Below, piece after piece: positions 1 through 58,186 of a stretch of DNA of 58,186 bases; the stretch's first letter is position 1; every line of letters begins with the position of its first letter. The position numbers were made by a program, and so were the translations under genes. Under the pieces are notes generated by a model. The model made no database searches. It was not told the origin of the DNA and saw only the letters and a program-made list of their open reading frames with translations. Source of the DNA: Flammeovirgaceae bacterium (lineage in GTDB: Bacteria > Bacteroidota > Bacteroidia > Cytophagales > Cyclobacteriaceae); contig JAJTGQ010000087.1 in assembly GCA_021299455.1 (NCBI GenBank), positions 1-58,186 on the forward strand, given 5' to 3'.

Positions 1-279
1 CGGTAGTTTTGCCCAACTTTCTTGGTCAAACCAATTGTTTGTCCAGGGTGTAACGGACCATCCTTTAGGTGCATGCAAATTCAACGGTGCAATGTCAATA
101 TCGGTTGGCGTTGGGTCATTGGCCTTGTCTCCATTATTAAAACGTTCTACAAAAATTTGGTACCAAATAACTTCTTTCGACCATGCCGGTGGCTCATTAT
201 ATGGAGTGGTTGATTGCGCACTCGAGTTAAACGAGTTCAAAAAAAATAGTAGAAACAAAAGTCGTGCATTTTCTCTCAT
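1..279 (-). CDS. Secreted GH13 alpha-amylase family protein (N-terminal part, cut by window edge)
   Basis: The ATG is at 279-277 on the minus strand, and 93 codons run without a stop to the window edge. The first ~22 residues form a Sec signal peptide (basic start, run of Leu/Phe, then S-S-A-Q), so the product is exported. Around residues 40-53 is the motif WYQIFVERFNNGD. This is the first beta-strand region of GH13 enzymes that begin directly with the (beta/alpha)8 barrel, as in periplasmic neopullulanase- or alpha-amylase-type proteins. The catalytic Asp/Glu/Asp residues lie outside the window, so the exact activity cannot be stated. It starts only 4 bp after the stop of the esterase gene and is probably the last visible gene of the GH92 operon. 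No sign of disruption; it is only truncated by the window. Confidence 0.8.
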   Translation of the reverse strand, partial: MRENARLLFLLFFLNSFNSSAQSTTPYNEPPAWSKEVIWYQIFVERFNNGDKANDPTPTDIDIAPLNLHAPKGWSVTPWTNNWFDQESWAKLP

Positions 280-283
280 AGCT

Positions 284-1204
284 TTACTTTTTTAGTAAAA
301 ACAATAGGGGAATAGCCAGGCGCTTATTCCATGCCTTTTCAGAATGGTTCTCACCCGGGAAAAACTTTGTCATCCAATTCTTAGCAGAATATCCTTTGGA
401 CTTGATCACTTCGTCTGCCTTCTTTTGCAAAGGAGGATAGAGAGCGTCTAACGTTTGATCACCGTAATCGAAGTACAACTTGTGCGACTTAGGATTTGGC
501 AGATTTTTGGCTAGGTAATTGAAGAAGGCCTCTGGAATTGGGTTGCCCTCTACTTTAAAAGTGCCTGGCCAATGGGTGCTTAAGCAAGCCGCTCCGCCAA
601 ACACGTTAGGATACTCGCATATGGCGTACATGGAAATCAATCCACCCATACTCGAGCCCGCCACGAAAGTATTTTTTGTGTCTGTCTTCGTTGAAAAGTT
701 TTTATCGATAAAAGGCTTTAACTCCTCCACTAAAAACTTCAAGTAATTATCTGATATTGGCTTAAACATCTCCTTTGTCCTTCCCATTTTTTGCAGCTGT
801 GCTGTAATGGTATCCCTTTCTACTTGAGATAAACTCTCATATGGTTTTTGCGGAAAATACTCGGGGTGGCGCGTGCCTTCAGAATTCCAGGCACCTACTA
901 CGATACAGTTCTTTACTCTCCCTTCTTTTAACAATCTACCCAATACCTCATCTACTCCCCACTCCTGCTTGTTCCACATGATAGCGGAATCATAAAGACC
1001 CTTCCCATCGTGCATATACAACACCGCATACTTCTTTTGGGAGTCATAACCATCCGGAAGCCAAACGTCCACATTACGAGGAACCACATATTTTGATTCA
1101 AACTTTTCGTAGTGTTTGATGGTTCCTGAAGAAACCTTGGGCACTTGTGAAATCGACACGAGATGACAACATACAAATAGAGTGATTATGAATATCGGTT
1201 TCAT
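284..1204 (-). CDS. Secreted alpha/beta-hydrolase, esterase D / Fes-like family (PF00756 type)
   Basis: 306 residues with an N-terminal signal peptide (hydrophobic residues 3-18, then S-Q). The body is a putative esterase of the enterochelin-esterase/esterase D superfamily. The nucleophile elbow G-S-S-M-G places the Ser at 185. Likely partners are Asp249 in YGDQT and His287 in PGENHSEKAW. The neighbouring oxyanion region around HDGKGLYD (65-72) is also typical. Unlike the second esterase of the window (51848-53017), it has no CBM48-like N-domain. It lies 43 bp downstream of the GH92 gene and 4 bp upstream of the GH13 gene on the same strand, so it is probably co-transcribed and may remove acyl groups from a decorated glycan. 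The substrate is inference; the fold assignment is firm. Confidence 0.8.
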   Translation of the reverse strand: MKPIFIITLFVCCHLVSISQVPKVSSGTIKHYEKFESKYVVPRNVDVWLPDGYDSQKKYAVLYMHDGKGLYDSAIMWNKQEWGVDEVLGRLLKEGRVKNCIVVGAWNSEGTRHPEYFPQKPYESLSQVERDTITAQLQKMGRTKEMFKPISDNYLKFLVEELKPFIDKNFSTKTDTKNTFVAGSSMGGLISMYAICEYPNVFGGAACLSTHWPGTFKVEGNPIPEAFFNYLAKNLPNPKSHKLYFDYGDQTLDALYPPLQKKADEVIKSKGYSAKNWMTKFFPGENHSEKAWNKRLAIPLLFLLKK

Positions 1205-1247
1205 CTGTTTGAGTTAACTTTCTTGCACTTGTTACGCGGTCATAATA

Positions 1248-3419
1248 CTATCGATTTCCACTGACAAACTCAAGTTTTCCACCTGTGATAAGAGTCGAAT
1301 AGGCTACAGAATGATCTAAAGTTTTCTTACCATTTAACTGTACTTCAAAAACCGAAACGTTCTGTTTGTTCGAAGTTAAACTGATAATTAACTCTTTGCT
1401 CTTAGCTAGTTTAACAACTATCTTTTTTGCCTGAGGAACTCCAAACACAAAAGTGCCATTTCCCGGGTTAACCGGATAAAAACCTAGCGTTGAAAAAATG
1501 TACCACGCACTCATTTGACCGCAGTCATCATTGCCTATCATTCCTGTGGGTGTGTTGTTATAAAATTGATTGCAAATTTGCGTGATCAATTCTCTGCCTC
1601 TTTGGGGCTTCTCTGAATAGGCATATAGGTAGGCAATATGATGACTTGGTTCATTGCCATGCGCATATTGCCCAATCATTGCTTCTTGTCCTAGGTGTTT
1701 ATTTGGGTTGAGTGCGCGAATGGTAAAAAAACTATCCAATTGTGCAGTAAAATTTCTTTTGCCACCTAACAAACGCATAAGCCCCTCCGCATCATATTGG
1801 GCAGGTGTCCAAAAATATTGCCATGCATTTGCTTCTGTATAATCACCCGGGTTGTTCATGGGCGATGTTGCCATCAGCGGATTGAATGGGGTTCGCCATT
1901 TAGCCAAGCTATTCTTCCCCCGCATTTGCCGGGTTGTGCTATCGTATAGGTTTTTGTAAAAAGAAGCACGCCTAAAATACTGAGTCGCTATATCTCGTTT
2001 ACCCAACTGTTCGGCCATTGTGGCAACAAAATAGTCATCTACTCCATGTTCTAATGTTCTTGAAACAGCTTCGTTGTCCAAACTATCAAAAGGATAATAG
2101 CCATACTTTTTCAACAAAGGCCAATTGCTGTTGATGTGTTTCTCTGTAGTGCTTTTAACCATCTCTTTCAACGCATCATTCGCATCGAAACCCGTAAATC
2201 CCTTTTTATAGGCATCGACTATCACCGGAATGGAATGATTGCCGATCATACAATAATTGTCTTGGCCCCATGCTGTCCAGATCGGTAAGAAGCCGGCAGC
2301 CTTGGAATGAGCTATCATCGATTGCACAAACCCGTTTACCTTTTCAGGAGCGATTAACGTATAGAGCGGGTGAGCAGCGCGGTAGGTATCCCACAAGGAG
2401 AGGGTAGAATAATACTCTTTATTTTCCGCTTGGCGGACGACATCGTCTGCACCCCTGTACTTTCCATCCACATCCGCAATGTTGGAAGGCTGAATAAACA
2501 ATCGATACATACAGCTATAGAAAATCTCTTTTTGTTTCTGATCTGCGTCTATTTCAATACGAGATAAATATTCATTCCATTTCTGCTTTGCTTGGGTTAC
2601 AGTCCTGTCAAAATCCCATTCTGGAATTTCAGTCTTTAGATTTGCTATTGCACCCTCTACGCTTACGGTCGACAAAGCAACTTTCGTTTTAAGTACTTTG
2701 TCCTTAAGTTCGAATTCTAAAATGTACTTTGGCGCTTTCTCCTTAGGTTTCTTAACCAATTCGCTGTTGGTGACAAATGGTTGATCAAACTGGATAAAAA
2801 AGAAATACTTTCTATCGACCCAATTTTTGGTGTGGCAAAAACCCGAAATACTATTTTGATTGCTCAATCTTACGTCACTCTCTAACACCAACGAGTCGGT
2901 AAGAAATCGAAGACCGTGTTGTAGATCGACCAAAAGCTTTGCCTTATTGTTGGGGTACGTGTATTTATGAAAGGCAACTCGCTCGCTGGCAGATAACTCG
3001 ACCTTGACTTGATTACGGAGCGTAACAGAATAATAACCTGGCGTTGCGCGTTCTGTCCGTTTGTTGTAACCCTCACCAAATTTCTCTGTCCGGGAATCTG
3101 TAACTGGCTGCAAGAGCACATCACCAAACTCACTGATGCCAGTGCCATTGGCACGTGTCTGAGAAAATCCAATAATGGTTGAATCCCGATATTGATATCC
3201 ACTTGTGTAGTCCCAACCTTGATCTCTATTATCCGGGCCCGGTTGAACCATCCCAAACGGCAAACACGGACCGGGAAAGGTATGACCCGTTCCTTCTGTG
3301 CCAATGAATGGATTGACAAATTCAGTAAAATCCTTGTCATCATTTGCCTGATTCTGGCAAGCAAAAAACAAAACAACCAACCCAATCGATACCAAAAGTT
3401 TATTTACCAATTTACTCAT
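1248..3419 (-). CDS. GH92 family alpha-mannosidase, lipoprotein
   Basis: 723 residues, normal length for GH92. The start FVNPFIGTEGTGHTFPG (residues 34-50), then PFGMVQPGPD, is the hallmark N-terminus of the family. The C-terminal block GNDDCGQMSAWYIFSTLGFYPV (629-650) is equally diagnostic. GH92 enzymes are calcium-dependent, inverting exo-alpha-mannosidases. The presumed acid lies in YTEANAWQY (Glu529) and the presumed base in GNDDCG (Asp631/632); HGNEPSHH (587-594) is a conserved sugar/calcium-site block. The N-terminus is hydrophobic with Cys21 in LFFAC, followed by an acidic QANDDKD stretch, which suggests a lipoprotein, possibly surface exposed; the lipobox is not perfect. It sits in a minus-strand run with the isomerase upstream and the esterase downstream. 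Linkage preference (1,2, 1,3, 1,4 or phosphodiester) cannot be read from the sequence. Confidence 0.9.
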   Translation of the reverse strand: MSKLVNKLLVSIGLVVLFFACQNQANDDKDFTEFVNPFIGTEGTGHTFPGPCLPFGMVQPGPDNRDQGWDYTSGYQYRDSTIIGFSQTRANGTGISEFGDVLLQPVTDSRTEKFGEGYNKRTERATPGYYSVTLRNQVKVELSASERVAFHKYTYPNNKAKLLVDLQHGLRFLTDSLVLESDVRLSNQNSISGFCHTKNWVDRKYFFFIQFDQPFVTNSELVKKPKEKAPKYILEFELKDKVLKTKVALSTVSVEGAIANLKTEIPEWDFDRTVTQAKQKWNEYLSRIEIDADQKQKEIFYSCMYRLFIQPSNIADVDGKYRGADDVVRQAENKEYYSTLSLWDTYRAAHPLYTLIAPEKVNGFVQSMIAHSKAAGFLPIWTAWGQDNYCMIGNHSIPVIVDAYKKGFTGFDANDALKEMVKSTTEKHINSNWPLLKKYGYYPFDSLDNEAVSRTLEHGVDDYFVATMAEQLGKRDIATQYFRRASFYKNLYDSTTRQMRGKNSLAKWRTPFNPLMATSPMNNPGDYTEANAWQYFWTPAQYDAEGLMRLLGGKRNFTAQLDSFFTIRALNPNKHLGQEAMIGQYAHGNEPSHHIAYLYAYSEKPQRGRELITQICNQFYNNTPTGMIGNDDCGQMSAWYIFSTLGFYPVNPGNGTFVFGVPQAKKIVVKLAKSKELIISLTSNKQNVSVFEVQLNGKKTLDHSVAYSTLITGGKLEFVSGNR

Positions 3420-3486
3420 TTGCTATTTCGTCCATTCCGAAATTCACTCAGGTAATTCTTTTCTATTGTGTTCTTCAAGTAAGTTA

Positions 3487-4326
3487 CTAGTAACGAGAGT
3501 CAAATTCATGTTGTAAGTAATCTTTCATTCTTACATTAATTTCCCATTGGTCGCCCAACGGTTTTTGTGTGAATGGTATGGTTGGCATATACGGTACGGG
3601 ACCAAATTCCGGGCAAATTGTAAAAAAGCCCCCTGTAACATTTCCGGCTTTTATAACTTTCTTCCACCAGCCAACGAATGTATCGAAAGTTGACTTCCAT
3701 TCAGGAGCAAAAGGATCATTCACTTGTGGTGAATGCTCGAAGCCCACGCGGGCATGAAGATGGTAAACGAAAGGAATTACTTTATCAACTATTTCATTTT
3801 GATCGCTCAAAAGGCTTTCGGAGACAGTGCACCAATGTGAAAAGTCTGCTGTTAGTTTAAGTTGTGGAAATCGTTCTAAGTAGGGAAGCAATGAAGCAGC
3901 ATGGTAAGTAAAACGTCCTCGGTGAGTCTCATGTAAAATTTGTATTCCCGACTGCTGTGCTATGTTTTCAACCATTTCAATAATCCTACAATTATCATCA
4001 AATGAAAAATAATCTTTTCCTGTGTGACTATTGATGAAATTTGGCTTGAGCGCAACAATAGTATCAAGTCGCTTTTTTAAGCAAGCTGCATATTCCTTAA
4101 CGCTCTCTTGCCGTATAGGGAGAACTTGTTGTGCAATGAAGACAAAGTTCTTGTCCATTTTACGCGCGTATTCCAATTCAATTTGAAATTCCTTTGTAAA
4201 ATCCGATGACTCGGGCATGTTTATCTCCACACCGTCATAACCTTCCTGAAGAATACGCGTGAAAAAGTCGGAAGGTAATATTCCCTCTTGACCCCAATAC
4301 GGGCAGACAAACTTGATCTCCATCAA
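3487..4326 (-). CDS. Sugar phosphate isomerase/epimerase family protein (AP endonuclease 2-like TIM barrel)
   Basis: 279 residues, no signal peptide, predicted cytoplasmic. The pattern is that of xylose-isomerase-like TIM barrels: E133 in HETHRGR, D161 in TADFSHW, H189/H191 in HLHARVG and E240 in CPEFGP are positioned as the metal-ligand set of this superfamily. These proteins isomerise or epimerise sugars or related polyols, and the precise substrate is not predictable here. The start is one of two adjacent ATG codons (4326 or 4323). It begins 2 bp after the stop of the PhyH-like gene, a strong sign of co-translation. In the Bacteroidota such barrels often accompany PhyH-like oxygenases and glycan enzymes, which suggests processing of an unusual sugar or sugar-linked compound; that is inference. 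Confidence 0.8.
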   Translation of the reverse strand: MMEIKFVCPYWGQEGILPSDFFTRILQEGYDGVEINMPESSDFTKEFQIELEYARKMDKNFVFIAQQVLPIRQESVKEYAACLKKRLDTIVALKPNFINSHTGKDYFSFDDNCRIIEMVENIAQQSGIQILHETHRGRFTYHAASLLPYLERFPQLKLTADFSHWCTVSESLLSDQNEIVDKVIPFVYHLHARVGFEHSPQVNDPFAPEWKSTFDTFVGWWKKVIKAGNVTGGFFTICPEFGPVPYMPTIPFTQKPLGDQWEINVRMKDYLQHEFDSRY

Positions 4327-4328
4327 TA

Positions 4329-5153
4329 CTAGCGTTGATAAATGATCGGGTTAATCGGGCTGTTAATTACTTCCCCGATAGTTGCTCCGGGGCACCATGT
4401 ATTCCAGTCGTTAATTTGATTTTTGTTTTCCGGTGCCTTTAACTTCATGTCTTTGTCCATAAAAATAATGGTCATCACCTTGCGCATTTGATTAGTCACA
4501 TTGGCGCCTGCTCGATGAAACACCCAACCCGAATGAAAACTGATCTCACCGGCATCAAAAGGTTCAATCACATGTTTGAAATCGGTAACCCGTAGTTTTT
4601 GTTGAATAACGGCTTCACTTTCATCGCCTATTTCAAGTTCTCTTCCTTCCACGATCTGATGGCTTGCTGCACTAAATTCAAGCGGTCCTAGCTCCAGTGG
4701 GGTCGCTTGTAATGGCATCCAGGCAGTAACTGTTTTATCAGTTTCCAATGGCCAATAATATTGATCGGCATGCCAGGGCGTAATTCCGCCACCACCCTCT
4801 TTAAAAAGTGCTTGATCGTGGTAAATTCTAACCCCATCAGTCTGCATCAAATCGGAAGCGATTTTTCCCAAACGCTTACTAAATATCAACTTCTTCACGA
4901 CTTCATCTTCGCACCAAAGATTGAATAACTGCAAAAATGCTTTTCCATAAGTGCTTCGTTGTTCCAGAGGGGTGTCAATTGCTTTCATTTGATTTACCCG
5001 AACGGTAATTGCGTTGTTGAAGAAGTCAAGTGTTTCTTCATTGAGCACTTGTTTCAACTTGATATATCTATTTTTTTGATAAAAAGATATCTGATCATCA
5101 GATATTGAGTAAGGTTCATCTAAAAAATTTAAGATTGAGTCAGGGAGTTTCAT
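4329..5153 (-). CDS. Phytanoyl-CoA dioxygenase (PhyH) family Fe(II)/2-oxoglutarate oxygenase
   Basis: 274 residues, no signal peptide. The HxD iron motif is WHADQYYW (His128, Asp130). The distal histidine is His213 in VFHRAGAN, and Arg224 in NQMRKV sits where the 2-oxoglutarate carboxylate is bound in the PhyH family. All catalytic residues are therefore present and an active hydroxylase is expected. Family members act on acyl-CoAs, small natural products and ectoine, so the substrate is open. It is the first gene of the minus-strand unit 5153 down to 1. Its upstream region carries the CAATATAGTGCTATT element shared with the GH127 promoter, suggesting control by the AraC-family protein at 9918. 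The pairing with the downstream isomerase (2 bp gap) suggests that they act on the same compound. Confidence 0.85.
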   Translation of the reverse strand: MKLPDSILNFLDEPYSISDDQISFYQKNRYIKLKQVLNEETLDFFNNAITVRVNQMKAIDTPLEQRSTYGKAFLQLFNLWCEDEVVKKLIFSKRLGKIASDLMQTDGVRIYHDQALFKEGGGGITPWHADQYYWPLETDKTVTAWMPLQATPLELGPLEFSAASHQIVEGRELEIGDESEAVIQQKLRVTDFKHVIEPFDAGEISFHSGWVFHRAGANVTNQMRKVMTIIFMDKDMKLKAPENKNQINDWNTWCPGATIGEVINSPINPIIYQR

Positions 5154-5214
5154 TTTTTTGTTTTTAACAAAGCTAACCTGAATACCTCACCAGAAATTCA
5201 GCTCAGTTGAATAG

Positions 5215-5229
5215 AATAGCACTATATTG
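5215..5229 (-). promoter_or_regulatory. Putative AraC-family binding site / promoter element, copy 1
   Basis: On the minus strand it reads CAATATAGTGCTATT. The same 15 bases occur at 9858-9872. The element ends 62 bp before the ATG of the PhyH-like gene; the second copy ends 66 bp before the GH127 start, in the same orientation. Matching sequence, orientation and distance argue for a functional operator or activator site. The binding protein is inferred from the adjacent araC-type gene. Confidence 0.55.
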
Positions 5230-5293
5230 ACAAAATAATTTCCTGGTTCCAAAGAAAAATTGACGGTGAACAGCCAATAAGCTCTTGCTTAAA

Positions 5294-5857
5294 TTAATCA
5301 AGTAGCCTGGCTTTCCAAGCTGCAAATTTTTCCAATATTAGAAGCCGATCGGCTGGTTCTAAGTTTGTCAAATCGATTACTCTCGCCTCATTCGATTCAT
5401 CATCTAGACTCAAGAACACGTGACTTTGCTCAATTTCAATTGAATAAACTTTTTCAAATTCAATTAAATGGCCGTTATCGGTCAAGTACCTGTCCGATAT
5501 TTCAATTTCCTTCCTGTGGTCTAGGATCACCATTAGTGAAAAATAGATTATGAATGTTACTAAGACCGAGTTGCCTCCATCAGGGTTGTGGAGAGCCAAA
5601 TAACAAAGAGTCGCAACACCAACCACTTCCTTGATTCGCAACCATTTTATTTCGTTTCTTTTAACCACAAGCAAATTTCTAGTCGAAAATTTTTTTTCAG
5701 TTGCAAATAGATTAAACAGAAAAGAAAATACAGCCAGCACAATCATTGCTAGCCCAACTTGGAAATTATATTCGAAATTGGGAATGATTCCGCTAATATG
5801 AATAAGCCCTGAGATGCCAATTACTGCATTCAAAATCCTTGCAGTGTTTGTTGTCAT
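5294..5857 (-). CDS. Hypothetical membrane protein, four predicted TM segments
   Basis: 187 residues; I do not recognise a named family. Hydrophobic stretches at about 8-25, 32-52, 77-91 and 96-112 look like four membrane helices. The soluble C-terminal part (about 113-187) has alternating beta-type sequence (IEISDRYLTDNG, EFEKVYSIEIEQ, VFLSLDD) that resembles the small PH-like domain attached to some bacterial membrane proteins; this is a weak structural guess. It ends with a predicted helix (PADRLLILEKFAAWKARL). It follows the SusA-like gene by 38 bp on the same strand, so it could be co-transcribed, but nothing in it points to glycan metabolism. Real gene judged by length, codon pattern and lack of a better reading frame. 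Confidence 0.65.
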   Translation of the reverse strand: MTTNTARILNAVIGISGLIHISGIIPNFEYNFQVGLAMIVLAVFSFLFNLFATEKKFSTRNLLVVKRNEIKWLRIKEVVGVATLCYLALHNPDGGNSVLVTFIIYFSLMVILDHRKEIEISDRYLTDNGHLIEFEKVYSIEIEQSHVFLSLDDESNEARVIDLTNLEPADRLLILEKFAAWKARLLD

Positions 5858-5895
5858 TTAATTTCAGATTTTCAATTTCTCCACGCAAATCGAAC

Positions 5896-7743
5896 TCACT
5901 CCTTCAACTCCAGCACCCACATGGTTTTAGTGGGGATTTTGGTCTTTGTGGAGAGGTCAAATGAATTACTACCCAATACATCGATAGCCGTAGAGAATTT
6001 GGACGTTCGCTCGCCATAGTTAGCAAAGTCTACATCCATTGACTTATCACTTGTATTCATCACACACATCACCGTTTGTTGGTCATCATAACGGAAATAA
6101 ACATACAGACCATCTTTAGGAACATATTGCATCATCTTTCCTGTTTTCAAAGCCGTTGACTGCTTTCGGTAATTCGCCAATGTCTTTACCAAAGATTGTA
6201 CAGAAGCTTCGTTATCGGTCAAACCAGCTCCTGTAAATGCATTCTTCTTATCTCCTGTCCATCCGCCCGGAAAATCCAATCGCACCCACCCATCCGGGTT
6301 GGTAAAACCTTTCATGATGATTTCGGTTCCATAATACATCTGCGGAATGCCTCTGCAGGTTAGTAGCCATTGAATCCCCATTTTTTGTTTCGCTACATCC
6401 TCTCCTACCACTGAAAAAAATCTGCTTACATCGTGATTATCCAAAAACAAAACATTGCGGTAAGCATCTTTGTACAGGTAATCAAACGCAAGCGTGGTGT
6501 ACAATTTATTTACACCTTCGGTCCAGCCAAAGGGTTGGGTTAAAGCGGGTACAATACCATAGTCATGAGTTTGAAAATCAGTTGCTCCCTGCAAATTACT
6601 TTTGAATGGTGCATCTATGTTATTCTCCACGAAATAGGATTGTGAGGGTACGCCATGTACCCACAGCTCGCCAAAAATGGTAAGCTTCGGATACTCGGCA
6701 TACAAGGTCGCATTACAACGATTCATAAAATTCAAATCGTTATACAAATACGTGTCCACCCGCCAACCGTCCACTCCAAATTCTTCTACCAACCAGACTG
6801 CATTTTGAATCAGATAATTGGCGACATAGGGATTGGTCTGGTCTAGATCAGGCATCAGCTTGGTGAACCAACCATCAGTCGTGATCTTTCTATCGGCCAT
6901 TGCACTATATGGATCGAACAATGGCTGATCCTTATAAGCTGTTCCCGTGTAAGACGGCCAGTTATGAAACCAATCTTTTGCAGGCTTTTCCTTGAAAAGA
7001 ATATGATCAATATCTACATGATTATATACTGCATCCTGAATCAATTTCAATCCATGTTTATGCAGTGAGTCGCTGAGCTGTTTATAGGCCACATGCCCGC
7101 CCAAGCGAGGCTCAATTTTATATTGATTGGTGAAACCATATCCGTGCTCGGTACGTTCTGTTCGATCATTTTCTAAAACCGGCATTGACCATAAAGCCGT
7201 GACACCTAAATCTTTGAGGTAGTCGATATGATTTGATATCCCTTTGAGATCACCACCATGCCGATGAAAGATAGAATCTCTATTGAGCGTTTGATCACGC
7301 ATCCCGGCAATTTTATCGTTCTTCGGATCGCCATTGCTAAATCGATCAGGCATGATCAGGTAAATGAAATCGCTAGAGGTGACACCCAATGCAAAAGCAG
7401 AACCATTTCCAGGTCTGCGTGGATTCAATGGCCAGTTGAATTTGCTTTTCTTTTTTCCATCTACTCCGGAAAACGTAACGACACCCGGCTTCGCTTCAGA
7501 CGAAACTACGACATCCAACGCCTGGTATTTTCCATTCTCAAATAGATGGCTTTTTACTATCGATACGCCCGGATAATTAACAGTAAAAGTCTGCTTGCTA
7601 AATGTCGGATCTGTGCTTCTCAACAATACTTGAACCGTATTTAACTTCATACCCACCCACCAATGTGGAGGATATACTTCTACTGATTGAGCGTGAGACA
7701 AAAAACATAAAAACCAACAGGCAAAAAAAAGTGAAAATCTCAT
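5896..7743 (-). CDS. SusA-like GH13 neopullulanase / cyclomaltodextrinase, periplasmic
   Basis: 615 residues with a signal peptide (residues 1-19, ending S-H-A-Q). The order of domains is cyclomaltodextrinase N-domain (about 20-110, starting VEVYPPHWWVGMK), GH13 barrel (about 125-530) and small beta C-domain (about 540-615). Catalytic residues are visible: nucleophile Asp330 in GWRVD, acid/base Glu359 in IFGELW and transition-state stabiliser Asp438 in LDNHD. Size and architecture match SusA of the Bacteroides starch system, a periplasmic enzyme that cleaves imported maltodextrins, cyclodextrins or pullulan. It lies 93 bp downstream of the GH127 gene rather than beside susC2, so its control may be separate from the starch locus. 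The family assignment is firm; the exact product pattern is not. Confidence 0.9.
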   Translation of the reverse strand: MRFSLFFACWFLCFLSHAQSVEVYPPHWWVGMKLNTVQVLLRSTDPTFSKQTFTVNYPGVSIVKSHLFENGKYQALDVVVSSEAKPGVVTFSGVDGKKKSKFNWPLNPRRPGNGSAFALGVTSSDFIYLIMPDRFSNGDPKNDKIAGMRDQTLNRDSIFHRHGGDLKGISNHIDYLKDLGVTALWSMPVLENDRTERTEHGYGFTNQYKIEPRLGGHVAYKQLSDSLHKHGLKLIQDAVYNHVDIDHILFKEKPAKDWFHNWPSYTGTAYKDQPLFDPYSAMADRKITTDGWFTKLMPDLDQTNPYVANYLIQNAVWLVEEFGVDGWRVDTYLYNDLNFMNRCNATLYAEYPKLTIFGELWVHGVPSQSYFVENNIDAPFKSNLQGATDFQTHDYGIVPALTQPFGWTEGVNKLYTTLAFDYLYKDAYRNVLFLDNHDVSRFFSVVGEDVAKQKMGIQWLLTCRGIPQMYYGTEIIMKGFTNPDGWVRLDFPGGWTGDKKNAFTGAGLTDNEASVQSLVKTLANYRKQSTALKTGKMMQYVPKDGLYVYFRYDDQQTVMCVMNTSDKSMDVDFANYGERTSKFSTAIDVLGSNSFDLSTKTKIPTKTMWVLELKE

Positions 7744-7836
7744 GGCGATCTCAGTTAATCAATGGCAACATATGTCCACCAATATACCAATTTATCGATA
7801 ACAGAAAACAAGCTTCTTGTCTCGATGTTTCACATC

Positions 7837-9792
7837 CTATTCTCTTTGAAAGGTAACCTGCCGCAGAATCGTCTTGCCCATTGGTACTAGCTCGCGATTT
7901 TCCTGTTTTCGGGTTTTTTCGTTCAGAAAAACCCCGGTGATTTTGGAGTCATCGCCCGCCAAATTTGGCGCGGTTGGCAACAGGTATCTTGCAAAACCCA
8001 GAGGGCTATATTGGTAATCATGAAATCCCGAAACCGGGAAATTCTTACTGATTGTCTCTTGACCGGAAATTGGCAACGCGTAGACTAACGACCCATAAGT
8101 GAAATAGACCTCATCCTCCTTAAATGAGTGCTCTTTAACGCTTGTTTTGAAAGCAACTTCAAAGTCCATCAACTCCTTTTCAAATCGGAAGACTAGTAAA
8201 TCACCTTCTTTTTGGTAATCTACAGACGAAGTAATTTCATCCGCCCAGGCAGGTTTACGGATTTTCAGCGTTAGTGTCTTATTGCCGCTTTTTTCAACCA
8301 CAAATCGTATGGAATTACTGTACGGATAATCTGTTATTTCTTTGATCAACACATTTTCGCCATTTATTTCAGTGCTTACTTCAGATGGCCCTAACAAAGT
8401 GGCAACCAAGCCCTCAGTGTCTTTCATCCACATACTTTGAACATAGTAGGGTCCTATACGGCCAGCATTAGGCACACAACAAACTGCAGCATCCTGATGA
8501 GCCGGGGAATACTTATAACGGGTTTGTTTTGGCTGAGTGGTATCATCATTGCGCTTACCGTTCATCGAGAAAGAGTTATCCGTTTTTAAATAGGCAATCG
8601 CGCTGTGCTGTGGGTGTCGGGCACCTTGCGCTGCATTAAAAAATACCCGCTCCACTTTTTCCGCGTACTCCATAGCGCCAGTCTTTCCCAAGAGACTTAT
8701 GTAGGAATGCATCAACTCGTGTGTAGAACAAAACTCATAGCCAGTAGTGGTTGCATCCGCTTCTCGTTGTCCAATCCATTCGTCTCCTATCGGCCCACCT
8801 GAAGGAGCTGTTGTGCCGGCAATTTTCTTGAGGAAGTTATCCAATGCATTCATTAATTCAGGATCTTCGGATAAATAAGCCGCTGCCGACAATGCACGGA
8901 GGTGCTCAAACGTATGCGCGCCATGCCCGCGAAGTTTATAAGCACTATCCATCAATTTCGGTATCTGTGCATCTTCGTTCAGTTTATTCGCAGAAAAATC
9001 TTTATAAAGGAAAACACAATAGGATTTGTACTCACTTTTTTTGGTGAGTTGGAATAGTCGTTCAAATATGTCTGTAATCATTAACCCATGTGTCAGTCCG
9101 CCCGCATCGGGGTTAGTAGAGTAGAATGGATGAGACGCATTGATTGGATAGTTGTTTATAATATTTTGAGCAGCTTTTTCTATTGCGTCTAGCACTTTCT
9201 CGTCTTGGGTATATTCATACCAACCTAAAAGTCCTCTAAGCAACGTTGCTTTAGACCAAAGCTCTCCGTTTTCATTGTCAAACTTATACCTCAGTTCCTG
9301 ATCATAGATCCCTAAGTAACCATCTTCATCTTGTGTGTGAAGTATTTTGTTTACGTATTTTTCTGCTCTTGCCAGGTGATAAGCATTGCCCGTTAGAATT
9401 GCGTTACGTAGGTAGCCGTCCCACCAATTGCTTTGGGTTTCTGAGTTCCACCAAAGAAATTGAACCTGCCACAGGCCGTCATCAGTGATAGCCCCCACGT
9501 CTTTCGTTTTCACGCTTTTTGAAAGTCTGTCCTTTCCATAAATATCGTCTTTCAAAATCAAGTCGGGCACGATGCTATCCAAATGCCCGGTGAAGCCATC
9601 CAAATCGCCAACCATTTGCTTCTCGAGCCAACCGGTTGGTTTAATTTCTGAAAGGCGTAAGAGCTGAAGTTTTTCAGAGAGACTTTGGTGTTGTTCAGTT
9701 TCTTGAAGTTGTCCTGAGCGTTGTTTAGAGCAGCTTGTGACAAGAACAGTGCCTAAAAAAACAAAGGTTAATAGATTAAGTGCTTTAGCCAT
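7837..9792 (-). CDS. GH127-type (DUF1680) beta-L-arabinofuranosidase-like lipoprotein
   Basis: I chose the ATG at 9792 because it gives a clean lipoprotein signal (MAKALNLLTF..., lipobox V-T-S-C) and 651 residues; the open frame extends further upstream to 9846 but only adds a poor N-terminus. The protein is a DUF1680 (alpha/alpha)6 barrel. The unusual thiol/zinc site of GH127 enzymes is recognisable: a Glu-x-Cys pair in YEFCSTHE (Glu353, Cys355) and a Cys-Cys pair in AAVCCVPN (Cys438, Cys439). In the family one of the two adjacent Cys acts as nucleophile. GH127/GH146 relatives remove beta-L-arabinofuranose from plant glycans or glycoproteins; other DUF1680 members have other sugars, so the substrate is uncertain. 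It is divergent from the AraC-type gene. Confidence 0.82.
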   Translation of the reverse strand: MAKALNLLTFVFLGTVLVTSCSKQRSGQLQETEQHQSLSEKLQLLRLSEIKPTGWLEKQMVGDLDGFTGHLDSIVPDLILKDDIYGKDRLSKSVKTKDVGAITDDGLWQVQFLWWNSETQSNWWDGYLRNAILTGNAYHLARAEKYVNKILHTQDEDGYLGIYDQELRYKFDNENGELWSKATLLRGLLGWYEYTQDEKVLDAIEKAAQNIINNYPINASHPFYSTNPDAGGLTHGLMITDIFERLFQLTKKSEYKSYCVFLYKDFSANKLNEDAQIPKLMDSAYKLRGHGAHTFEHLRALSAAAYLSEDPELMNALDNFLKKIAGTTAPSGGPIGDEWIGQREADATTTGYEFCSTHELMHSYISLLGKTGAMEYAEKVERVFFNAAQGARHPQHSAIAYLKTDNSFSMNGKRNDDTTQPKQTRYKYSPAHQDAAVCCVPNAGRIGPYYVQSMWMKDTEGLVATLLGPSEVSTEINGENVLIKEITDYPYSNSIRFVVEKSGNKTLTLKIRKPAWADEITSSVDYQKEGDLLVFRFEKELMDFEVAFKTSVKEHSFKEDEVYFTYGSLVYALPISGQETISKNFPVSGFHDYQYSPLGFARYLLPTAPNLAGDDSKITGVFLNEKTRKQENRELVPMGKTILRQVTFQRE

Positions 9793-9854
9793 GTGAGTTA
9801 AATTATCAACAAACATATCCATTCTGAAACAACTGAGTCGAAACAAAACAATCG

Positions 9855-9893
9855 AATAATAGCACTATATTGTACATAAATATCTAATAATAG
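9855..9893 (+). repeat. AATAATAG direct repeat, 31-bp period, in araC/GH127 intergenic region
   Basis: AATAATAG occurs at 9855-9862 and again at 9886-9893, a start-to-start distance of 31 bp, close to three helical turns. The bases that follow are also alike (CACTATATT versus TGATATT). Paired direct half-sites on one face of the helix are characteristic of AraC-family operators. Confidence 0.5.
9858..9872 (-). promoter_or_regulatory. Putative AraC-family binding site / promoter element, copy 2
   Basis: The minus strand reads CAATATAGTGCTATT, identical to 5229-5215. It lies in the intergenic region shared by the GH127 gene (ends 66 bp before the chosen start codon) and the divergent AraC-family gene (46 bp to its ATG). 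It overlaps one arm of the AATAATAG direct repeat. Likely operator for both genes. Confidence 0.55.
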
Positions 9894-9917
9894 TGATATT
9901 CGTAACTATTCTGTACC

Positions 9918-10769
9918 ATGAAGGCTTCCTTTGAAGATATCCAATCGAAGAAGAAAGATCAATCGTTTTTAGCCTATTCGTTTAGTACCAAACAATTTAA
10001 ATTCAAATGGCACTATCATCCGGAATACGAATTGACTCTGATCACCAGGGGCAGCGGAAAACGGTTTGTTGGAGATAGCTATCACGACTTTACTTCTGGT
10101 GACTTGGTCTTGATAGGGACAAACCTCCCCCACACGTGGGTTAGTGAACTGACAGACTCCCGCCTATCATCAGCTGTTGTCATACAGTTCTCTTGCAATT
10201 TAATTGAGTCGTTGCTCGATTTGCCGGAATTTCAGTCTATCAAAAAAATGCTTTCTCAGGCAAATCGTGGTTTGCATTTTTCCACAAAGCAATCAAATGG
10301 GTTAATCACAAAAATAAGTAAGCTGACAGAAAAGAGTGGTGTTGAAAAAATTTCATTTCTCTTGATGGTTTTGAGCGAATTGGCGGAACAAAAAACAGCC
10401 TTCCTTTCCTCAGCTAAGTTTGAACCAGCCATCGGTGACAAAAATGAAAAGCGGATCAATACGGTATGCGAATACATTCAAAAGAATTCAACTAAAAAAT
10501 TTACGCTAGGTCAAATTGCTCAACTTATTCATCTTTCAGAAAGCGCTTTCTGTAAATTTTTTAAAAGGTTGACAGGAAAAACGTTTTCAGATTACGTGAA
10601 TGAAGTACGAATTGGTCACGCGTGCCAAATGCTAATTGAAACTGACAAACCCATTTCAGATGTAGCATGGAAGACTGGCTTTGAAAGCCTCACTTATTTT
10701 AACCGGGTTTTCCTAAAAAAGAAAAAAATGAGACCTAAGGAATTCAGGGCGAAACATTTTTCAGGCTAA
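9918..10769 (+). CDS. AraC-family transcriptional regulator with cupin sensor domain
   Basis: 283 residues. The N-terminal cupin (about 25-100) shows HYHPEYELTLITRGSG with His32, His34 and Glu36, and a second short block NLPHTW with His72; such domains bind sugars or other small ligands. The C-terminal HTH_18 region (about 180-280) has a first helix-turn-helix around LGQIAQLIHLSESAFCKFFK (197-216) and a second around ISDVAWKTGFESLTYFNRVF (246-265), ending in the typical K-x-x-P-K-E-F-R. It is divergent from the GH127 gene and convergent with the haloperoxidase-like gene (5 bp between stops). A shared 15-base element upstream of GH127 and of the PhyH operon suggests that these are its targets; that is inference. 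Confidence 0.9.
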   Translation: MKASFEDIQSKKKDQSFLAYSFSTKQFKFKWHYHPEYELTLITRGSGKRFVGDSYHDFTSGDLVLIGTNLPHTWVSELTDSRLSSAVVIQFSCNLIESLLDLPEFQSIKKMLSQANRGLHFSTKQSNGLITKISKLTEKSGVEKISFLLMVLSELAEQKTAFLSSAKFEPAIGDKNEKRINTVCEYIQKNSTKKFTLGQIAQLIHLSESAFCKFFKRLTGKTFSDYVNEVRIGHACQMLIETDKPISDVAWKTGFESLTYFNRVFLKKKKMRPKEFRAKHFSG

Positions 10770-10774
10770 CCACT

Positions 10775-12094
10775 CTACTTTCTAGTGACCACTCGCTGCG
10801 CAATCAACTCACCTACAGCCCTACCCTGTTTCCCGCCCACCTCAAAGGCAGGTCGGTAGTGTATGCCTCCATACATTCGACTTATACCTGCTTCTTCTGC
10901 CGCCTGGTAAAAGGACGTAAACTTTCTGGCACCCATACCAAACTCAACTTCTGTTGAATCGGTAAAGGCATAATTGTCACCAAACAATTTGGTCAACGCT
11001 ACCGAAGCCGATGAAGAAATGACGCTGTGACCACTTGTATATTCCGGAAATGGAGGTGTCTGCAAGATAGGCACCCAATCTTCGTTAATGTATTGATTGA
11101 TATACGTCTCTGGACGGATGACGCGACTTCTATACTTTTCGTCCCAGCAACTGATGAAACCATCTACCAGAGATAAAGAAACTCTAACATAAGCTTCTGT
11201 CGATTGGGCCATCGTGGCTTTTGTTTGTGCACATACGGTTCTGGTAATATTGATCCAATGGCCACCGGGAGAAATCTTTTTGGTGGCGAACATGACGTGA
11301 CCACGTACATTCATAGCAAAAGGATTGCAATCCCAGAAACTTGCAATGTTTCGTTGCTCCTCCGTAATATTCTTTACCACTTCAAAAACCTCAAAAGCCT
11401 CCTTATAGAACTGACTAGTCTTCTCAACCGAAAAGGGCGTTGGAGGAACCGGCTTAAATTGGGCAGCAGAATCAATCACAAAAGGTCTGATTTTATTCCA
11501 ATGGGGTTCAACTGCATCCATATATGCCGGTGGCGTTGGTTTCCAGGTGGCTGGGTTGTTTTCTATTGAATACTTCGGGAAACTCCGTGACTGCTTATAG
11601 TTATCTTTTGACGACCATGTTAGAATATGTGCCGCCACCTGATCACCATAGGCTATTGATCTATCAAACACATCGTCAGGAATTCCAGTTGCCTTGTATT
11701 CTTTCATGACCTGTTCAATAAAAATATCCAAGTCTGCCTCCGAAAATATCAGCGTCCTACCAACTTTTAACATGGCTTGCGTGGCTGCCAAGTCAAAACT
11801 ATATTCTAATGCGCGGTCTGGCTTGGGCACCGCTTCCAATCCATTCAACTGGCCAGCCAAAGTTCTGTAACTAGAGTCTTGCTGGATAGCGGCTTCATAC
11901 GCAGCAACGCTAACATAGGTATAAATTCTGCTCGCCACTGGCGGAGAAAAGATGTCATGCACGATTCGGTCTGTGATCGCCTTCATTGATCGGTGCAGGA
12001 ACTCCGGGCTCTTCGCTTTTTCCGTATACTCACTATTGTTCGAAGCGCAACTGGTTATAACCACCAGCAAAAAACCAAAACCTGTTAATCTCAT
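10775..12094 (-). CDS. Vanadium-dependent haloperoxidase-like PAP2 superfamily lipoprotein
   Basis: 439 residues with a lipoprotein signal (lipobox I-T-S-C, Cys16). The three blocks of the PAP2/vanadium haloperoxidase superfamily are in order: K-x6-R-P at 320-328 (KYRSRVIRP), T-S-G-H at 353-356, and S-R-x5-H at 405-412 (SRMYGGIH). These hold vanadate or phosphate, with His356 and His412 as the two essential histidines. The Asp that usually follows four residues after the last His is Ala here (416), so hydrogen bonding to that His differs from the best-studied enzymes. The protein could be a haloperoxidase or an acid phosphatase; the long helical N-terminal half favours the haloperoxidase-like branch. 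It follows the DUF2442 gene by 6 bp and may be the last gene of the propeller-protein unit. Confidence 0.82.
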   Translation of the reverse strand: MRLTGFGFLLVVITSCASNNSEYTEKAKSPEFLHRSMKAITDRIVHDIFSPPVASRIYTYVSVAAYEAAIQQDSSYRTLAGQLNGLEAVPKPDRALEYSFDLAATQAMLKVGRTLIFSEADLDIFIEQVMKEYKATGIPDDVFDRSIAYGDQVAAHILTWSSKDNYKQSRSFPKYSIENNPATWKPTPPAYMDAVEPHWNKIRPFVIDSAAQFKPVPPTPFSVEKTSQFYKEAFEVFEVVKNITEEQRNIASFWDCNPFAMNVRGHVMFATKKISPGGHWINITRTVCAQTKATMAQSTEAYVRVSLSLVDGFISCWDEKYRSRVIRPETYINQYINEDWVPILQTPPFPEYTSGHSVISSSASVALTKLFGDNYAFTDSTEVEFGMGARKFTSFYQAAEEAGISRMYGGIHYRPAFEVGGKQGRAVGELIAQRVVTRK

Positions 12095-12100
12095 CTCTTC

Positions 12101-12445
12101 TTATTTAACAACGTATAAAACTTCCTCCGCTTGTTCAGAAACAAAATCATAGAGTACATCAATTGAAAATATTACGTCCTCGTTTTTTCCCCAAAAAATA
12201 TTCCCGTTTTGCACATTGAATTTCTTAAACTTCTCTATGGCAAAGTATTTGAGGTTTGCCCCCTTAACGTATCGATGAAACAAGGGTAGAAAATCAACCA
12301 CTTTAACTTCACCCGTACTGAATTTTATTGAAATCACGAAGTCATGGACGTAGCTGGCCGAGAGAACCAAAACTACTTTCTCTTTAGTTTTAGTCTTATT
12401 ACCTCGCAGGTTACGTCTTGTTGATAAATGAACACTTTTTGCCAT
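12101..12445 (-). CDS. DUF2442 domain protein
   Basis: 114 residues from the ATG at 12445. The core from about residue 30 (ASYVHDFVISIKFSTGEVKVVDFLPLF) is the small beta-rich DUF2442 domain. The first ~27 residues overlap the end of the DUF4160 gene by 73 bp in another frame and are basic and unlike the family, so translation may really start later, for example at a TTG near 12370. DUF2442 and DUF4160 genes commonly occur as neighbours and have been suspected of forming a small two-gene module; no function is established. It is 6 bp upstream of the haloperoxidase-like gene. Confidence 0.65.
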   Translation of the reverse strand: MAKSVHLSTRRNLRGNKTKTKEKVVLVLSASYVHDFVISIKFSTGEVKVVDFLPLFHRYVKGANLKYFAIEKFKKFNVQNGNIFWGKNEDVIFSIDVLYDFVSEQAEEVLYVVK

Positions 12446-12684
12446 TTCTCGATTATTTTTACTTTGTAAGCCTTTAGAAAAACTGATACTTCGTTTACTT
12501 GAGTTTGATTCAAAGGTTTTTTACCCTTTACTTTCCTAAACAACAAAATTAAGTCATTCTCGTGAATCAAAAAATCAACCTTACACTCTTGCTCTCGACC
12601 TACTTGAACATGCACATGGATTGGAAGATGATCATTGGAATAAAATCGAATCACATAATTCAGATATTGAAATATCTTAGGCAT
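12373..12684 (-). CDS. DUF4160 domain protein
   Basis: 103 residues, no signal. The N-terminus MPKIFQYLNYVIRFYSNDHLPIHVHV matches the DUF4160 pattern of M-P-x-I, a hydrophobic strand, then Y-x-N-D-H-x-P-x-H-x-H-V. The clustered histidines (about 19-26) suggest a metal or nucleic-acid site, but no activity is known. It lies 15 bp after the GH65 gene and overlaps the start of the DUF2442 gene. The pair looks like an insertion into the carbohydrate operon rather than a part of its chemistry. Confidence 0.75.
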   Translation of the reverse strand: MPKIFQYLNYVIRFYSNDHLPIHVHVQVGREQECKVDFLIHENDLILLFRKVKGKKPLNQTQVNEVSVFLKAYKVKIIEKWQKVFIYQQDVTCEVIRLKLKRK

Positions 12685-12699
12685 AGATAAGTTCCAAAA

Positions 12700-14727
12700 C
12701 TACTTCACTGAAAAACTGACTTTTGTCACTCCAACACCTTTTATCTCCAATGATTTCCAGGTCTTTGGCAGCTTGGTTTTTATTTGCGTGATGCCTGCAT
12801 CAGAAATGGTTAATCCACCAAATCCATTCATGACGGCTTGTAAAAATCCTCCTGCTCCGGTTGCAAAATAAGGATTGGTTCCACCCGCGGTCTCTGACAA
12901 CACACCAAAGGGAGGCACTTCGTTTGGCTTGTAAGATTTTGCAAACAGCTCCGTTGCTTTCTCCAGGTTTCCCATTCGAGAATAGATGGCAGATAGTGCT
13001 GAATGCCCCATTGCTGGACCTTCGGGTGAGTAGCGGGGCTCATAGTACTTCAGGTCTTTTTCAATCTGGGCTTTGTCTGTAATGAAGTCTAAGGGAAATG
13101 CCAACAAATTTACGTCTCCTTGCTTGATAGTTACACCATCATAAGTAGCATTTTCCTTTGTCGTACCATCAGGAAATTTCAAGATCGGTATATTCTGCGC
13201 AACCACTTCCCAATCGGGATTAGGAGCAAGGCCCATCTCCTTGGCTGCCTGGGTCGCATACTGAAGTACAGTAATAGCCATGCCATTGGTGAACGCATTG
13301 TTGTCAATATTTTCTTGCCATTCGTTTGCACCAATTACGTTGTTGATCTCAAATTTCCCTGGACCTTTTCGCTCGACTCTACTCGCCCAGAAATCAGCTA
13401 CTTCCTTTAGCATTGGATAGCCTCTGTCCTTAAGCCATTGTTTGTCTTTTGTCACTTGGTAATACTTCCAAAAAGCCCAGCCAACGCAACCGGTGATGTG
13501 CTGCTGAAACGGACCCGTTAATGCCCAAACGGGAGTATCTTCGGTGCCCTCAGCCGATGATTCCCAGGGGAACATCGCCCCTTTGTAGCCATGCGAAAAT
13601 GCATTCTGCTTGGCGGCAGCCAAGCGGTTGAACCTATACTCTAATATTGACTTGGCAATCTCTGGCTGCAGCATAAGGATAGGCGGATACATCCATAACT
13701 CAGTGTCCCAAAATACGTGTCCGTTATATCCGAGCCCGGAAAGACCCATGGGAGAAAGGCTCAACCCTGTACCTTCTCTCGCAAAGGAGTAAAGATGATA
13801 TAATGCAAATCGAACATCCTTTTGAGTTTGCAAATCACCCTCAATTACAATATCGCTCTTCCACAATTTTTCCCATTCTGCTAAATGGCGTTGGAGTAAT
13901 CGTTCCGTTCCTTCCAATCGCGCAAAGATCGTAAGTCGCTCCGCTTCATTCAACGGATCTTGAAAGTTCACGGTAGAAGTGGCTGAAGAAACAACGCTAA
14001 ACGAATAGCTCTCTCCGGCTTTTAAACTCTTATTGAACTTTGCGAGATGCATACTGTAGTCCCAATCTTCGTGAATGAGATCAGGTTCTTGCCCATGGGG
14101 CTCCGAAAAAATAATGCTATTACTAGCGGCAACTGTGTGCTTACCAGAGGGGCTTTTTCCTACTGAAGATAACAAGGGCAACTTCACATGAGGCCGATCT
14201 ATTTCGCTATATGTATTGCGCACATCGGCCAAGTGATTAGGAGCTTCAATTACACTCATCGGTGTCACGTTGACATCCTTTTTTGCTTTTAATTCCACAA
14301 TCGACATGGCTGTGTAGGGCAAGTGTCGAAGTGCCATCATCGAGTGCTTCACCGAAAGTTTATCACCCACATCAAAAGTTGTTACTAAAATTGCTTTCTT
14401 CATATCTAGCGTTTGGTGGTAGTTAGAGATATCTCTAATGCCCATTCTCCTACCATCCACATCCAAATTCATATTGGCATGGTTGAAGGTCTTCAAAATA
14501 TTGGAAACACGTCCACGCTGATAATAATCATAAACGCCATTCAATACTACATCTTTTACTCTCATCGGATCAGGAGAGGATACCAAGCCGATCATGCCAT
14601 TAGCCACGGCTACTCCGTAATAATTGTTAGGGTCAATGGCTTTGGCTTCGATGAGCCACGGGTCGCTTTGCTGAGAAAAAACTTCAACTCCGCACAGAAT
14701 TAAGATCAACGTGAGCAAATGCTTCAT
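12700..14727 (-). CDS. Secreted GH65 family glycoside hydrolase
   Basis: 675 residues with a signal peptide (1-19, ending V-F-S-Q-Q). The (alpha/alpha)6 barrel of GH65 is visible through FWDTELWMYPPI (339-350) and GANEWQENIDNNAFTN (466-481), where Glu469 is the general acid equivalent of maltose/kojibiose phosphorylases. Most bacterial GH65 proteins are cytoplasmic phosphorylases; export to the periplasm, where phosphate-dependent cleavage would waste the sugar phosphate, favours a hydrolase such as the acid trehalase or glucosyl-galactose glucosidase branch. Substrate is probably an alpha-glucoside such as trehalose, kojibiose or a glucosyl disaccharide. Its ATG overlaps the stop codon of the propeller protein gene upstream (ATGA at 14727-14724), so the two are translationally coupled. 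Confidence 0.85.
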   Translation of the reverse strand: MKHLLTLILILCGVEVFSQQSDPWLIEAKAIDPNNYYGVAVANGMIGLVSSPDPMRVKDVVLNGVYDYYQRGRVSNILKTFNHANMNLDVDGRRMGIRDISNYHQTLDMKKAILVTTFDVGDKLSVKHSMMALRHLPYTAMSIVELKAKKDVNVTPMSVIEAPNHLADVRNTYSEIDRPHVKLPLLSSVGKSPSGKHTVAASNSIIFSEPHGQEPDLIHEDWDYSMHLAKFNKSLKAGESYSFSVVSSATSTVNFQDPLNEAERLTIFARLEGTERLLQRHLAEWEKLWKSDIVIEGDLQTQKDVRFALYHLYSFAREGTGLSLSPMGLSGLGYNGHVFWDTELWMYPPILMLQPEIAKSILEYRFNRLAAAKQNAFSHGYKGAMFPWESSAEGTEDTPVWALTGPFQQHITGCVGWAFWKYYQVTKDKQWLKDRGYPMLKEVADFWASRVERKGPGKFEINNVIGANEWQENIDNNAFTNGMAITVLQYATQAAKEMGLAPNPDWEVVAQNIPILKFPDGTTKENATYDGVTIKQGDVNLLAFPLDFITDKAQIEKDLKYYEPRYSPEGPAMGHSALSAIYSRMGNLEKATELFAKSYKPNEVPPFGVLSETAGGTNPYFATGAGGFLQAVMNGFGGLTISDAGITQIKTKLPKTWKSLEIKGVGVTKVSFSVK

Positions 14728-17700
14728 TGTGATACTATTTTAAATCCTACGATGGACTGATCATTCCTTGAAACTAAGATAATTTTCTCATTTTTGAAAT
14801 TACTGAGTACCTGAATATGCCGTGTTTCTCCCTTCACCACAAATCCGGATTCTTGCGCGTCCACAGGCTTCCAGTTACCCATTCCGTCACCCAGCATAAT
14901 CAGACCGATACTCGCATCATACCTACCAAAATCGGGCTGCACCGCATCTAAATTTCCGCCTAGGAGCAAGTCGTTGAAGCCATCCTTGTTAACATCTTCC
15001 ATGGCGATCGCATAAACTGGAGCGAGTTGTGCTTCGGCTGGCAAATTCACTAGGGTTAATTTGCCTTTATCATTTCTTAGATAGGATGAACTGAGCGTTT
15101 CCACCTGCATGCGCGCTGAGTTTCCCTTTTGTTGGGGAGTGACAATGTCTTCCAGATTTACATTGCGGTAATCTTGGTAACGAAGGAATTTCCTTTTCAA
15201 ACCTGGAAGCTGCTTTATCAACTGATCGCGCGAGGCAAACGGGTAACTTTTGTCTCCATTGTAGTAAACCAAAATATGGTCTGACCCACCGTTGCTATCA
15301 AAGTCACCTAAGTACAAGGATAAAGGCTGTTCGGTAGAAACTTTTAATCGGGAGTTCTGACCTAAGTTGCCAAGCACATAATCGTCATCTCCATCATTGT
15401 CGAAATCAGATGCCTCGATTGCGTTCCACAAGCCGCTAGTAAAAGTAAGGCCAAACTGTTCGGTCTGGTTTTCAAATTGATGATTCTGATTTTGGATTAA
15501 AGCGGTAATGGGCATCCACTCCCCCACTAAAATCAAGTCAACACGGCCATCCTTATTCACATCCGTCCAGGCAGCATCCTTCACTAAGCCTGGTCGTATT
15601 TGCGTTGGATTATTAAACCGGCTATTGCCAAGCCAATTCGGCACATCCGAAAAATCACCTTTACCGTCATTTCGCAATAAATAGCTTTGGGGAGCCATTC
15701 CGTACAAAAAAGGTATTACACTTGCCCCGATAAAAACATCTGTATCTCCGTCTCCATCATAATCAAATGGCTTGATACATGATGCATTCAAAATTATTCT
15801 TGGAATTGAATTATTGTCTCGTTGAAAATTTCCGCGTCCATCGTTTTTGTAAAGTCTAGGTCGCAAAGCCTCCGGTTTGTTGCTTGGGTCTTGCCCACCA
15901 GCCGCTACCAATAAATCCAAATCATGATCACCGTCTACATCGATAAACTCGGCTGCTATGTCCTCGGTAAACGAATCAGAAAAAAAGTCTTTATTGCGTT
16001 TCTCAATCCACCCACCTTGCTTTGTTTGAATAAAAATTGAAGCAGACTGATCTTTGCCACCGCCTACAAAAATATCTGTTAAGGCATCCCCATCCACATC
16101 ACCTTGGGCTAACGGTGGTCCCTGGGTCGTTAGCATGTGGGGTATCAAGCCTTCGTTGTTGAACGAATTGTAATCATCTTCTTGGTGAACAAAATTTGGG
16201 ACTGATGATTTCGGTAGCGGCTCAACCATCCGCTTACTTGGCAGCAGGCGCTGATAATCAAATCTTTCTTTTGCGTCTGACTGTTTTGCGGAGATAGTCT
16301 TACCTGCCTCAACACTATTCAATTTCTGGAAAGTTCCTTTCGGCCAAACAATAAGAATTGAATCAGCTTTGACAGAATTTCCTAAACCAACAATTATTCT
16401 CGTATCGGAAGAAGAACTAAATCCACGTGTAGCCGAAACTTCGCAGGATTGAAAGTCAGTACCTGTGTAAGTTAAAACTTTAGCTCCTATGCCGAATGAA
16501 TTTGGTTTACTTCCAATTAAACTGATTCTTATGCTTTGCGATCGGGTATTATTTTGATATACGAAAGCCGGTTGATTGATGTTATTTACGACCACATCCA
16601 AATCTCCATCATTGTCCAAATCAGCGTACGCGCTTCCATTTGAAAAAGACGGAGTGTTGACTCCCCACTCCGTTGAAACGTCCTTAAAATGAATACCATC
16701 TACATTTTTAAAAACAAAGTTAGAAACCTTGCCATCCGGCATTGTATTCAAGATATTCAAGTCGGATGATTCGATGGTTTGAAGCGAATCTTGAATCGCT
16801 TGATTAGAAATGAAGTTGATATAGTCGAGGTCATTAGGCCTACGAACGATACCATTCGAAACAAATAAGTCTTTCAGTCCATCGTTGTCAAAATCTGCCA
16901 TCAAAGGAGACCAACTCCAATCGGTAGCTTCCACTCCCGCCAAAGGCGCGACATCACTAAAAGTAAGCAATGAGTCTGTGATGTACCGATTGAGTTGAAG
17001 GCAATTACGAGCTACTTGATAATGGTATCCGAATTTTAATTTGTATTTGTAAACTTCGTATGCATCCTCACCCGCAGAAGTTTTAATTACTGATTCATCC
17101 CTTGGTAGCATATCCGTTGTAATGATATCAGGCCGCCCATCGTTATTGATGTCCGATATATCATTGCCCATGGAAAAGCGGCTTGAGTGAGCCAATGATT
17201 TTTCAAGAATCTGTTTAAACGTTCCATCTTTCTGGTTGATATACAAATAATCGTTTTCCTGAAAATCGTTCGATACGTAGATATCAGGATATCCGTCAAG
17301 ATTAACATCTGAAACACCTACACCTAAGCCATACCCCAATCGACTGCTCAATATTCCAGCCTCACTGGTGACGTTTACAAACTTGATCAATCCAGTATTT
17401 CTTCCGTTGCTTAGCAATTCGTTTCTAAAAAGCTGATCACCACTCAGCGAATCAGACCTCACCCGGTTGGATATCGAAACATATGAGCTTGCACTATGTA
17501 CAGAATGATTGAGCAAATAACAATCTAAATCACCATCTAAATCATAGTCAAAAAAAATAGTTTGGGTTGAAAATCCTTTAAACTTCAACCCAAACTCCTC
17601 CGTTTTATCGGAAAAAGTTAAATCACCATTGTTGATCAGCAACTGGTTTTGAGAATTGAAACTTTTGTAATTGCCCACTCCACAAACATAGATATCCAAG

Positions 17701-18083
17701 AAGCCATCTCCGTTTACATCGGCCATAGTAACTCCCGTCTTCCAATTCCCAATTCCCTTTGCGCCCGATTTTTCGGTAATATCTTCAAACCTAAAACCAC
17801 CTTTATTGAGATAGAGCCTATTTGAATACTGATTAGAAGAAAAATAAATATCCAATAGCCCGTCATTGTTGATATCGCCACAGGCAACGCCACCCCCATT
17901 GTAAAAATAGAGATACTCGATAATGTTGAAATTCTTATCTTCAGTCAGTTGATTAGTAAATTGAATACCGGTCTCTGTTGGTGGCTTTAATGAAAAGAGA
18001 GGAGATGAAGTTTTTTCATCTGTACACTGTGCGAGTAAAAGGGAAGCGAACAAGCTAGCACATCGTAGCCACTGTTTATTCAT
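14724..18083 (-). CDS. FG-GAP/VCBS + ASPIC/UnbV (CRTAC1-type) lipoprotein, paralogue A
   Basis: 1119 residues. Lipoprotein signal with lipobox L-A-Q-C (Cys20). Seven calcium-loop motifs of the D-x-[DN]-x-D-G-x-x-D type follow at about residues 70, 122, 179, 259, 311, 397 and 488. Then comes an ASPIC/UnbV domain (about 520-600, with RGFSSSSDTRIIVGLG and the IVWPKG strand), then seven further motifs (QGDVDGD, FIDVDGD, PFDYDGDGD, WTDVNKDG, ASDFDNDGD, LGDFDSNG, MEDVNKDG). This reads as two seven-bladed integrin-like propellers around a central domain. It is probably a surface-anchored binding protein; ligand unknown. It overlaps paralogue B by 8 bp and the GH65 gene by 4 bp, so it belongs to one operon with them. 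No catalytic site is recognisable. Confidence 0.87.
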   Translation of the reverse strand: MNKQWLRCASLFASLLLAQCTDEKTSSPLFSLKPPTETGIQFTNQLTEDKNFNIIEYLYFYNGGGVACGDINNDGLLDIYFSSNQYSNRLYLNKGGFRFEDITEKSGAKGIGNWKTGVTMADVNGDGFLDIYVCGVGNYKSFNSQNQLLINNGDLTFSDKTEEFGLKFKGFSTQTIFFDYDLDGDLDCYLLNHSVHSASSYVSISNRVRSDSLSGDQLFRNELLSNGRNTGLIKFVNVTSEAGILSSRLGYGLGVGVSDVNLDGYPDIYVSNDFQENDYLYINQKDGTFKQILEKSLAHSSRFSMGNDISDINNDGRPDIITTDMLPRDESVIKTSAGEDAYEVYKYKLKFGYHYQVARNCLQLNRYITDSLLTFSDVAPLAGVEATDWSWSPLMADFDNDGLKDLFVSNGIVRRPNDLDYINFISNQAIQDSLQTIESSDLNILNTMPDGKVSNFVFKNVDGIHFKDVSTEWGVNTPSFSNGSAYADLDNDGDLDVVVNNINQPAFVYQNNTRSQSIRISLIGSKPNSFGIGAKVLTYTGTDFQSCEVSATRGFSSSSDTRIIVGLGNSVKADSILIVWPKGTFQKLNSVEAGKTISAKQSDAKERFDYQRLLPSKRMVEPLPKSSVPNFVHQEDDYNSFNNEGLIPHMLTTQGPPLAQGDVDGDALTDIFVGGGKDQSASIFIQTKQGGWIEKRNKDFFSDSFTEDIAAEFIDVDGDHDLDLLVAAGGQDPSNKPEALRPRLYKNDGRGNFQRDNNSIPRIILNASCIKPFDYDGDGDTDVFIGASVIPFLYGMAPQSYLLRNDGKGDFSDVPNWLGNSRFNNPTQIRPGLVKDAAWTDVNKDGRVDLILVGEWMPITALIQNQNHQFENQTEQFGLTFTSGLWNAIEASDFDNDGDDDYVLGNLGQNSRLKVSTEQPLSLYLGDFDSNGGSDHILVYYNGDKSYPFASRDQLIKQLPGLKRKFLRYQDYRNVNLEDIVTPQQKGNSARMQVETLSSSYLRNDKGKLTLVNLPAEAQLAPVYAIAMEDVNKDGFNDLLLGGNLDAVQPDFGRYDASIGLIMLGDGMGNWKPVDAQESGFVVKGETRHIQVLSNFKNEKIILVSRNDQSIVGFKIVSQ

Positions 18084-21000
18084 TCACTTTCAGAAAAATA
18101 GGTGTGTCATTATTACGTGCAACAAGAATTAAGTTATCCTTTCCAACCTTGATTCGTTTGATATCCCGAACCTCACCGTCAATCATCAATCCGCAATCGC
18201 GATTAGGTACCGCTTTAAATTTTCCCTTTCCATCACCCTTTAGAAATGTCCCAAAGCTGGCATCGTACCGACCTACTTCGGGTTTCACACGATACAGGTT
18301 CCCCCCAAGTAACAAGTCAAGATTGCCATCCTTGTCCAGGTCATCAACCAGTATTGCATATACTGGAGAAAACTGAGCTTCCATTGGCAGAGCCTCAATT
18401 CTGAAGTTGCCCTTCCCATCATTAATCAAGACTGAACTAGCTAAACTTGTCGCTTCAAACTCAACGGCAGTTTTAAGTTGCTCTGGCGTAAATATGTCAG
18501 TGATAGTCGCATGCTTGTAACTTTCGTACTTTAAAAATTTCTTTTTCAAGGATGGTATTTGCGATAGTAAATCGTGCTTTAAGGCTAACGGATAACTCTT
18601 ATCGCCATTGAACATACAAATGATTTGCTCCACTGTGCCATTTTGATCAAAATCACTTACCCACATGGTTGCCGGTTTATCTTGACTAGCCCTGAATCGG
18701 GAATTCAATCCATGATTTCCAACCACCAAATCAACATCGCCATCACGATCGAGATCGCTGGCCTCTACCACATTCCACCAGCCTGCGTTGGAATTCAGCA
18801 TTTCGTTTTTCTCCTCAATTAAAACTCCTTTTTGGTTTCTAAATATTTTTATCGGCATCCATTCCCCTACTACCACTAAATCATCGTCATGATCTTGATC
18901 AATATCCACCCACTTCGCATCCTTAGTCATTCCTAACTTGTTAAATCCTGACGCCAATTCAAGGGCTTGATTCATAAATTGCCCCATTCCATTATTCACA
19001 AGGAGATAGCCATCTACCGGCCATCCATAATAAAATGGTTTTAGCCGAGCGCCCACAAACAAATCGATGTCCCCATCTTTGTCAAAATCACTCGCTGCAA
19101 CCGTGGAAGAAGTAATGAAATCCGAAGCGGGTAGTAATTGATTCGATTTTGTAAAATTTCCATTGCCATCATTGAAGTAGAGCCTATCCGCCAAAGCACT
19201 CGAGCTAGATGGAAATTCTGATCCACCGCTACAAACATAGAGATCAAGATCGCCATCGTTGTCCGCATCGAAAAAAACATTTTGTGCGTCCTCTGATACT
19301 TTGTCCAAATCAAAAACAGATTGATTGGAATCGGTAAAACTAGTTTTACGTTGAATCATTAGTCGTCCAGCCTGATCCTTAGAACCTCCAAAATAAAAAT
19401 CCGCTAAGCCATCTTTGTTTACATCTCCGATTGAAACTCGAGGATATTCAGAACTATTCATATGAAAAATTAATCTGTCGCGATCAAAATCAACGAAACT
19501 ATTTTCTTGATGCTTACCAATGGGATAAGCATTGCTTACCTCTTCGAATAAACGATTGACCTTTGGGTGCGCAGATTTAACTACTGGTTGATAGGATTCG
19601 TTTTCATTCAGGTGAATGGTCTGATTTGTTTTTACATTTTTTAAAGATGTGATTTTACCTGTTGGCCATTTTACAAGAATACTGTCAACTTGTTTACTAT
19701 TTCCCAGCCCAACATTCGGTCGATGATCGACCGAGCTTTGAAAGCCCTTGATTGGCATTTGTTCGATATAGAAAATCTTATCGCCCAAGAAAATTGTAAT
19801 TTCTGCACCAAGAGCATATTGATTAGGTCGAGTTCCCTTCAAATCAAACTTTAAAAAATGATGGTCATTCATCGTTTTATTCAAATCGTTTCGGTAGACA
19901 AACGCAGGCATATTCACGTTATTAACGACCAAATCTAGGTCACCATCATTGTCTAAATCACCGTACGCAGAGCCATTTGAAAAACTGGGGGTAGCCAATC
20001 CCCATGCTTTAGAGAAGTCTGTAAAACTCAAACCATCTAAATTTTTGAAGGAATAATTCGGGACTTTTTGAGCAGGTATTAAATCAACTAATTTTTTATA
20101 GTCGACCTTGCCTTGCTTTAATACTGATTGTACAACATCTTCGCTTGTTACAAACTGTAAGTAATCTTGGTTGGTCAAATCATGATTGATTCCATTGGAA
20201 ACAAATAGATCTTTGTAGCCATCATTGTCAATATCGAAAATAAGAGCACCCCAACTCCAATCAGTCGCTTCAACTGTAGCCAGCCTGCCAATTTCGCTGA
20301 ACGTATTGTTGCCATTGTTTAGTTGCAACATGTTTCGGGTGAATTGGTGATAATAGTTATTTGAAAGTGCGTATTGATACCGATCCCAATTTTCGAAGGT
20401 AGTAACTGTTTTAACACGATCATTTTCGTGGGGTAACATTTCTGTCACAAAAATATCCGGGTACCCATCGTTATTAACATCCGCCATATCTGCGCCCATG
20501 GATGCACCGCTGATTGATTTCATTTGATGGACTAAGTCTTCTTTGAAAGTTCCATCATGATTGTTGATATACAAATAATCGCGTTCAAAAAAATCATTAC
20601 TTACATATATGTCTTGCCAGCCGTCTCGGTTAACATCGCCAACCGTAACACCGAGTCCAAAACCGATTTCACTTCCGTAAATGCCTGCTGCTTCGCTTAT
20701 GTCTTTAAAAACATGGCCATCATTTCTCATTAACTTGTCGCCTCCCAATTTATTACGAGTAGCGCGCTCGTTCTTCATCATATTAAAACTACCAATGGCA
20801 CGATACGAATTATTCAGAATGTATAGGTCTAAGTCTCCATCCTTGTCATAGTCAAAAAAAACAGCATGGGTGGAGAATCCCTCATCCGCTACGCCATATT
20901 CTTTGGCTCTATCGGTAAATGTTAAATCTCCATTATTGATAAACAATTCATTTTGTTTGTTATCTCCTTTTACATCACCAGAGTTACATACATAGATGTC

Positions 21001-21390
21001 AATAAATCCATCGCCATTAACATCCGCCATGCTTACTCCGGTTGACCAAGCTTTTGTTCCTGCTACACCAGCTTTTGTGGTGATGTCTTCGAATTTAAAA
21101 TTTCCTTTATTTAGAAATAATTTATTGGGCAGCTGATTAGCCGTAAAATAAATGTCAACCAACCCATCGTTGTTTATGTCAGCAATTCCTACTCCTCCAC
21201 CATTGTAAAAATTACGATAGGTATAGATATTGAATTTCTCACTAAAAGATAGTTGGTTTGAAAAAACAATCCCAGTTGAATCGGCCGGCAGCATTTTAAA
21301 CAATGTATTACTTTTTTCCTCGTTGGGATGGCTGCACCGAAAACAAACAAGAACCACCAAGCAAATAACGAATCGAAAACTAAGCTTCAT
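18076..21390 (-). CDS. FG-GAP/VCBS + ASPIC/UnbV (CRTAC1-type) lipoprotein, paralogue B
   Basis: 1104 residues, same architecture as paralogue A. The signal peptide ends near C-F-R-C-S (Cys19). N-terminal motifs are IADINNDG, MADVNGDG, FFDYDKDGD, VGDVNRDG, MADVNNDG, IFDIDNDG and YGDLDNDGD. The ASPIC/UnbV block contains KGFQSSVDHRPNVGLG and VKWPTG. The C-terminal half has IGDVNKDG, FFDADNDGD, ASDFDKDGD, WVDIDQDHDD, ASDLDRDGD, VSDFDQNG and VDDLDKDG, seven again. The signature DWSWGALIFDIDNDG before the sixth blade is shared by all four paralogues. It is preceded by the small lipoprotein gene (16 bp gap) and overlaps paralogue A. Expected on the outer membrane or in the periplasm; a role in carbohydrate or calcium-dependent binding is inference. 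Confidence 0.87.
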   Translation of the reverse strand: MKLSFRFVICLVVLVCFRCSHPNEEKSNTLFKMLPADSTGIVFSNQLSFSEKFNIYTYRNFYNGGGVGIADINNDGLVDIYFTANQLPNKLFLNKGNFKFEDITTKAGVAGTKAWSTGVSMADVNGDGFIDIYVCNSGDVKGDNKQNELFINNGDLTFTDRAKEYGVADEGFSTHAVFFDYDKDGDLDLYILNNSYRAIGSFNMMKNERATRNKLGGDKLMRNDGHVFKDISEAAGIYGSEIGFGLGVTVGDVNRDGWQDIYVSNDFFERDYLYINNHDGTFKEDLVHQMKSISGASMGADMADVNNDGYPDIFVTEMLPHENDRVKTVTTFENWDRYQYALSNNYYHQFTRNMLQLNNGNNTFSEIGRLATVEATDWSWGALIFDIDNDGYKDLFVSNGINHDLTNQDYLQFVTSEDVVQSVLKQGKVDYKKLVDLIPAQKVPNYSFKNLDGLSFTDFSKAWGLATPSFSNGSAYGDLDNDGDLDLVVNNVNMPAFVYRNDLNKTMNDHHFLKFDLKGTRPNQYALGAEITIFLGDKIFYIEQMPIKGFQSSVDHRPNVGLGNSKQVDSILVKWPTGKITSLKNVKTNQTIHLNENESYQPVVKSAHPKVNRLFEEVSNAYPIGKHQENSFVDFDRDRLIFHMNSSEYPRVSIGDVNKDGLADFYFGGSKDQAGRLMIQRKTSFTDSNQSVFDLDKVSEDAQNVFFDADNDGDLDLYVCSGGSEFPSSSSALADRLYFNDGNGNFTKSNQLLPASDFITSSTVAASDFDKDGDIDLFVGARLKPFYYGWPVDGYLLVNNGMGQFMNQALELASGFNKLGMTKDAKWVDIDQDHDDDLVVVGEWMPIKIFRNQKGVLIEEKNEMLNSNAGWWNVVEASDLDRDGDVDLVVGNHGLNSRFRASQDKPATMWVSDFDQNGTVEQIICMFNGDKSYPLALKHDLLSQIPSLKKKFLKYESYKHATITDIFTPEQLKTAVEFEATSLASSVLINDGKGNFRIEALPMEAQFSPVYAILVDDLDKDGNLDLLLGGNLYRVKPEVGRYDASFGTFLKGDGKGKFKAVPNRDCGLMIDGEVRDIKRIKVGKDNLILVARNNDTPIFLKVNE

Positions 21391-21406
21391 GTTGACTAAA
21401 AACTCG

Positions 21407-22000
21407 CTACAGGTTATGCTTAAAGGCAGGATGCAGGATGTCTTGAATATTTACCAGCACGTGTTGTTCACTTTGAATGTATACCATAATTCTCCTGTTG
21501 CCATCTAGCTTAACAGGAATTTCCTTCTCACCCACCTTAGCTGTAACAAATTCATTTCCTTTATACCAACTTAAAATAATCTTCATTACTTTCTCTTTCA
21601 ATACATCGGATTGATACTGCTTATTCCATGGCGACCAAGCCACGTAAGCAAATTCTAAGTTCATTTCATTAATCTTTTCGGTTTGATCATATTTCGGCAT
21701 AAACAGAAGCCTGATTTTGGCAGGAGGCTCGTGAAACAACGAATCCGTAAAAAGGTATTGCACCGAAGCATTGCCAGGACCTTCTGTTACCAATTGTTGC
21801 CTATTGAGATCAAAGCACTTTCCAAAGAATTCATCCTTTGAATTTCCAAAATTCACACCAAACAAAAGAGAATCTTTCCTGATCCCTTTTGCTAATTCTG
21901 ATTTAACAAGTTTGGTGTAGTCAGACTGTACGCAACCGCTCAAGCTAAACCACAATAGGAGAGCACTAATTAGATATTTTAAAAATCTCGAGTTCATCAT
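21407..22000 (-). CDS. Small hypothetical lipoprotein between propeller genes
   Basis: The start was set at the ATG pair 22000/21997 because it gives a good lipoprotein signal (MMNSRFLKYLISALLLWFSL, lipobox L-S-G-C); the open frame runs further upstream to 22045 but would put extra residues before the signal. About 197 residues. No recognised domain: it contains a stretch about an expected displacement (GVNFGNSKDEFFGKCFDLNRQQ) and a predicted mixed alpha/beta body. Its 5' end overlaps the end of paralogue C by about 35 bp and its stop lies 16 bp before paralogue B, so it is a fixed member of this operon and probably acts with the propeller lipoproteins at the envelope. Function unknown. Confidence 0.7.
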   Translation of the reverse strand: MMNSRFLKYLISALLLWFSLSGCVQSDYTKLVKSELAKGIRKDSLLFGVNFGNSKDEFFGKCFDLNRQQLVTEGPGNASVQYLFTDSLFHEPPAKIRLLFMPKYDQTEKINEMNLEFAYVAWSPWNKQYQSDVLKEKVMKIILSWYKGNEFVTAKVGEKEIPVKLDGNRRIMVYIQSEQHVLVNIQDILHPAFKHNL

Positions 22001-25000
22001 CGTATTTAGCAAATAAAATATATTTCGACCCATTAATTTCAACATATTGAATATCCCTGATCTGTCCTTTTATATTCAAGTCAACACCTTTTAAAAATTC
22101 AAACTTTCCTTTGCTCAGGGAACCCTTAAAAAACCAGCCGCCAGACGCGTCATAACGACCAAATTGTGGCTTAACTCCATACTGATTTCCACCTGCAATT
22201 ACGTCTTCTATTCCATCATTATCAATATCGTGAACGAGTATTCCATAAATGGATGAGTATTGCGCTTCCATGGGTAAGTCAATCAATTTAAAGCCATTGG
22301 CTGAGGATAGGAGCGCAACGGACGAAAGTTTCTTTACCTCAAATACCTTTGATTGTGACAGCACAGAAGATGGCCAAATTTGCTCGACCGATTTTTTGGC
22401 ATAGTCTTTAAAATAAAGTAAATCCTTTTTAAGTGATGGGAGTTGTGCGGTCAATTCATCTTTATCTAAAACGGGGTAATAGCTGCCTGCCATTTCGGTG
22501 CAAAAAATCTGCTCGCTAGAACCGTTCTTATCAAAGTCTCCGATGTACATTCTATCGCCTGGCTTAAAAAAAGAATTGAGCCCATGGTTACCCACCACAA
22601 AATCAGGCTTTCCGTCTTTATTCAAATCTCCTGATTCAATGGAGTGCCACCACCCTTCTGTTTTATCCAAGCCAAGCTCTACGGACACGTCCAAAAAATG
22701 TCCCTTGTCATTTTTCAAAACGATTATTGGCATCCAATCGCCCACTATAGTCAGGTCCACCCATCCATCGTTGTTGATATCTTGCGCTTCCGCATCCGTC
22801 ACCATTCCGATGTTCTCTAATGATCCAGCATGTTGTTTGGTTGCATCTGTAAAAAAACCCTTCCCATCATTTTCAAAAAGAAAACCTCTGCCTCCAACCC
22901 CATAAGAAAAAGGGTCAAATCGTTCGCCAATAAACAAATCCATGTCCTTGTCATTGTCGAAATCAATTGGCTTAACTACACTGGTAGAGACAAAATCAAT
23001 AAAAGGTAGGGAGTGTGGCGACTCGGTAAATTCACCTTTTCCGTTATTCAAAAAAAGTTTGTCGATCAGGGCACTGGACGATTTTGGAAAAAATCTACCA
23101 CCGCAAGCCATGTAAAAATCTAAGTCACCATCGCCATCAACGTCAACCAGAGCTCCCTTGGTTTCCTCTGACAATTGGTACGTGGCGAACGACTTTACTT
23201 TCTTAATTTTTAGGTCATTATTTTTAAAATCCAAAAACGTTCCGGCTTGACCTTTACCTCCTCCGACATAAATGTCGGGCACGCCATCCTGATCGATATC
23301 GCCTTTAAGCAAAGAGGGAGTTTCGTCACTGAACATCATCGGTAGTAAACGATCCCGGTTAAAATCAATCAACTCACTGGATTGGTGTCTAAAAAATCCT
23401 TTCTGCACCTTAATCAATTCTATAGAATTTGACTTCCTTGGCAAGTTAAAGGTTTTCGAGGGTACGGCTTTCGAGTCGTTTAGAATTAACTTTTTATTGA
23501 CCGGTGTATTATGTACACAGGATAGACTTCCATCCGGCCACTTGATTACGAGAGAATCAATTTTAGTAACTCCATTTCCTAGGCCAATCGTAATATTCGA
23601 TTGCACACAGCTTTGATATCCTCTGGTTACAAAGTTATCTGCCGAAAAAACAGTGTCACCAACATGTGCTTTCACTTCCGAGCCTAGAGCAAACTTGTTG
23701 GCGCCTGTTGATCGCAACTGAAGGGTTATGCTTTTGTTGGTTGACGTATCGGTGTTATTCCTATAGACGATTGCCTTTTCGTTGATATTACTGATCACCA
23801 AATCCAAATCTCCATCATTATCCAAATCTCCATATGCGCAGCCGCTGGAATAATGAGGTTCAGAAAGCCCCCAATCCGATGCTACGTTTTCAAACCGCAA
23901 ATCTCCTAGATTCTTAAAGGAGTAATTCTGAAATGGAGAGGATGGCATTTGACCGATCAACTTTATGATCGCATTTTTCTCCTCCTTGATAATCTTTCGA
24001 ACATTTTCTTCTGCCCCTGTATAGGCCAAGTAGTCACGATCAAGTAAATCTTTGTAAATTCCATTGGCAATAAATATGTCTCTTTTTCCATCGTTGTCCA
24101 TATCAAAAAGTAATGCACCCCAGCTCCATTCCGAAGCTGCTACTCCTGCCAGCCGTCCGATTTCAACGAAATGCTCTCTACCAACCTCCTTTTGTAGTAC
24201 GTTGCGCGAAAACTGATGGTGATACCCTGCGTTCACATTGAGCTGGTATCGATTCCAGTTTTCATACACAGTTTTGTTCTTTCTTCGGCTGATCGAATCG
24301 GGTAACATTTCGGTCACGAACAATTCCTTTAACCCATCATTGTCCAAATCAGCATAATCCGCGCCCATGGATCCCAGGCTAATCGATTGGAAGTAATCTG
24401 TTAATTGTTCTTTAAATGCACCTTTTTGGTCGTTGATGTAAAGGTAATCGCGTTCAAAAAAATCATTTGATACGTAGATATCAATCCAATCGTCATGGTT
24501 GAAATCACCCAATGTGATGCCCAGCCCAAATCCGATATTACTGGTATAAATATTCACGTCTTTTGAATAATCAATAAACGTGTTGCCGGTGTTTAAAAAG
24601 AATTTGTTTCCTCCTCCGTCTGCATCTTCAATTTCTCGTTGATTTTTAACAATATCATAATTGCCCACTGATTTAAATGAATTTGTTAATAAATAGCAGT
24701 CCAAATCTCCATCATGATCATAATCAAAAAATGCCGCTTGTACCGACAGGCCAATAACGTCCAACCCATATGGTTTGGATTGATCGCTAAACGTTAAATC
24801 GCCATTATTGATGAACAACTGATTATGTCTGTTGGGCGAATGAGGACTACCGGATTTACAAACGTATAAATCGAGAAACCCATCTGAGTTTACATCTGCG
24901 AGGGTTACGCCCGTTGACCAAGCACCTGAGCAGGCTACCCCTGCTTTTTCGGTTATGTCTTCAAAGCGAAAATTATCTTTGTTCAGATACAATTTGTTCT

Positions 25001-25247
25001 CGACCTGGTTGCCCGAAAAATAAATATCCAAGAGTCCATCGTTGTTGATATCGCCAATGGCCACGCCCGCGCCATTATAAAAATTGCGGTAGGTATAGGG
25101 ATTAAGGGTGTCTGAAAACGTTAGTTGATTTACAAAGCTGACTCCAGCCTCTGATGTGACATCTGAAAATAATGAGGGGCGAATATTCGATTTAGTACAT
25201 CCCCAGAGGGATACTACAAATACTATACACTTAATTCGATTTGACAT
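21966..25247 (-). CDS. FG-GAP/VCBS + ASPIC/UnbV (CRTAC1-type) lipoprotein, paralogue C
   Basis: The start was placed at the ATG 25247, which gives MSNRIKCIVFVVSLWGC, a lipoprotein signal with lipobox L-W-G-C; an upstream in-frame TTG at 25259 is less likely. 1093 residues. The seven N-terminal motifs are IGDINNDG, LADVNSDG, FFDYDHDGD, LGDFNHDD, YADLDNDG, LFDMDNDG and YGDLDNDGD. The ASPIC/UnbV block carries RGYQSCVQSNITIGLG. Seven C-terminal motifs follow: KGDIDQDG, LVDVDGDGD, PIDFDNDKD, AQDINNDG, SGDLNKDG, IGDFDKNG and VHDIDNDG. It is the first gene after SusD1. A 16-bp perfect hairpin ends only 10 bases before its start codon, so its expression probably depends on read-through or RNA structure. 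Ligand unknown. Confidence 0.87.
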   Translation of the reverse strand: MSNRIKCIVFVVSLWGCTKSNIRPSLFSDVTSEAGVSFVNQLTFSDTLNPYTYRNFYNGAGVAIGDINNDGLLDIYFSGNQVENKLYLNKDNFRFEDITEKAGVACSGAWSTGVTLADVNSDGFLDLYVCKSGSPHSPNRHNQLFINNGDLTFSDQSKPYGLDVIGLSVQAAFFDYDHDGDLDCYLLTNSFKSVGNYDIVKNQREIEDADGGGNKFFLNTGNTFIDYSKDVNIYTSNIGFGLGITLGDFNHDDWIDIYVSNDFFERDYLYINDQKGAFKEQLTDYFQSISLGSMGADYADLDNDGLKELFVTEMLPDSISRRKNKTVYENWNRYQLNVNAGYHHQFSRNVLQKEVGREHFVEIGRLAGVAASEWSWGALLFDMDNDGKRDIFIANGIYKDLLDRDYLAYTGAEENVRKIIKEEKNAIIKLIGQMPSSPFQNYSFKNLGDLRFENVASDWGLSEPHYSSGCAYGDLDNDGDLDLVISNINEKAIVYRNNTDTSTNKSITLQLRSTGANKFALGSEVKAHVGDTVFSADNFVTRGYQSCVQSNITIGLGNGVTKIDSLVIKWPDGSLSCVHNTPVNKKLILNDSKAVPSKTFNLPRKSNSIELIKVQKGFFRHQSSELIDFNRDRLLPMMFSDETPSLLKGDIDQDGVPDIYVGGGKGQAGTFLDFKNNDLKIKKVKSFATYQLSEETKGALVDVDGDGDLDFYMACGGRFFPKSSSALIDKLFLNNGKGEFTESPHSLPFIDFVSTSVVKPIDFDNDKDMDLFIGERFDPFSYGVGGRGFLFENDGKGFFTDATKQHAGSLENIGMVTDAEAQDINNDGWVDLTIVGDWMPIIVLKNDKGHFLDVSVELGLDKTEGWWHSIESGDLNKDGKPDFVVGNHGLNSFFKPGDRMYIGDFDKNGSSEQIFCTEMAGSYYPVLDKDELTAQLPSLKKDLLYFKDYAKKSVEQIWPSSVLSQSKVFEVKKLSSVALLSSANGFKLIDLPMEAQYSSIYGILVHDIDNDGIEDVIAGGNQYGVKPQFGRYDASGGWFFKGSLSKGKFEFLKGVDLNIKGQIRDIQYVEINGSKYILFAKYDDELEIFKISN

Positions 25248-25257
25248 GCAGGTAAAC

Positions 25258-25290
25258 AAATAGCGCCCGGCAAATTGCCGGGCGCTATTT
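25258..25290 (-). terminator. Strong hairpin between SusD1 and paralogue C (terminator or attenuator)
   Basis: Left arm AAATAGCGCCCGGCAA (25258-25273) and right arm TTGCCGGGCGCTATTT (25275-25290) are perfect complements, 16 bp with one central base. In the minus-strand transcript it lies 51 bases after the SusD1 stop and is followed by TTTGTTT, a moderate U-tract, then the next gene's ATG. Likely partial terminator that lowers downstream gene levels. Confidence 0.75.
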
Positions 25291-25341
25291 CAAAATTATA
25301 AAAATCTTAATTAGTTAGATCTAGCTCAAATTAAATCTCTC

Positions 25342-26880
25342 TTACAAATAATCAGGGTTTTGGGTCAGTGTTCCAGCTGAAGAAGAAATCTGTTCTGCAG
25401 GAATTGGGAAAAGAATATACTTGTCGGCTGGGTGAGAGCCTTTTTCCCACCAAGCATTACCCCACGCTCCAAAGCGAATCAAATCAGTCCTTCTCAACGC
25501 TTCTTGGAACAACTCCCTTCCACGTTCGGCCAAGAACGCACCATCAGTCAAAGTACCAATACTCGGTAGTCCAGCCCGTGTTCTGATTTGGTCAACAAGT
25601 GTTTTTGCTGTTGCATCACCAGCATTTTTTCGGTAAAGAGCTTCTGCTTTATTCAACAAAACTTCTCCATATCTCAACACTGGAAAGTCATTGTCCATAT
25701 CAGGGTTTTGGCCAATTTTGAAACTGAACTTACCTAATCGTGCGCCAGCTTGGCGAGAACCATTTGGAAACAGTTCGTTGATTTTTGGAGTATAATTTAT
25801 TGGTGCACCATCAGGGTCGGCTTTATCAAAAGCAAGATCCAATATCGGGTTTCCAGAGATATCTGTCTGTGGGCCGACAATAAAATTAGCTGCCTTTCTT
25901 TTATCAGCTGCATCATAGGAATTATAAAATTCTTCTAGTGTAGAATAACCATTCCAAGGTTGCTGCCCTAGCTTATAAGTCAACTGGCTAGGGTAATGAA
26001 GCGTCATTTGTGCAAAATTCATTCCTCCTCCAGTTGCCTCATCAAAAGGCGCCACAAAGATGTGCTCAGCATTCTCCACATTATCTGGAGCAAAGACCTT
26101 CGCATAATTTGGATCAAGGCTGTAAACACCAGAATTAATCACAGCATCTGCCGCTGCAATTGCTTTGTCCAAATCGGCAGGATCGTGGGAAGGCAAACCT
26201 TTGTAAACTTTAGCATTTAGATACAACCGTGCTAACAGCGCATTTGCAGCCCCTTGGCTAACTCTACCATACTCTTGCTTTCCAGCAGGCAAACTTGGAA
26301 GTACAGCTAAAAGCTCAGATTCTACAAAGTTATAAACCTGTACACGTGTTGCCTGAGGTGCGTCCTGCCCTGTAACTGTGACAATCTTAACTCTGCCAAA
26401 CAAATCAAGCAATCTCCAATAGAAATACGCCCTCAATGTTCGCAACTGCGCTTTCCCTGCAGCGGAAGTGCCTGCCGCTGCAATCAAATCATTGCACTGG
26501 AAAATACCTCCATAAATATCACTCCATGCACCATTGATACCACCAACCGTAGGGGTAAACTGATGCTTGTGCATAATCAACCATATCCCCCCATCAAACC
26601 AGTCACCACCTTTTTGGGTGATGACAGCCTCGTCGCTAGAAATTTCTTGAACTGAAAAATAACTACCATGGTTTGCAGTGCCGTTCAATAACCGCCCAAA
26701 TGCACCCGAAAGCCCATCAGATGGAGTAGGCTTGTTAACGTTAGTCTTTGTACCAACACCTTGATTAGCTGGAGTAATTTTAGTGGTAAAATCACCTTTT
26801 ATCTCCTCATCTAAATTGGTACACGAAGATCCACCGACTAAAAGCGCGATGATCAATGAGTATTTCAATAAATTTTTCAT
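25342..26880 (-). CDS. SusD/RagB family glycan-binding lipoprotein (SusD1)
   Basis: 512 residues. Lipoprotein signal with lipobox G-S-S-C (Cys20). The family's helical tetratrico-like scaffold is visible in the central segment (TLRAYFYWRLLDLFGRVKIVT, then SQGAANALLARLYLNAKVY). The C-terminal RagB signature is also present: RYGEVLLNKAEALYRK, RTRAGLPSI, ERGRELFQEALRRTDLIRFGAW and KYILFPIPAEQI ending NPDYL. SusD proteins sit as lids on their SusC transporter and bind the incoming oligosaccharide. It begins 24 bp after susC1, so the two form one unit. The specificity differs from SusD2 in length and sequence, so a different glycan is likely; which one cannot be told. Confidence 0.93.
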   Translation of the reverse strand: MKNLLKYSLIIALLVGGSSCTNLDEEIKGDFTTKITPANQGVGTKTNVNKPTPSDGLSGAFGRLLNGTANHGSYFSVQEISSDEAVITQKGGDWFDGGIWLIMHKHQFTPTVGGINGAWSDIYGGIFQCNDLIAAAGTSAAGKAQLRTLRAYFYWRLLDLFGRVKIVTVTGQDAPQATRVQVYNFVESELLAVLPSLPAGKQEYGRVSQGAANALLARLYLNAKVYKGLPSHDPADLDKAIAAADAVINSGVYSLDPNYAKVFAPDNVENAEHIFVAPFDEATGGGMNFAQMTLHYPSQLTYKLGQQPWNGYSTLEEFYNSYDAADKRKAANFIVGPQTDISGNPILDLAFDKADPDGAPINYTPKINELFPNGSRQAGARLGKFSFKIGQNPDMDNDFPVLRYGEVLLNKAEALYRKNAGDATAKTLVDQIRTRAGLPSIGTLTDGAFLAERGRELFQEALRRTDLIRFGAWGNAWWEKGSHPADKYILFPIPAEQISSSAGTLTQNPDYL

Positions 26881-26904
26881 ATTTAATTGTCTTAAAATTT
26901 CTAA

Positions 26905-29859
26905 TTATAATCCAATAGATACACCAAAGGTAAAGGTTCTAGAAGTAAAGTATGCATTTCTTCTATCAATACCGGGAGACAATGGATCGGGCGCTGGCAA
27001 GAAACCGCCATTATCAGCAGCACCTTGATCTTGCAAAACCGGCTCAGGATCTATTCCTGTATATGAAGTCAGTACAAATATATTTTGACCTGCTGCATAC
27101 AATCGGATATTTTTAAACGTGCTTGTAGGAGAGAGTTTCACATTATACCCAATCGATATGTTGTCCAATTTTAGGAAGTCAGCATTTTCAACATATAGCG
27201 AACTGAACTTTGCTTCCGTTAAACCTGCCACAGCTTTAGATGTAGAGATTCTATTGTAAGAGTTGATTGCGCCTTTGTCAATTGGCTCGTAAAAAGCTCT
27301 GAAGTTGTTAGACAAGCTATGACCAAATGCCCCTCTAAAGAACGCATTTAAATCCCAATTCTTGTAAGTTAGCTTATTAGTCCATCCAATTTCCATAGTA
27401 GGAATACCACTTCCTAATTTTTGGTAATCTGCCTTAGGATCCAAGAACGTTTGGTCGGTAACTGAAACTGTTCCATCTCCATTTAAGTCTTTGAAAGACA
27501 CTGTTCCATCAGCATTCGCCCCAGCAAAAACCGGACCCCAAATCTGACCGATCTCTTCACCTACGGCAATTCTCACCTGGTTTACACCCGATTGCCCAGG
27601 CGCACCAAGAGGCGCTCTAGCTTGTGCAACTACTCCCGGAAGGTAAGATTCCAACGTTGTCTTATACGAGCTTAAAACGATACCAGGAGTCCATTTAACT
27701 TGACCCAATTGGATGTTTGAATAGTCAACCTTCAACTCGATACCTCTAGTCTGTAATGACCCAAGGTTTTCGAAGCGTGAATTTGAAGGGAATATTGTTA
27801 CGTCTAATTTATCGTTGAGTAAAATAAAGTCCTTGATATCTCTCGTGTAAACGTCCAAACTAGCCACCAATCTGCCAGACATCGCAAAGTCAACACCAAG
27901 ATTTATCTCGGTCTTTTGCTCCCATTTTAGATCAGGGTTCGCAGCTCTTGCAATGGTAACTGCACCACCACCTGTAAAATTGTAATTATACAATTCCTGT
28001 GAAATGCCATAATCATTTGGAAGTGACCCTGTAATTCCGTACCCCACACGTAACTTCAAGAGATCAACTTTCGCCAATTGGAGATACTTATTAAAATCAA
28101 CCGCCAAACCGGCAGAGGGAAATACACCAATTTGATTGTTCTTGCCCAATTTAGTTGACCCTTCTCTTCTTACTGATGCATTGAAGAAAATCGCATTGTC
28201 ATAACTCAAATTTAGGCGTCCGAAGAACGCGATGATCTTGTTCTTAGGAGATTTGTTGCTGGAAATATCTGTTAAATTAGGGTTACCTGATATTCTATCC
28301 CCAGCTGTTTCTATTGCATTGTATCCCAGTAGATCACTAGGAAAATTTCCCAACTCCACAAACAAATTATCAAATTGATCTTCTTGGTAGGAATATCCGC
28401 CTGTTAAATCCGCATTGACTTTACCAAAAGTCTTGGAATACTTTGCGTAGGCCTCTATCAGTGTAAAATTTGCTTCGTAATTATTTCTTCTGGCCAAACC
28501 TCCCCGATTGTATCCTCTAAAAAGTGAATTTCTAGAATAGTACTCATAAGAATTGCCCGTTTGATACTGCTGTCCGTAATTAAGACTAACTGTCAAATCC
28601 TTTAGGATATCATATGAAACCTGCGCACTGAAATTGATATTCTTTGTTTTACGCTCACTCGTATTTTGATCAATAATGGCAACGGGATTAAAATTATCAA
28701 ACAGAATGGCTTGATAATATTCGCCATTGGTAAATCTAACGGGAGCAGTTGGGTTGTACAAAACAGCATAACGCAAAGCTTCGTTGAATGATACATCTGT
28801 ATTTCTGCTTGTAAAAGAAGTTCCGATATCAATTCTCAATTTATCGTTGAAAGCTTTGTGGGTGAGTCTTGCTCTACTGTTGATTTGATCAAAACCAGAA
28901 TTTTTAAGAATTCCATCAATGTTTCTGAGGTTAGTTGAGATACGAAATGTGGTATGGGCGTTGCCTCCAGAAATACCTAAATTATGGACTCTGCTAGACC
29001 CATTTCTGGTAACTAAACTTTGCCAATCCGTGTTAGCACCAAGGTCATTGCCGCCAGCAGCAATATATTGACTTGCTGACATAACCGGCTGTCTGTTGAA
29101 AACAGATGATGAAGCTACGTAGGTGTTAAAGTCAATTGAAACAGCTCCTGGCTTATTAGAACCGCTTTTCGTAGTTACCAAGATCACACCACTTGAACCC
29201 CTGCTACCATAAATAGCAGCGGCTGATCCATCCTTTAAAACAGTTGTTGATTCGATATCATTAGGGTCAACGTTATCCAAAGACGCACCTAGAATACCGT
29301 CAACTACGATCAGGGGCTGTGAGTTTGCGCCAACAGTAGAAAGGCCTCTCAAGCGAATAATAGATGCTGAGTTTGGATCACCGCCTCTATTGTAGATACT
29401 TAATCCGGCCACTTTACCCTGGAGTAATTGAGTGGGGTCGTTGATGTTTCCTTGGTTGAAATCTTGTGCATTTACGGTAACCACAGAGCTGGTGAGCTCT
29501 TTCTTATCCTGAGAACCATAACCCACAACAACTACTTCTGTTAGCGAAGTGACGTCCGAGGCAAGGGTGACATCGAGTGTAGTTTGTGATCCAACTGATG
29601 CTTCTTGGGTAGTATACCCAACAAACGAAAATACAAGAGTCGCATTAGCTCCTACACTGATGGTATAATTTCCATCGGCATCTGTAACAGTTCCGTTAGT
29701 CGTTCCTTTTTCGAGGATGTTTACACCGGGAATTCCTGAGCCATCGTCAGATGACTTTACTTTACCTGACACGGAACGCTCCTGCGCGAAACCCACTAGG
29801 GTTGCGAACATCAGAACCACCGCGAGATACCTGCGAACAAACAGATACAATTTGGTCAT
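26905..29859 (-). CDS. SusC/RagA TonB-dependent outer-membrane transporter (SusC1)
   Basis: 984 residues. Signal peptide (1-25, ending G-F-A-Q), then a carboxypeptidase-regulatory-like beta domain (about 26-105, with GKVKSSDDGSGIPGVNILEKG in split form). The TonB-box region EVVVVGYGSQDKKE (about 107-120), a plug domain with LRGLSTVGANSQPLIVVDGI and the SusC block SAAAIYGSRGSSGVILVTTK follow. The remaining sequence is a 22-strand barrel with terminal Phe-rich strand (FTFGVSIGL). It imports an oligosaccharide across the outer membrane with SusD1. A perfect LacI-type palindrome lies 117 bp upstream of the ATG. The first 100 residues are very close to SusC2, which points to a shared origin of the two loci, while the barrel is diverged. 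Confidence 0.93.
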   Translation of the reverse strand: MTKLYLFVRRYLAVVLMFATLVGFAQERSVSGKVKSSDDGSGIPGVNILEKGTTNGTVTDADGNYTISVGANATLVFSFVGYTTQEASVGSQTTLDVTLASDVTSLTEVVVVGYGSQDKKELTSSVVTVNAQDFNQGNINDPTQLLQGKVAGLSIYNRGGDPNSASIIRLRGLSTVGANSQPLIVVDGILGASLDNVDPNDIESTTVLKDGSAAAIYGSRGSSGVILVTTKSGSNKPGAVSIDFNTYVASSSVFNRQPVMSASQYIAAGGNDLGANTDWQSLVTRNGSSRVHNLGISGGNAHTTFRISTNLRNIDGILKNSGFDQINSRARLTHKAFNDKLRIDIGTSFTSRNTDVSFNEALRYAVLYNPTAPVRFTNGEYYQAILFDNFNPVAIIDQNTSERKTKNINFSAQVSYDILKDLTVSLNYGQQYQTGNSYEYYSRNSLFRGYNRGGLARRNNYEANFTLIEAYAKYSKTFGKVNADLTGGYSYQEDQFDNLFVELGNFPSDLLGYNAIETAGDRISGNPNLTDISSNKSPKNKIIAFFGRLNLSYDNAIFFNASVRREGSTKLGKNNQIGVFPSAGLAVDFNKYLQLAKVDLLKLRVGYGITGSLPNDYGISQELYNYNFTGGGAVTIARAANPDLKWEQKTEINLGVDFAMSGRLVASLDVYTRDIKDFILLNDKLDVTIFPSNSRFENLGSLQTRGIELKVDYSNIQLGQVKWTPGIVLSSYKTTLESYLPGVVAQARAPLGAPGQSGVNQVRIAVGEEIGQIWGPVFAGANADGTVSFKDLNGDGTVSVTDQTFLDPKADYQKLGSGIPTMEIGWTNKLTYKNWDLNAFFRGAFGHSLSNNFRAFYEPIDKGAINSYNRISTSKAVAGLTEAKFSSLYVENADFLKLDNISIGYNVKLSPTSTFKNIRLYAAGQNIFVLTSYTGIDPEPVLQDQGAADNGGFLPAPDPLSPGIDRRNAYFTSRTFTFGVSIGL

Positions 29860-29975
29860 AGATTAATTGATTTAAGGTTTTAATTAAGTTGTCTAAACAG
29901 GATTTATTAAAAAATCCTACTCAATGTTATCGATTTATTACAAAACAACCTAAAAAAAAGTTGGAAAACGGTATC

Positions 29976-29987
29976 GCAAACGTTTGC
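29976..29987. promoter_or_regulatory. LacI-family operator upstream of susC1
   Basis: GCAAACGTTTGC is a perfect 12-base palindrome with the central CG typical of LacI/PurR/MalR-family operators. It lies 117 bp upstream of the SusC1 start. A near copy (CGCAACCGTTTGCG) precedes the LacI gene at 43627, making that protein the likely ligand. Confidence 0.7.
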
Positions 29988-30049
29988 AAAAACAAAGATT
30001 TTTAAAAAAAGTCGTTTTCGGTCTGAAATAGACGTTATGCCGCACCAAT

Positions 30050-33000
30050 TTACTTTTTGATGCGATTGGATATACTTCCACTAGATGGTCTAATTATAGA
30101 TAGGCTACTGTTGTTTCTGGTAACTAAAAGAAGATGCCCACCGCTCGCTCTCTTAAGTCGACTAACACTTCGCACATCACCAGTTAACCAAAGACCTGTT
30201 GCATATGAAGGGATTTCTTCAAATTGTTCTTCGGGGCCTCTCCTAAGCAGCAAACCGACACCGGCATTTGAATTTCCATACTGACTCCGATAAGCGTAGT
30301 TATTACCTGCCACAAGGATATCTATTTTGCCATCTCCTGTAAAGTCATCAGCTACAATACCATTCACACTGGAAACCTGAGCCGCCTTCGGCAATGGAGC
30401 AAGTGCAAATCGATCGTTACCCAGGTTTTCTAAAATTGACGAAGCCAATGTTTGGACGCAAAGTTGTTTGACATTAACTGCTTCCAATTTTGAAAAAATC
30501 TCTCCAGATGTTGCACGACCATACGAAGCATAATCACCATACGCTTTTCGCAACGGATTGAGTTGGTTTAATAATTCATCGCGCGAAGCGATGGGATAAC
30601 TTTCTTCTCCATTAAAATACGAAACGATGGGATCCATTTTTCCGTCACTATTGAAGTCGCCCACAGCAAGACGGAGGGGATGCGCAGTAGTCGCTTTCCA
30701 AGGCAGGTTTTGGCCCTCATTACCTACTACAAAATCAATGTCACCGTCACTATCAATATCAGCCGCAATTACCCGATTCCAAAGGCCGCCTGATTTCGAT
30801 AATGTTTCATTTTTTGATTCAATCAATTTGCCGCTCTCATTATTATAGAAAACTCTAATGGGCATCCAGTGGCCAACCACGATCAAATCCAACCAGCCAT
30901 CTTTATTTATATCTGTCCATAGCGCATCCTTTACAATACCTAGTTCGCGCAAATCGGGATTGATCTCTTTAGTAGCAACAACCAATTTGAACTTTCCGGT
31001 AGATGGATCTAGCTCATTTCTCAAAATAGCACCCGGTGACGGCAGGGGAAATTTCCCTGGCAACGAACTGCCTCCCACAAATAAATCAAGGTCGCCATCG
31101 CGATCATAATCTCCAGCAACTACGCAACTGCCACTCACATGGTCAACAGGCGCACTTCCCTCAATGGCTTTTTGAAAATCTCCTTTCCCATTATTAATAT
31201 AAAGCCTGTCTTCCTGTTCGGTAGTTCCATTTTCAAATTCGTTTCCACCACTTACCACAAACAAATCTTGATCACCATCGCCATCTACATCAAAAAAAGT
31301 TGCGCCAACGTCTTCTTTGGCGGCATCCATCTGCCACGGGCGCTGGATCGATTTGTCGAAGTGATTCCTGCTATTACTTACATACAACTCACCCGATTGA
31401 CCCGCGGCACCACCAACATAAAAATCATCATCTCCATCTCCATTTAAATCAGCGACTGCCAACGGAGGTCCACTCATTGACAACCGATAAGGTAACAGCG
31501 GCTCCCGATCAAAGTCAACAAATGTATTTTCCCGATGAACAAAGTCGATGTTAAGTTCCTTTGTCACATCTTCAAAATAGGGCTTTGCCACAGCTGCCGA
31601 TTTAGAGAGATCAACTATTGAACGACCATAGTCGATTTCTAGAAGCTGATTGGAGATTTGATTTTCCAAGATCGAAATTTTTCCATCCGGCCAAGCGACC
31701 CTTATCTGGTCAATCTTTTTTTGATCGCCTACACCAAACAACAGCAAAGCATCCACTGCAGATTGATAGCCACGGGTAAGTATTAACTCCTGCACCTGTG
31801 TCCTGTCTCGCGTTTGTACCTCAACACGCGCACCGACCCCAATCCTATTGTTCTCCGGGCCCTTCAGTTTAATTTTTAAAAAATTTTTGTTCAATTGATC
31901 GCTTGCATGATTTTCCCAAATAGTCGCGTGCTCGTTTGTGTTATTCGTAATCAGTTCCACATCTCCATCATTATCCAGATCGGCATAGGTAGCACCGAAA
32001 GACAAGTTTGGCTGATAGATCCCCCACTCTTTGGAACGATCAGTGAACGTCAGATCTCCATTGTTTTGAAACAAGTAATCGCTGGTTTTGGTAGAGGACA
32101 TCTGGCTAATAAGTTTATACAATTCCAACTCTTTACCTTCCTTTTGCGCTTTCTGTTTTTCATCCTCCACCGTATATTTCAAAAAATCCATACTAGTAAA
32201 ATCGCGCAGGTATCCATTGGTAACAAACAAGTCTTTATATCCGTCATTATCCACATCCACCCAAAGCGGAGCCCAACTCCAATCAGTGGAAGATACGTTC
32301 GCCAGCTGACCAATTTCAGAAAATAGTGGGAACCCATCCGGGCCAACTCCATTATTAACCTGGAGTGTATTTCTCATTTGTTGATGATGGAATCCGCTGT
32401 CCAACATCAACTGATACCGTTGATAATCATCTGGCCCTCGTAGTAACTTCTGCCGGTAGTTATCCTCCGGCCACATGTCCACCTCGATCAAATCAAGTTT
32501 ACCATCATTGTTAAAGTCTGCCAGATCGGTGCCCATTCCATTTCTGGACAAATGACCGAATGACTTTTTAGTAGCATCGGTGAACGTCCCATCTCGGTTG
32601 TTGAGATAGAAATAATCTTGCTCTTCGTAGTCGTTGGTAACATAGATATCTGACCACCCATCACTATCTACGTCTCCTATTGAAACACCCAAACTGAAAT
32701 TGAGCCCTCCACCATGTATGCCGGCTTCCTTACTTACTTCAGTGAAAAACCGCTTCTGTGAACTTTGTTTTGTAGAATCAACTACAAGATCATTGCGATA
32801 CAATCTGTTTCCAAAATTGGGGTGTCGCTCGTTTCGTAGTTTATTGGTGTTGATAAATGGAGAATAAAAATGAACCCCGTGATTAATTAAAAACATATCC
32901 AGATCACCATCACGATCATAGTCGAAAAACGCTGCTTGCGTAGAAAACGTACCTGGTGCATCCAACCCATAGGCAGCAGCTTGTTCACTAAAAACAGGAG

Positions 33001-33484
33001 TCGAGCCGTTAGTTGAACCGCCATTAACAAAGAGTTCATTGGAAAGATTATTCTTTAGATCTGGGCCGGAATAACAAACATAAATATCCAGCCAGCCGTC
33101 ATTGTTGATATCAACCACTGTGGTGCCTGTCTTCCAGAGACTACGGCCGCCCACACCGGCATTTTTGGTTACATCTTTGAACCGCAGATTGCCTTGGTTG
33201 AGGTAAAGGCGATTGCTAACCGTATTTCCAGTGAAAAAAAGATCGCAAAGTCCATCGTTATTAAAATCTCCAGCGGCTACTCCCCCACCGTTGTAAGTAT
33301 ACTCATAGGTAAGAATATTAATCTCCGGTGTTTCGACTATAGAATTTTCAAAATCAATTCCTGATTTTGCAGATTCTAATCGGGTAAACAACGAGGCATC
33401 TTTCTTGTCGCAACTCTGACAGAAAAACAACAAAAGAAATCCTATTGCTGCACTATACCATGACGAAGTCCAACGTGGTTTCAA
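30050..33484 (-). CDS. FG-GAP/VCBS + ASPIC/UnbV (CRTAC1-type) lipoprotein, paralogue D
   Basis: About 1144 residues. No ATG is available near the 5' end. A TTG at 33484 gives a short basic start (K-P-R-W), a hydrophobic core and the lipobox-like F-C-Q-S-C, so I prefer it; the frame stays open to a TTG at 33592. Seven N-terminal motifs (AGDFNNDG, VVDINNDG, FFDYDRDGD, IGDVDSDG, LADFNNDG, WVDVDNDG, YADLDNDGD) are followed by an ASPIC/UnbV block with RGYQSAVDALLLFGVG. The second seven are VADLNGDGD, FFDVDGDGD, AGDYDRDGD, WTDINKDG, AADIDSDGD, VGDFNSDG and ADDFTGDG. It is the last gene of the SusC2 locus, downstream of the T9SS amylase. This separates it from the other three paralogues and suggests one propeller protein per SusCD pair, with expansion at the SusC1 locus. 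Confidence 0.83.
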   Translation of the reverse strand: MKPRWTSSWYSAAIGFLLLFFCQSCDKKDASLFTRLESAKSGIDFENSIVETPEINILTYEYTYNGGGVAAGDFNNDGLCDLFFTGNTVSNRLYLNQGNLRFKDVTKNAGVGGRSLWKTGTTVVDINNDGWLDIYVCYSGPDLKNNLSNELFVNGGSTNGSTPVFSEQAAAYGLDAPGTFSTQAAFFDYDRDGDLDMFLINHGVHFYSPFINTNKLRNERHPNFGNRLYRNDLVVDSTKQSSQKRFFTEVSKEAGIHGGGLNFSLGVSIGDVDSDGWSDIYVTNDYEEQDYFYLNNRDGTFTDATKKSFGHLSRNGMGTDLADFNNDGKLDLIEVDMWPEDNYRQKLLRGPDDYQRYQLMLDSGFHHQQMRNTLQVNNGVGPDGFPLFSEIGQLANVSSTDWSWAPLWVDVDNDGYKDLFVTNGYLRDFTSMDFLKYTVEDEKQKAQKEGKELELYKLISQMSSTKTSDYLFQNNGDLTFTDRSKEWGIYQPNLSFGATYADLDNDGDVELITNNTNEHATIWENHASDQLNKNFLKIKLKGPENNRIGVGARVEVQTRDRTQVQELILTRGYQSAVDALLLFGVGDQKKIDQIRVAWPDGKISILENQISNQLLEIDYGRSIVDLSKSAAVAKPYFEDVTKELNIDFVHRENTFVDFDREPLLPYRLSMSGPPLAVADLNGDGDDDFYVGGAAGQSGELYVSNSRNHFDKSIQRPWQMDAAKEDVGATFFDVDGDGDQDLFVVSGGNEFENGTTEQEDRLYINNGKGDFQKAIEGSAPVDHVSGSCVVAGDYDRDGDLDLFVGGSSLPGKFPLPSPGAILRNELDPSTGKFKLVVATKEINPDLRELGIVKDALWTDINKDGWLDLIVVGHWMPIRVFYNNESGKLIESKNETLSKSGGLWNRVIAADIDSDGDIDFVVGNEGQNLPWKATTAHPLRLAVGDFNSDGKMDPIVSYFNGEESYPIASRDELLNQLNPLRKAYGDYASYGRATSGEIFSKLEAVNVKQLCVQTLASSILENLGNDRFALAPLPKAAQVSSVNGIVADDFTGDGKIDILVAGNNYAYRSQYGNSNAGVGLLLRRGPEEQFEEIPSYATGLWLTGDVRSVSRLKRASGGHLLLVTRNNSSLSIIRPSSGSISNRIKK

Positions 33485-33610
33485 AAGGTTAAAACGAGCT
33501 AACAAATTTAGTAGCACAGAAAAGATTCGATTACACAAAAGTAATAAAAGTCGTGTCAGCGCAAGGAACTCGATCAATGGCCTTGCAAACAAACTTCAAC
33601 CCCTACTCAA

Positions 33611-36442
33611 CTATTTTTTGATTACTCGCTTTCGCACTAGACCTCCCTCTGTTCTAATTTCCGCGATGTACAATCCGGTAGCGATTGAGGCAACATCCCA
33701 ACTTGCGTTGTCAATTCGAGTCAACGGCAGCTTACTCCCCTGCGTTGAAACAAGACTAACTGAAATGATTTGTTCTGGCGCCTCGATTTTGAGTATGTTA
33801 TTTGTTGGGTTCGGGAAAAGTTGAATAGCCAATTCGTCATTTTCTTCAGTTCCTGTAACGACTTGCCCACCAATGCTGACATCGGTATACAACTTGTATT
33901 GACCCGGCTGCAATTCAATTGTAAAAGAAGTACTACCCACCGTAATCGCTTGACCGCCCGCATAATAATCATACCATGTGCCTGTGTGAGAAAACGTAAC
34001 CTGTGGCGATTGTACAGTAACATCAAAATTGGCAACTGCAACCACATTCATAGTTGCCGTTGTTGTTGGTGCAGGATTGAATGGCTTATTCTTAATCGAA
34101 ACTTGCTTTACAAAACCACTGCCTGAACCAACGGTTGCATCACCATTGGTGAATACCGTATGCGTCTTTCGTAATTTGATTAGGGCAGCTGTCACATCAA
34201 AGAGACTCTTCCGGGCAGGATCTAATCGGTACTCCCACTTCACAGGCTTTGGCGAAAGGCGACAATTCGAATTGATGGATAAATCAGTACAGGTATTGAT
34301 GCTAAACTCGTAGCCTAGCTCCCCAAACTGCCAAAGCATTTTAGGTCCGGGAATTGAATAAAAAATCAAACTTGCTGCTTTTATCCGATCCAGCGCAGTG
34401 CCAAGAGTTTTGATATTGTAGCTTCCATTTGAACGTCCTGACTGAAGGTTACCATACATCAACCGTTCTTCGTCATGGCTTTCCATGTAGCCGATATTGT
34501 GTGCCACTGTCCAACCACGATTGGCAAAATATATTCCACTGATATCTGTATTAGAGGACTCACCTTTTGTGCTTTGACCGAAAGCACCATGAAAACCAGA
34601 CCAAAGCATCATGCCCTTTCCTTCACTCGCTTTGTATTCGGCTAATTCTTTTTCTTCAGAATTGTCTGCAAAGTGTTCCAACATCACATAGGCATTGGGG
34701 GTGTGTGCCCATATCTTATCGGACATGCGTTTGAGAAGGGCAATACGTGACGCATCATACGCACCCCATGCTCCTACATTACTTGGGTTATTTGTTTGCG
34801 TAAATCCTTTTGACAAATCATACCGATACCCATCAATCTTATACTCATTCAACCAATAGTGGTTGACCGTATCTAGGTACTTTTTAGTATAGCTACTCTC
34901 ATGGTTCATATCAAAAAAGACATTGAAAGGATGCCGCGCATCAGTATTAAACCATTTATTATTTGCCGTTGGCTTGAACGCAGTAAAGTCAAAATCCATC
35001 ATCACATAGGGGTTAGGTACGTCATGGTGGTTCATTACCATATCTAAAATGACTGCAATGCCATTTTGATGACACTTGTCAATAAATTCTTTCAGTTTGT
35101 TTTTAGTACCGTAATATTTATCGGGCGCAAACATGAACGTAGGATTATATCCCCAACTTTCATTGCCGTTGAACTCGGTAAAGGGCATTAGCTCGATGGC
35201 ATTCACACCCAAGCGCTTAAAGTAGGATAGCGTATCAATCAGGTTCTGGTAGTTTCTTCCATTTGATCCAAAAAAATCACGAACCAACAATTCATAAATC
35301 ACTAACTTCTCTTTTGCTGGTTTTTGGAAATTCGCGACTTGCCAAACGTAGGGTGGTTGGCCTGTTTGCAGCACTGCTAATCTGTTAAAATACCATTTAT
35401 CAGAAACTGCCTTCGAAGGGAAAGTCTTTAGTGATGGATAGGTAGCTGCTGGAATAAACGAGTCATCCGGATCCAACACCTTATCAGTATAGGGATCTGC
35501 AATTCGAAGACTTTCGTCTACCAAGTATTGAAAGGCATATTCAACGCCTGACGTCAACCCTGAAATCTCTAGCCAAAACCGCTCGCCATCTTTTTTCATT
35601 AAGTAGTTTGAGTTGATATCCCAATTGGTAAAGTCACCAATCACGTACACTGAACTTTTCCCTGGCGCCCACAAGCACAAGGTAGCTTTCGTAGGATCTG
35701 CCGAATAATTGATACCATCTTTTAGCCCTGCTGGGCGAGCCTGATTGACGGTTGTTGATCGGATCGTATAACTAAATGCAAGGCTTTTTGTCTGGGTGCC
35801 AGCAACGGCTTCGCACGTAACCTGCGTGGTGCCGCTCGTCTCTGTTACAGTGTGCGTATAACTTAGCGTGGTGACACCAGTCTGTGACGACACAGTAGTT
35901 CCATTTACCTTGATGGTAAGAGTCGCACTTTCTGATGCATTCACCGTAATAGGAATTTGCTCTCCGGTGTTTTTGAAAAAGGAAGTTTCTGTTGGGGAGG
36001 CGAATGAAGCATTGAAGCCTGAACTAAAGTCGATGAACTTATCTACATCAGTTTGCTTATTATCGCTCCAGTTTCGTGTTTTCAATTTTAAACCGATCCG
36101 AGGAATATCGGCTGCTGGTTTGTTAAAGAAAGCTGTTGGCGTGAATGTGATTGAATAAACATTTGTGGACACGCGCGTACACTTTGCTGCGTCTTGGGCA
36201 GCCGTAGCCGGATTTACATTGGTAGGTGCATCTACATCTGGTGTGCCTGGCTTTCTGATCCACGTCCAAATGTACACTGGATTGGTAGTGGCATCGTAGG
36301 CCGTAAAATTGGCGAGTGATGTACCGGTTACATCTACCGTAATCGTTACTGGTTGATTCGCCACTGGAAATGCAGGTGATGTGTTTACCAGCTGCGCTGA
36401 CGTAAGCAAAGGAAAAAATAAAAGAAAAAGTACTAGTCGCAT
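33611..36442 (-). CDS. Extracellular GH13 alpha-amylase with CBM48-like domain and T9SS C-terminal sorting domain
   Basis: 943 residues. Signal peptide 1-16 (ending T-S-A-Q). Two beta-sandwich domains (about 17-140 and 145-228) precede a CBM48/early-set domain (about 240-340, with APGKSSVYVIGDFTNWD). The GH13 barrel (about 378-800) has nucleophile Asp542 in GYRYD, acid/base Glu589 in VMLEHF and Asp657 in ESHDEE. The last ~75 residues (LFPNPTNN, then GLYIAEIRTEGG...RVIKK) form a type A T9SS sorting domain, so the enzyme is secreted through the type IX system, released or attached at the surface. It would start starch or glycogen breakdown outside the cell. It lies 73 bp after SusF, separated by a hairpin whose base is 23 nt from the start codon. 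Confidence 0.92.
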   Translation of the reverse strand: MRLVLFLLFFPLLTSAQLVNTSPAFPVANQPVTITVDVTGTSLANFTAYDATTNPVYIWTWIRKPGTPDVDAPTNVNPATAAQDAAKCTRVSTNVYSITFTPTAFFNKPAADIPRIGLKLKTRNWSDNKQTDVDKFIDFSSGFNASFASPTETSFFKNTGEQIPITVNASESATLTIKVNGTTVSSQTGVTTLSYTHTVTETSGTTQVTCEAVAGTQTKSLAFSYTIRSTTVNQARPAGLKDGINYSADPTKATLCLWAPGKSSVYVIGDFTNWDINSNYLMKKDGERFWLEISGLTSGVEYAFQYLVDESLRIADPYTDKVLDPDDSFIPAATYPSLKTFPSKAVSDKWYFNRLAVLQTGQPPYVWQVANFQKPAKEKLVIYELLVRDFFGSNGRNYQNLIDTLSYFKRLGVNAIELMPFTEFNGNESWGYNPTFMFAPDKYYGTKNKLKEFIDKCHQNGIAVILDMVMNHHDVPNPYVMMDFDFTAFKPTANNKWFNTDARHPFNVFFDMNHESSYTKKYLDTVNHYWLNEYKIDGYRYDLSKGFTQTNNPSNVGAWGAYDASRIALLKRMSDKIWAHTPNAYVMLEHFADNSEEKELAEYKASEGKGMMLWSGFHGAFGQSTKGESSNTDISGIYFANRGWTVAHNIGYMESHDEERLMYGNLQSGRSNGSYNIKTLGTALDRIKAASLIFYSIPGPKMLWQFGELGYEFSINTCTDLSINSNCRLSPKPVKWEYRLDPARKSLFDVTAALIKLRKTHTVFTNGDATVGSGSGFVKQVSIKNKPFNPAPTTTATMNVVAVANFDVTVQSPQVTFSHTGTWYDYYAGGQAITVGSTSFTIELQPGQYKLYTDVSIGGQVVTGTEENDELAIQLFPNPTNNILKIEAPEQIISVSLVSTQGSKLPLTRIDNASWDVASIATGLYIAEIRTEGGLVRKRVIKK

Positions 36443-36465
36443 ACAATTTATGTTAGGATAAAAAC

Positions 36466-36493
36466 AAAATCAGGAGTCGTAACTCCTGATTTT
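36466..36493 (-). terminator. Hairpin between SusF and T9SS amylase (terminator or attenuator)
   Basis: AAAATCAGGAGT (36466-36477) and ACTCCTGATTTT (36482-36493) pair perfectly around the four-base loop CGTA. The minus-strand transcript continues as GTTTTTATCC, a usable U-tract. It lies 22 bases beyond the SusF stop and its base is 23 bases before the amylase ATG, so it probably ends most susCDEF transcripts. Confidence 0.75.
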
Positions 36494-36515
36494 GGGTTCT
36501 GTCATTTTTGGACTT

Positions 36516-38006
36516 CTACTGTAATGTTACCGAATACTTCATCGTCAAGAAATTTACATTTATTTTATAACTGCCACTGGCGCTAGGTGCTGGCGTATTG
36601 GACCCTGGAACATTGCCATCCACTAACAAATCACCACCTGTCGCGCTTGTGCCTCCAAACTTATTAGCCCAACTTCCATTTACTGGCAAAAACAAATAAG
36701 ATTTTCCAGTGGTTAGTGGTAGTATAAGCTGAAATTCCCCATTGCTTAGTCGAGTAAATTGTTGGGAAGGAGTTGGTACTGGATTATCCCATCCTCCTGG
36801 TGTAGCATCACCCACCATGAACAAATTGGGCGGAATTGGGTTAGTGCTAACTGGAGTAACTGCATAAGTTCCAGCTACAAAATCAACAATTATCTTATAT
36901 AATCCACTATTAGCTGGGCCTGGAATATTATTGGGAGCATCTGGCTGAAAGGAATCTCCATTTGGGTTAGCGGCATTAGTTGCAACACTGACGCTGTATT
37001 TATTACTCCAGCTACCGTTCACTGGTAAAAGTAGATATTGCTTGCCACCTGTTAATTGGATAATCATACCAAATGTATTATCATCAATCCTGGTGAACTG
37101 TTGACTCGGAGTTGCCACAGGATTATCCCAACCACTTGGAGAAGCATCGCCAACTAAAAATAAGTTAGCAGGTACTGGATACTTCGGCACTGGCTTAGAA
37201 GAATGAGGCGTAACAGCAACTGTAACAATATTAGAATAGATAACCTTGTCTAACCCATTTGTTGCTCTAATTCTGAAATCGATGTTGCCAACAGATCCTG
37301 CTGGAACTCCAAAACTCAGTGCAGCAATGTTATTTAAATCTAGTTGCGTAAAAGATTTTGACTGAGTTGCTACATTAACTGTAGTAATCGCTGTAAAGTT
37401 GGTTCCCCCCTTTGAGTATTCTAACTTATACGTCCGCGTTCCTTCGAAGCCGATAAAGCCTGCGTTCCAACTAAAAGCAACGCCCTCTTGTGATGCGTTT
37501 GCCGCAGAGGTAACTACTGACCTTGTTGTCGAGTTCAAAACAAGATCAGAAAATGGTGTGACTGTCAACGGGAGCACATTTGAATTCTTAGGCTCATTGT
37601 TGTTTGCCTGTGAGGCCACCACCATCATCTCGAGTGCGATTGGCTGGCCTATCACGCCACCAAACTTCTGTGCCATCGCATTTAAGTCCTTGCCCATCAA
37701 TTCGCCTGTTAAGGAATTGGTAAATTCCTTAGTCAAAAAGGTGGCAAAGTTAGCCCCTACTTTGGCTACGCGTACCGTGAATTTGCTATTCTTCAACCCC
37801 ACAGAAAATTTGGGGTCGTTCCAAGTAAGAGTAAGTGCCGCTTTGGTTGAGTCGGCTGCGGCCACTGCCACCGTAGTGGCCGAAGCGGATGCACTAAATG
37901 CTACTGTACTAGGCGCAAAACTGGGCGTTGGCTCAATTAACTTGACGCATCCCACGGCTACCGCCATCAAGGCAACAACCGCTATTAACTTAAATCCGAT
38001 CTTCAT
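36516..38006 (-). CDS. susF: SusF-like outer-membrane starch-binding lipoprotein
   Basis: 496 residues. Lipoprotein signal with lipobox A-V-G-C (Cys20). Two SusE/F-type immunoglobulin-like domains (about 25-150 and 155-268) are followed by two nearly identical carbohydrate-binding modules (about 280-383 and 392-496). Each has LF[LM]VGDA[ST]P, GWDNPV, SQQFTR, a LPVNGSW[SA]NK aromatic site and a closing Y-strand. SusF of Bacteroides also has tandem starch-binding modules and holds starch at the cell surface without catalysis. It follows SusE by 17 bp, giving the canonical order susC-susD-susE-susF. Symbol given by position and architecture; sequence similarity to the reference protein is limited and was not measured. 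Confidence 0.85.
   Translation of the reverse strand: MKIGFKLIAVVALMAVAVGCVKLIEPTPSFAPSTVAFSASASATTVAVAAADSTKAALTLTWNDPKFSVGLKNSKFTVRVAKVGANFATFLTKEFTNSLTGELMGKDLNAMAQKFGGVIGQPIALEMMVVASQANNNEPKNSNVLPLTVTPFSDLVLNSTTRSVVTSAANASQEGVAFSWNAGFIGFEGTRTYKLEYSKGGTNFTAITTVNVATQSKSFTQLDLNNIAALSFGVPAGSVGNIDFRIRATNGLDKVIYSNIVTVAVTPHSSKPVPKYPVPANLFLVGDASPSGWDNPVATPSQQFTRIDDNTFGMIIQLTGGKQYLLLPVNGSWSNKYSVSVATNAANPNGDSFQPDAPNNIPGPANSGLYKIIVDFVAGTYAVTPVSTNPIPPNLFMVGDATPGGWDNPVPTPSQQFTRLSNGEFQLILPLTTGKSYLFLPVNGSWANKFGGTSATGGDLLVDGNVPGSNTPAPSASGSYKINVNFLTMKYSVTLQ
36519..37169 (-). repeat. Tandem duplication of the SusF binding module
   Basis: Two about 310-base units inside SusF (about 37169-36858 and 36833-36519) encode the two carbohydrate-binding modules. 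The stretch from GWDNPV to SQQFTR and the block LPVNGSW are repeated almost exactly. It indicates a recent in-gene duplication. Confidence 0.7.
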
Positions 38007-38023
38007 ACATCAAATGTTTTAGA

Positions 38024-38857
38024 TTATTCAAATGAATACCTTCCTGTTTTAAAATTAACTGTGATCTTATAAGCTCTCGAAGCCGCAGGTCCGATAAAGT
38101 TATTGCCTTCAGGCTTAAAAGAATCACCAGACGGGTTATTTTTTGCCCCTTCGCCTGTAAAACCAAATTTGTTAGCCCAGTTTCCGTAAACTGGAACCAA
38201 CAAAAACTCCTTCCCGCCATTTATTTGTAGGCTATTAATCTGAAAAGTATATGAATTTATTTGAGTAAATTTTTGAGTTAAGACTGCGGTTTCACCATCA
38301 TCCATCCATCCATCCCCATTTGAAGTAGGCGCTGGTGCCGCTGGGCCAGTAATAAACAAGTTTGCGGGTACAGGAAATACCACATCCAAATAAGTAGTGA
38401 TTTTAATCTTCACGACATTTGAATAAACAGGAACACTGTTATTCGATAGCGTTGCTTTGATTCTAAATTCAAAATCCTGAGGTACAAAATCCGCCAATTC
38501 GAGTCCCGATAGTGTATTGTTTAGTTCCCTCACAGTAAATGACCTGGACACTGCATTTGTAAACCCGAGTCCAATCTGCTTTGCACTTCCAAAATCCTTT
38601 CCAGCTTGGTCTATTTGAAGCACATAACTTACGTTTTGTGTGTTTACTCCATTGGAGAATTCAAATGTTGGATTGGTCCATTGAAATTGCAAAGAACTAA
38701 AATTCTCTTGCGCCTTATTCAACACCAAATTAGCGGTGCTGGAAACCACCAATTCGGGTGGCGTGCTCTTCAAAAAAGTGACCCTTGTCTCCTCTTTATC
38801 GCAGGAGAAAACCAAAAAGGCACTTACTAGAAAAAAGATATACTTTAGGTTTTTCAT
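38024..38857 (-). CDS. susE: SusE-like outer-membrane lipoprotein
   Basis: The ATG at 38857 gives a clean lipoprotein signal (MKNLKYIFFLVSAFLV, lipobox V-F-S-C, Cys19) and 277 residues; the open frame continues to 38893 but the extra residues precede the signal. After the Cys comes an acidic D-K-E-E. There is one SusE-type N-domain (about 30-165) and one carbohydrate-binding module (about 175-277) with LFITGPAAP, QKFTQI, LVPVYGNWANKFG and GDSFKPEGNN, clearly related to the SusF modules. It is shorter than SusE of Bacteroides, having one binding module instead of two. It lies 22 bp after susD2. Role: surface binding of the alpha-glucan and control of the size of captured oligosaccharide. Confidence 0.82.
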   Translation of the reverse strand: MKNLKYIFFLVSAFLVFSCDKEETRVTFLKSTPPELVVSSTANLVLNKAQENFSSLQFQWTNPTFEFSNGVNTQNVSYVLQIDQAGKDFGSAKQIGLGFTNAVSRSFTVRELNNTLSGLELADFVPQDFEFRIKATLSNNSVPVYSNVVKIKITTYLDVVFPVPANLFITGPAAPAPTSNGDGWMDDGETAVLTQKFTQINSYTFQINSLQINGGKEFLLVPVYGNWANKFGFTGEGAKNNPSGDSFKPEGNNFIGPAASRAYKITVNFKTGRYSFE

Positions 38858-38879
38858 AGTATAATTAATTGTTTGATTG

Positions 38880-40460
38880 TTAATACCCATCACTTTGTTT
38901 CAAATTAGGATTCGTTCCCAAATCGCTGGAAGGAATAGGGAAAATCTTGTACTTATCGTCAATGGCAGTACCATTTTTGACTCCACCTTTCCAAGGCCAC
39001 AGGTAAGAGCCACCGGTAAATTTGCCAAAGCGAATCAAATCCATCCTTCTGTGTCCTTCCCAATACAACTCTCTTGCGCGCTCATCCAAGATAAAATCCA
39101 ACGTCATCTGAGGGTCAGTAATCAAGCCTGGAGCATTTCCAGCTATAACATCGCCAGACCTTGATCTGATTGAGTTGATATAGGTAAGCGCGTTGGCTCG
39201 AGTGCCACCGGTGCCTCCACGTATCACTGCTTCTGCATACATTAAATAAGCATCCGCTAACCGGAACATCGGATAGTCGGTATCGGGGAAACCTGTAGAG
39301 CTATTGGGCGAATCAACTCCTGTTGAGGTAATGTTTCTGAATTTATAAATACCCCAACCTTCGCCTGATTTCGCAACGTTATCAATTTCTAAACTCCTTG
39401 TTGTTATTGGGTCTTCATTATAGTTCTTATCCGCAAATATTGCCCTTGCTTCCGCTAAGTTTGGAAACTTACCCACAAATGCAGAAGTAGTGCGCAACCC
39501 CGACCAACCTCCATTCCCTGCATTGCCGTTGATCATCACCTGCGTCATCGCGTAAGCTTGCGATTTTGCTCCGTCAAATGCTTGCGCAAAAATGATCTCT
39601 GTATTGTTCTTGTCATTATCTGCTCGAAATAGATTGGCATAGCGAGGCGAAAGCGTATAACCCGCTGCAATAATTTCGTTCAACTCCGTCAAAGCTTCGG
39701 TGTATTTGGGGGTGCCTATGTAAACCTCTGCATTCAAATAAAGTTTTGCTAATAGCATGGCACAGGCTGCCTTATCGGCCCGTCCATACTCAAACCGAGG
39801 AGCACCCATGTCTGCCTTGATGGCTTTCAATTCCTTTTCGATATAGTCGAAAAGAGCCGGACGTAGGATCATAGGAGGGAAAAACGAACCTGGTTGATCT
39901 TTCTCTGTCAAGAATGGCAATCGACCATACAAGTCCATTCCATAGAAATAAGCCAAGGCTCTTAAAAAACGTGCCTCTGCCTGAAAATTCTTGAAATCAG
40001 GGTCGTCTGTTTTGCCTGTGGTGACGCGAATAAATTCATTTGATAAAGCCGCCACATTGGCGATACGGGCATATAGTGCCTCAGGAATTCCGTCAGAGGG
40101 CAACCAAGTATTATAGTGTAAATTGAAAATCGTTCCGTTTGCATCATTCGGATAGCTCCAAACCGCTTCATCGGTGGTCAATTCTTGCATGTACCAAAGC
40201 GAACGAACAAAACAACTAAAGCCCTCATCTACACCACCTACATCTTGGTTACCGGCTGGGCCTCTTTGCCCTGTAAGGGCAAATGTGGCATACAACTTAG
40301 CGAGTCCTTCCTTGTAGGAATCCTTTGTCGTATAGACCTTGTCTGCTGTAGTTACGAATGGGTCAATCGGCTTTACGTCCAGATCGCTCACACACGACAT
40401 CATCAGAACCACTAGCGTGAGTGTTCCGATGGAATAGCGATTAAAATATTGTTTTTTCAT
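38880..40460 (-). CDS. susD: SusD/RagB family glycan-binding lipoprotein (SusD2)
   Basis: The ATG at 40460 gives the signal MKKQYFNRYSIGTLTLVVLM with lipobox M-M-S-C (Cys23) and 526 residues; an upstream in-frame start at 40475 only adds five residues. The N-terminal SusD_N part contains GLAKLYATFALTGQRGP, then NFQAEARFLRALAYFYGMDLYGRLPFLTE. The C-terminal signature reads DYPMFRLADAYLMYAEAVIRGG, DERARELYWEGHRRMDLIRFGKF and KYKIFPIPSSDL. It binds the oligosaccharide at the mouth of SusC2. Its stop is followed 22 bp later by SusE, and it begins 18 bp after susC2. With SusE/SusF and the amylase downstream, starch or a related alpha-glucan is the likely ligand. Confidence 0.93.
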   Translation of the reverse strand: MKKQYFNRYSIGTLTLVVLMMSCVSDLDVKPIDPFVTTADKVYTTKDSYKEGLAKLYATFALTGQRGPAGNQDVGGVDEGFSCFVRSLWYMQELTTDEAVWSYPNDANGTIFNLHYNTWLPSDGIPEALYARIANVAALSNEFIRVTTGKTDDPDFKNFQAEARFLRALAYFYGMDLYGRLPFLTEKDQPGSFFPPMILRPALFDYIEKELKAIKADMGAPRFEYGRADKAACAMLLAKLYLNAEVYIGTPKYTEALTELNEIIAAGYTLSPRYANLFRADNDKNNTEIIFAQAFDGAKSQAYAMTQVMINGNAGNGGWSGLRTTSAFVGKFPNLAEARAIFADKNYNEDPITTRSLEIDNVAKSGEGWGIYKFRNITSTGVDSPNSSTGFPDTDYPMFRLADAYLMYAEAVIRGGTGGTRANALTYINSIRSRSGDVIAGNAPGLITDPQMTLDFILDERARELYWEGHRRMDLIRFGKFTGGSYLWPWKGGVKNGTAIDDKYKIFPIPSSDLGTNPNLKQSDGY

Positions 40461-40478
40461 ACTGATATGAATCATTGG

Positions 40479-43472
40479 TTAAAAAGTAAAATTAACACCT
40501 AACAAAAACGTGCGAGGACGGGGATAGATATTGTTATCTATTCCATTCTCGATTTCGGGGTCAATGCCTTTATAGTTCGTGACCAAGAAAGCATTTTGAA
40601 CCGTCAAACTAACTCTCGCTTTCAAACGGTCAACAAAAACTCGGTCAATGCTGTAACCCACACTCATATTGTCCATTCTGAAAAACGACCCGTTTCGGAT
40701 GTAGTAATCAGACAAGAGTTGTTGAGTGGTGAATTGAGCATCATTAATTGAATTAGGCACGTTCCTAAAATGTCCGAGGTCATACACGCCATTGTAAAAG
40801 GCGCGACCTGACTCGACATTGTTATACACGTAGTTTCCAATGCTCAAGCGACCAGAAAGAGAGAAATCAAACTTCTTATAATTTCCTCTTGAGTTGATAC
40901 CAATTAAGAAATCGGGTTCAGGCCTTCTGTAGCGGAAGCGATTTCTATCATTACCCAACACGTTACCGCCATCTCCTGAGCGGTCAACAAACAAACCTTC
41001 GATAGGCTTGCCAGCTGTATTGTAAACTTGCTGGTAAGGGAAAAAGGAACGAACCGGAAAACCGACTTGGTTATTTTGAATATTGGTGGCTACACCAACT
41101 CCTCCTGTGAAATTTCCAATGAAGTTCGGATCGTTTGTTAGATTAAGCTTGGTGATCTTGTTGTTGATAGCAGTAAAATTTGCACCCACATGCAATGTGA
41201 AGTCCTTTTTTGTCACAGCACGTGTACTCAACGTAACCTCAACACCTTGGTTTTCCATAGATCCTACATTGGTAGTAAGGAAGTTGGAAAAATTAGAACC
41301 ATTAGGGATACGAACATTATTCAACAAATCCTTAGTGTCGCGCTGAAACACTTCTACCGAACCGGTCACCTTGTCGTCAAAAAGACCGAAATCCAAACCC
41401 ACGTTGATAGTAGTGGTGGTCTCCCATCTGATATTTGGATCATATGGGTTTGGTCTTTGCGAATTGTAAAAACGTGGGCTACCGTCTGAATTATATCCCA
41501 ACTGATACTGAGTTTGTGCATCCGACACCTGATAGGTAGCTAGATAGGGATAGTAATCTCCGCCAATATCCTGTTGTCCTGTTTGTCCGTATCCTGCCCG
41601 CAGCTTCAAATCAGAAATAGCGTCAATTTTAGATAGGAAAGACTCATCTTTCATCTTCCAAGCCAATGCCACAGAAGGGAACAAGCCCCACCGATTTGCA
41701 CCGGCAAAACGAGAAGAACCATCATTTCTTAAGGTCGCTGTCAACAAGTACTTTCCGTTGAACGTATAGTTCAAGCGCCCAAAAAAAGAAACCAAGTAGT
41801 TTTCTGATTTTGAAGGAAGCGACAAGGTGCGAGCTGTATTCTTATTGATACTATATGCCTCTCTGTAAAAATGCTGCCATCCATAACCAGCCGTGAAATC
41901 AATTTTATGCTGACCAAATTGTTTTAGGTAGTTCGCATAAATGTCTAATAACTCAGACTGATTTCTGCCTCCATAAGTATCGTCTCTCCCTACTAAGACA
42001 CCATTGTTATTGGCAAACGCTGCTGTAAGCGGTGCTCTGTTAAACCCGTCACTAACAAATCTATCTACACCAGCATTGACTGTCAATTTTACATCCGGAA
42101 AAAACGGAAGTTTGTAGTCTGCTTTAATACTAGCAATCAAACGATTAGACGTGGACTGGTTATCGGTTTGATCCAATTGGGCAACGGGGTTGGACGTACT
42201 ATTAATTGCGCCCTTGCTCAGCCAAGAAAAATACCCTCCATATTGTTGCGCGGCAGCGTCTTTGATAGGTTGTGTAGGATCGAAGGCAACTGCATTTCCT
42301 ACAGCGCCAGCCTCTCCAAAGTTGTTGAAGGTTACGCTACCTTTTACACTCATGTCTAGTTTTAAGTCTCCATTCAAAAACGATGGACTGGCATTAATGT
42401 TCAACGAGTGGCGTTGCAAACCAGTCGTTTTCAAAATACCCTGTTGATCTGTGTATCCATAAGAGACGCGATAAGGCATGTTTTTCAATGAACCTGAAGC
42501 ACTCAAATTGTGATCGTGTGAAATAGCATCTCGAAAAATCTCTTTTTGCCAATCTGTATTGGCATTACCCAATTTAGCAACAGCCGCTGCATCGATGCCA
42601 GAAGTGCCAGTTTGAGCCAAGGTATTCACCAGCGACTTGTACTGAGAAGCACTCATTACATCTACAAATTTGATGGGTGATGCTACTGAAACATTGGCGT
42701 TGTAGGAGAATTGAGGTTTTCCCGAGACACCCTTTTTGGTAGTAATTATGATGACTCCTCCTGTCGCGCGCGAACCATAAATGGCTGTTGCCGAGGCATC
42801 TTTGAGGACAGTGAAAGTCTCTATATCATTAGGGTTTAAAGCCGCAAGTGGATTTGAGACACCGCCTAACGACCCGGTCCCTGTTGACGGGATATTGTCA
42901 ACTGGAAACCCATCTATTACAATTAGCGGGTCGTTGCTTGCTTGGAGCGATGAACCACCTCTGATACGGATTGTATTACCCGCCCCTGGAGCACCTCCCG
43001 CAGAAGTTATTTGAACTCCGGCAAATTTACCCACTAAAAGATCTTGAGGCGAGGTAAGAACACCTTTGTTGAAGTCCTTATTCGAAATAGCAAGGACTGC
43101 ACCAGTTGCATCTTTCTTCTGAACCTCACCGTAACCGATTACAACTACTTCCTGCAAAGCGGTAACATCAGAAACCAACACTACATCTATGTTCGTTTGG
43201 GTCCCAACTACAATCTGCGTGGTTTTGTAACCAATAAACGAAATTGACAACGTGGCGTTTGCACCTACATTCAAGGTGAACTTGCCATCTCCATCTGTTA
43301 CTGCTCCGTTGGTGGTACCGATTTCCAGAATGTTTGCTCCTGGAATTGGTGATCCATCATCGGAAGAGGTAACCTTCCCTGACACGGTACGCTCCTGTGC
43401 TTGCAGCCCGAGGGACGCAAAAACCAGGAAAACCGCCAAGTACTTACTCACTGTTCGGTAAAATTTGGTCAT
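40479..43472 (-). CDS. susC: SusC/RagA TonB-dependent outer-membrane transporter (SusC2)
   Basis: 997 residues. Signal peptide 1-25 (ending G-L-Q-A-Q). A carboxypeptidase-regulatory-like domain (about 27-105, GKVTSSDDGSPIPGANILE), a TonB-box region EVVVIGYGEVQKKD and a plug with IRGGSSLQASNDPLIVIDGF and ASATAIYGSRATGGVIIITTKKG follow. The 22-strand barrel ends in the aromatic strand RTFLLGVNFTF. It forms the import channel with SusD2. Upstream lies a divergent LacI-family gene and a LacI-type operator 154 bp before the ATG. The N-terminal domain is close to that of SusC1, yet the barrels differ, as expected for duplicated systems that have acquired different substrates. Confidence 0.93.
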   Translation of the reverse strand: MTKFYRTVSKYLAVFLVFASLGLQAQERTVSGKVTSSDDGSPIPGANILEIGTTNGAVTDGDGKFTLNVGANATLSISFIGYKTTQIVVGTQTNIDVVLVSDVTALQEVVVIGYGEVQKKDATGAVLAISNKDFNKGVLTSPQDLLVGKFAGVQITSAGGAPGAGNTIRIRGGSSLQASNDPLIVIDGFPVDNIPSTGTGSLGGVSNPLAALNPNDIETFTVLKDASATAIYGSRATGGVIIITTKKGVSGKPQFSYNANVSVASPIKFVDVMSASQYKSLVNTLAQTGTSGIDAAAVAKLGNANTDWQKEIFRDAISHDHNLSASGSLKNMPYRVSYGYTDQQGILKTTGLQRHSLNINASPSFLNGDLKLDMSVKGSVTFNNFGEAGAVGNAVAFDPTQPIKDAAAQQYGGYFSWLSKGAINSTSNPVAQLDQTDNQSTSNRLIASIKADYKLPFFPDVKLTVNAGVDRFVSDGFNRAPLTAAFANNNGVLVGRDDTYGGRNQSELLDIYANYLKQFGQHKIDFTAGYGWQHFYREAYSINKNTARTLSLPSKSENYLVSFFGRLNYTFNGKYLLTATLRNDGSSRFAGANRWGLFPSVALAWKMKDESFLSKIDAISDLKLRAGYGQTGQQDIGGDYYPYLATYQVSDAQTQYQLGYNSDGSPRFYNSQRPNPYDPNIRWETTTTINVGLDFGLFDDKVTGSVEVFQRDTKDLLNNVRIPNGSNFSNFLTTNVGSMENQGVEVTLSTRAVTKKDFTLHVGANFTAINNKITKLNLTNDPNFIGNFTGGVGVATNIQNNQVGFPVRSFFPYQQVYNTAGKPIEGLFVDRSGDGGNVLGNDRNRFRYRRPEPDFLIGINSRGNYKKFDFSLSGRLSIGNYVYNNVESGRAFYNGVYDLGHFRNVPNSINDAQFTTQQLLSDYYIRNGSFFRMDNMSVGYSIDRVFVDRLKARVSLTVQNAFLVTNYKGIDPEIENGIDNNIYPRPRTFLLGVNFTF

Positions 43473-43626
43473 AGAATAAAAATTAGGGTTAATTAAAAAA
43501 ACTTGTATTTAATCGAAATCAAATTTGTTAGATTGCACTGATCAGCCAACAAATTTTGGTTAAATATATTGAGTGCATTACTTTGAAACACTATAAAAAC
43601 CCTTAAAAATTTGCTGAAAACGTGAC

Positions 43627-43640
43627 CGCAACCGTTTGCG
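43627..43640. promoter_or_regulatory. LacI-family operator in susC2/lacI intergenic region
   Basis: CGCAACCGTTTGCG is a 14-base palindrome with one imperfect pair and the central CG of LacI-type operators. It lies 35 bp before the LacI-family ATG and 154 bp before susC2. It is a near copy of the palindrome upstream of susC1 (29976-29987), so it probably mediates autoregulation and control of the starch locus. Confidence 0.7.
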
Positions 43641-43675
43641 AAAATTTTTTTTAATCAACTGTTTTAAAAACCTCC

Positions 43676-44725
43676 ATGAAGTTCAACCAAATAACCATTA
43701 AAGACATTGCCCGCGAGCTTAACATCTCCCCCTCCACCGTTTCGCGCGCATTAAAAGACCATCCTGATATTTCGGTAGATACCAAAAAAGCGGTGAATGC
43801 ACTGGCGGAAAAACTGAACTATCAGCCCAATATAGTAGCACTCAATCTACGCCAGAAAAAGACGAATACGATTGGCGTAATCATACCTGAAGTGGTGCAT
43901 TTTTTCTTTTCAACTGTTATCAGTGGAATTGAAGATGTTGCCTATCAGGCAGGATACAATGTAATCCTGGCTCAATCGAACGAATCGTATACCCGCGAAG
44001 TCGCACATGTAAAAGCGCTTTTTAACAGCCGAGTAGATGGCATGTTGCTATCTCTCTCCAGAGAAACGACCAATTTTGATCACGTAGAATCGATCATCTC
44101 CAAAGGTGTACCGATCGTATTTTATGATCGGATGTACAACAGCCCTACTTCCAGCAAGGTGATTGTCGATGACTACGCGGGCGCGAAGGAAGCAACTAAC
44201 CATCTTATTTCGCAAGGATGCAAGAACATTGTGCATTTGGTAGGTGCACCCAACCTGATCATAAGCATCGATCGGTTGCGCGGATACAAGGATGCGCTGA
44301 AAGAAAACAAAATGGAAGTCAACGAAAAACTTATCCTTGCCTGCAATGAGGGTACGTTTGAAGAAGGTAAAACAGTGATGGAAAAGTTCTTAAAGGGTTC
44401 CATCAAAATAGATGGGTTATTCGCGAACAATGACCCCATGGCAATGGGCGCCATGATGGCCATTAAAGAAAAGGGGCTGAAAATTCCAGAGGATATTGCC
44501 GTCATTGGGTTCAGCAATTGGTTCATTGGCGAAATGATGGAGCCTTCTCTTTCGACCATCGACCAACCGGGTTTTGAAATGGGCCAGGAAGCTGCTCGTT
44601 TATTGATCCGCCAAATCGAATTGAAAGTGAAGGATCAATACGAAGCTGTAGAGGAGATAAAAATTCTAAAGACCAGACTGATAATCCGAAACTCTTCTTT
44701 GAAGAAACAGGTAAAGAAAAAGTAG
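43676..44725 (+). CDS. LacI-family transcriptional regulator of the sus loci
   Basis: 349 residues, usual length. The N-terminal LacI helix-turn-helix is at about 7-30 (TIKDIARELNISPSTVSRAL), followed by the hinge LNYQPNIVALNLRQKKTNTIGVI, with the hinge-helix Leu that opens a central CpG. The periplasmic-binding-like effector domain (about 62-340) contains RVDGMLLSLS, PIVFYDR, IDRLRGYKDAL, DGLFANNDPMAMGAMMAI and STIDQPGFEMGQEAARLL. It is divergent from susC2 and separated by 15 bp from the convergent Uma2 gene. Palindromes suited to this protein precede both susC genes and its own gene. Effector is probably a maltodextrin or a phosphorylated sugar; whether it represses or activates cannot be read from the sequence. 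Confidence 0.92.
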   Translation: MKFNQITIKDIARELNISPSTVSRALKDHPDISVDTKKAVNALAEKLNYQPNIVALNLRQKKTNTIGVIIPEVVHFFFSTVISGIEDVAYQAGYNVILAQSNESYTREVAHVKALFNSRVDGMLLSLSRETTNFDHVESIISKGVPIVFYDRMYNSPTSSKVIVDDYAGAKEATNHLISQGCKNIVHLVGAPNLIISIDRLRGYKDALKENKMEVNEKLILACNEGTFEEGKTVMEKFLKGSIKIDGLFANNDPMAMGAMMAIKEKGLKIPEDIAVIGFSNWFIGEMMEPSLSTIDQPGFEMGQEAARLLIRQIELKVKDQYEAVEEIKILKTRLIIRNSSLKKQVKKK

Positions 44726-44740
44726 ACCCGGATGCGTTTT

Positions 44741-45400
44741 TTATTCCTGTTTTGACAACAACTTCTTTAAAACAATAACATTTTCAACCTTGTCAAAAAC
44801 GGCAATGGCGGGTATGTCAAATCCTTTCAAAACTTGGCAGAAAATGATCTCTTGATTTTTTGCTTTGTGCTTCAAGGCGTAATTGCCTGACTCTAGAACA
44901 TACTGTTCGATAGTTTGGTTCTCGGCATCGACAATCCAGTATTCAGCAATGTTGTGTTGCGCGTAGTCTTCAAACTTCACACCTCTATCGATCTGCTCTG
45001 TGCTCTCCGACAAAATCTCTACCACCAAGTCTGGCGCAGGAAACTGCATTTGTTTTCTCTTGAAGTCTATCGATTTATCTTTATTCCAGAAACAAATATC
45101 TGGCTCGTAGTCATTTCGAGTAAGCGAAATGAGCATTTTCTCGTAACCGACAAAGCCCAATTGGCTGGACTCAACAAAAATGTCGATTAACCTCAGCAAA
45201 AACTTTCCCGCTTCATTATGCTGTAATTTTACAGGCGATTGAAAGTAGATTTCGCCATTAATAAACTCCACCTTGCGATCGTCCATCTCTTTATAAAATT
45301 GCTTCCGCCTACCCTCTTCCTTGTGCCAGAAAACCTGAATTTCTTCCAAGTAGCGGGGTAAAAGGGGCGACTGAGTGATTTTATCAACTGGGTTTTCCAT
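44741..45400 (-). CDS. Uma2 family protein (DUF820, PD-(D/E)XK nuclease fold)
   Basis: 219 residues from the ATG at 45400 (an in-frame TTG at 45406 is possible). The restriction-endonuclease-like Uma2 pattern is present: NGEIYF and a strand block, YEPDICFW with the Asp of the PD motif, PDLVVEILSEST with the (D/E)-x-K-like E-x-L, and EDYAQHNIAEYWIVDAENQTIEQY, the conserved A-x-x-x-I-x-E-Y-W-I-V-D segment. No function is established; such genes are abundant in cyanobacteria and some Bacteroidota and may be mobile. It is convergent with the LacI gene and breaks the otherwise carbohydrate-only cluster, so it looks like an inserted gene. No link to sugar metabolism. Confidence 0.82.
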   Translation of the reverse strand: MENPVDKITQSPLLPRYLEEIQVFWHKEEGRRKQFYKEMDDRKVEFINGEIYFQSPVKLQHNEAGKFLLRLIDIFVESSQLGFVGYEKMLISLTRNDYEPDICFWNKDKSIDFKRKQMQFPAPDLVVEILSESTEQIDRGVKFEDYAQHNIAEYWIVDAENQTIEQYVLESGNYALKHKAKNQEIIFCQVLKGFDIPAIAVFDKVENVIVLKKLLSKQE

Positions 45401-45504
45401 ACGCAAACATTGCCGATCTGATGTATCAAAAAAATTAATGAAGTGAAACTAACATAAAAGTTGGCCGAAACCAAGTGCAATCGTTTTCTGATTTTTGATT
45501 AGGG

Positions 45505-45526
45505 GTTTCGTTAGGATTAACGAAAC
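45505..45526. promoter_or_regulatory. Inverted repeat upstream of GH31 gene (possible operator or leader hairpin)
   Basis: GTTTCGTTA (45505-45513), spacer GGAT, TAACGAAAC (45518-45526): a perfect 9-bp inverted repeat ending 38 bp before the GH31 ATG. It does not match the GCAAACGTTTGC operator, so a second regulator or an RNA hairpin in the leader is possible. Chosen because it is the only symmetric element in this intergenic region. Confidence 0.45.
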
Positions 45527-45564
45527 ACTTTATTTTTATTTCCAGAAGTTTCTAACAACAGTTT

Positions 45565-47973
45565 ATGCAAGACCGCCCGAATCGATCTGCCAGCAAGGGG
45601 CTTGGCCAACTTATCTCTTACAAAAAAAACGAATGCGGAATAGACATAGAAACCTCTTTTGGGAATGTGAGCATTGCCTTCTTTGACGAACGAATTGTTC
45701 AAGTGTGGGGGTACATGGGAAAGCGGGAAGAGGACTTTTCTTATGCGGTGGTGGGTACACCGATGAAGATCGAGTTTTCCATTTCTGATTTACCCGAAAA
45801 AATCCAGCTTACTACCTCCGCGCTCAAAGTAACAATCAGCAAATCACCTGTGAGAGTTCAAATGACCGACTTGCAAGATGTGCTGATCAACGAAGATGAT
45901 GCCGGCCTGGGCATTCAATGGATTAACGATCAAGTAAGTTGTTATAAAAAGTTGCAGGAGGGCGAACGCTTTCTCGGATTGGGCGAAAAAACTGGCCCAC
46001 TCGATAAACGCGGAAGAGGATACATCAACTGGAATACAGACGCCTATGCGTATGGTACGGATACCGATCCTTTGTATTGTACTGTTCCTTTTTACGTTGG
46101 GGTACATCACCAAAAAACTTACGGCATTTTCTTCGACAATAGTTATCGAAGTGTATTCAACTTCGGTGCGTCCAATGATCGGTTTGCGAGCTTTTCTGCC
46201 GATAGCGGAGAGATGAGGTATTACTTCATCGCGGGTGAGTCAGTAGGTGATATCATAAAATCGTATACTTATTTGACGGGGCGCACTCCCCTTCCTCCGC
46301 TTTGGAGTCTTGGGTATCAACAATGTCGTTATAGTTACTATCCCGATCGAGAGGTGTTGCGCGTAGCGGAAAACTTTAGCGAGCGTGACCTGCCGGCAGA
46401 CACGATTGTCTTAGACATTCACTATATGGATGCCTACAAAATATTCACATGGGACAAGAAAAACTTTCCGGACCCGAAAGGCCTGATTGATCAATTGAAA
46501 AAGTTGGGCTTTCATGTCGTTTTGATGTGCGATCCTGGTATCAAAATAGAGCCTGGTTATGAGACATACGACTCAGGGATAAAAGAAGACATTTTTCTAA
46601 AATATCCTGACGGTGGGCTTTACAGTGGGCAGGTGTGGCCTGGTTGGTGCCACTTCCCCGATTTTACAAACCCCGTTGCACGCGAGTGGTGGGCCACTCA
46701 TTTCAAAGAATATGTCGCTCTAGGTGCGGAAGGTTTTTGGAATGACATGAATGAAATTGCCACTTGGGGAAATACACTTCCCGATCTGGTTGAATTTGAC
46801 TTAGAAGGCCGCAAAACAACAATGCGTGAGGGGCGAAATCTCTTCGGGCTAATGATGGCGCGAAGTACGTATGAAGGAACAAAAAAACTGATGAATAAGC
46901 GCCCCTTCAACCTGACACGTTCGGGCTATGCAGGCATTCAGCGCTATGCGGCTGTGTGGACGGGGGATAACGTAGCATACGATGCGCACATGCTGGCGGG
47001 CGTCAGACTCGTGAACAGTATGGGGCTTTCAGGAATGGCCTTTACCGGCTATGATATTGGCGGATTTGTAGGGAATACCGATGAAAAACTTTTTGCGCGA
47101 TGGATTTCTATCGGGGCATTCTCTCCTTTCTTCCGTGGACATACGATGATCAACACACGAGATTCAGAGCCTTGGTCGTTCGGAGAAAAGGTAGAAGAGA
47201 TTGCCCGCAATTACATGAAGCTTCGGTATCGCCTGATGCCGTATCTCTACTCATTGTTTTTTGACGCTGCCAAAACGGGTATGCCCATCAACAGAAGCCT
47301 TGCATTTTATTTTCCATTCGATGAGAAGATATATGATCATCAATTTCACAATCAATATTTATTTGGCCCTGCACTATTAGTCGCTCCTGTAGAAAGCAAC
47401 AAGGACTTGCTGCGGGTCTATTTACCACAAGGCACCTGGTATGATTTAATGACAGATCAATTGCGTGGAGGAAATCAACAATTCGTGGAAGATTGCCCGA
47501 TTCACCACCTTCCGGTGTATGTGAAAGGATCGTCAATTATTCCCATGAAAGAAAAAGCAGGTAAGAACACCAATGATTATGGCGACACGCTGGAAATCCA
47601 TGTTTACAAGGGCGATACCTACAATGACTTTACACTTTATGAAGATGACGGAATTTCATTTGAACACGAAAATGGAGCTTTCTCAAAACGAAAAATTGCC
47701 TATACGCCTGAGAAGAACGAAATAATTATTCAAGACAAAGAAGGAACCTTTACATCTCCCTATACCAACTTGAAAGTGTACTTGCATGGATTTCATTCGG
47801 TCAGTGAAGTACGTGTTAATGGGGTCGCAAGATCAGTTAATTGGAAAGAGTATCGCTTTGTTGAATCCATTCGGAATTATGATCCGGTGAATACACAGCC
47901 GGAAGGACCTAAAATAAATTTACCCTATGTCACCACTACCAATGAGACTAAAAAGATTGTTATCAACTGGTAA
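45565..47973 (+). CDS. GH31 family alpha-glucosidase, cytoplasmic
   Basis: 802 residues without a signal peptide (start MQDRPNRSASKGLGQ). The N-terminal beta-sandwich (about 20-235) includes RFLGLGEKTGPLDKRG; the (beta/alpha)8 barrel (about 240-580) carries the nucleophile Asp394 in GFWNDMNE and the acid/base Asp468 in WTGDN, with the family block FSPFFRGHT and RSGYAGIQRYAAVWTGD. The C-terminal beta domains include PLVAPV-like LLVAPVESN and LYEDDG. This matches alpha-1,4/1,6-glucosidases that convert malto- or isomalto-oligosaccharides to glucose. Being cytoplasmic and next to a sugar permease, it should act on oligosaccharides already imported through the inner membrane. It overlaps the next GH13 gene by 32 bp. 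Alternative activity (sulfoquinovosidase, xylosidase) is less likely on context. Confidence 0.9.
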   Translation: MQDRPNRSASKGLGQLISYKKNECGIDIETSFGNVSIAFFDERIVQVWGYMGKREEDFSYAVVGTPMKIEFSISDLPEKIQLTTSALKVTISKSPVRVQMTDLQDVLINEDDAGLGIQWINDQVSCYKKLQEGERFLGLGEKTGPLDKRGRGYINWNTDAYAYGTDTDPLYCTVPFYVGVHHQKTYGIFFDNSYRSVFNFGASNDRFASFSADSGEMRYYFIAGESVGDIIKSYTYLTGRTPLPPLWSLGYQQCRYSYYPDREVLRVAENFSERDLPADTIVLDIHYMDAYKIFTWDKKNFPDPKGLIDQLKKLGFHVVLMCDPGIKIEPGYETYDSGIKEDIFLKYPDGGLYSGQVWPGWCHFPDFTNPVAREWWATHFKEYVALGAEGFWNDMNEIATWGNTLPDLVEFDLEGRKTTMREGRNLFGLMMARSTYEGTKKLMNKRPFNLTRSGYAGIQRYAAVWTGDNVAYDAHMLAGVRLVNSMGLSGMAFTGYDIGGFVGNTDEKLFARWISIGAFSPFFRGHTMINTRDSEPWSFGEKVEEIARNYMKLRYRLMPYLYSLFFDAAKTGMPINRSLAFYFPFDEKIYDHQFHNQYLFGPALLVAPVESNKDLLRVYLPQGTWYDLMTDQLRGGNQQFVEDCPIHHLPVYVKGSSIIPMKEKAGKNTNDYGDTLEIHVYKGDTYNDFTLYEDDGISFEHENGAFSKRKIAYTPEKNEIIIQDKEGTFTSPYTNLKVYLHGFHSVSEVRVNGVARSVNWKEYRFVESIRNYDPVNTQPEGPKINLPYVTTTNETKKIVINW

Positions 47974-50305
47974 TATTGTTTGTGTTTTCTTGGCCATCCT
48001 TTTAATTGGTCTAAGCTCTTGTGAAAAAAAGAGTAAGGTTCAATTCAATGATACTGGCTTGATTATAGGCAACGCGTCTCCGATCCTTATCAATCCCGAT
48101 TCTACGTTAGTAAATCTGGAAGACTATGTTCTGGACTTGACCAAAATTGATTCGATTTCTGTCCCTACTGGTCTTACCCAAAATAGAGATGGCAGGAATC
48201 TATCTTTAACGGGCGAAATGAAATCCACGATCGCCTCATTGCAATTGTGGAGTGGCGGGGTGTCGTACGCAATTCCTCTTAAAAAAGTAAATAAGAAGGC
48301 AGTCACATTTACCTATGCTGGCAAAGCAAAAGAGGTAAAAACAAAAGGCGAGTTCAATGCGTGGAATGCCGCTGCTTCTGAATTTAAAAATGAGGGTGGA
48401 ATGTTTACCCTTTCCCTTTTGCTCAACCCGGGCAATTATCAATATCTCTTTGTGGTTGACGGCAAAGAAATCCGTGACCCCTCCAACAACGACTCGATCG
48501 ACAACGGAGCAGGAGGATGGAATTCTTTGTTAAAAATCGAGCGTCCGGATGCCAAAAAGCTACCTCGCCTAACTACCTTTAAAACAAGTGGGCAATCAAT
48601 CACCTTGCAGCTCTCGAATCCGGCTACGGAAGTGACCGCTTATTGGAAAAACTTTTCGTTGCCCGTTGTTCAGAAAAAAGATCAGTTGACCATACCCATC
48701 CCCGACCAGGCAACCAAGGAAGTGAGAACTCACATTCGTGTGTGGGCGGCAAATGAAACGGGCATATCCAACGATGTGCTGATTCCATTGCAAAATGGAG
48801 AAGTGATTTTAGATGCAGCGGCTCTCACTCGGCAAGACAAGGAGGCGCAACTACTTTACTTCATGATGATTGATCGGTTCAACAATGGAAAAAAAGAAAA
48901 TGACGAACCGGTAAAAGATCCGAACATTTTGCCAAAGGCAAATTATTACGGTGGTGATATTGCCGGAGTAACTCAAAAAATCAAAGACGGCTACTTTAAA
49001 AAATTGGGAGTGAATACGATTTGGCTCTCCCCTATTTCGCAAAATCCAAAAGGAGCATACGGAAAGTACATTGACCCGCCTACTACTTTTTCAGGCTATC
49101 ATGGGTACTGGCCTGTGTCACTTCAGCAAATCGACTATCGTTTTGGAAGCAAAGCCGAGCTCGAAGAGCTTTTGAACGAAGCGCATGCACAGGATATGAA
49201 CGTTATTCTGGATTATGTGGCGCATCATATTCACCAGGAACATCCGCTTTTCAAACTTAAACCGGAATGGTTCACTCCTCTTTACCTACCGGATGGCACG
49301 ATCAATACCGAGCGGTGGGACGATCAGCGACTAACCACCTGGTTTGATGTGTTTATGCCTACGCTTGATTTGCGCAAGCGAGAGGTAGTGGACCCCATGA
49401 CCGATACGGCTCTGTTTTGGCTGGAGAAATATGAGTTGGATGGGTTTCGTCATGACGCGTCCAAACATATTGACTTGCTCTTCTGGCGTGAGTTAACCAA
49501 GAAAGTAAAATCAAAAGTGAAGCGTCCCATTTATCAAATAGGAGAAACCTATGGCAGCCGTGAACTCGTCAACAGTTATGTAAATACCGGCATGCTGGAC
49601 GCACAGTTTGACTTCAATGTGTACGATGATGCCGTCAACACATTCGCCAGAGATGAAGTGCCGTTCACTCGGTTAAGCAATTCACTAACAGAAAGTATGT
49701 CTTGGTTTGGTGATCACAATTTGATGGGAAACATCACCGGCAATCAGGACAGGGCTCGGTTTATTTCTTATGCTGATGGTTCTGTTCGCTTTGATGAAGA
49801 CGCTAAAAAAGCGGGGTGGAAACGAAAAATAGAAATCAGGGATACTGTCGCCTATGCAAAACTTCAATCACTCACCGCTTTTATGATGACCGTGCCGGGC
49901 ATACCTGTTATCTACTATGGCGATGAAATTGGAGACCCGGGTGGCAACGACCCCGACAACAGGCGAATGATGCGTTTCGAAAACTTGTCAAACCAGGAAG
50001 AGCGGAATCGTGCCACAACCGAAAAGCTAATTCACTTACGCAGAAATTCAATGGCTCTGTTGTTTGGCGATTTCGATTGGATGGCAACCACAGATAAAAT
50101 TATGGCCTATCGGAGAAGCTATTTTCAAAATCAGGTTTGGGTGGTGTTTAATAAGTCGGCTGAAGTACAAAAAATAGACATTGGCGAAGTACCTGCTTCA
50201 GCGAAAACAAATTTTACCGGAAAAATAGAATTTGAAAATAAGAAGGCAACGCTTACCTTAAACCCGCATTCGTTTGAAATACTAACTTCATCTACTTCAA
50301 ATTAA
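47942..50305 (+). CDS. GH13 alpha-amylase family lipoprotein with N-terminal CBM48-like domain
   Basis: I use the ATG at 47942 (MRLKRLLSTGNIVCV), which gives a signal peptide with lipobox L-S-S-C (Cys27); an ATG at 47927 is in frame. 787 residues. After an initial beta domain comes a CBM48-like module (about 120-200, with TKGEFNAWN and PGNYQYLFVVDGKEIRDP), a second beta domain, and the GH13 barrel (about 300-690). Catalytic residues are Asp505 in GFRHD, Glu535 in QIGETYG and Asp603 in GNQDRA. It is anchored in the periplasm or at the surface and could have the SusG-like function of cutting surface-bound starch or act on periplasmic oligosaccharides. The start overlaps the end of the GH31 gene, and the next gene follows by 7 bp. 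Confidence 0.88.
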   Translation: MRLKRLLSTGNIVCVFLAILLIGLSSCEKKSKVQFNDTGLIIGNASPILINPDSTLVNLEDYVLDLTKIDSISVPTGLTQNRDGRNLSLTGEMKSTIASLQLWSGGVSYAIPLKKVNKKAVTFTYAGKAKEVKTKGEFNAWNAAASEFKNEGGMFTLSLLLNPGNYQYLFVVDGKEIRDPSNNDSIDNGAGGWNSLLKIERPDAKKLPRLTTFKTSGQSITLQLSNPATEVTAYWKNFSLPVVQKKDQLTIPIPDQATKEVRTHIRVWAANETGISNDVLIPLQNGEVILDAAALTRQDKEAQLLYFMMIDRFNNGKKENDEPVKDPNILPKANYYGGDIAGVTQKIKDGYFKKLGVNTIWLSPISQNPKGAYGKYIDPPTTFSGYHGYWPVSLQQIDYRFGSKAELEELLNEAHAQDMNVILDYVAHHIHQEHPLFKLKPEWFTPLYLPDGTINTERWDDQRLTTWFDVFMPTLDLRKREVVDPMTDTALFWLEKYELDGFRHDASKHIDLLFWRELTKKVKSKVKRPIYQIGETYGSRELVNSYVNTGMLDAQFDFNVYDDAVNTFARDEVPFTRLSNSLTESMSWFGDHNLMGNITGNQDRARFISYADGSVRFDEDAKKAGWKRKIEIRDTVAYAKLQSLTAFMMTVPGIPVIYYGDEIGDPGGNDPDNRRMMRFENLSNQEERNRATTEKLIHLRRNSMALLFGDFDWMATTDKIMAYRRSYFQNQVWVVFNKSAEVQKIDIGEVPASAKTNFTGKIEFENKKATLTLNPHSFEILTSSTSN

Positions 50306-50312
50306 ACCTACC

Positions 50313-51839
50313 ATGACATCACCCTCGCTTGGCAAACCAAAACCACAACTCAGCTTCTGGCAGATTTGGAACATGAGCTTCGGATTTTTAGGAATCCAGT
50401 TTGGATTTGCCCTTCAAAACGCCAACACTAGTAGAATATTCGAAACGCTCGGAGCAGAACCCAGTAGCCTTGCCTTATTTTGGGCAGCCGCGCCCATTAC
50501 CGGATTAATTGTGCAGCCTATCGTTGGTTTCTACAGCGATCGCACCTGGCACCCAAAGTGGGGACGGAGGAGACCCTATTTTGCAATTGGTGCAATTTTG
50601 GCCACGATGGCTCTTTGCATAATGCCAAACTCACCCTCACTTTGGTTTGCTGTAGGAATGCTATGGATAATGGACGCTTCGATCAATATCAGCATGGAAC
50701 CTTTTCGTGCATTTGTTGGAGACATGCTCCCTCCTTTGCAACGTACAACTGGGTTCGCGATGCAGAGCTTTTTTATTGGAATTGGAGGTGTTGTTGCTTC
50801 GTGCTTGCCCTACATTTTTTCACATTGGCTAGGTATTAGCAATACTGCTCTGGTTGAAGGAGAAATGCCGGACTCTGTAAAGTACTCCTTCTATCTTGGC
50901 GCTGCCACATTATTTATTACTGTAATGTGGACGGTATTTACCACTAAAGAATATCCACCGGAGCCGCATCACCAAAATTTAAAAAATAGAGAGAAAAGAA
51001 AAATCGAAAACGAGGAAGAATCCAAATCTAGAATTCAAAAGGTGGGGATGTTCCTGCTTTCAATCGGGATCGTGATCATTTGGCTGGTGAATTATCTCGG
51101 CAATAAGTACAAAGAACTTTATTTGTTGGGGGGTGGATTGGTATTTTTTGGAGTAATCCATCTATTAACTGTTCTCTACATTAGGCAAGGAAGGAGTTAT
51201 CTTGGATTGGTTCATATGGTCAGAGATCTTAACTATATGCCAAAAACTATGGTTGATCTAGCTTACGTGCAATTTTTCTCTTGGTTTGCATTGTTTTCCA
51301 TGTGGATTTACACTACTCCAGCTGTTACAAGTTACATCTATAACACAAATGAGCCAACGTCAACCGCCTACAATGATGGCGCTGATTGGGTCAGTGTTTT
51401 ATTTGGAATGTATAGTGGTGTAGCAGCTTTGGCCGCATTGTTTCTGCCAATTTTAGCAAAGTATAGCAGTAGAAGGGTAGCTCATTTTATTTCCCTTTTA
51501 TGTGGTGGTCTAGGGCTTATTTCCATTTTCTTCATAAGAGAGCCAAATTTTTTGATCTTTTCGATGATCGGAATTGGAATTGGATGGGCAAGTATTTTGT
51601 CAATACCATATGCAATGCTTTCGGGTTCATTACCTCCCGAGAAAATGGGCTATTATATGGGAGTCTTTAACTTTTTTATTGTAATTCCGCAAATCATTGC
51701 TGCAACTGTGTTGGGATTTATTCTAGAAGCAGTTTTCGGTGGCCAGTCTATTTACATTTTAGTTTTTGGAGGCGTCTGCATGATCATTGCATCGTTGCTT
51801 TCACTCCGAGTGAGGTCGTCTGAAGAAGTAGTTGTTTAA
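50313..51839 (+). CDS. MFS sugar permease, SLC45/MalT-like (maltose or maltodextrin)
   Basis: 508 residues, about 12-14 membrane segments, in the family related to animal SLC45 and plant sucrose carriers. The loop between helices 2 and 3 reads DRTWHPKWGRRRPYF, the RRRP-type signature of the group, preceded by GLIVQPIVGFYSD. A charged central loop (about 215-245, KNREKRKIENEEESKSR) splits the protein, and two further hydrophobic segments follow it, making the inserted part longer than the usual MFS linker. Position between a GH13 lipoprotein and a GH31 glucosidase strongly suggests transport of maltose or maltodextrin into the cytoplasm, as in Bacteroidota maltose loci. It begins 7 bp after the GH13 gene and ends 8 bp before the esterase gene. 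Confidence 0.87.
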   Translation: MTSPSLGKPKPQLSFWQIWNMSFGFLGIQFGFALQNANTSRIFETLGAEPSSLALFWAAAPITGLIVQPIVGFYSDRTWHPKWGRRRPYFAIGAILATMALCIMPNSPSLWFAVGMLWIMDASINISMEPFRAFVGDMLPPLQRTTGFAMQSFFIGIGGVVASCLPYIFSHWLGISNTALVEGEMPDSVKYSFYLGAATLFITVMWTVFTTKEYPPEPHHQNLKNREKRKIENEEESKSRIQKVGMFLLSIGIVIIWLVNYLGNKYKELYLLGGGLVFFGVIHLLTVLYIRQGRSYLGLVHMVRDLNYMPKTMVDLAYVQFFSWFALFSMWIYTTPAVTSYIYNTNEPTSTAYNDGADWVSVLFGMYSGVAALAALFLPILAKYSSRRVAHFISLLCGGLGLISIFFIREPNFLIFSMIGIGIGWASILSIPYAMLSGSLPPEKMGYYMGVFNFFIVIPQIIAATVLGFILEAVFGGQSIYILVFGGVCMIIASLLSLRVRSSEEVVV

Positions 51840-51847
51840 TTGACAGC

Positions 51848-53017
51848 ATGCGAGCCATAGCGGTTGTAGGATTTTTGATTACCTCTCGCCTCTTGGTGAG
51901 CGCTCAAGACTATTCTGGTTTTACCAACACTATTCAGTCGCTCAAAGACAGTGTGCAGTTTGAAGTTTTCAAAAAGAAGAACACCATTCCTTTTATTGTC
52001 GAAGACTCAGTCGCCTTTATTTTCTACGGCAAAGCAATCAGCGTGTCTTGGATGGGCGACTTTAACGGGTGGGGTTATGACAAAACATTCATCAGCACAG
52101 GAGTAAACGTAAAAGGCACCTCAATATGGATCCTAAAGGCAAAGTTTCCGAAAAACGCACGACTAGACTATAAGATTCTAGTAGACGGCAACAATTGGAT
52201 TCTTGACCCATCCAATCCCCACCAACAATGGAGCGGTGTAGGCGGAGGTAGCGCCAACTCAGAGTTGCGTATGCCTGATTGGAAAGAATCGGTTGAACAG
52301 CAAGCCAAACAAGTTGAACATGGCACGATCAAAAGTGATATTCTGATCAATAGCAAAATCCTGAACTATCAAGTGACGTATAGCATTTACTTGCCAGCTG
52401 GGTTTCAAAAATTAGGTCAACTCCCCGTGATCTATGTAACGGATGGTTACGAGTATCTCCATCCACAACTAGGAAACATGACAACGGTGCTCGACAATTT
52501 GATCGCGGAAAAAAAAATCAAACCTATTGCTGCTGTTTTTGTCGATCACCGAGAACCAATCAATCGTTCTAACAACAGAAGGATGCAGGAGTTGGCAATG
52601 AATACACAATACCTCGACTTTTTTACGAATGAGTTAATCCCAGAAATAGAAAGAAATTTTCCCGTCTCTAAACTGGCAAGCGAACGAGGCATCATGGGAA
52701 CATCGATGGGAGGACTGACCGCCACGTATTTTGCCTTCACTAAGCCTGGTGTATTTGGGCTAGTCGGCATCCAATCTCCCGCATTTTGGACCAAGCCTCA
52801 GATCTATCAACTTTGCACCAATCAAGTCGCTCCTTCAATCAAAATCTCGATGACATCTGGAGTGATTAATGATACAAGCAAAGAAAGCCGTAAAATGAAA
52901 GAGGTATTGGAAGCCAATAGTTGCATATACCATTATCGGGAAGTGAATGAAGGCCATAGCTGGGGTAACTGGAGAAACCTGATCGATGATGTTTTAATAG
53001 ATCTGTTTGGCATTTAA
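51848..53017 (+). CDS. Secreted esterase with N-terminal CBM48-like domain (esterase D / Fes family)
   Basis: 389 residues. Signal peptide 1-19 (ending V-S-A-Q). A CBM48/early-set domain (about 45-140) with VSWMGDFNGWGYD and LDYKILVDGNNWILDPSNP is followed by an alpha/beta-hydrolase domain. Its nucleophile elbow is G-T-S-M-G (Ser286), with probable Asp342 and His370 in NEGHSWGNWR. Such CBM48-esterases are common in glycan loci and enterochelin-esterase-like families. In an alpha-glucan cluster it may remove acyl groups or act on a glucan-linked ester; neither is proven. It is the last gene of the GH31-GH13-permease unit (8 bp gap). Confidence 0.83.
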   Translation: MRAIAVVGFLITSRLLVSAQDYSGFTNTIQSLKDSVQFEVFKKKNTIPFIVEDSVAFIFYGKAISVSWMGDFNGWGYDKTFISTGVNVKGTSIWILKAKFPKNARLDYKILVDGNNWILDPSNPHQQWSGVGGGSANSELRMPDWKESVEQQAKQVEHGTIKSDILINSKILNYQVTYSIYLPAGFQKLGQLPVIYVTDGYEYLHPQLGNMTTVLDNLIAEKKIKPIAAVFVDHREPINRSNNRRMQELAMNTQYLDFFTNELIPEIERNFPVSKLASERGIMGTSMGGLTATYFAFTKPGVFGLVGIQSPAFWTKPQIYQLCTNQVAPSIKISMTSGVINDTSKESRKMKEVLEANSCIYHYREVNEGHSWGNWRNLIDDVLIDLFGI

Positions 53018-53059
53018 CCAGTGTGGCTGATCAACTTTAATAAAAAAATGAAATAAAAG

Positions 53060-54166
53060 ATGAAATCGAGAACATTGCTTCTTTTCTTAGCGGTTATTGC
53101 CCTATTGGAGTCTTGTGCATCCGGAAAAGCAGCACTCAAAAATGGAAATTATTACGAGGCAGTTCTTGAGTCGGTGAACAGACTCCGGGCTAAACCAGAC
53201 CATAAAAAAGCAAAAGTTGTGTTGCAGCAGAGTTATCCTTTGGCCATTGATTTTATACAGACGCGCATCCAGAATGGAATTGCTGCAGATGATCCCCGGA
53301 AATGGCGGAATGCAGTGGAAGGCTATAATCAAATAAATAACCTGAACACACAAATCAAAACCTCTCTGGGAGCAATGAAAATCATTACCAACCCTGTTAC
53401 AAAATTCAAAGAATTGGCGGAGGTAAAAACAAAGGCAGCTGAAGAAAGCTATAACGATGGCATTCAATACATGCTAAAGAACACGCGCGATGATGCTAAA
53501 TCGGCCTATTTCAGTTTTAAAGAAGCGAGTGGCTACGAGCCCGGCTATCGGGAAGTAGTTGAACTAATGACGCAAGCAGAATTTAACGCCACGTTGAGAG
53601 TTGCCTACCAAGAGATAAATGCATCTCGCATTAACTACGGTAGTCTCCAACCTATTATCAACTCATTGCAACGCCAGTTTTTGTCCTTTCGCCCCATTGA
53701 GCAACAAGACACAGTGCCACCTCAACAATACCTAAAAATTGTTTTCAATGACTACCGGCAGGACGCACGTCCTCAGTTTTCTTCACGGAACGAAAATCTT
53801 GAGAGAGAAGTAAAGGTTGGAGAAAAAAAAGGAGCGGATGGCAAAGTGCAGGATGTGATGGAAAAGGTAGCCGGAACGATCACTTACTATACTAAAACGA
53901 AGAGAGCTTATAGCAACGCGACCCTTTCTGTCACAGATGCGAAAAGTAACGCGATGCTTCTGAACAATTCAGTGGAAGGCAATTCACAATGGCAATACAC
54001 ATGGGCAACATTTAAGGGAGATAACCGAGCGATGAACTCCGATCAGGTTAATCTTACCAAGCGAACTGAGGCGTCTCCGGATGACCAGAGTTTGTATAAT
54101 CAGGCCATCTCGAACCTGAAAACCAATCTCTCTCAACAACTCGCTAACTTCTACAGAAGGTATTAA
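53060..54166 (+). CDS. Hypothetical lipoprotein with helical repeat N-terminus
   Basis: 368 residues. Lipoprotein signal (lipobox L-E-S-C, Cys19). The N-terminal ~200 residues are helix-rich and TPR-like (GNYYEAVLESVNRLRAKPDHKKAKVVLQQ, then EESYNDGIQYMLKNTRDDAKSAYFSFKEASGYEPGY, with typical A-x-x-x-F/Y spacing). The C-terminal part looks beta-rich (LKIVFNDYRQDARPQF, GTITYYTKTKRAYSNATLSVTD). I do not recognise a family. It starts 42 bp after the esterase, but the content suggests a general envelope protein. Real gene by length, signal peptide and codon use. Confidence 0.8.
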   Translation: MKSRTLLLFLAVIALLESCASGKAALKNGNYYEAVLESVNRLRAKPDHKKAKVVLQQSYPLAIDFIQTRIQNGIAADDPRKWRNAVEGYNQINNLNTQIKTSLGAMKIITNPVTKFKELAEVKTKAAEESYNDGIQYMLKNTRDDAKSAYFSFKEASGYEPGYREVVELMTQAEFNATLRVAYQEINASRINYGSLQPIINSLQRQFLSFRPIEQQDTVPPQQYLKIVFNDYRQDARPQFSSRNENLEREVKVGEKKGADGKVQDVMEKVAGTITYYTKTKRAYSNATLSVTDAKSNAMLLNNSVEGNSQWQYTWATFKGDNRAMNSDQVNLTKRTEASPDDQSLYNQAISNLKTNLSQQLANFYRRY

Positions 54167-54245
54167 TTGAAAATATTAGAACCTTTCAGTTGAAAATTAG
54201 GTTATTCATCGCGACTGGGTTTTTAAGTCTTATCAAATAATAAAA

Positions 54246-54788
54246 ATGAGTGATAGCAAAGTGGAGTTGGCCACTTTTGGTGCCGGGTGTTTCTGGTGTA
54301 CCGAGGCCGTATTTCAAAACGTAAAAGGGGTCAGTAAGGTGGTATCAGGTTATGCAGGAGGCAATGTAAAGAATCCGACTTATCGGGAGATTTGCACGGG
54401 CTTAACCGGTCATGCAGAAGTTACGCAAATTACCTTTGACCCTACAAAAGTATCGTTTGAAGAGCTACTGGAAGTTTTTTGGAACACCCACGACCCCACT
54501 ACGCTTAACAGACAGGGGGCCGATGAAGGCACACAATATCGTTCTGTTATTTTTTACCACAGCGATGTTCAGCGACAGGCTGCGGAAGAATACAAAAGTC
54601 AGCTAGAATCTTCAAAAGTGTACCAAAATCCCATAGTGACAGAGATCAGCCCTTTGCCGGATTATTTTCCCGCTGAAAACTACCATCAAAATTACTTTGA
54701 TTTGAACCCCAACCAGAGCTACTGCCAATATGTAGTGCGCCCAAAAGTGGAAAAGTTTAAAAAGCAATTTCATTCAAAACTGAAATAA
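54246..54788 (+). CDS. msrA: Peptide-methionine (S)-S-oxide reductase MsrA
   Basis: 180 residues, standard MsrA length, no signal peptide. The catalytic motif G-C-F-W-C is at residues 14-18 (Cys15). Other family blocks are VSGYAGG, YREICTGLTGHAEVTQI, FWNTHDPTTLNRQGADEGTQYRSVIFYH and NYHQNYFDLNPNQSYCQYVV, where the C-terminal Cys is a candidate resolving Cys. It reduces the S-diastereomer of methionine sulfoxide in damaged proteins, and its partner for the R-form lies in this window at 57446. It is preceded by 79 bp and followed by a strong bidirectional terminator at 54904-54934. Confidence 0.96.
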   Translation: MSDSKVELATFGAGCFWCTEAVFQNVKGVSKVVSGYAGGNVKNPTYREICTGLTGHAEVTQITFDPTKVSFEELLEVFWNTHDPTTLNRQGADEGTQYRSVIFYHSDVQRQAAEEYKSQLESSKVYQNPIVTEISPLPDYFPAENYHQNYFDLNPNQSYCQYVVRPKVEKFKKQFHSKLK

Positions 54789-54903
54789 AAGCTTGTTTTT
54801 AGGATCGTTAAAAAAAATTGAACTTTCTCCGCAACCAGTTATATCAAAGTCCGTTAATAGAACCATGTAGAGTAATTCTCTCATAGGTTTAGGTTTAGGT
54901 AAC

Positions 54904-54934
54904 AAAAAGCCCCGTCAGACGGACGGGGCTTTTT
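54904..54934. terminator. Bidirectional Rho-independent terminator after msrA / HAMP-GAF gene
   Basis: AAAAAGCCCCGTC (54904-54916) and GACGGGGCTTTTT (54922-54934) pair over 13 bp around the loop AGACG. A T-run follows on the plus strand and, by symmetry, on the minus strand. It separates msrA from the convergent HAMP-GAF gene. Confidence 0.85.
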
Positions 54935-54957
54935 GGTTTTTTGGCCTTTTTTAAATT

Positions 54958-56697
54958 CTAGGAATTCGCCTTCTTCTTCAGCTGCTCTATTTGACGTATG
55001 TAGTCAGCCTCTCTGTCGCGAGCTTCCTGTTCTACCGAACGCAATCGGGCATTCATTGAATCAATGAGTTCATTTTCTTGTCGTTTCATGCCCTCTTGGG
55101 TCGCTTGCAGTTCCTCCATATTTTGCCTCATCTCTTCTTCCTGTGCTCTCATTTCTTCGGTCATCTGCTGCGACTCTGTCAACAACTTCTGTGTGCGTTC
55201 GTTAATTTTCACAGTAGACACAGTAGAGGCAATACTCTCGGCCACCTTCTTAACAAATTCAATTTCATGTTCGGCCAATGACGAGAAAGATGCTAGTTCA
55301 ATCACTCCATAAATCTGATCATTCACTTTCAACGGCATGATAAGAATCGATGTTGGATTCGCATCACCTAATCCAGAGGTAATCCGAATATAGTTCTGCG
55401 GCACATCGGTGATATAAATGGTATCCATCTCTTGCCAGGCCTGCCCTGCTAGTCCTTCTCCTTTATGTATCTTCTGATTGATGAATTTCTTTTTATCCCA
55501 TGCATAGCAAGACGTCATCGACATCGTTTTTTCTTCCGAGTCATCCGTATCATCAATCAAATAAAGGGCGCCCTGATTTGCCTTCATGTACTTGACCATA
55601 TTGCCGATGATTTCGTCACATAACTTCTGCACATCGCTATTATTGCTCCGAAGAATTTCACCAAACTTCGCAATGCCTTCAGTGGCCCAATTCCTTTTCT
55701 TGTCCTCATCGGCCACTTTTGCCAGGTTCGCTCTCATATTCAGCAAGGCATTCCCCAGCACATCGTGTTCACTCAGCGGAGTAAACTCAGAATCATATTT
55801 ACCACCGCCAATATTTTCCGCAAAAACGGTTGTGGCTTTTAACCCAGAGACCAAATTGTCGGTAGCAATTGCCATTTCTCCAATTTCATCCTTACTGAAA
55901 TTTCGCTTTTTATCTTCTACCAACTCCCCGCGACCCAACTTCACAACAACGTTCTTGATATAGTTAATGGGGCCTGTAATATTCCGCACGAGCAGCGTGG
56001 CGCTCAATAAACCAATGATGATGATTGCCAGTCCGAGTGCTAGGGTAATCGTTCGAAGATTACTCGATGAATTACTCAAGGCCATGGCTGATTCTTCCGT
56101 AAGCACTTCTTGCTTTTCCTTAATCTTAGAAAGGATGGCAATGATATTATTTGCTTGTGGGATTATTACTTGATCTACATAATCACCAGCCAGGAGTTTG
56201 GTGGTAGGGTCTTCGTATGAATCAAATCCGGTAAGCGTATTAATAATATTTTCACTGGTTCCACTCAACAGCGAATCAAATTTGTTAAACGCACGGGTCA
56301 TCATTACACGTTGTGAACTGTCTTTCTTGAATTTGGCCGAAGTACTGTCGGAATCCCAGTTTTTCATCAACTTGACAATTCTCTCTTTGTTGGCCGGGTA
56401 CTCGAGGCTAATAATCTGCCGGAGTGCAGCCTTGTCGTCATCGTTGGTCTGGAGGAAAACCCAATTCGTAGCTAACATCCGAGAACGATGAACCAATGTA
56501 ATTAACTCATTAATCGCATCCTTGGAAGGGTTGATCGTTTGAGAAGACGACATCACACTATTGTCGATTTTATTTCCGGTGAGGAAGATGATACTGGCAT
56601 TAATGGCAAAGAGTGCAATGAGCACTAAAAAGCCGCCAAATATTTTGTTTCCGATAGATAACCGAATGTTGAATCTTTTTCCGTTAGAATTTTCCAT
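54958..56697 (-). CDS. HAMP-GAF membrane sensor-like protein without output domain
   Basis: 579 residues. TM1 about 19-40 and TM2 about 216-237 frame a periplasmic helical domain of about 175 residues resembling 4-helix-bundle receptor sensors. A HAMP domain follows (about 237-290, TGPINYIKNVVVKLGRGE). Then comes a GAF domain (about 350-495, with GEGLAGQAW and LIMPLKVNDQIYGVIEL), and a long acidic coiled coil (about 498-579, rich in E, Q and M). No histidine kinase, GGDEF, EAL, PP2C or MCP signalling segment is visible, so it must act through partners. It is downstream of the YfiR-like gene by 10 bp, suggesting that the periplasmic YfiR-like protein controls it. Confidence 0.83.
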   Translation of the reverse strand: MENSNGKRFNIRLSIGNKIFGGFLVLIALFAINASIIFLTGNKIDNSVMSSSQTINPSKDAINELITLVHRSRMLATNWVFLQTNDDDKAALRQIISLEYPANKERIVKLMKNWDSDSTSAKFKKDSSQRVMMTRAFNKFDSLLSGTSENIINTLTGFDSYEDPTTKLLAGDYVDQVIIPQANNIIAILSKIKEKQEVLTEESAMALSNSSSNLRTITLALGLAIIIIGLLSATLLVRNITGPINYIKNVVVKLGRGELVEDKKRNFSKDEIGEMAIATDNLVSGLKATTVFAENIGGGKYDSEFTPLSEHDVLGNALLNMRANLAKVADEDKKRNWATEGIAKFGEILRSNNSDVQKLCDEIIGNMVKYMKANQGALYLIDDTDDSEEKTMSMTSCYAWDKKKFINQKIHKGEGLAGQAWQEMDTIYITDVPQNYIRITSGLGDANPTSILIMPLKVNDQIYGVIELASFSSLAEHEIEFVKKVAESIASTVSTVKINERTQKLLTESQQMTEEMRAQEEEMRQNMEELQATQEGMKRQENELIDSMNARLRSVEQEARDREADYIRQIEQLKKKANS

Positions 56698-56707
56698 AAT
56701 ACAATTA

Positions 56708-57211
56708 TCAAATAAGAATTGCCAATCTGGTTAGTTCGGTAGACGCCTTCAGCTTATGCTTAGCCAACGCGCTCTGATTTAATTCAAATGCCAATTTACC
56801 ACCTTTTATCACAAAGTTGACATCACTGCCCTTGGCACCCAAGCCAGCCTGTTCAGTGATCACCATTGTTGACTTACCGCCTACCTTCGAAAGAACCTCT
56901 CCGAGTTGACTCGATAACGTAGAGGGTACAAAAAGCATATGCCCTTTACGAAACTCAGCAATTGAATTTATTTTGGAAACTTTAATAGATCTATCTCCCA
57001 CCTTTTTCTTTTCTGCCATCTTCTGCAATTCAGCCGTCAACGGAGACTCGCCTATCACTACTATTTCAAAATCAGTCTTTTTATCGTCCTCAGGCCATAG
57101 TACAAACTTCGCAAAGCCATGCATGTAGAGTGTATAGGTTTGGTAGTTCTGAGCAGCCAAATTTGAAGTTCCCAAAGACACAAAAAATAAAGCGGCAAGT
57201 GCGTTCCTCAT
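56708..57211 (-). CDS. YfiR family (DUF4154) periplasmic protein
   Basis: The ATG at 57211 gives MRNALAALFFVSLGTSNLAAQ, a good signal peptide, and 167 residues; the frame extends to 57256 without benefit. The sequence YTLYMHGFAKFVLWPEDDKKTDFEIVVIGESPL is typical of the YfiR family (Y/F-x-x-F-x-x-x-v-x-W-P), with the later HMLFVPS and VITEQAGLGAKGSDVNFVI blocks. In Pseudomonas YfiR is a periplasmic repressor of the diguanylate cyclase YfiN; here the cysteine pairs of that protein are absent. The adjacent gene is a HAMP-GAF protein with a periplasmic domain, so this protein probably modulates it. Confidence 0.85.
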   Translation of the reverse strand: MRNALAALFFVSLGTSNLAAQNYQTYTLYMHGFAKFVLWPEDDKKTDFEIVVIGESPLTAELQKMAEKKKVGDRSIKVSKINSIAEFRKGHMLFVPSTLSSQLGEVLSKVGGKSTMVITEQAGLGAKGSDVNFVIKGGKLAFELNQSALAKHKLKASTELTRLAILI

Positions 57212-57303
57212 AACTATGTTTTTGAATAGTTTACTGGGGTCAAAAGTAGATAGCATAAGAGTTAAAAATAGTTCAAAATAGGCACTTTTCCCACATCAAA
57301 AGG

Positions 57304-57404
57304 TTTTAGCAGGTTTTGTCCTTTTGCTGACAAAGCCAAATAATCGAAAAACCTTTTTAAACATGAAGAGTTTAAATTACATTGAGAATCACTACCTGCT
57401 AAAA
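57304..57404. repeat. 11-bp inverted repeat in the yfiR/msrB intergenic region
   Basis: TTTTAGCAGGT at 57304-57314 and its exact complement ACCTGCTAAAA at 57394-57404, 79 bases apart, in the 234-bp divergent region. The separation is too long for a simple terminator. It may be a pair of regulator sites for the divergent promoters or chance; the repeat itself is plain in the sequence. Confidence 0.45.
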
Positions 57405-57445
57405 AGTGACCCCAACAAACTTTAAAACCGCCAAAAGACTCTAAA

Positions 57446-57937
57446 ATGAGAACAAATCTTTTATCTCTATTCCTTATGTTTTGCATTGCCCTAACAGGCG
57501 GCTGCCAATCCAAGTCTGGACAGGAAAAAACAAAGATCACACCCTTGAAAAAGAGTAATGAAGAATGGAAAAAGGTACTTTCGCCCGAACAGTATCACGT
57601 TCTTAGAGAGGCTGGAACAGAACGACCTTTTACGGGAAAAGATTGGGATAATCATGAAACGGGTACTTATTACTGTGCCGGTTGTCATCTGGAGCTGTTC
57701 AGTTCTGAAACCAAGTTTGAGTCGGGGACAGGGTGGCCAAGCTTCTATCAGCCGATTAAGGAGGGTGTGGTAGCAGTGGGAACGGACAACAGCTATGGAA
57801 TGGTTAGGGATGAAGTAGAATGCGCCAGATGTGGAGGTCACCTGGGGCATGTTTTTAATGATGGGCCTGCTCCCACTGGGTTACGTTACTGCATGAATTC
57901 AGTATCGATGGTTTTTGAAAAAAAAGCAAAAAAGTAG
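57446..57937 (+). CDS. msrB: Peptide-methionine (R)-S-oxide reductase MsrB, lipoprotein
   Basis: 163 residues. N-terminal signal with a lipobox-like L-T-G-G-C (Cys20), so it is exported and lipid-anchored, whereas MsrA of this window is cytoplasmic. The zinc cysteines are in the two CxxC pairs YYCAGCH (Cys77, Cys80) and ECARCGGH (Cys126, Cys129). The catalytic Cys149 is in [10 protein letters not shown], and SGTGWPSF and [10 protein letters not shown] are standard MsrB blocks. It repairs the R-form of methionine sulfoxide in envelope proteins. A terminator follows at 57959-57989. The upstream region is shared with the divergent YfiR-like gene. Confidence 0.95.
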
Positions 57938-57958
57938 CGAGTTACTATATAGGCGGAG

Positions 57959-57989
57959 AAGCCGATGGTTAAGACCATCGGCTTTTTTT
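57959..57989 (+). terminator. Rho-independent terminator after msrB
   Basis: AAGCCGATGGT (57959-57969) and ACCATCGGCTT (57974-57984) pair perfectly around loop TAAG, followed by a T-run to 57989. It ends the msrB transcript 22 bp after the stop. Confidence 0.88.
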
Positions 57990-58048
57990 ATTATCTTTTC
58001 AGAAATGTAATTACTATGTGCAGACTAATGGCCTATAAAGGTACCCCC

Positions 58049-58186
58049 CAGGGAAATCGCTTTTAACATTTTAGCACCAAACTTCTGTAATCATCATCCA
58101 ATGCAGCGGTCAACCGTTTTGATCGTTTGGACATTTTGGTGGATTTCTCTTTGTCCAACAAAGCCAAGGCCATCTTGTTGACAATC
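58049..58186 (-). mobile_element. End of an ISAs1-type insertion sequence (continues beyond the window)
   Basis: The C-terminal part of an ISAs1-type transposase lies here, with its stop 14 bp inside a sequence starting CAGGGAAATCGC at 58049, which looks like an IS end. The other end and any target duplication are outside the window. The boundary is inference from the position of the gene and the CAGGG-like terminus. Confidence 0.5.
58063..58186 (-). CDS. ISAs1-family transposase, C-terminal fragment (cut by window edge)
   Basis: The minus strand is open from the window edge to a TAA at 58065-58063. The 40 residues read as NKMALALLDKEKSTKM, then SKRSKRLTAALDDDYRSLVLK, which fits the C-terminal tail of ISAs1-type (H-repeat-like) transposases: R/N-x-A-L-x-L-L-x-x-[DE]-K-[ST], then basic residues, then D-[DN]-[DE]-Y. 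The catalytic DDE residues lie outside the window. Whether the element is intact cannot be seen here. Confidence 0.62.
   Translation of the reverse strand, partial: IVNKMALALLDKEKSTKMSKRSKRLTAALDDDYRSLVLKC

Follow-up and report, generated by a model that had tools for sequence, protein, structure and literature searches.

The 58,186-nt window (the whole stretch of DNA analyzed) contains four open reading frames for large proteins of ~1,100 aa each, P1 to P4 (14724-18083, 18076-21390, 21966-25247, and 30050-33484), which were open at the positions given in the initial annotation. The first three lie in a minus-strand operon at 10775-29859 with the gene order SusC-SusD-P-LP-P-P-(GH65)-VHPO, where P stands for a putative two-propeller lipoprotein with an ASPIC domain. 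The genes of this operon and of its neighbor, with the evidence for each assignment, are as follows.

10775..12094, minus strand: VHPO, vanadium haloperoxidase-type lipoprotein, last gene of the operon (phmmer against PDB 4cit, E 1.8e-151)
12101..12445, minus strand: small DUF2442 ORF in the GH65/VHPO interval (Pfam PF10387, 24.7 bits; cut-off 23.9)
12373..12684, minus strand: small DUF4160 ORF in the GH65/VHPO interval (Pfam PF13711, 38.6 bits; cut-off 23)
12700..14727, minus strand: GH65 kojibiose hydrolase, start signal-peptide-like by eye (NCBIfam NF053734, 1116.8 bits, above the equivalog cut-off of 800; PDB 7fe3, 778 bits)
14724..18083, minus strand: P1, two-propeller ASPIC lipoprotein, operon position 3 (Pfam and loops; clusters in the lineage tree with position-3 genes from other LP-bearing operons)
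18076..21390, minus strand: P2, two-propeller ASPIC lipoprotein, operon position 2 (Pfam, loops, and lineage tree; AlphaFold2 model)
21407..22000, minus strand: LP, small lipoprotein of 197 aa between positions 1 and 2 (no Pfam match)
21966..25247, minus strand: P3, two-propeller ASPIC lipoprotein, operon position 1 (Pfam, loops, and lineage tree)
25342..26880, minus strand: SusD-like lipoprotein (PF07980, 88.1 bits; cut-off 23.1)
26905..29859, minus strand: SusC-like TonB-dependent transporter, first gene of the operon (TIGR04056, 639.2 bits; cut-off 368.25)
30050..33484, minus strand: P4, two-propeller ASPIC lipoprotein, last gene of the adjoining starch-type locus (Pfam and loops; separate lineage)
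33611..36442, minus strand: GH13 alpha-amylase with CBM48 and a type IX secretion tail, starch-type locus (profile matches)
36516..38006, minus strand: SusE/SusF-like protein, starch-type locus (PF14292, PF16411)
38024..38893, minus strand: SusE-like protein, starch-type locus (PF14292)
38880..40475, minus strand: second SusD, starch-type locus (PF07980, 117.5 bits)
40479..43472, minus strand: second SusC, starch-type locus (PF00593, PF07715, and PF13715, all above cut-off)
43676..44725, plus strand: LacI-type regulator, divergent from the second SusC (profile match)

The operon at 10775-29859 carries the genes of a SusCD uptake system, a SusC/RagA-type TonB-dependent transporter and, 24 bases from it, an adjoining SusD lipoprotein gene. 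The proposal that three copies share one operon with SusCD, a GH65 enzyme, and a haloperoxidase-like gene was upheld, but the LP gene at 21407-22000 had been overlooked, and two short ORFs (DUF4160 and DUF2442) split the GH65 gene from the haloperoxidase gene. The fourth copy, as claimed, closes the starch-type locus. The whole 3.9-Mb genome contains four SusD genes (PF07980), two of them in this region, and two more ASPIC genes are found beyond the window.

All four proteins matched Pfam FG-GAP_3 (208-256 bits) and contained one UnbV_ASPIC domain each (44-73 bits; cut-off 23.4). Seven loops, the ASPIC/UnbV domain, and seven further loops had been counted in every copy. A strict search for D.[DN].[DN]G fell short of 14 when used alone, giving 12, 13, 12, and 13 loops; degenerate loops at aligned places (e.g., DVDGDALTD, DIDQDHDDD, DFNHDDWID, and DFTGDGKID) brought all four proteins to 7 + 7 calcium-type loops, a count that leaves out three looser-pattern matches off the aligned places (P1 154, P3 150, and P3 628). 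The family alignment of 66 rows, comprising P1, P2, P3, and 63 of 103 eligible relatives but not P4, had a loop-like sequence at each of the 14 places in 57 to 66 rows. The DWSW signature described as shared was present in three copies but reads EWSW in 21966-25247, and both Trp residues of [DE]WSW were invariant in all rows of the same alignment. The observation of loops and domains in the four proteins was thus confirmed. The start of P4 (TTG) is uncertain. No acidic surface-export signal was evident after the lipobox Cys (mean of 1.19 acidic versus 1.40 basic residues in six places; 145 of 169 rows).

P2, the one protein of the four that was modeled, gave a confident AlphaFold2 model along almost its full length (pLDDT 91.9, pTM 0.92). 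The N-terminal half contained 28 strands (7 x 4), with the ring closed by the first strand, and this closing pair (31-34/497-501) ranked third by covariation. The C-terminal half contained 32 strands, a count that would give eight blades. Covariation paired strand 887-891 with 986-990, so that 892-985 would be a four-strand insert and 28 strands, that is, seven blades, would be left; strand 907-912 paired with 921-928 and 976-980. Since these pairings make an insert, eight blades are less likely, and the equation of one loop with one blade fails in this half. The C-terminal closing pair (614-618/1098-1102) was weak and outside the 36 best pairs. As partners of strand 614-618, both 921-928 and 676-680 outscored 1098-1102, which speaks against closure, whereas the residue pair 651-1076, linking the first and last blades, favors it. 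The covariation was shallow (202 rows, ~164 effective); in a calibration on the N-terminal half, which used the strands of the model, expected in-blade neighbors made up 10 of the 21 pairs ranked highest among 378 strand pairs. A single 14-bladed ring was rejected because the ASPIC domain divides the two halves and the N-terminal half closes on itself. Structure prediction, set beforehand as a test, did not refute two seven-bladed propellers; the P2 model and covariation favor 7 + 7 blades in this protein without proving them.

The best sequence-profile match was CRTAC1 (PDB 9etn, E 5.5e-25), and integrin alpha was also matched by profile. The same structure was the best Foldseek match of the P2 model (E 2.8e-27; TM 0.70 by target and 0.36 by query). 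CRTAC1 resembles the P proteins in having an FG-GAP propeller and, after it, an ASPIC/UnbV domain. However, CRTAC1 has one propeller only and its solved chain is 551 residues long, whereas the P proteins are lipoproteins in which a second FG-GAP repeat set and further blades, as a second propeller, follow the ASPIC domain.

The gene neighborhood was analyzed across genomes. Of the 64 related loci for which 1.8 kb or more of upstream sequence was available, 51 had SusC-SusD immediately upstream (<= 1.5 kb) and 13 did not; the median gap between SusD and the propeller gene was ~100 bp. The 51 contiguous loci in the full set of 80 cover six classes of Bacteroidota plus Rhodothermia. In 20-kb stretches hand-picked non-randomly from the listed hits, one per genome, by open-frame length (the "one propeller" class of control ASPIC genes being assigned from length), SusD was found in 13 of 20 two-propeller stretches versus 3 of 20 shorter-ASPIC stretches (p 0.003) and 1 of 20 other stretches (p 0.0001), the last taken at arbitrary positions, of which 15 were 70 kb away from a two-propeller hit. 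Two of the three SusD-positive shorter-ASPIC stretches also contain a two-propeller gene. One shorter-ASPIC stretch (L117) comprises 11,227 bases only, L094 and L110 overlap, and L046/L106 and L056/L095 have genes in common across sets; the control sets also gave weak matches to SusC (L085, 104 bits; L087, 66 bits) and SusD (L090, 33 bits). Of the 118 genomes sampled from the phylum, 53 had ASPIC domains, and many ASPIC genes were of the two-propeller size class. The claim of a non-random association with SusCD therefore withstood the neighborhood analysis set as its test: chance neighborhood was rejected, and the association is strong and widespread, with shorter ASPIC genes far behind the two-propeller class.

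LP was present in 30 of the 80 related loci, every time at most 500 bp from a propeller gene, and was not detected in the other 50, where many contigs are cut. It occurred in 7 of 118 genomes, each time adjoining ASPIC genes. A Pfam search of the member at 21407..22000 gave no match, and its structure model (pLDDT 94) matched no PDB fold at E <= 0.001. On a FastTree lineage tree of propeller genes, 5 changes account for the three propeller positions of LP-bearing operons (71 genes; minimum of 2 changes), and these positions are largely separate old lineages. All operons together need 13 changes, the positions being less clean in operons without LP. P4 formed a separate lineage, closest to genes of Spirosoma/Larkinella loci.

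The "haloperoxidase" of the operon is, judging from its sequence, a lipoprotein homologous to the vanadium iodoperoxidase of Zobellia galactanivorans (PDB 4cit/4usz), with homology over 420 residues. The lipobox Cys, K320, R327-P328, H356, R406, and H412 were invariant in 18 of 18 alignment rows; K320, R327, H356 (the SGH His), R406, and H412, which we take to be the vanadate-site residues of vanadium haloperoxidases, are common to 4cit. VHPO lies here in a SusCD-propeller operon, and the Zobellia enzyme was compared at the protein level only. VHPO (E <= 1e-60) was found in 21 of 118 genomes, all 21 of them ASPIC-bearing, versus ASPIC in 32 of the 97 other genomes (p 3e-9, uncorrected for genome kinship), and at least 18 of 26 VHPO genes of at least 440 bits were within 6 kb of a listed ASPIC domain (positions compared by hand). 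To our knowledge, the role of iodoperoxidase-type enzymes in these bacteria is unsettled.

The kojibiose hydrolase points to alpha-glucans as the substrate in this genome. GH65 was present in just 8 of the 80 related loci, and no single substrate enzyme was shared by the operon tails (81 of 91 unassigned tail ORFs scanned; among 25 of 86 families listed). Because the enzymes adjoining the operon vary, no common substrate can be named.

Among known systems, FjDexUL of Flavobacterium johnsoniae resembles the operon in its SusC, SusD, accessory lipoproteins, and GH65 kojibiose hydrolase; the eight genes named for it in excerpts of its description (SusR, SusC, SusD, SusE/F, GH66, GH31, GH97, and GH65) do not include a two-propeller protein, LP, or a vanadium enzyme (PMC10316084). 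The xenosiderophore system XusAB of Bacteroides has a beta-propeller surface lipoprotein as a lid on a TonB-dependent transporter, similar to the complex proposed below, but XusB differs from the P proteins in being a single-propeller DUF4374 protein that handles ferric siderophores (PMC13142918). No literature linking UnbV with SusD, FG-GAP with SusC and SusD, or haloperoxidase with SusD in Bacteroidetes was found among open-licence papers. The SusCD-propeller-LP-VHPO operon appears to be an outer-membrane uptake operon that is widespread in bacteria yet so far undescribed.

We lean toward reading 10775-29859 as one copy of a conserved outer-membrane operon for a TonB-powered surface capture and uptake complex, which here would probably serve alpha-glucans; its surface location, substrate, and enzyme role are what we infer from the gene set. 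The plan would be SusC, SusD, propeller 1, in many cases the small lipoprotein, propellers 2 and 3, and often VHPO, with optional glycan enzymes. A putative surface receptor set, as initially suggested, fits this anatomy of SusCD and lipoproteins. The lipoproteins would surround the SusCD transporter at the cell surface and, as calcium-stabilized platforms, would capture a polymer or oligosaccharide and pass it to SusD/SusC for TonB-driven import. Hydrolysis would follow behind import, here with the kojibiose hydrolase cleaving alpha-1,2-glucosides, and P4 would serve the adjoining starch-type locus. The haloperoxidase-type enzyme would most likely work on whatever is bound, or else on surface halide/peroxide chemistry.

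The same genes could instead form a surface oxidation system not mainly for feeding, in which VHPO makes hypohalous acid from iodide or bromide and peroxide for defense or detoxification, the propellers scaffold VHPO, and SusCD imports halogenated or oxidized products. VHPO is indeed present in 37 of the 80 related loci, nested in ASPIC-bearing genomes, and homologous to a solved iodoperoxidase, and another gene of the same genome fuses a propeller, ASPIC, and a haloperoxidase-type domain. One iodoperoxidase of Zobellia, vIPO3, whose gene may or may not lie in such an operon, shows upregulation during growth on a brown alga (PMC9296495). However, among the 61 loci that had 1.7 kb or more of downstream sequence, 29 had no VHPO downstream of the propeller run, and glycan enzymes recur in the operon tails. 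The hosts also include Spirosoma and Chryseolinea, which are soil or freshwater organisms, and we consider this reading unlikely.

A surface phosphatase role for the vanadium-type enzyme, with propellers binding phosphorylated polymers and SusCD importing the dephosphorylated product, would accord with its match to PF01569 (PAP2), a fold common to acid phosphatases and haloperoxidases; yet the VHPO family profile matched 12 PDB sequences at E <= 0.01, every one of them named as a haloperoxidase, a chloroperoxidase, or a NapH protein, and we regard this role as very improbable. An adhesin or matrix role for the propeller proteins, placed near SusCD only since both are surface genes, seems to us equally improbable. 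CRTAC1 is an extracellular-matrix protein, and the integrin alpha profile match points the same way, but the tight gene order (overlapping or near-abutting), the positional lineages, and the contrast with shorter ASPIC genes argue against it.

Returning to the capture and uptake complex, it is conceivable, if doubtful, that the SusCD importer, two or three dedicated two-propeller lipoproteins, LP with its unmatched fold, and a surface VHPO form one widespread complex that oxidizes or halogenates the captured polymer and imports the products. If so, the polymer would be used through oxidation and not by hydrolysis alone. In this operon, CRTAC1-like propellers, a new lipoprotein family (LP), and the iodoperoxidase-type enzymes of these bacteria would acquire a genomic context open to testing.

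The four propeller ORFs of the initial annotation were all present in the window, and the gene order confirmed that three of them belong to one operon with SusCD, a GH65 gene and a haloperoxidase-like gene. On the minus strand, the order was SusC, SusD, P3, a 197-aa small lipoprotein (LP), P2, P1, GH65, two small ORFs and a vanadium haloperoxidase-type lipoprotein (VHPO), and the genes overlapped or were separated by less than 100 bases from SusC as far as GH65. P4 was found, as proposed, to close the starch-type locus (the second SusCD locus), where it follows SusC, SusD, two SusE-like genes and GH13.

10775-12094, minus strand, VHPO
14724-18083, minus strand, P1 (operon position 3)
18076-21390, minus strand, P2 (operon position 2)
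21407-22000, minus strand, LP, between P3 and P2
21966-25247, minus strand, P3 (operon position 1)
26905-29859, minus strand, SusC of the operon
30050-33484, P4

GH65 was assigned as a kojibiose hydrolase by NCBIfam, and its nearest solved sequence was 7fe3, which we take to be the F. johnsoniae enzyme. A Pfam search with LP found no match, and its confident model (pLDDT 94) had no PDB match at E <= 0.001. The two small ORFs that interrupt the operon between GH65 and the haloperoxidase gene, with DUF4160 and DUF2442 domains, overlap each other (12101-12684) and are perhaps a small separate module.

Each propeller protein contained one ASPIC/UnbV domain flanked on either side by FG-GAP repeats. 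The strict calcium-loop pattern detected 12, 13, 12 and 13 loops in the four proteins; the claimed 7 + 7 loops held for all four copies once degenerate loops at aligned places were counted, and each of the 14 places was loop-like in 57 to 66 rows of a 66-row alignment (P1, P2, P3 and 63 relatives). The signature said to be shared before loop six was DWSW except in P3, which had EWSW.

The structure model, built on this alignment for P2 (P0002) only, had a mean pLDDT of 91.9 and a pTM of 0.92. Its top PDB match by Foldseek was CRTAC1 (9etn; E 2.8e-27, TM 0.70 by target length), which was also matched by profile search. The initial annotation had proposed two seven-bladed propellers. The N-half of this one modelled protein clearly agreed, with 28 strands forming seven four-stranded blades in a ring closed by the first strand. 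The C-half had 32 strands; covariation in 202 sequences paired strand 887-891 with 986-990 and placed strands 907 to 980, together with loop 13, in an insert. Subtracting the insert strands leaves 28 strands and thus a predicted seven blades, with six loops in blades, one in the insert and a last blade without a loop; closure of this ring is weakly supported. Because of the insert loop and the loopless blade, the match of 7 + 7 loops to 7 + 7 blades would be partly coincidental.

In a FastTree phylogeny of 169 propeller proteins, P3, P2 and P1 each clustered with genes of the same position. LP-bearing operons contributed 71 genes at the three propeller positions (1, 2 and 3), and these needed 5 position changes against a possible minimum of 2, so the three copies of the LP-type operon are probably old and not interchangeable. 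The pattern was less clean for the remaining operons: 13 changes were needed for all operons with or without LP, and the first genes of LP-free operons were scattered (17 changes for that group), and the second gene of two-propeller-gene operons fell mostly in the position-3 lineage. P4 formed a separate lineage.

Among the best 80 of 536 related loci, many of them on short contigs, SusC was present in 63/80, SusD in 62/80, VHPO in 37/80, LP in 30/80 and GH65 in 8/80. Of the 64 loci having at least 1.8 kb upstream, 51 had SusC-SusD no more than 1.5 kb ahead of the propeller run, and adjacent SusCD was absent in the other 13. VHPO followed the run in 32 of the 61 loci having at least 1.7 kb downstream, at 500 bp or less in 26. 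Each of the 30 LP genes lay 500 bp or less from a propeller gene, and 25 were flanked by such genes on both sides. In a recount, SusC-SusD-propeller (or LP) was contiguous in 51/80 loci (Cytophagia 23, Flavobacteriia 13, Sphingobacteriia 4, Bacteroidia 3, Saprospiria 3, Chitinophagia 3, Rhodothermia 1, no class 1). The SusC-SusD-propeller arrangement was also seen apparently outside Bacteroidota, in L052, whose contig was binned as Calditrichota. A cluster of ~300-aa proteins occurred in 12 loci, and 7/81 ORFs following the propeller run had a GyrI-like domain (e.g. L058:17939-18835, directly after the haloperoxidase gene).

Random association was checked by Fisher tests on 20-kb stretches, 20 per set, scored for presence in the stretch rather than adjacency. 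SusD was found in 13/20 two-propeller stretches compared with 3/20 shorter-ASPIC and 1/20 other stretches; the corresponding counts were 16, 4 and 3 for SusC and 8, 1 and 0 for VHPO, weak matches being included for SusC (L085, L087) and SusD (L090). Two of the three SusD cases in shorter-ASPIC stretches (L110, L112) hold a two-propeller gene as well. In L112 (4940-8380), L094 and L110, ~1,150-aa proteins directly precede a ~600-aa ASPIC gene, with a SusCD pair further on; the one scanned, from L112, combined TPR and FG-GAP repeats with a partial match to ASPIC. Across 118 genomes, ASPIC was present in 53, VHPO in 21 and LP in 7; LP adjoined an ASPIC gene every time, and all 21 VHPO genomes were ASPIC-bearing. 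With distances compared by hand, at least 18 of 26 VHPO genes (440 bits or more) lay within 6 kb of an ASPIC domain among the ASPIC matches listed.

VHPO matched PDB 4cit (E 1.8e-151), identical in sequence to 4usz, the Zobellia vanadium iodoperoxidase according to PMC5064120, and its lipobox Cys and vanadate-site residues were invariant in 18/18 alignment rows. Two ASPIC genes of the window's genome lie outside the window itself. The one on contig C25 (L141:7930-11301) encodes a 1,123-aa protein in which a single FG-GAP propeller and an ASPIC domain (70 bits) are combined with a domain of the vanadium haloperoxidase type (DUF6851, 33.2 bits, above cut-off; VCPO_2nd, 26.3 bits, just below cut-off; PDB haloperoxidases, 34.8 and 26.5 bits). 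Its start is lipobox-like, and its relationship to the VHPO of the window is only distant. Another genome (L150) encodes a further fusion of propeller and haloperoxidase-type domains, in which ASPIC was not matched, and in L115 a haloperoxidase-type enzyme lay ~0.7 kb after a shorter ASPIC gene. These fusions and neighbours support the view that propeller/ASPIC proteins are functionally linked to the haloperoxidase-type enzyme class. The genome's sixth ASPIC gene (contig C83, L142:8210-11503), ~1.7 kb from a SusC-like gene, encodes a 1,098-aa FG-GAP/ASPIC protein of two-propeller size.

In the open-licence literature, no paper on this operon was found among the matches listed, and none of the UnbV papers listed concerned SusCD by title or abstract start. 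Across the 145 of 169 propeller rows covered, the residues after the lipobox Cys gave no clear sign of the acidic export signal that surface lipoproteins would be expected to carry. Gene content, order, conservation, the model and the conserved residues were shown; building on these, we infer that the propeller lipoproteins may be located at the cell surface in complex with SusCD. PMC13142918 offers a precedent in XusAB, in which a propeller lipoprotein forms a lid on a TonB-dependent transporter. The propeller proteins would capture a polymer and then hand it over, with alpha-glucans the likely substrates used in this genome, and the VHPO-type enzyme may have a role in the same system.
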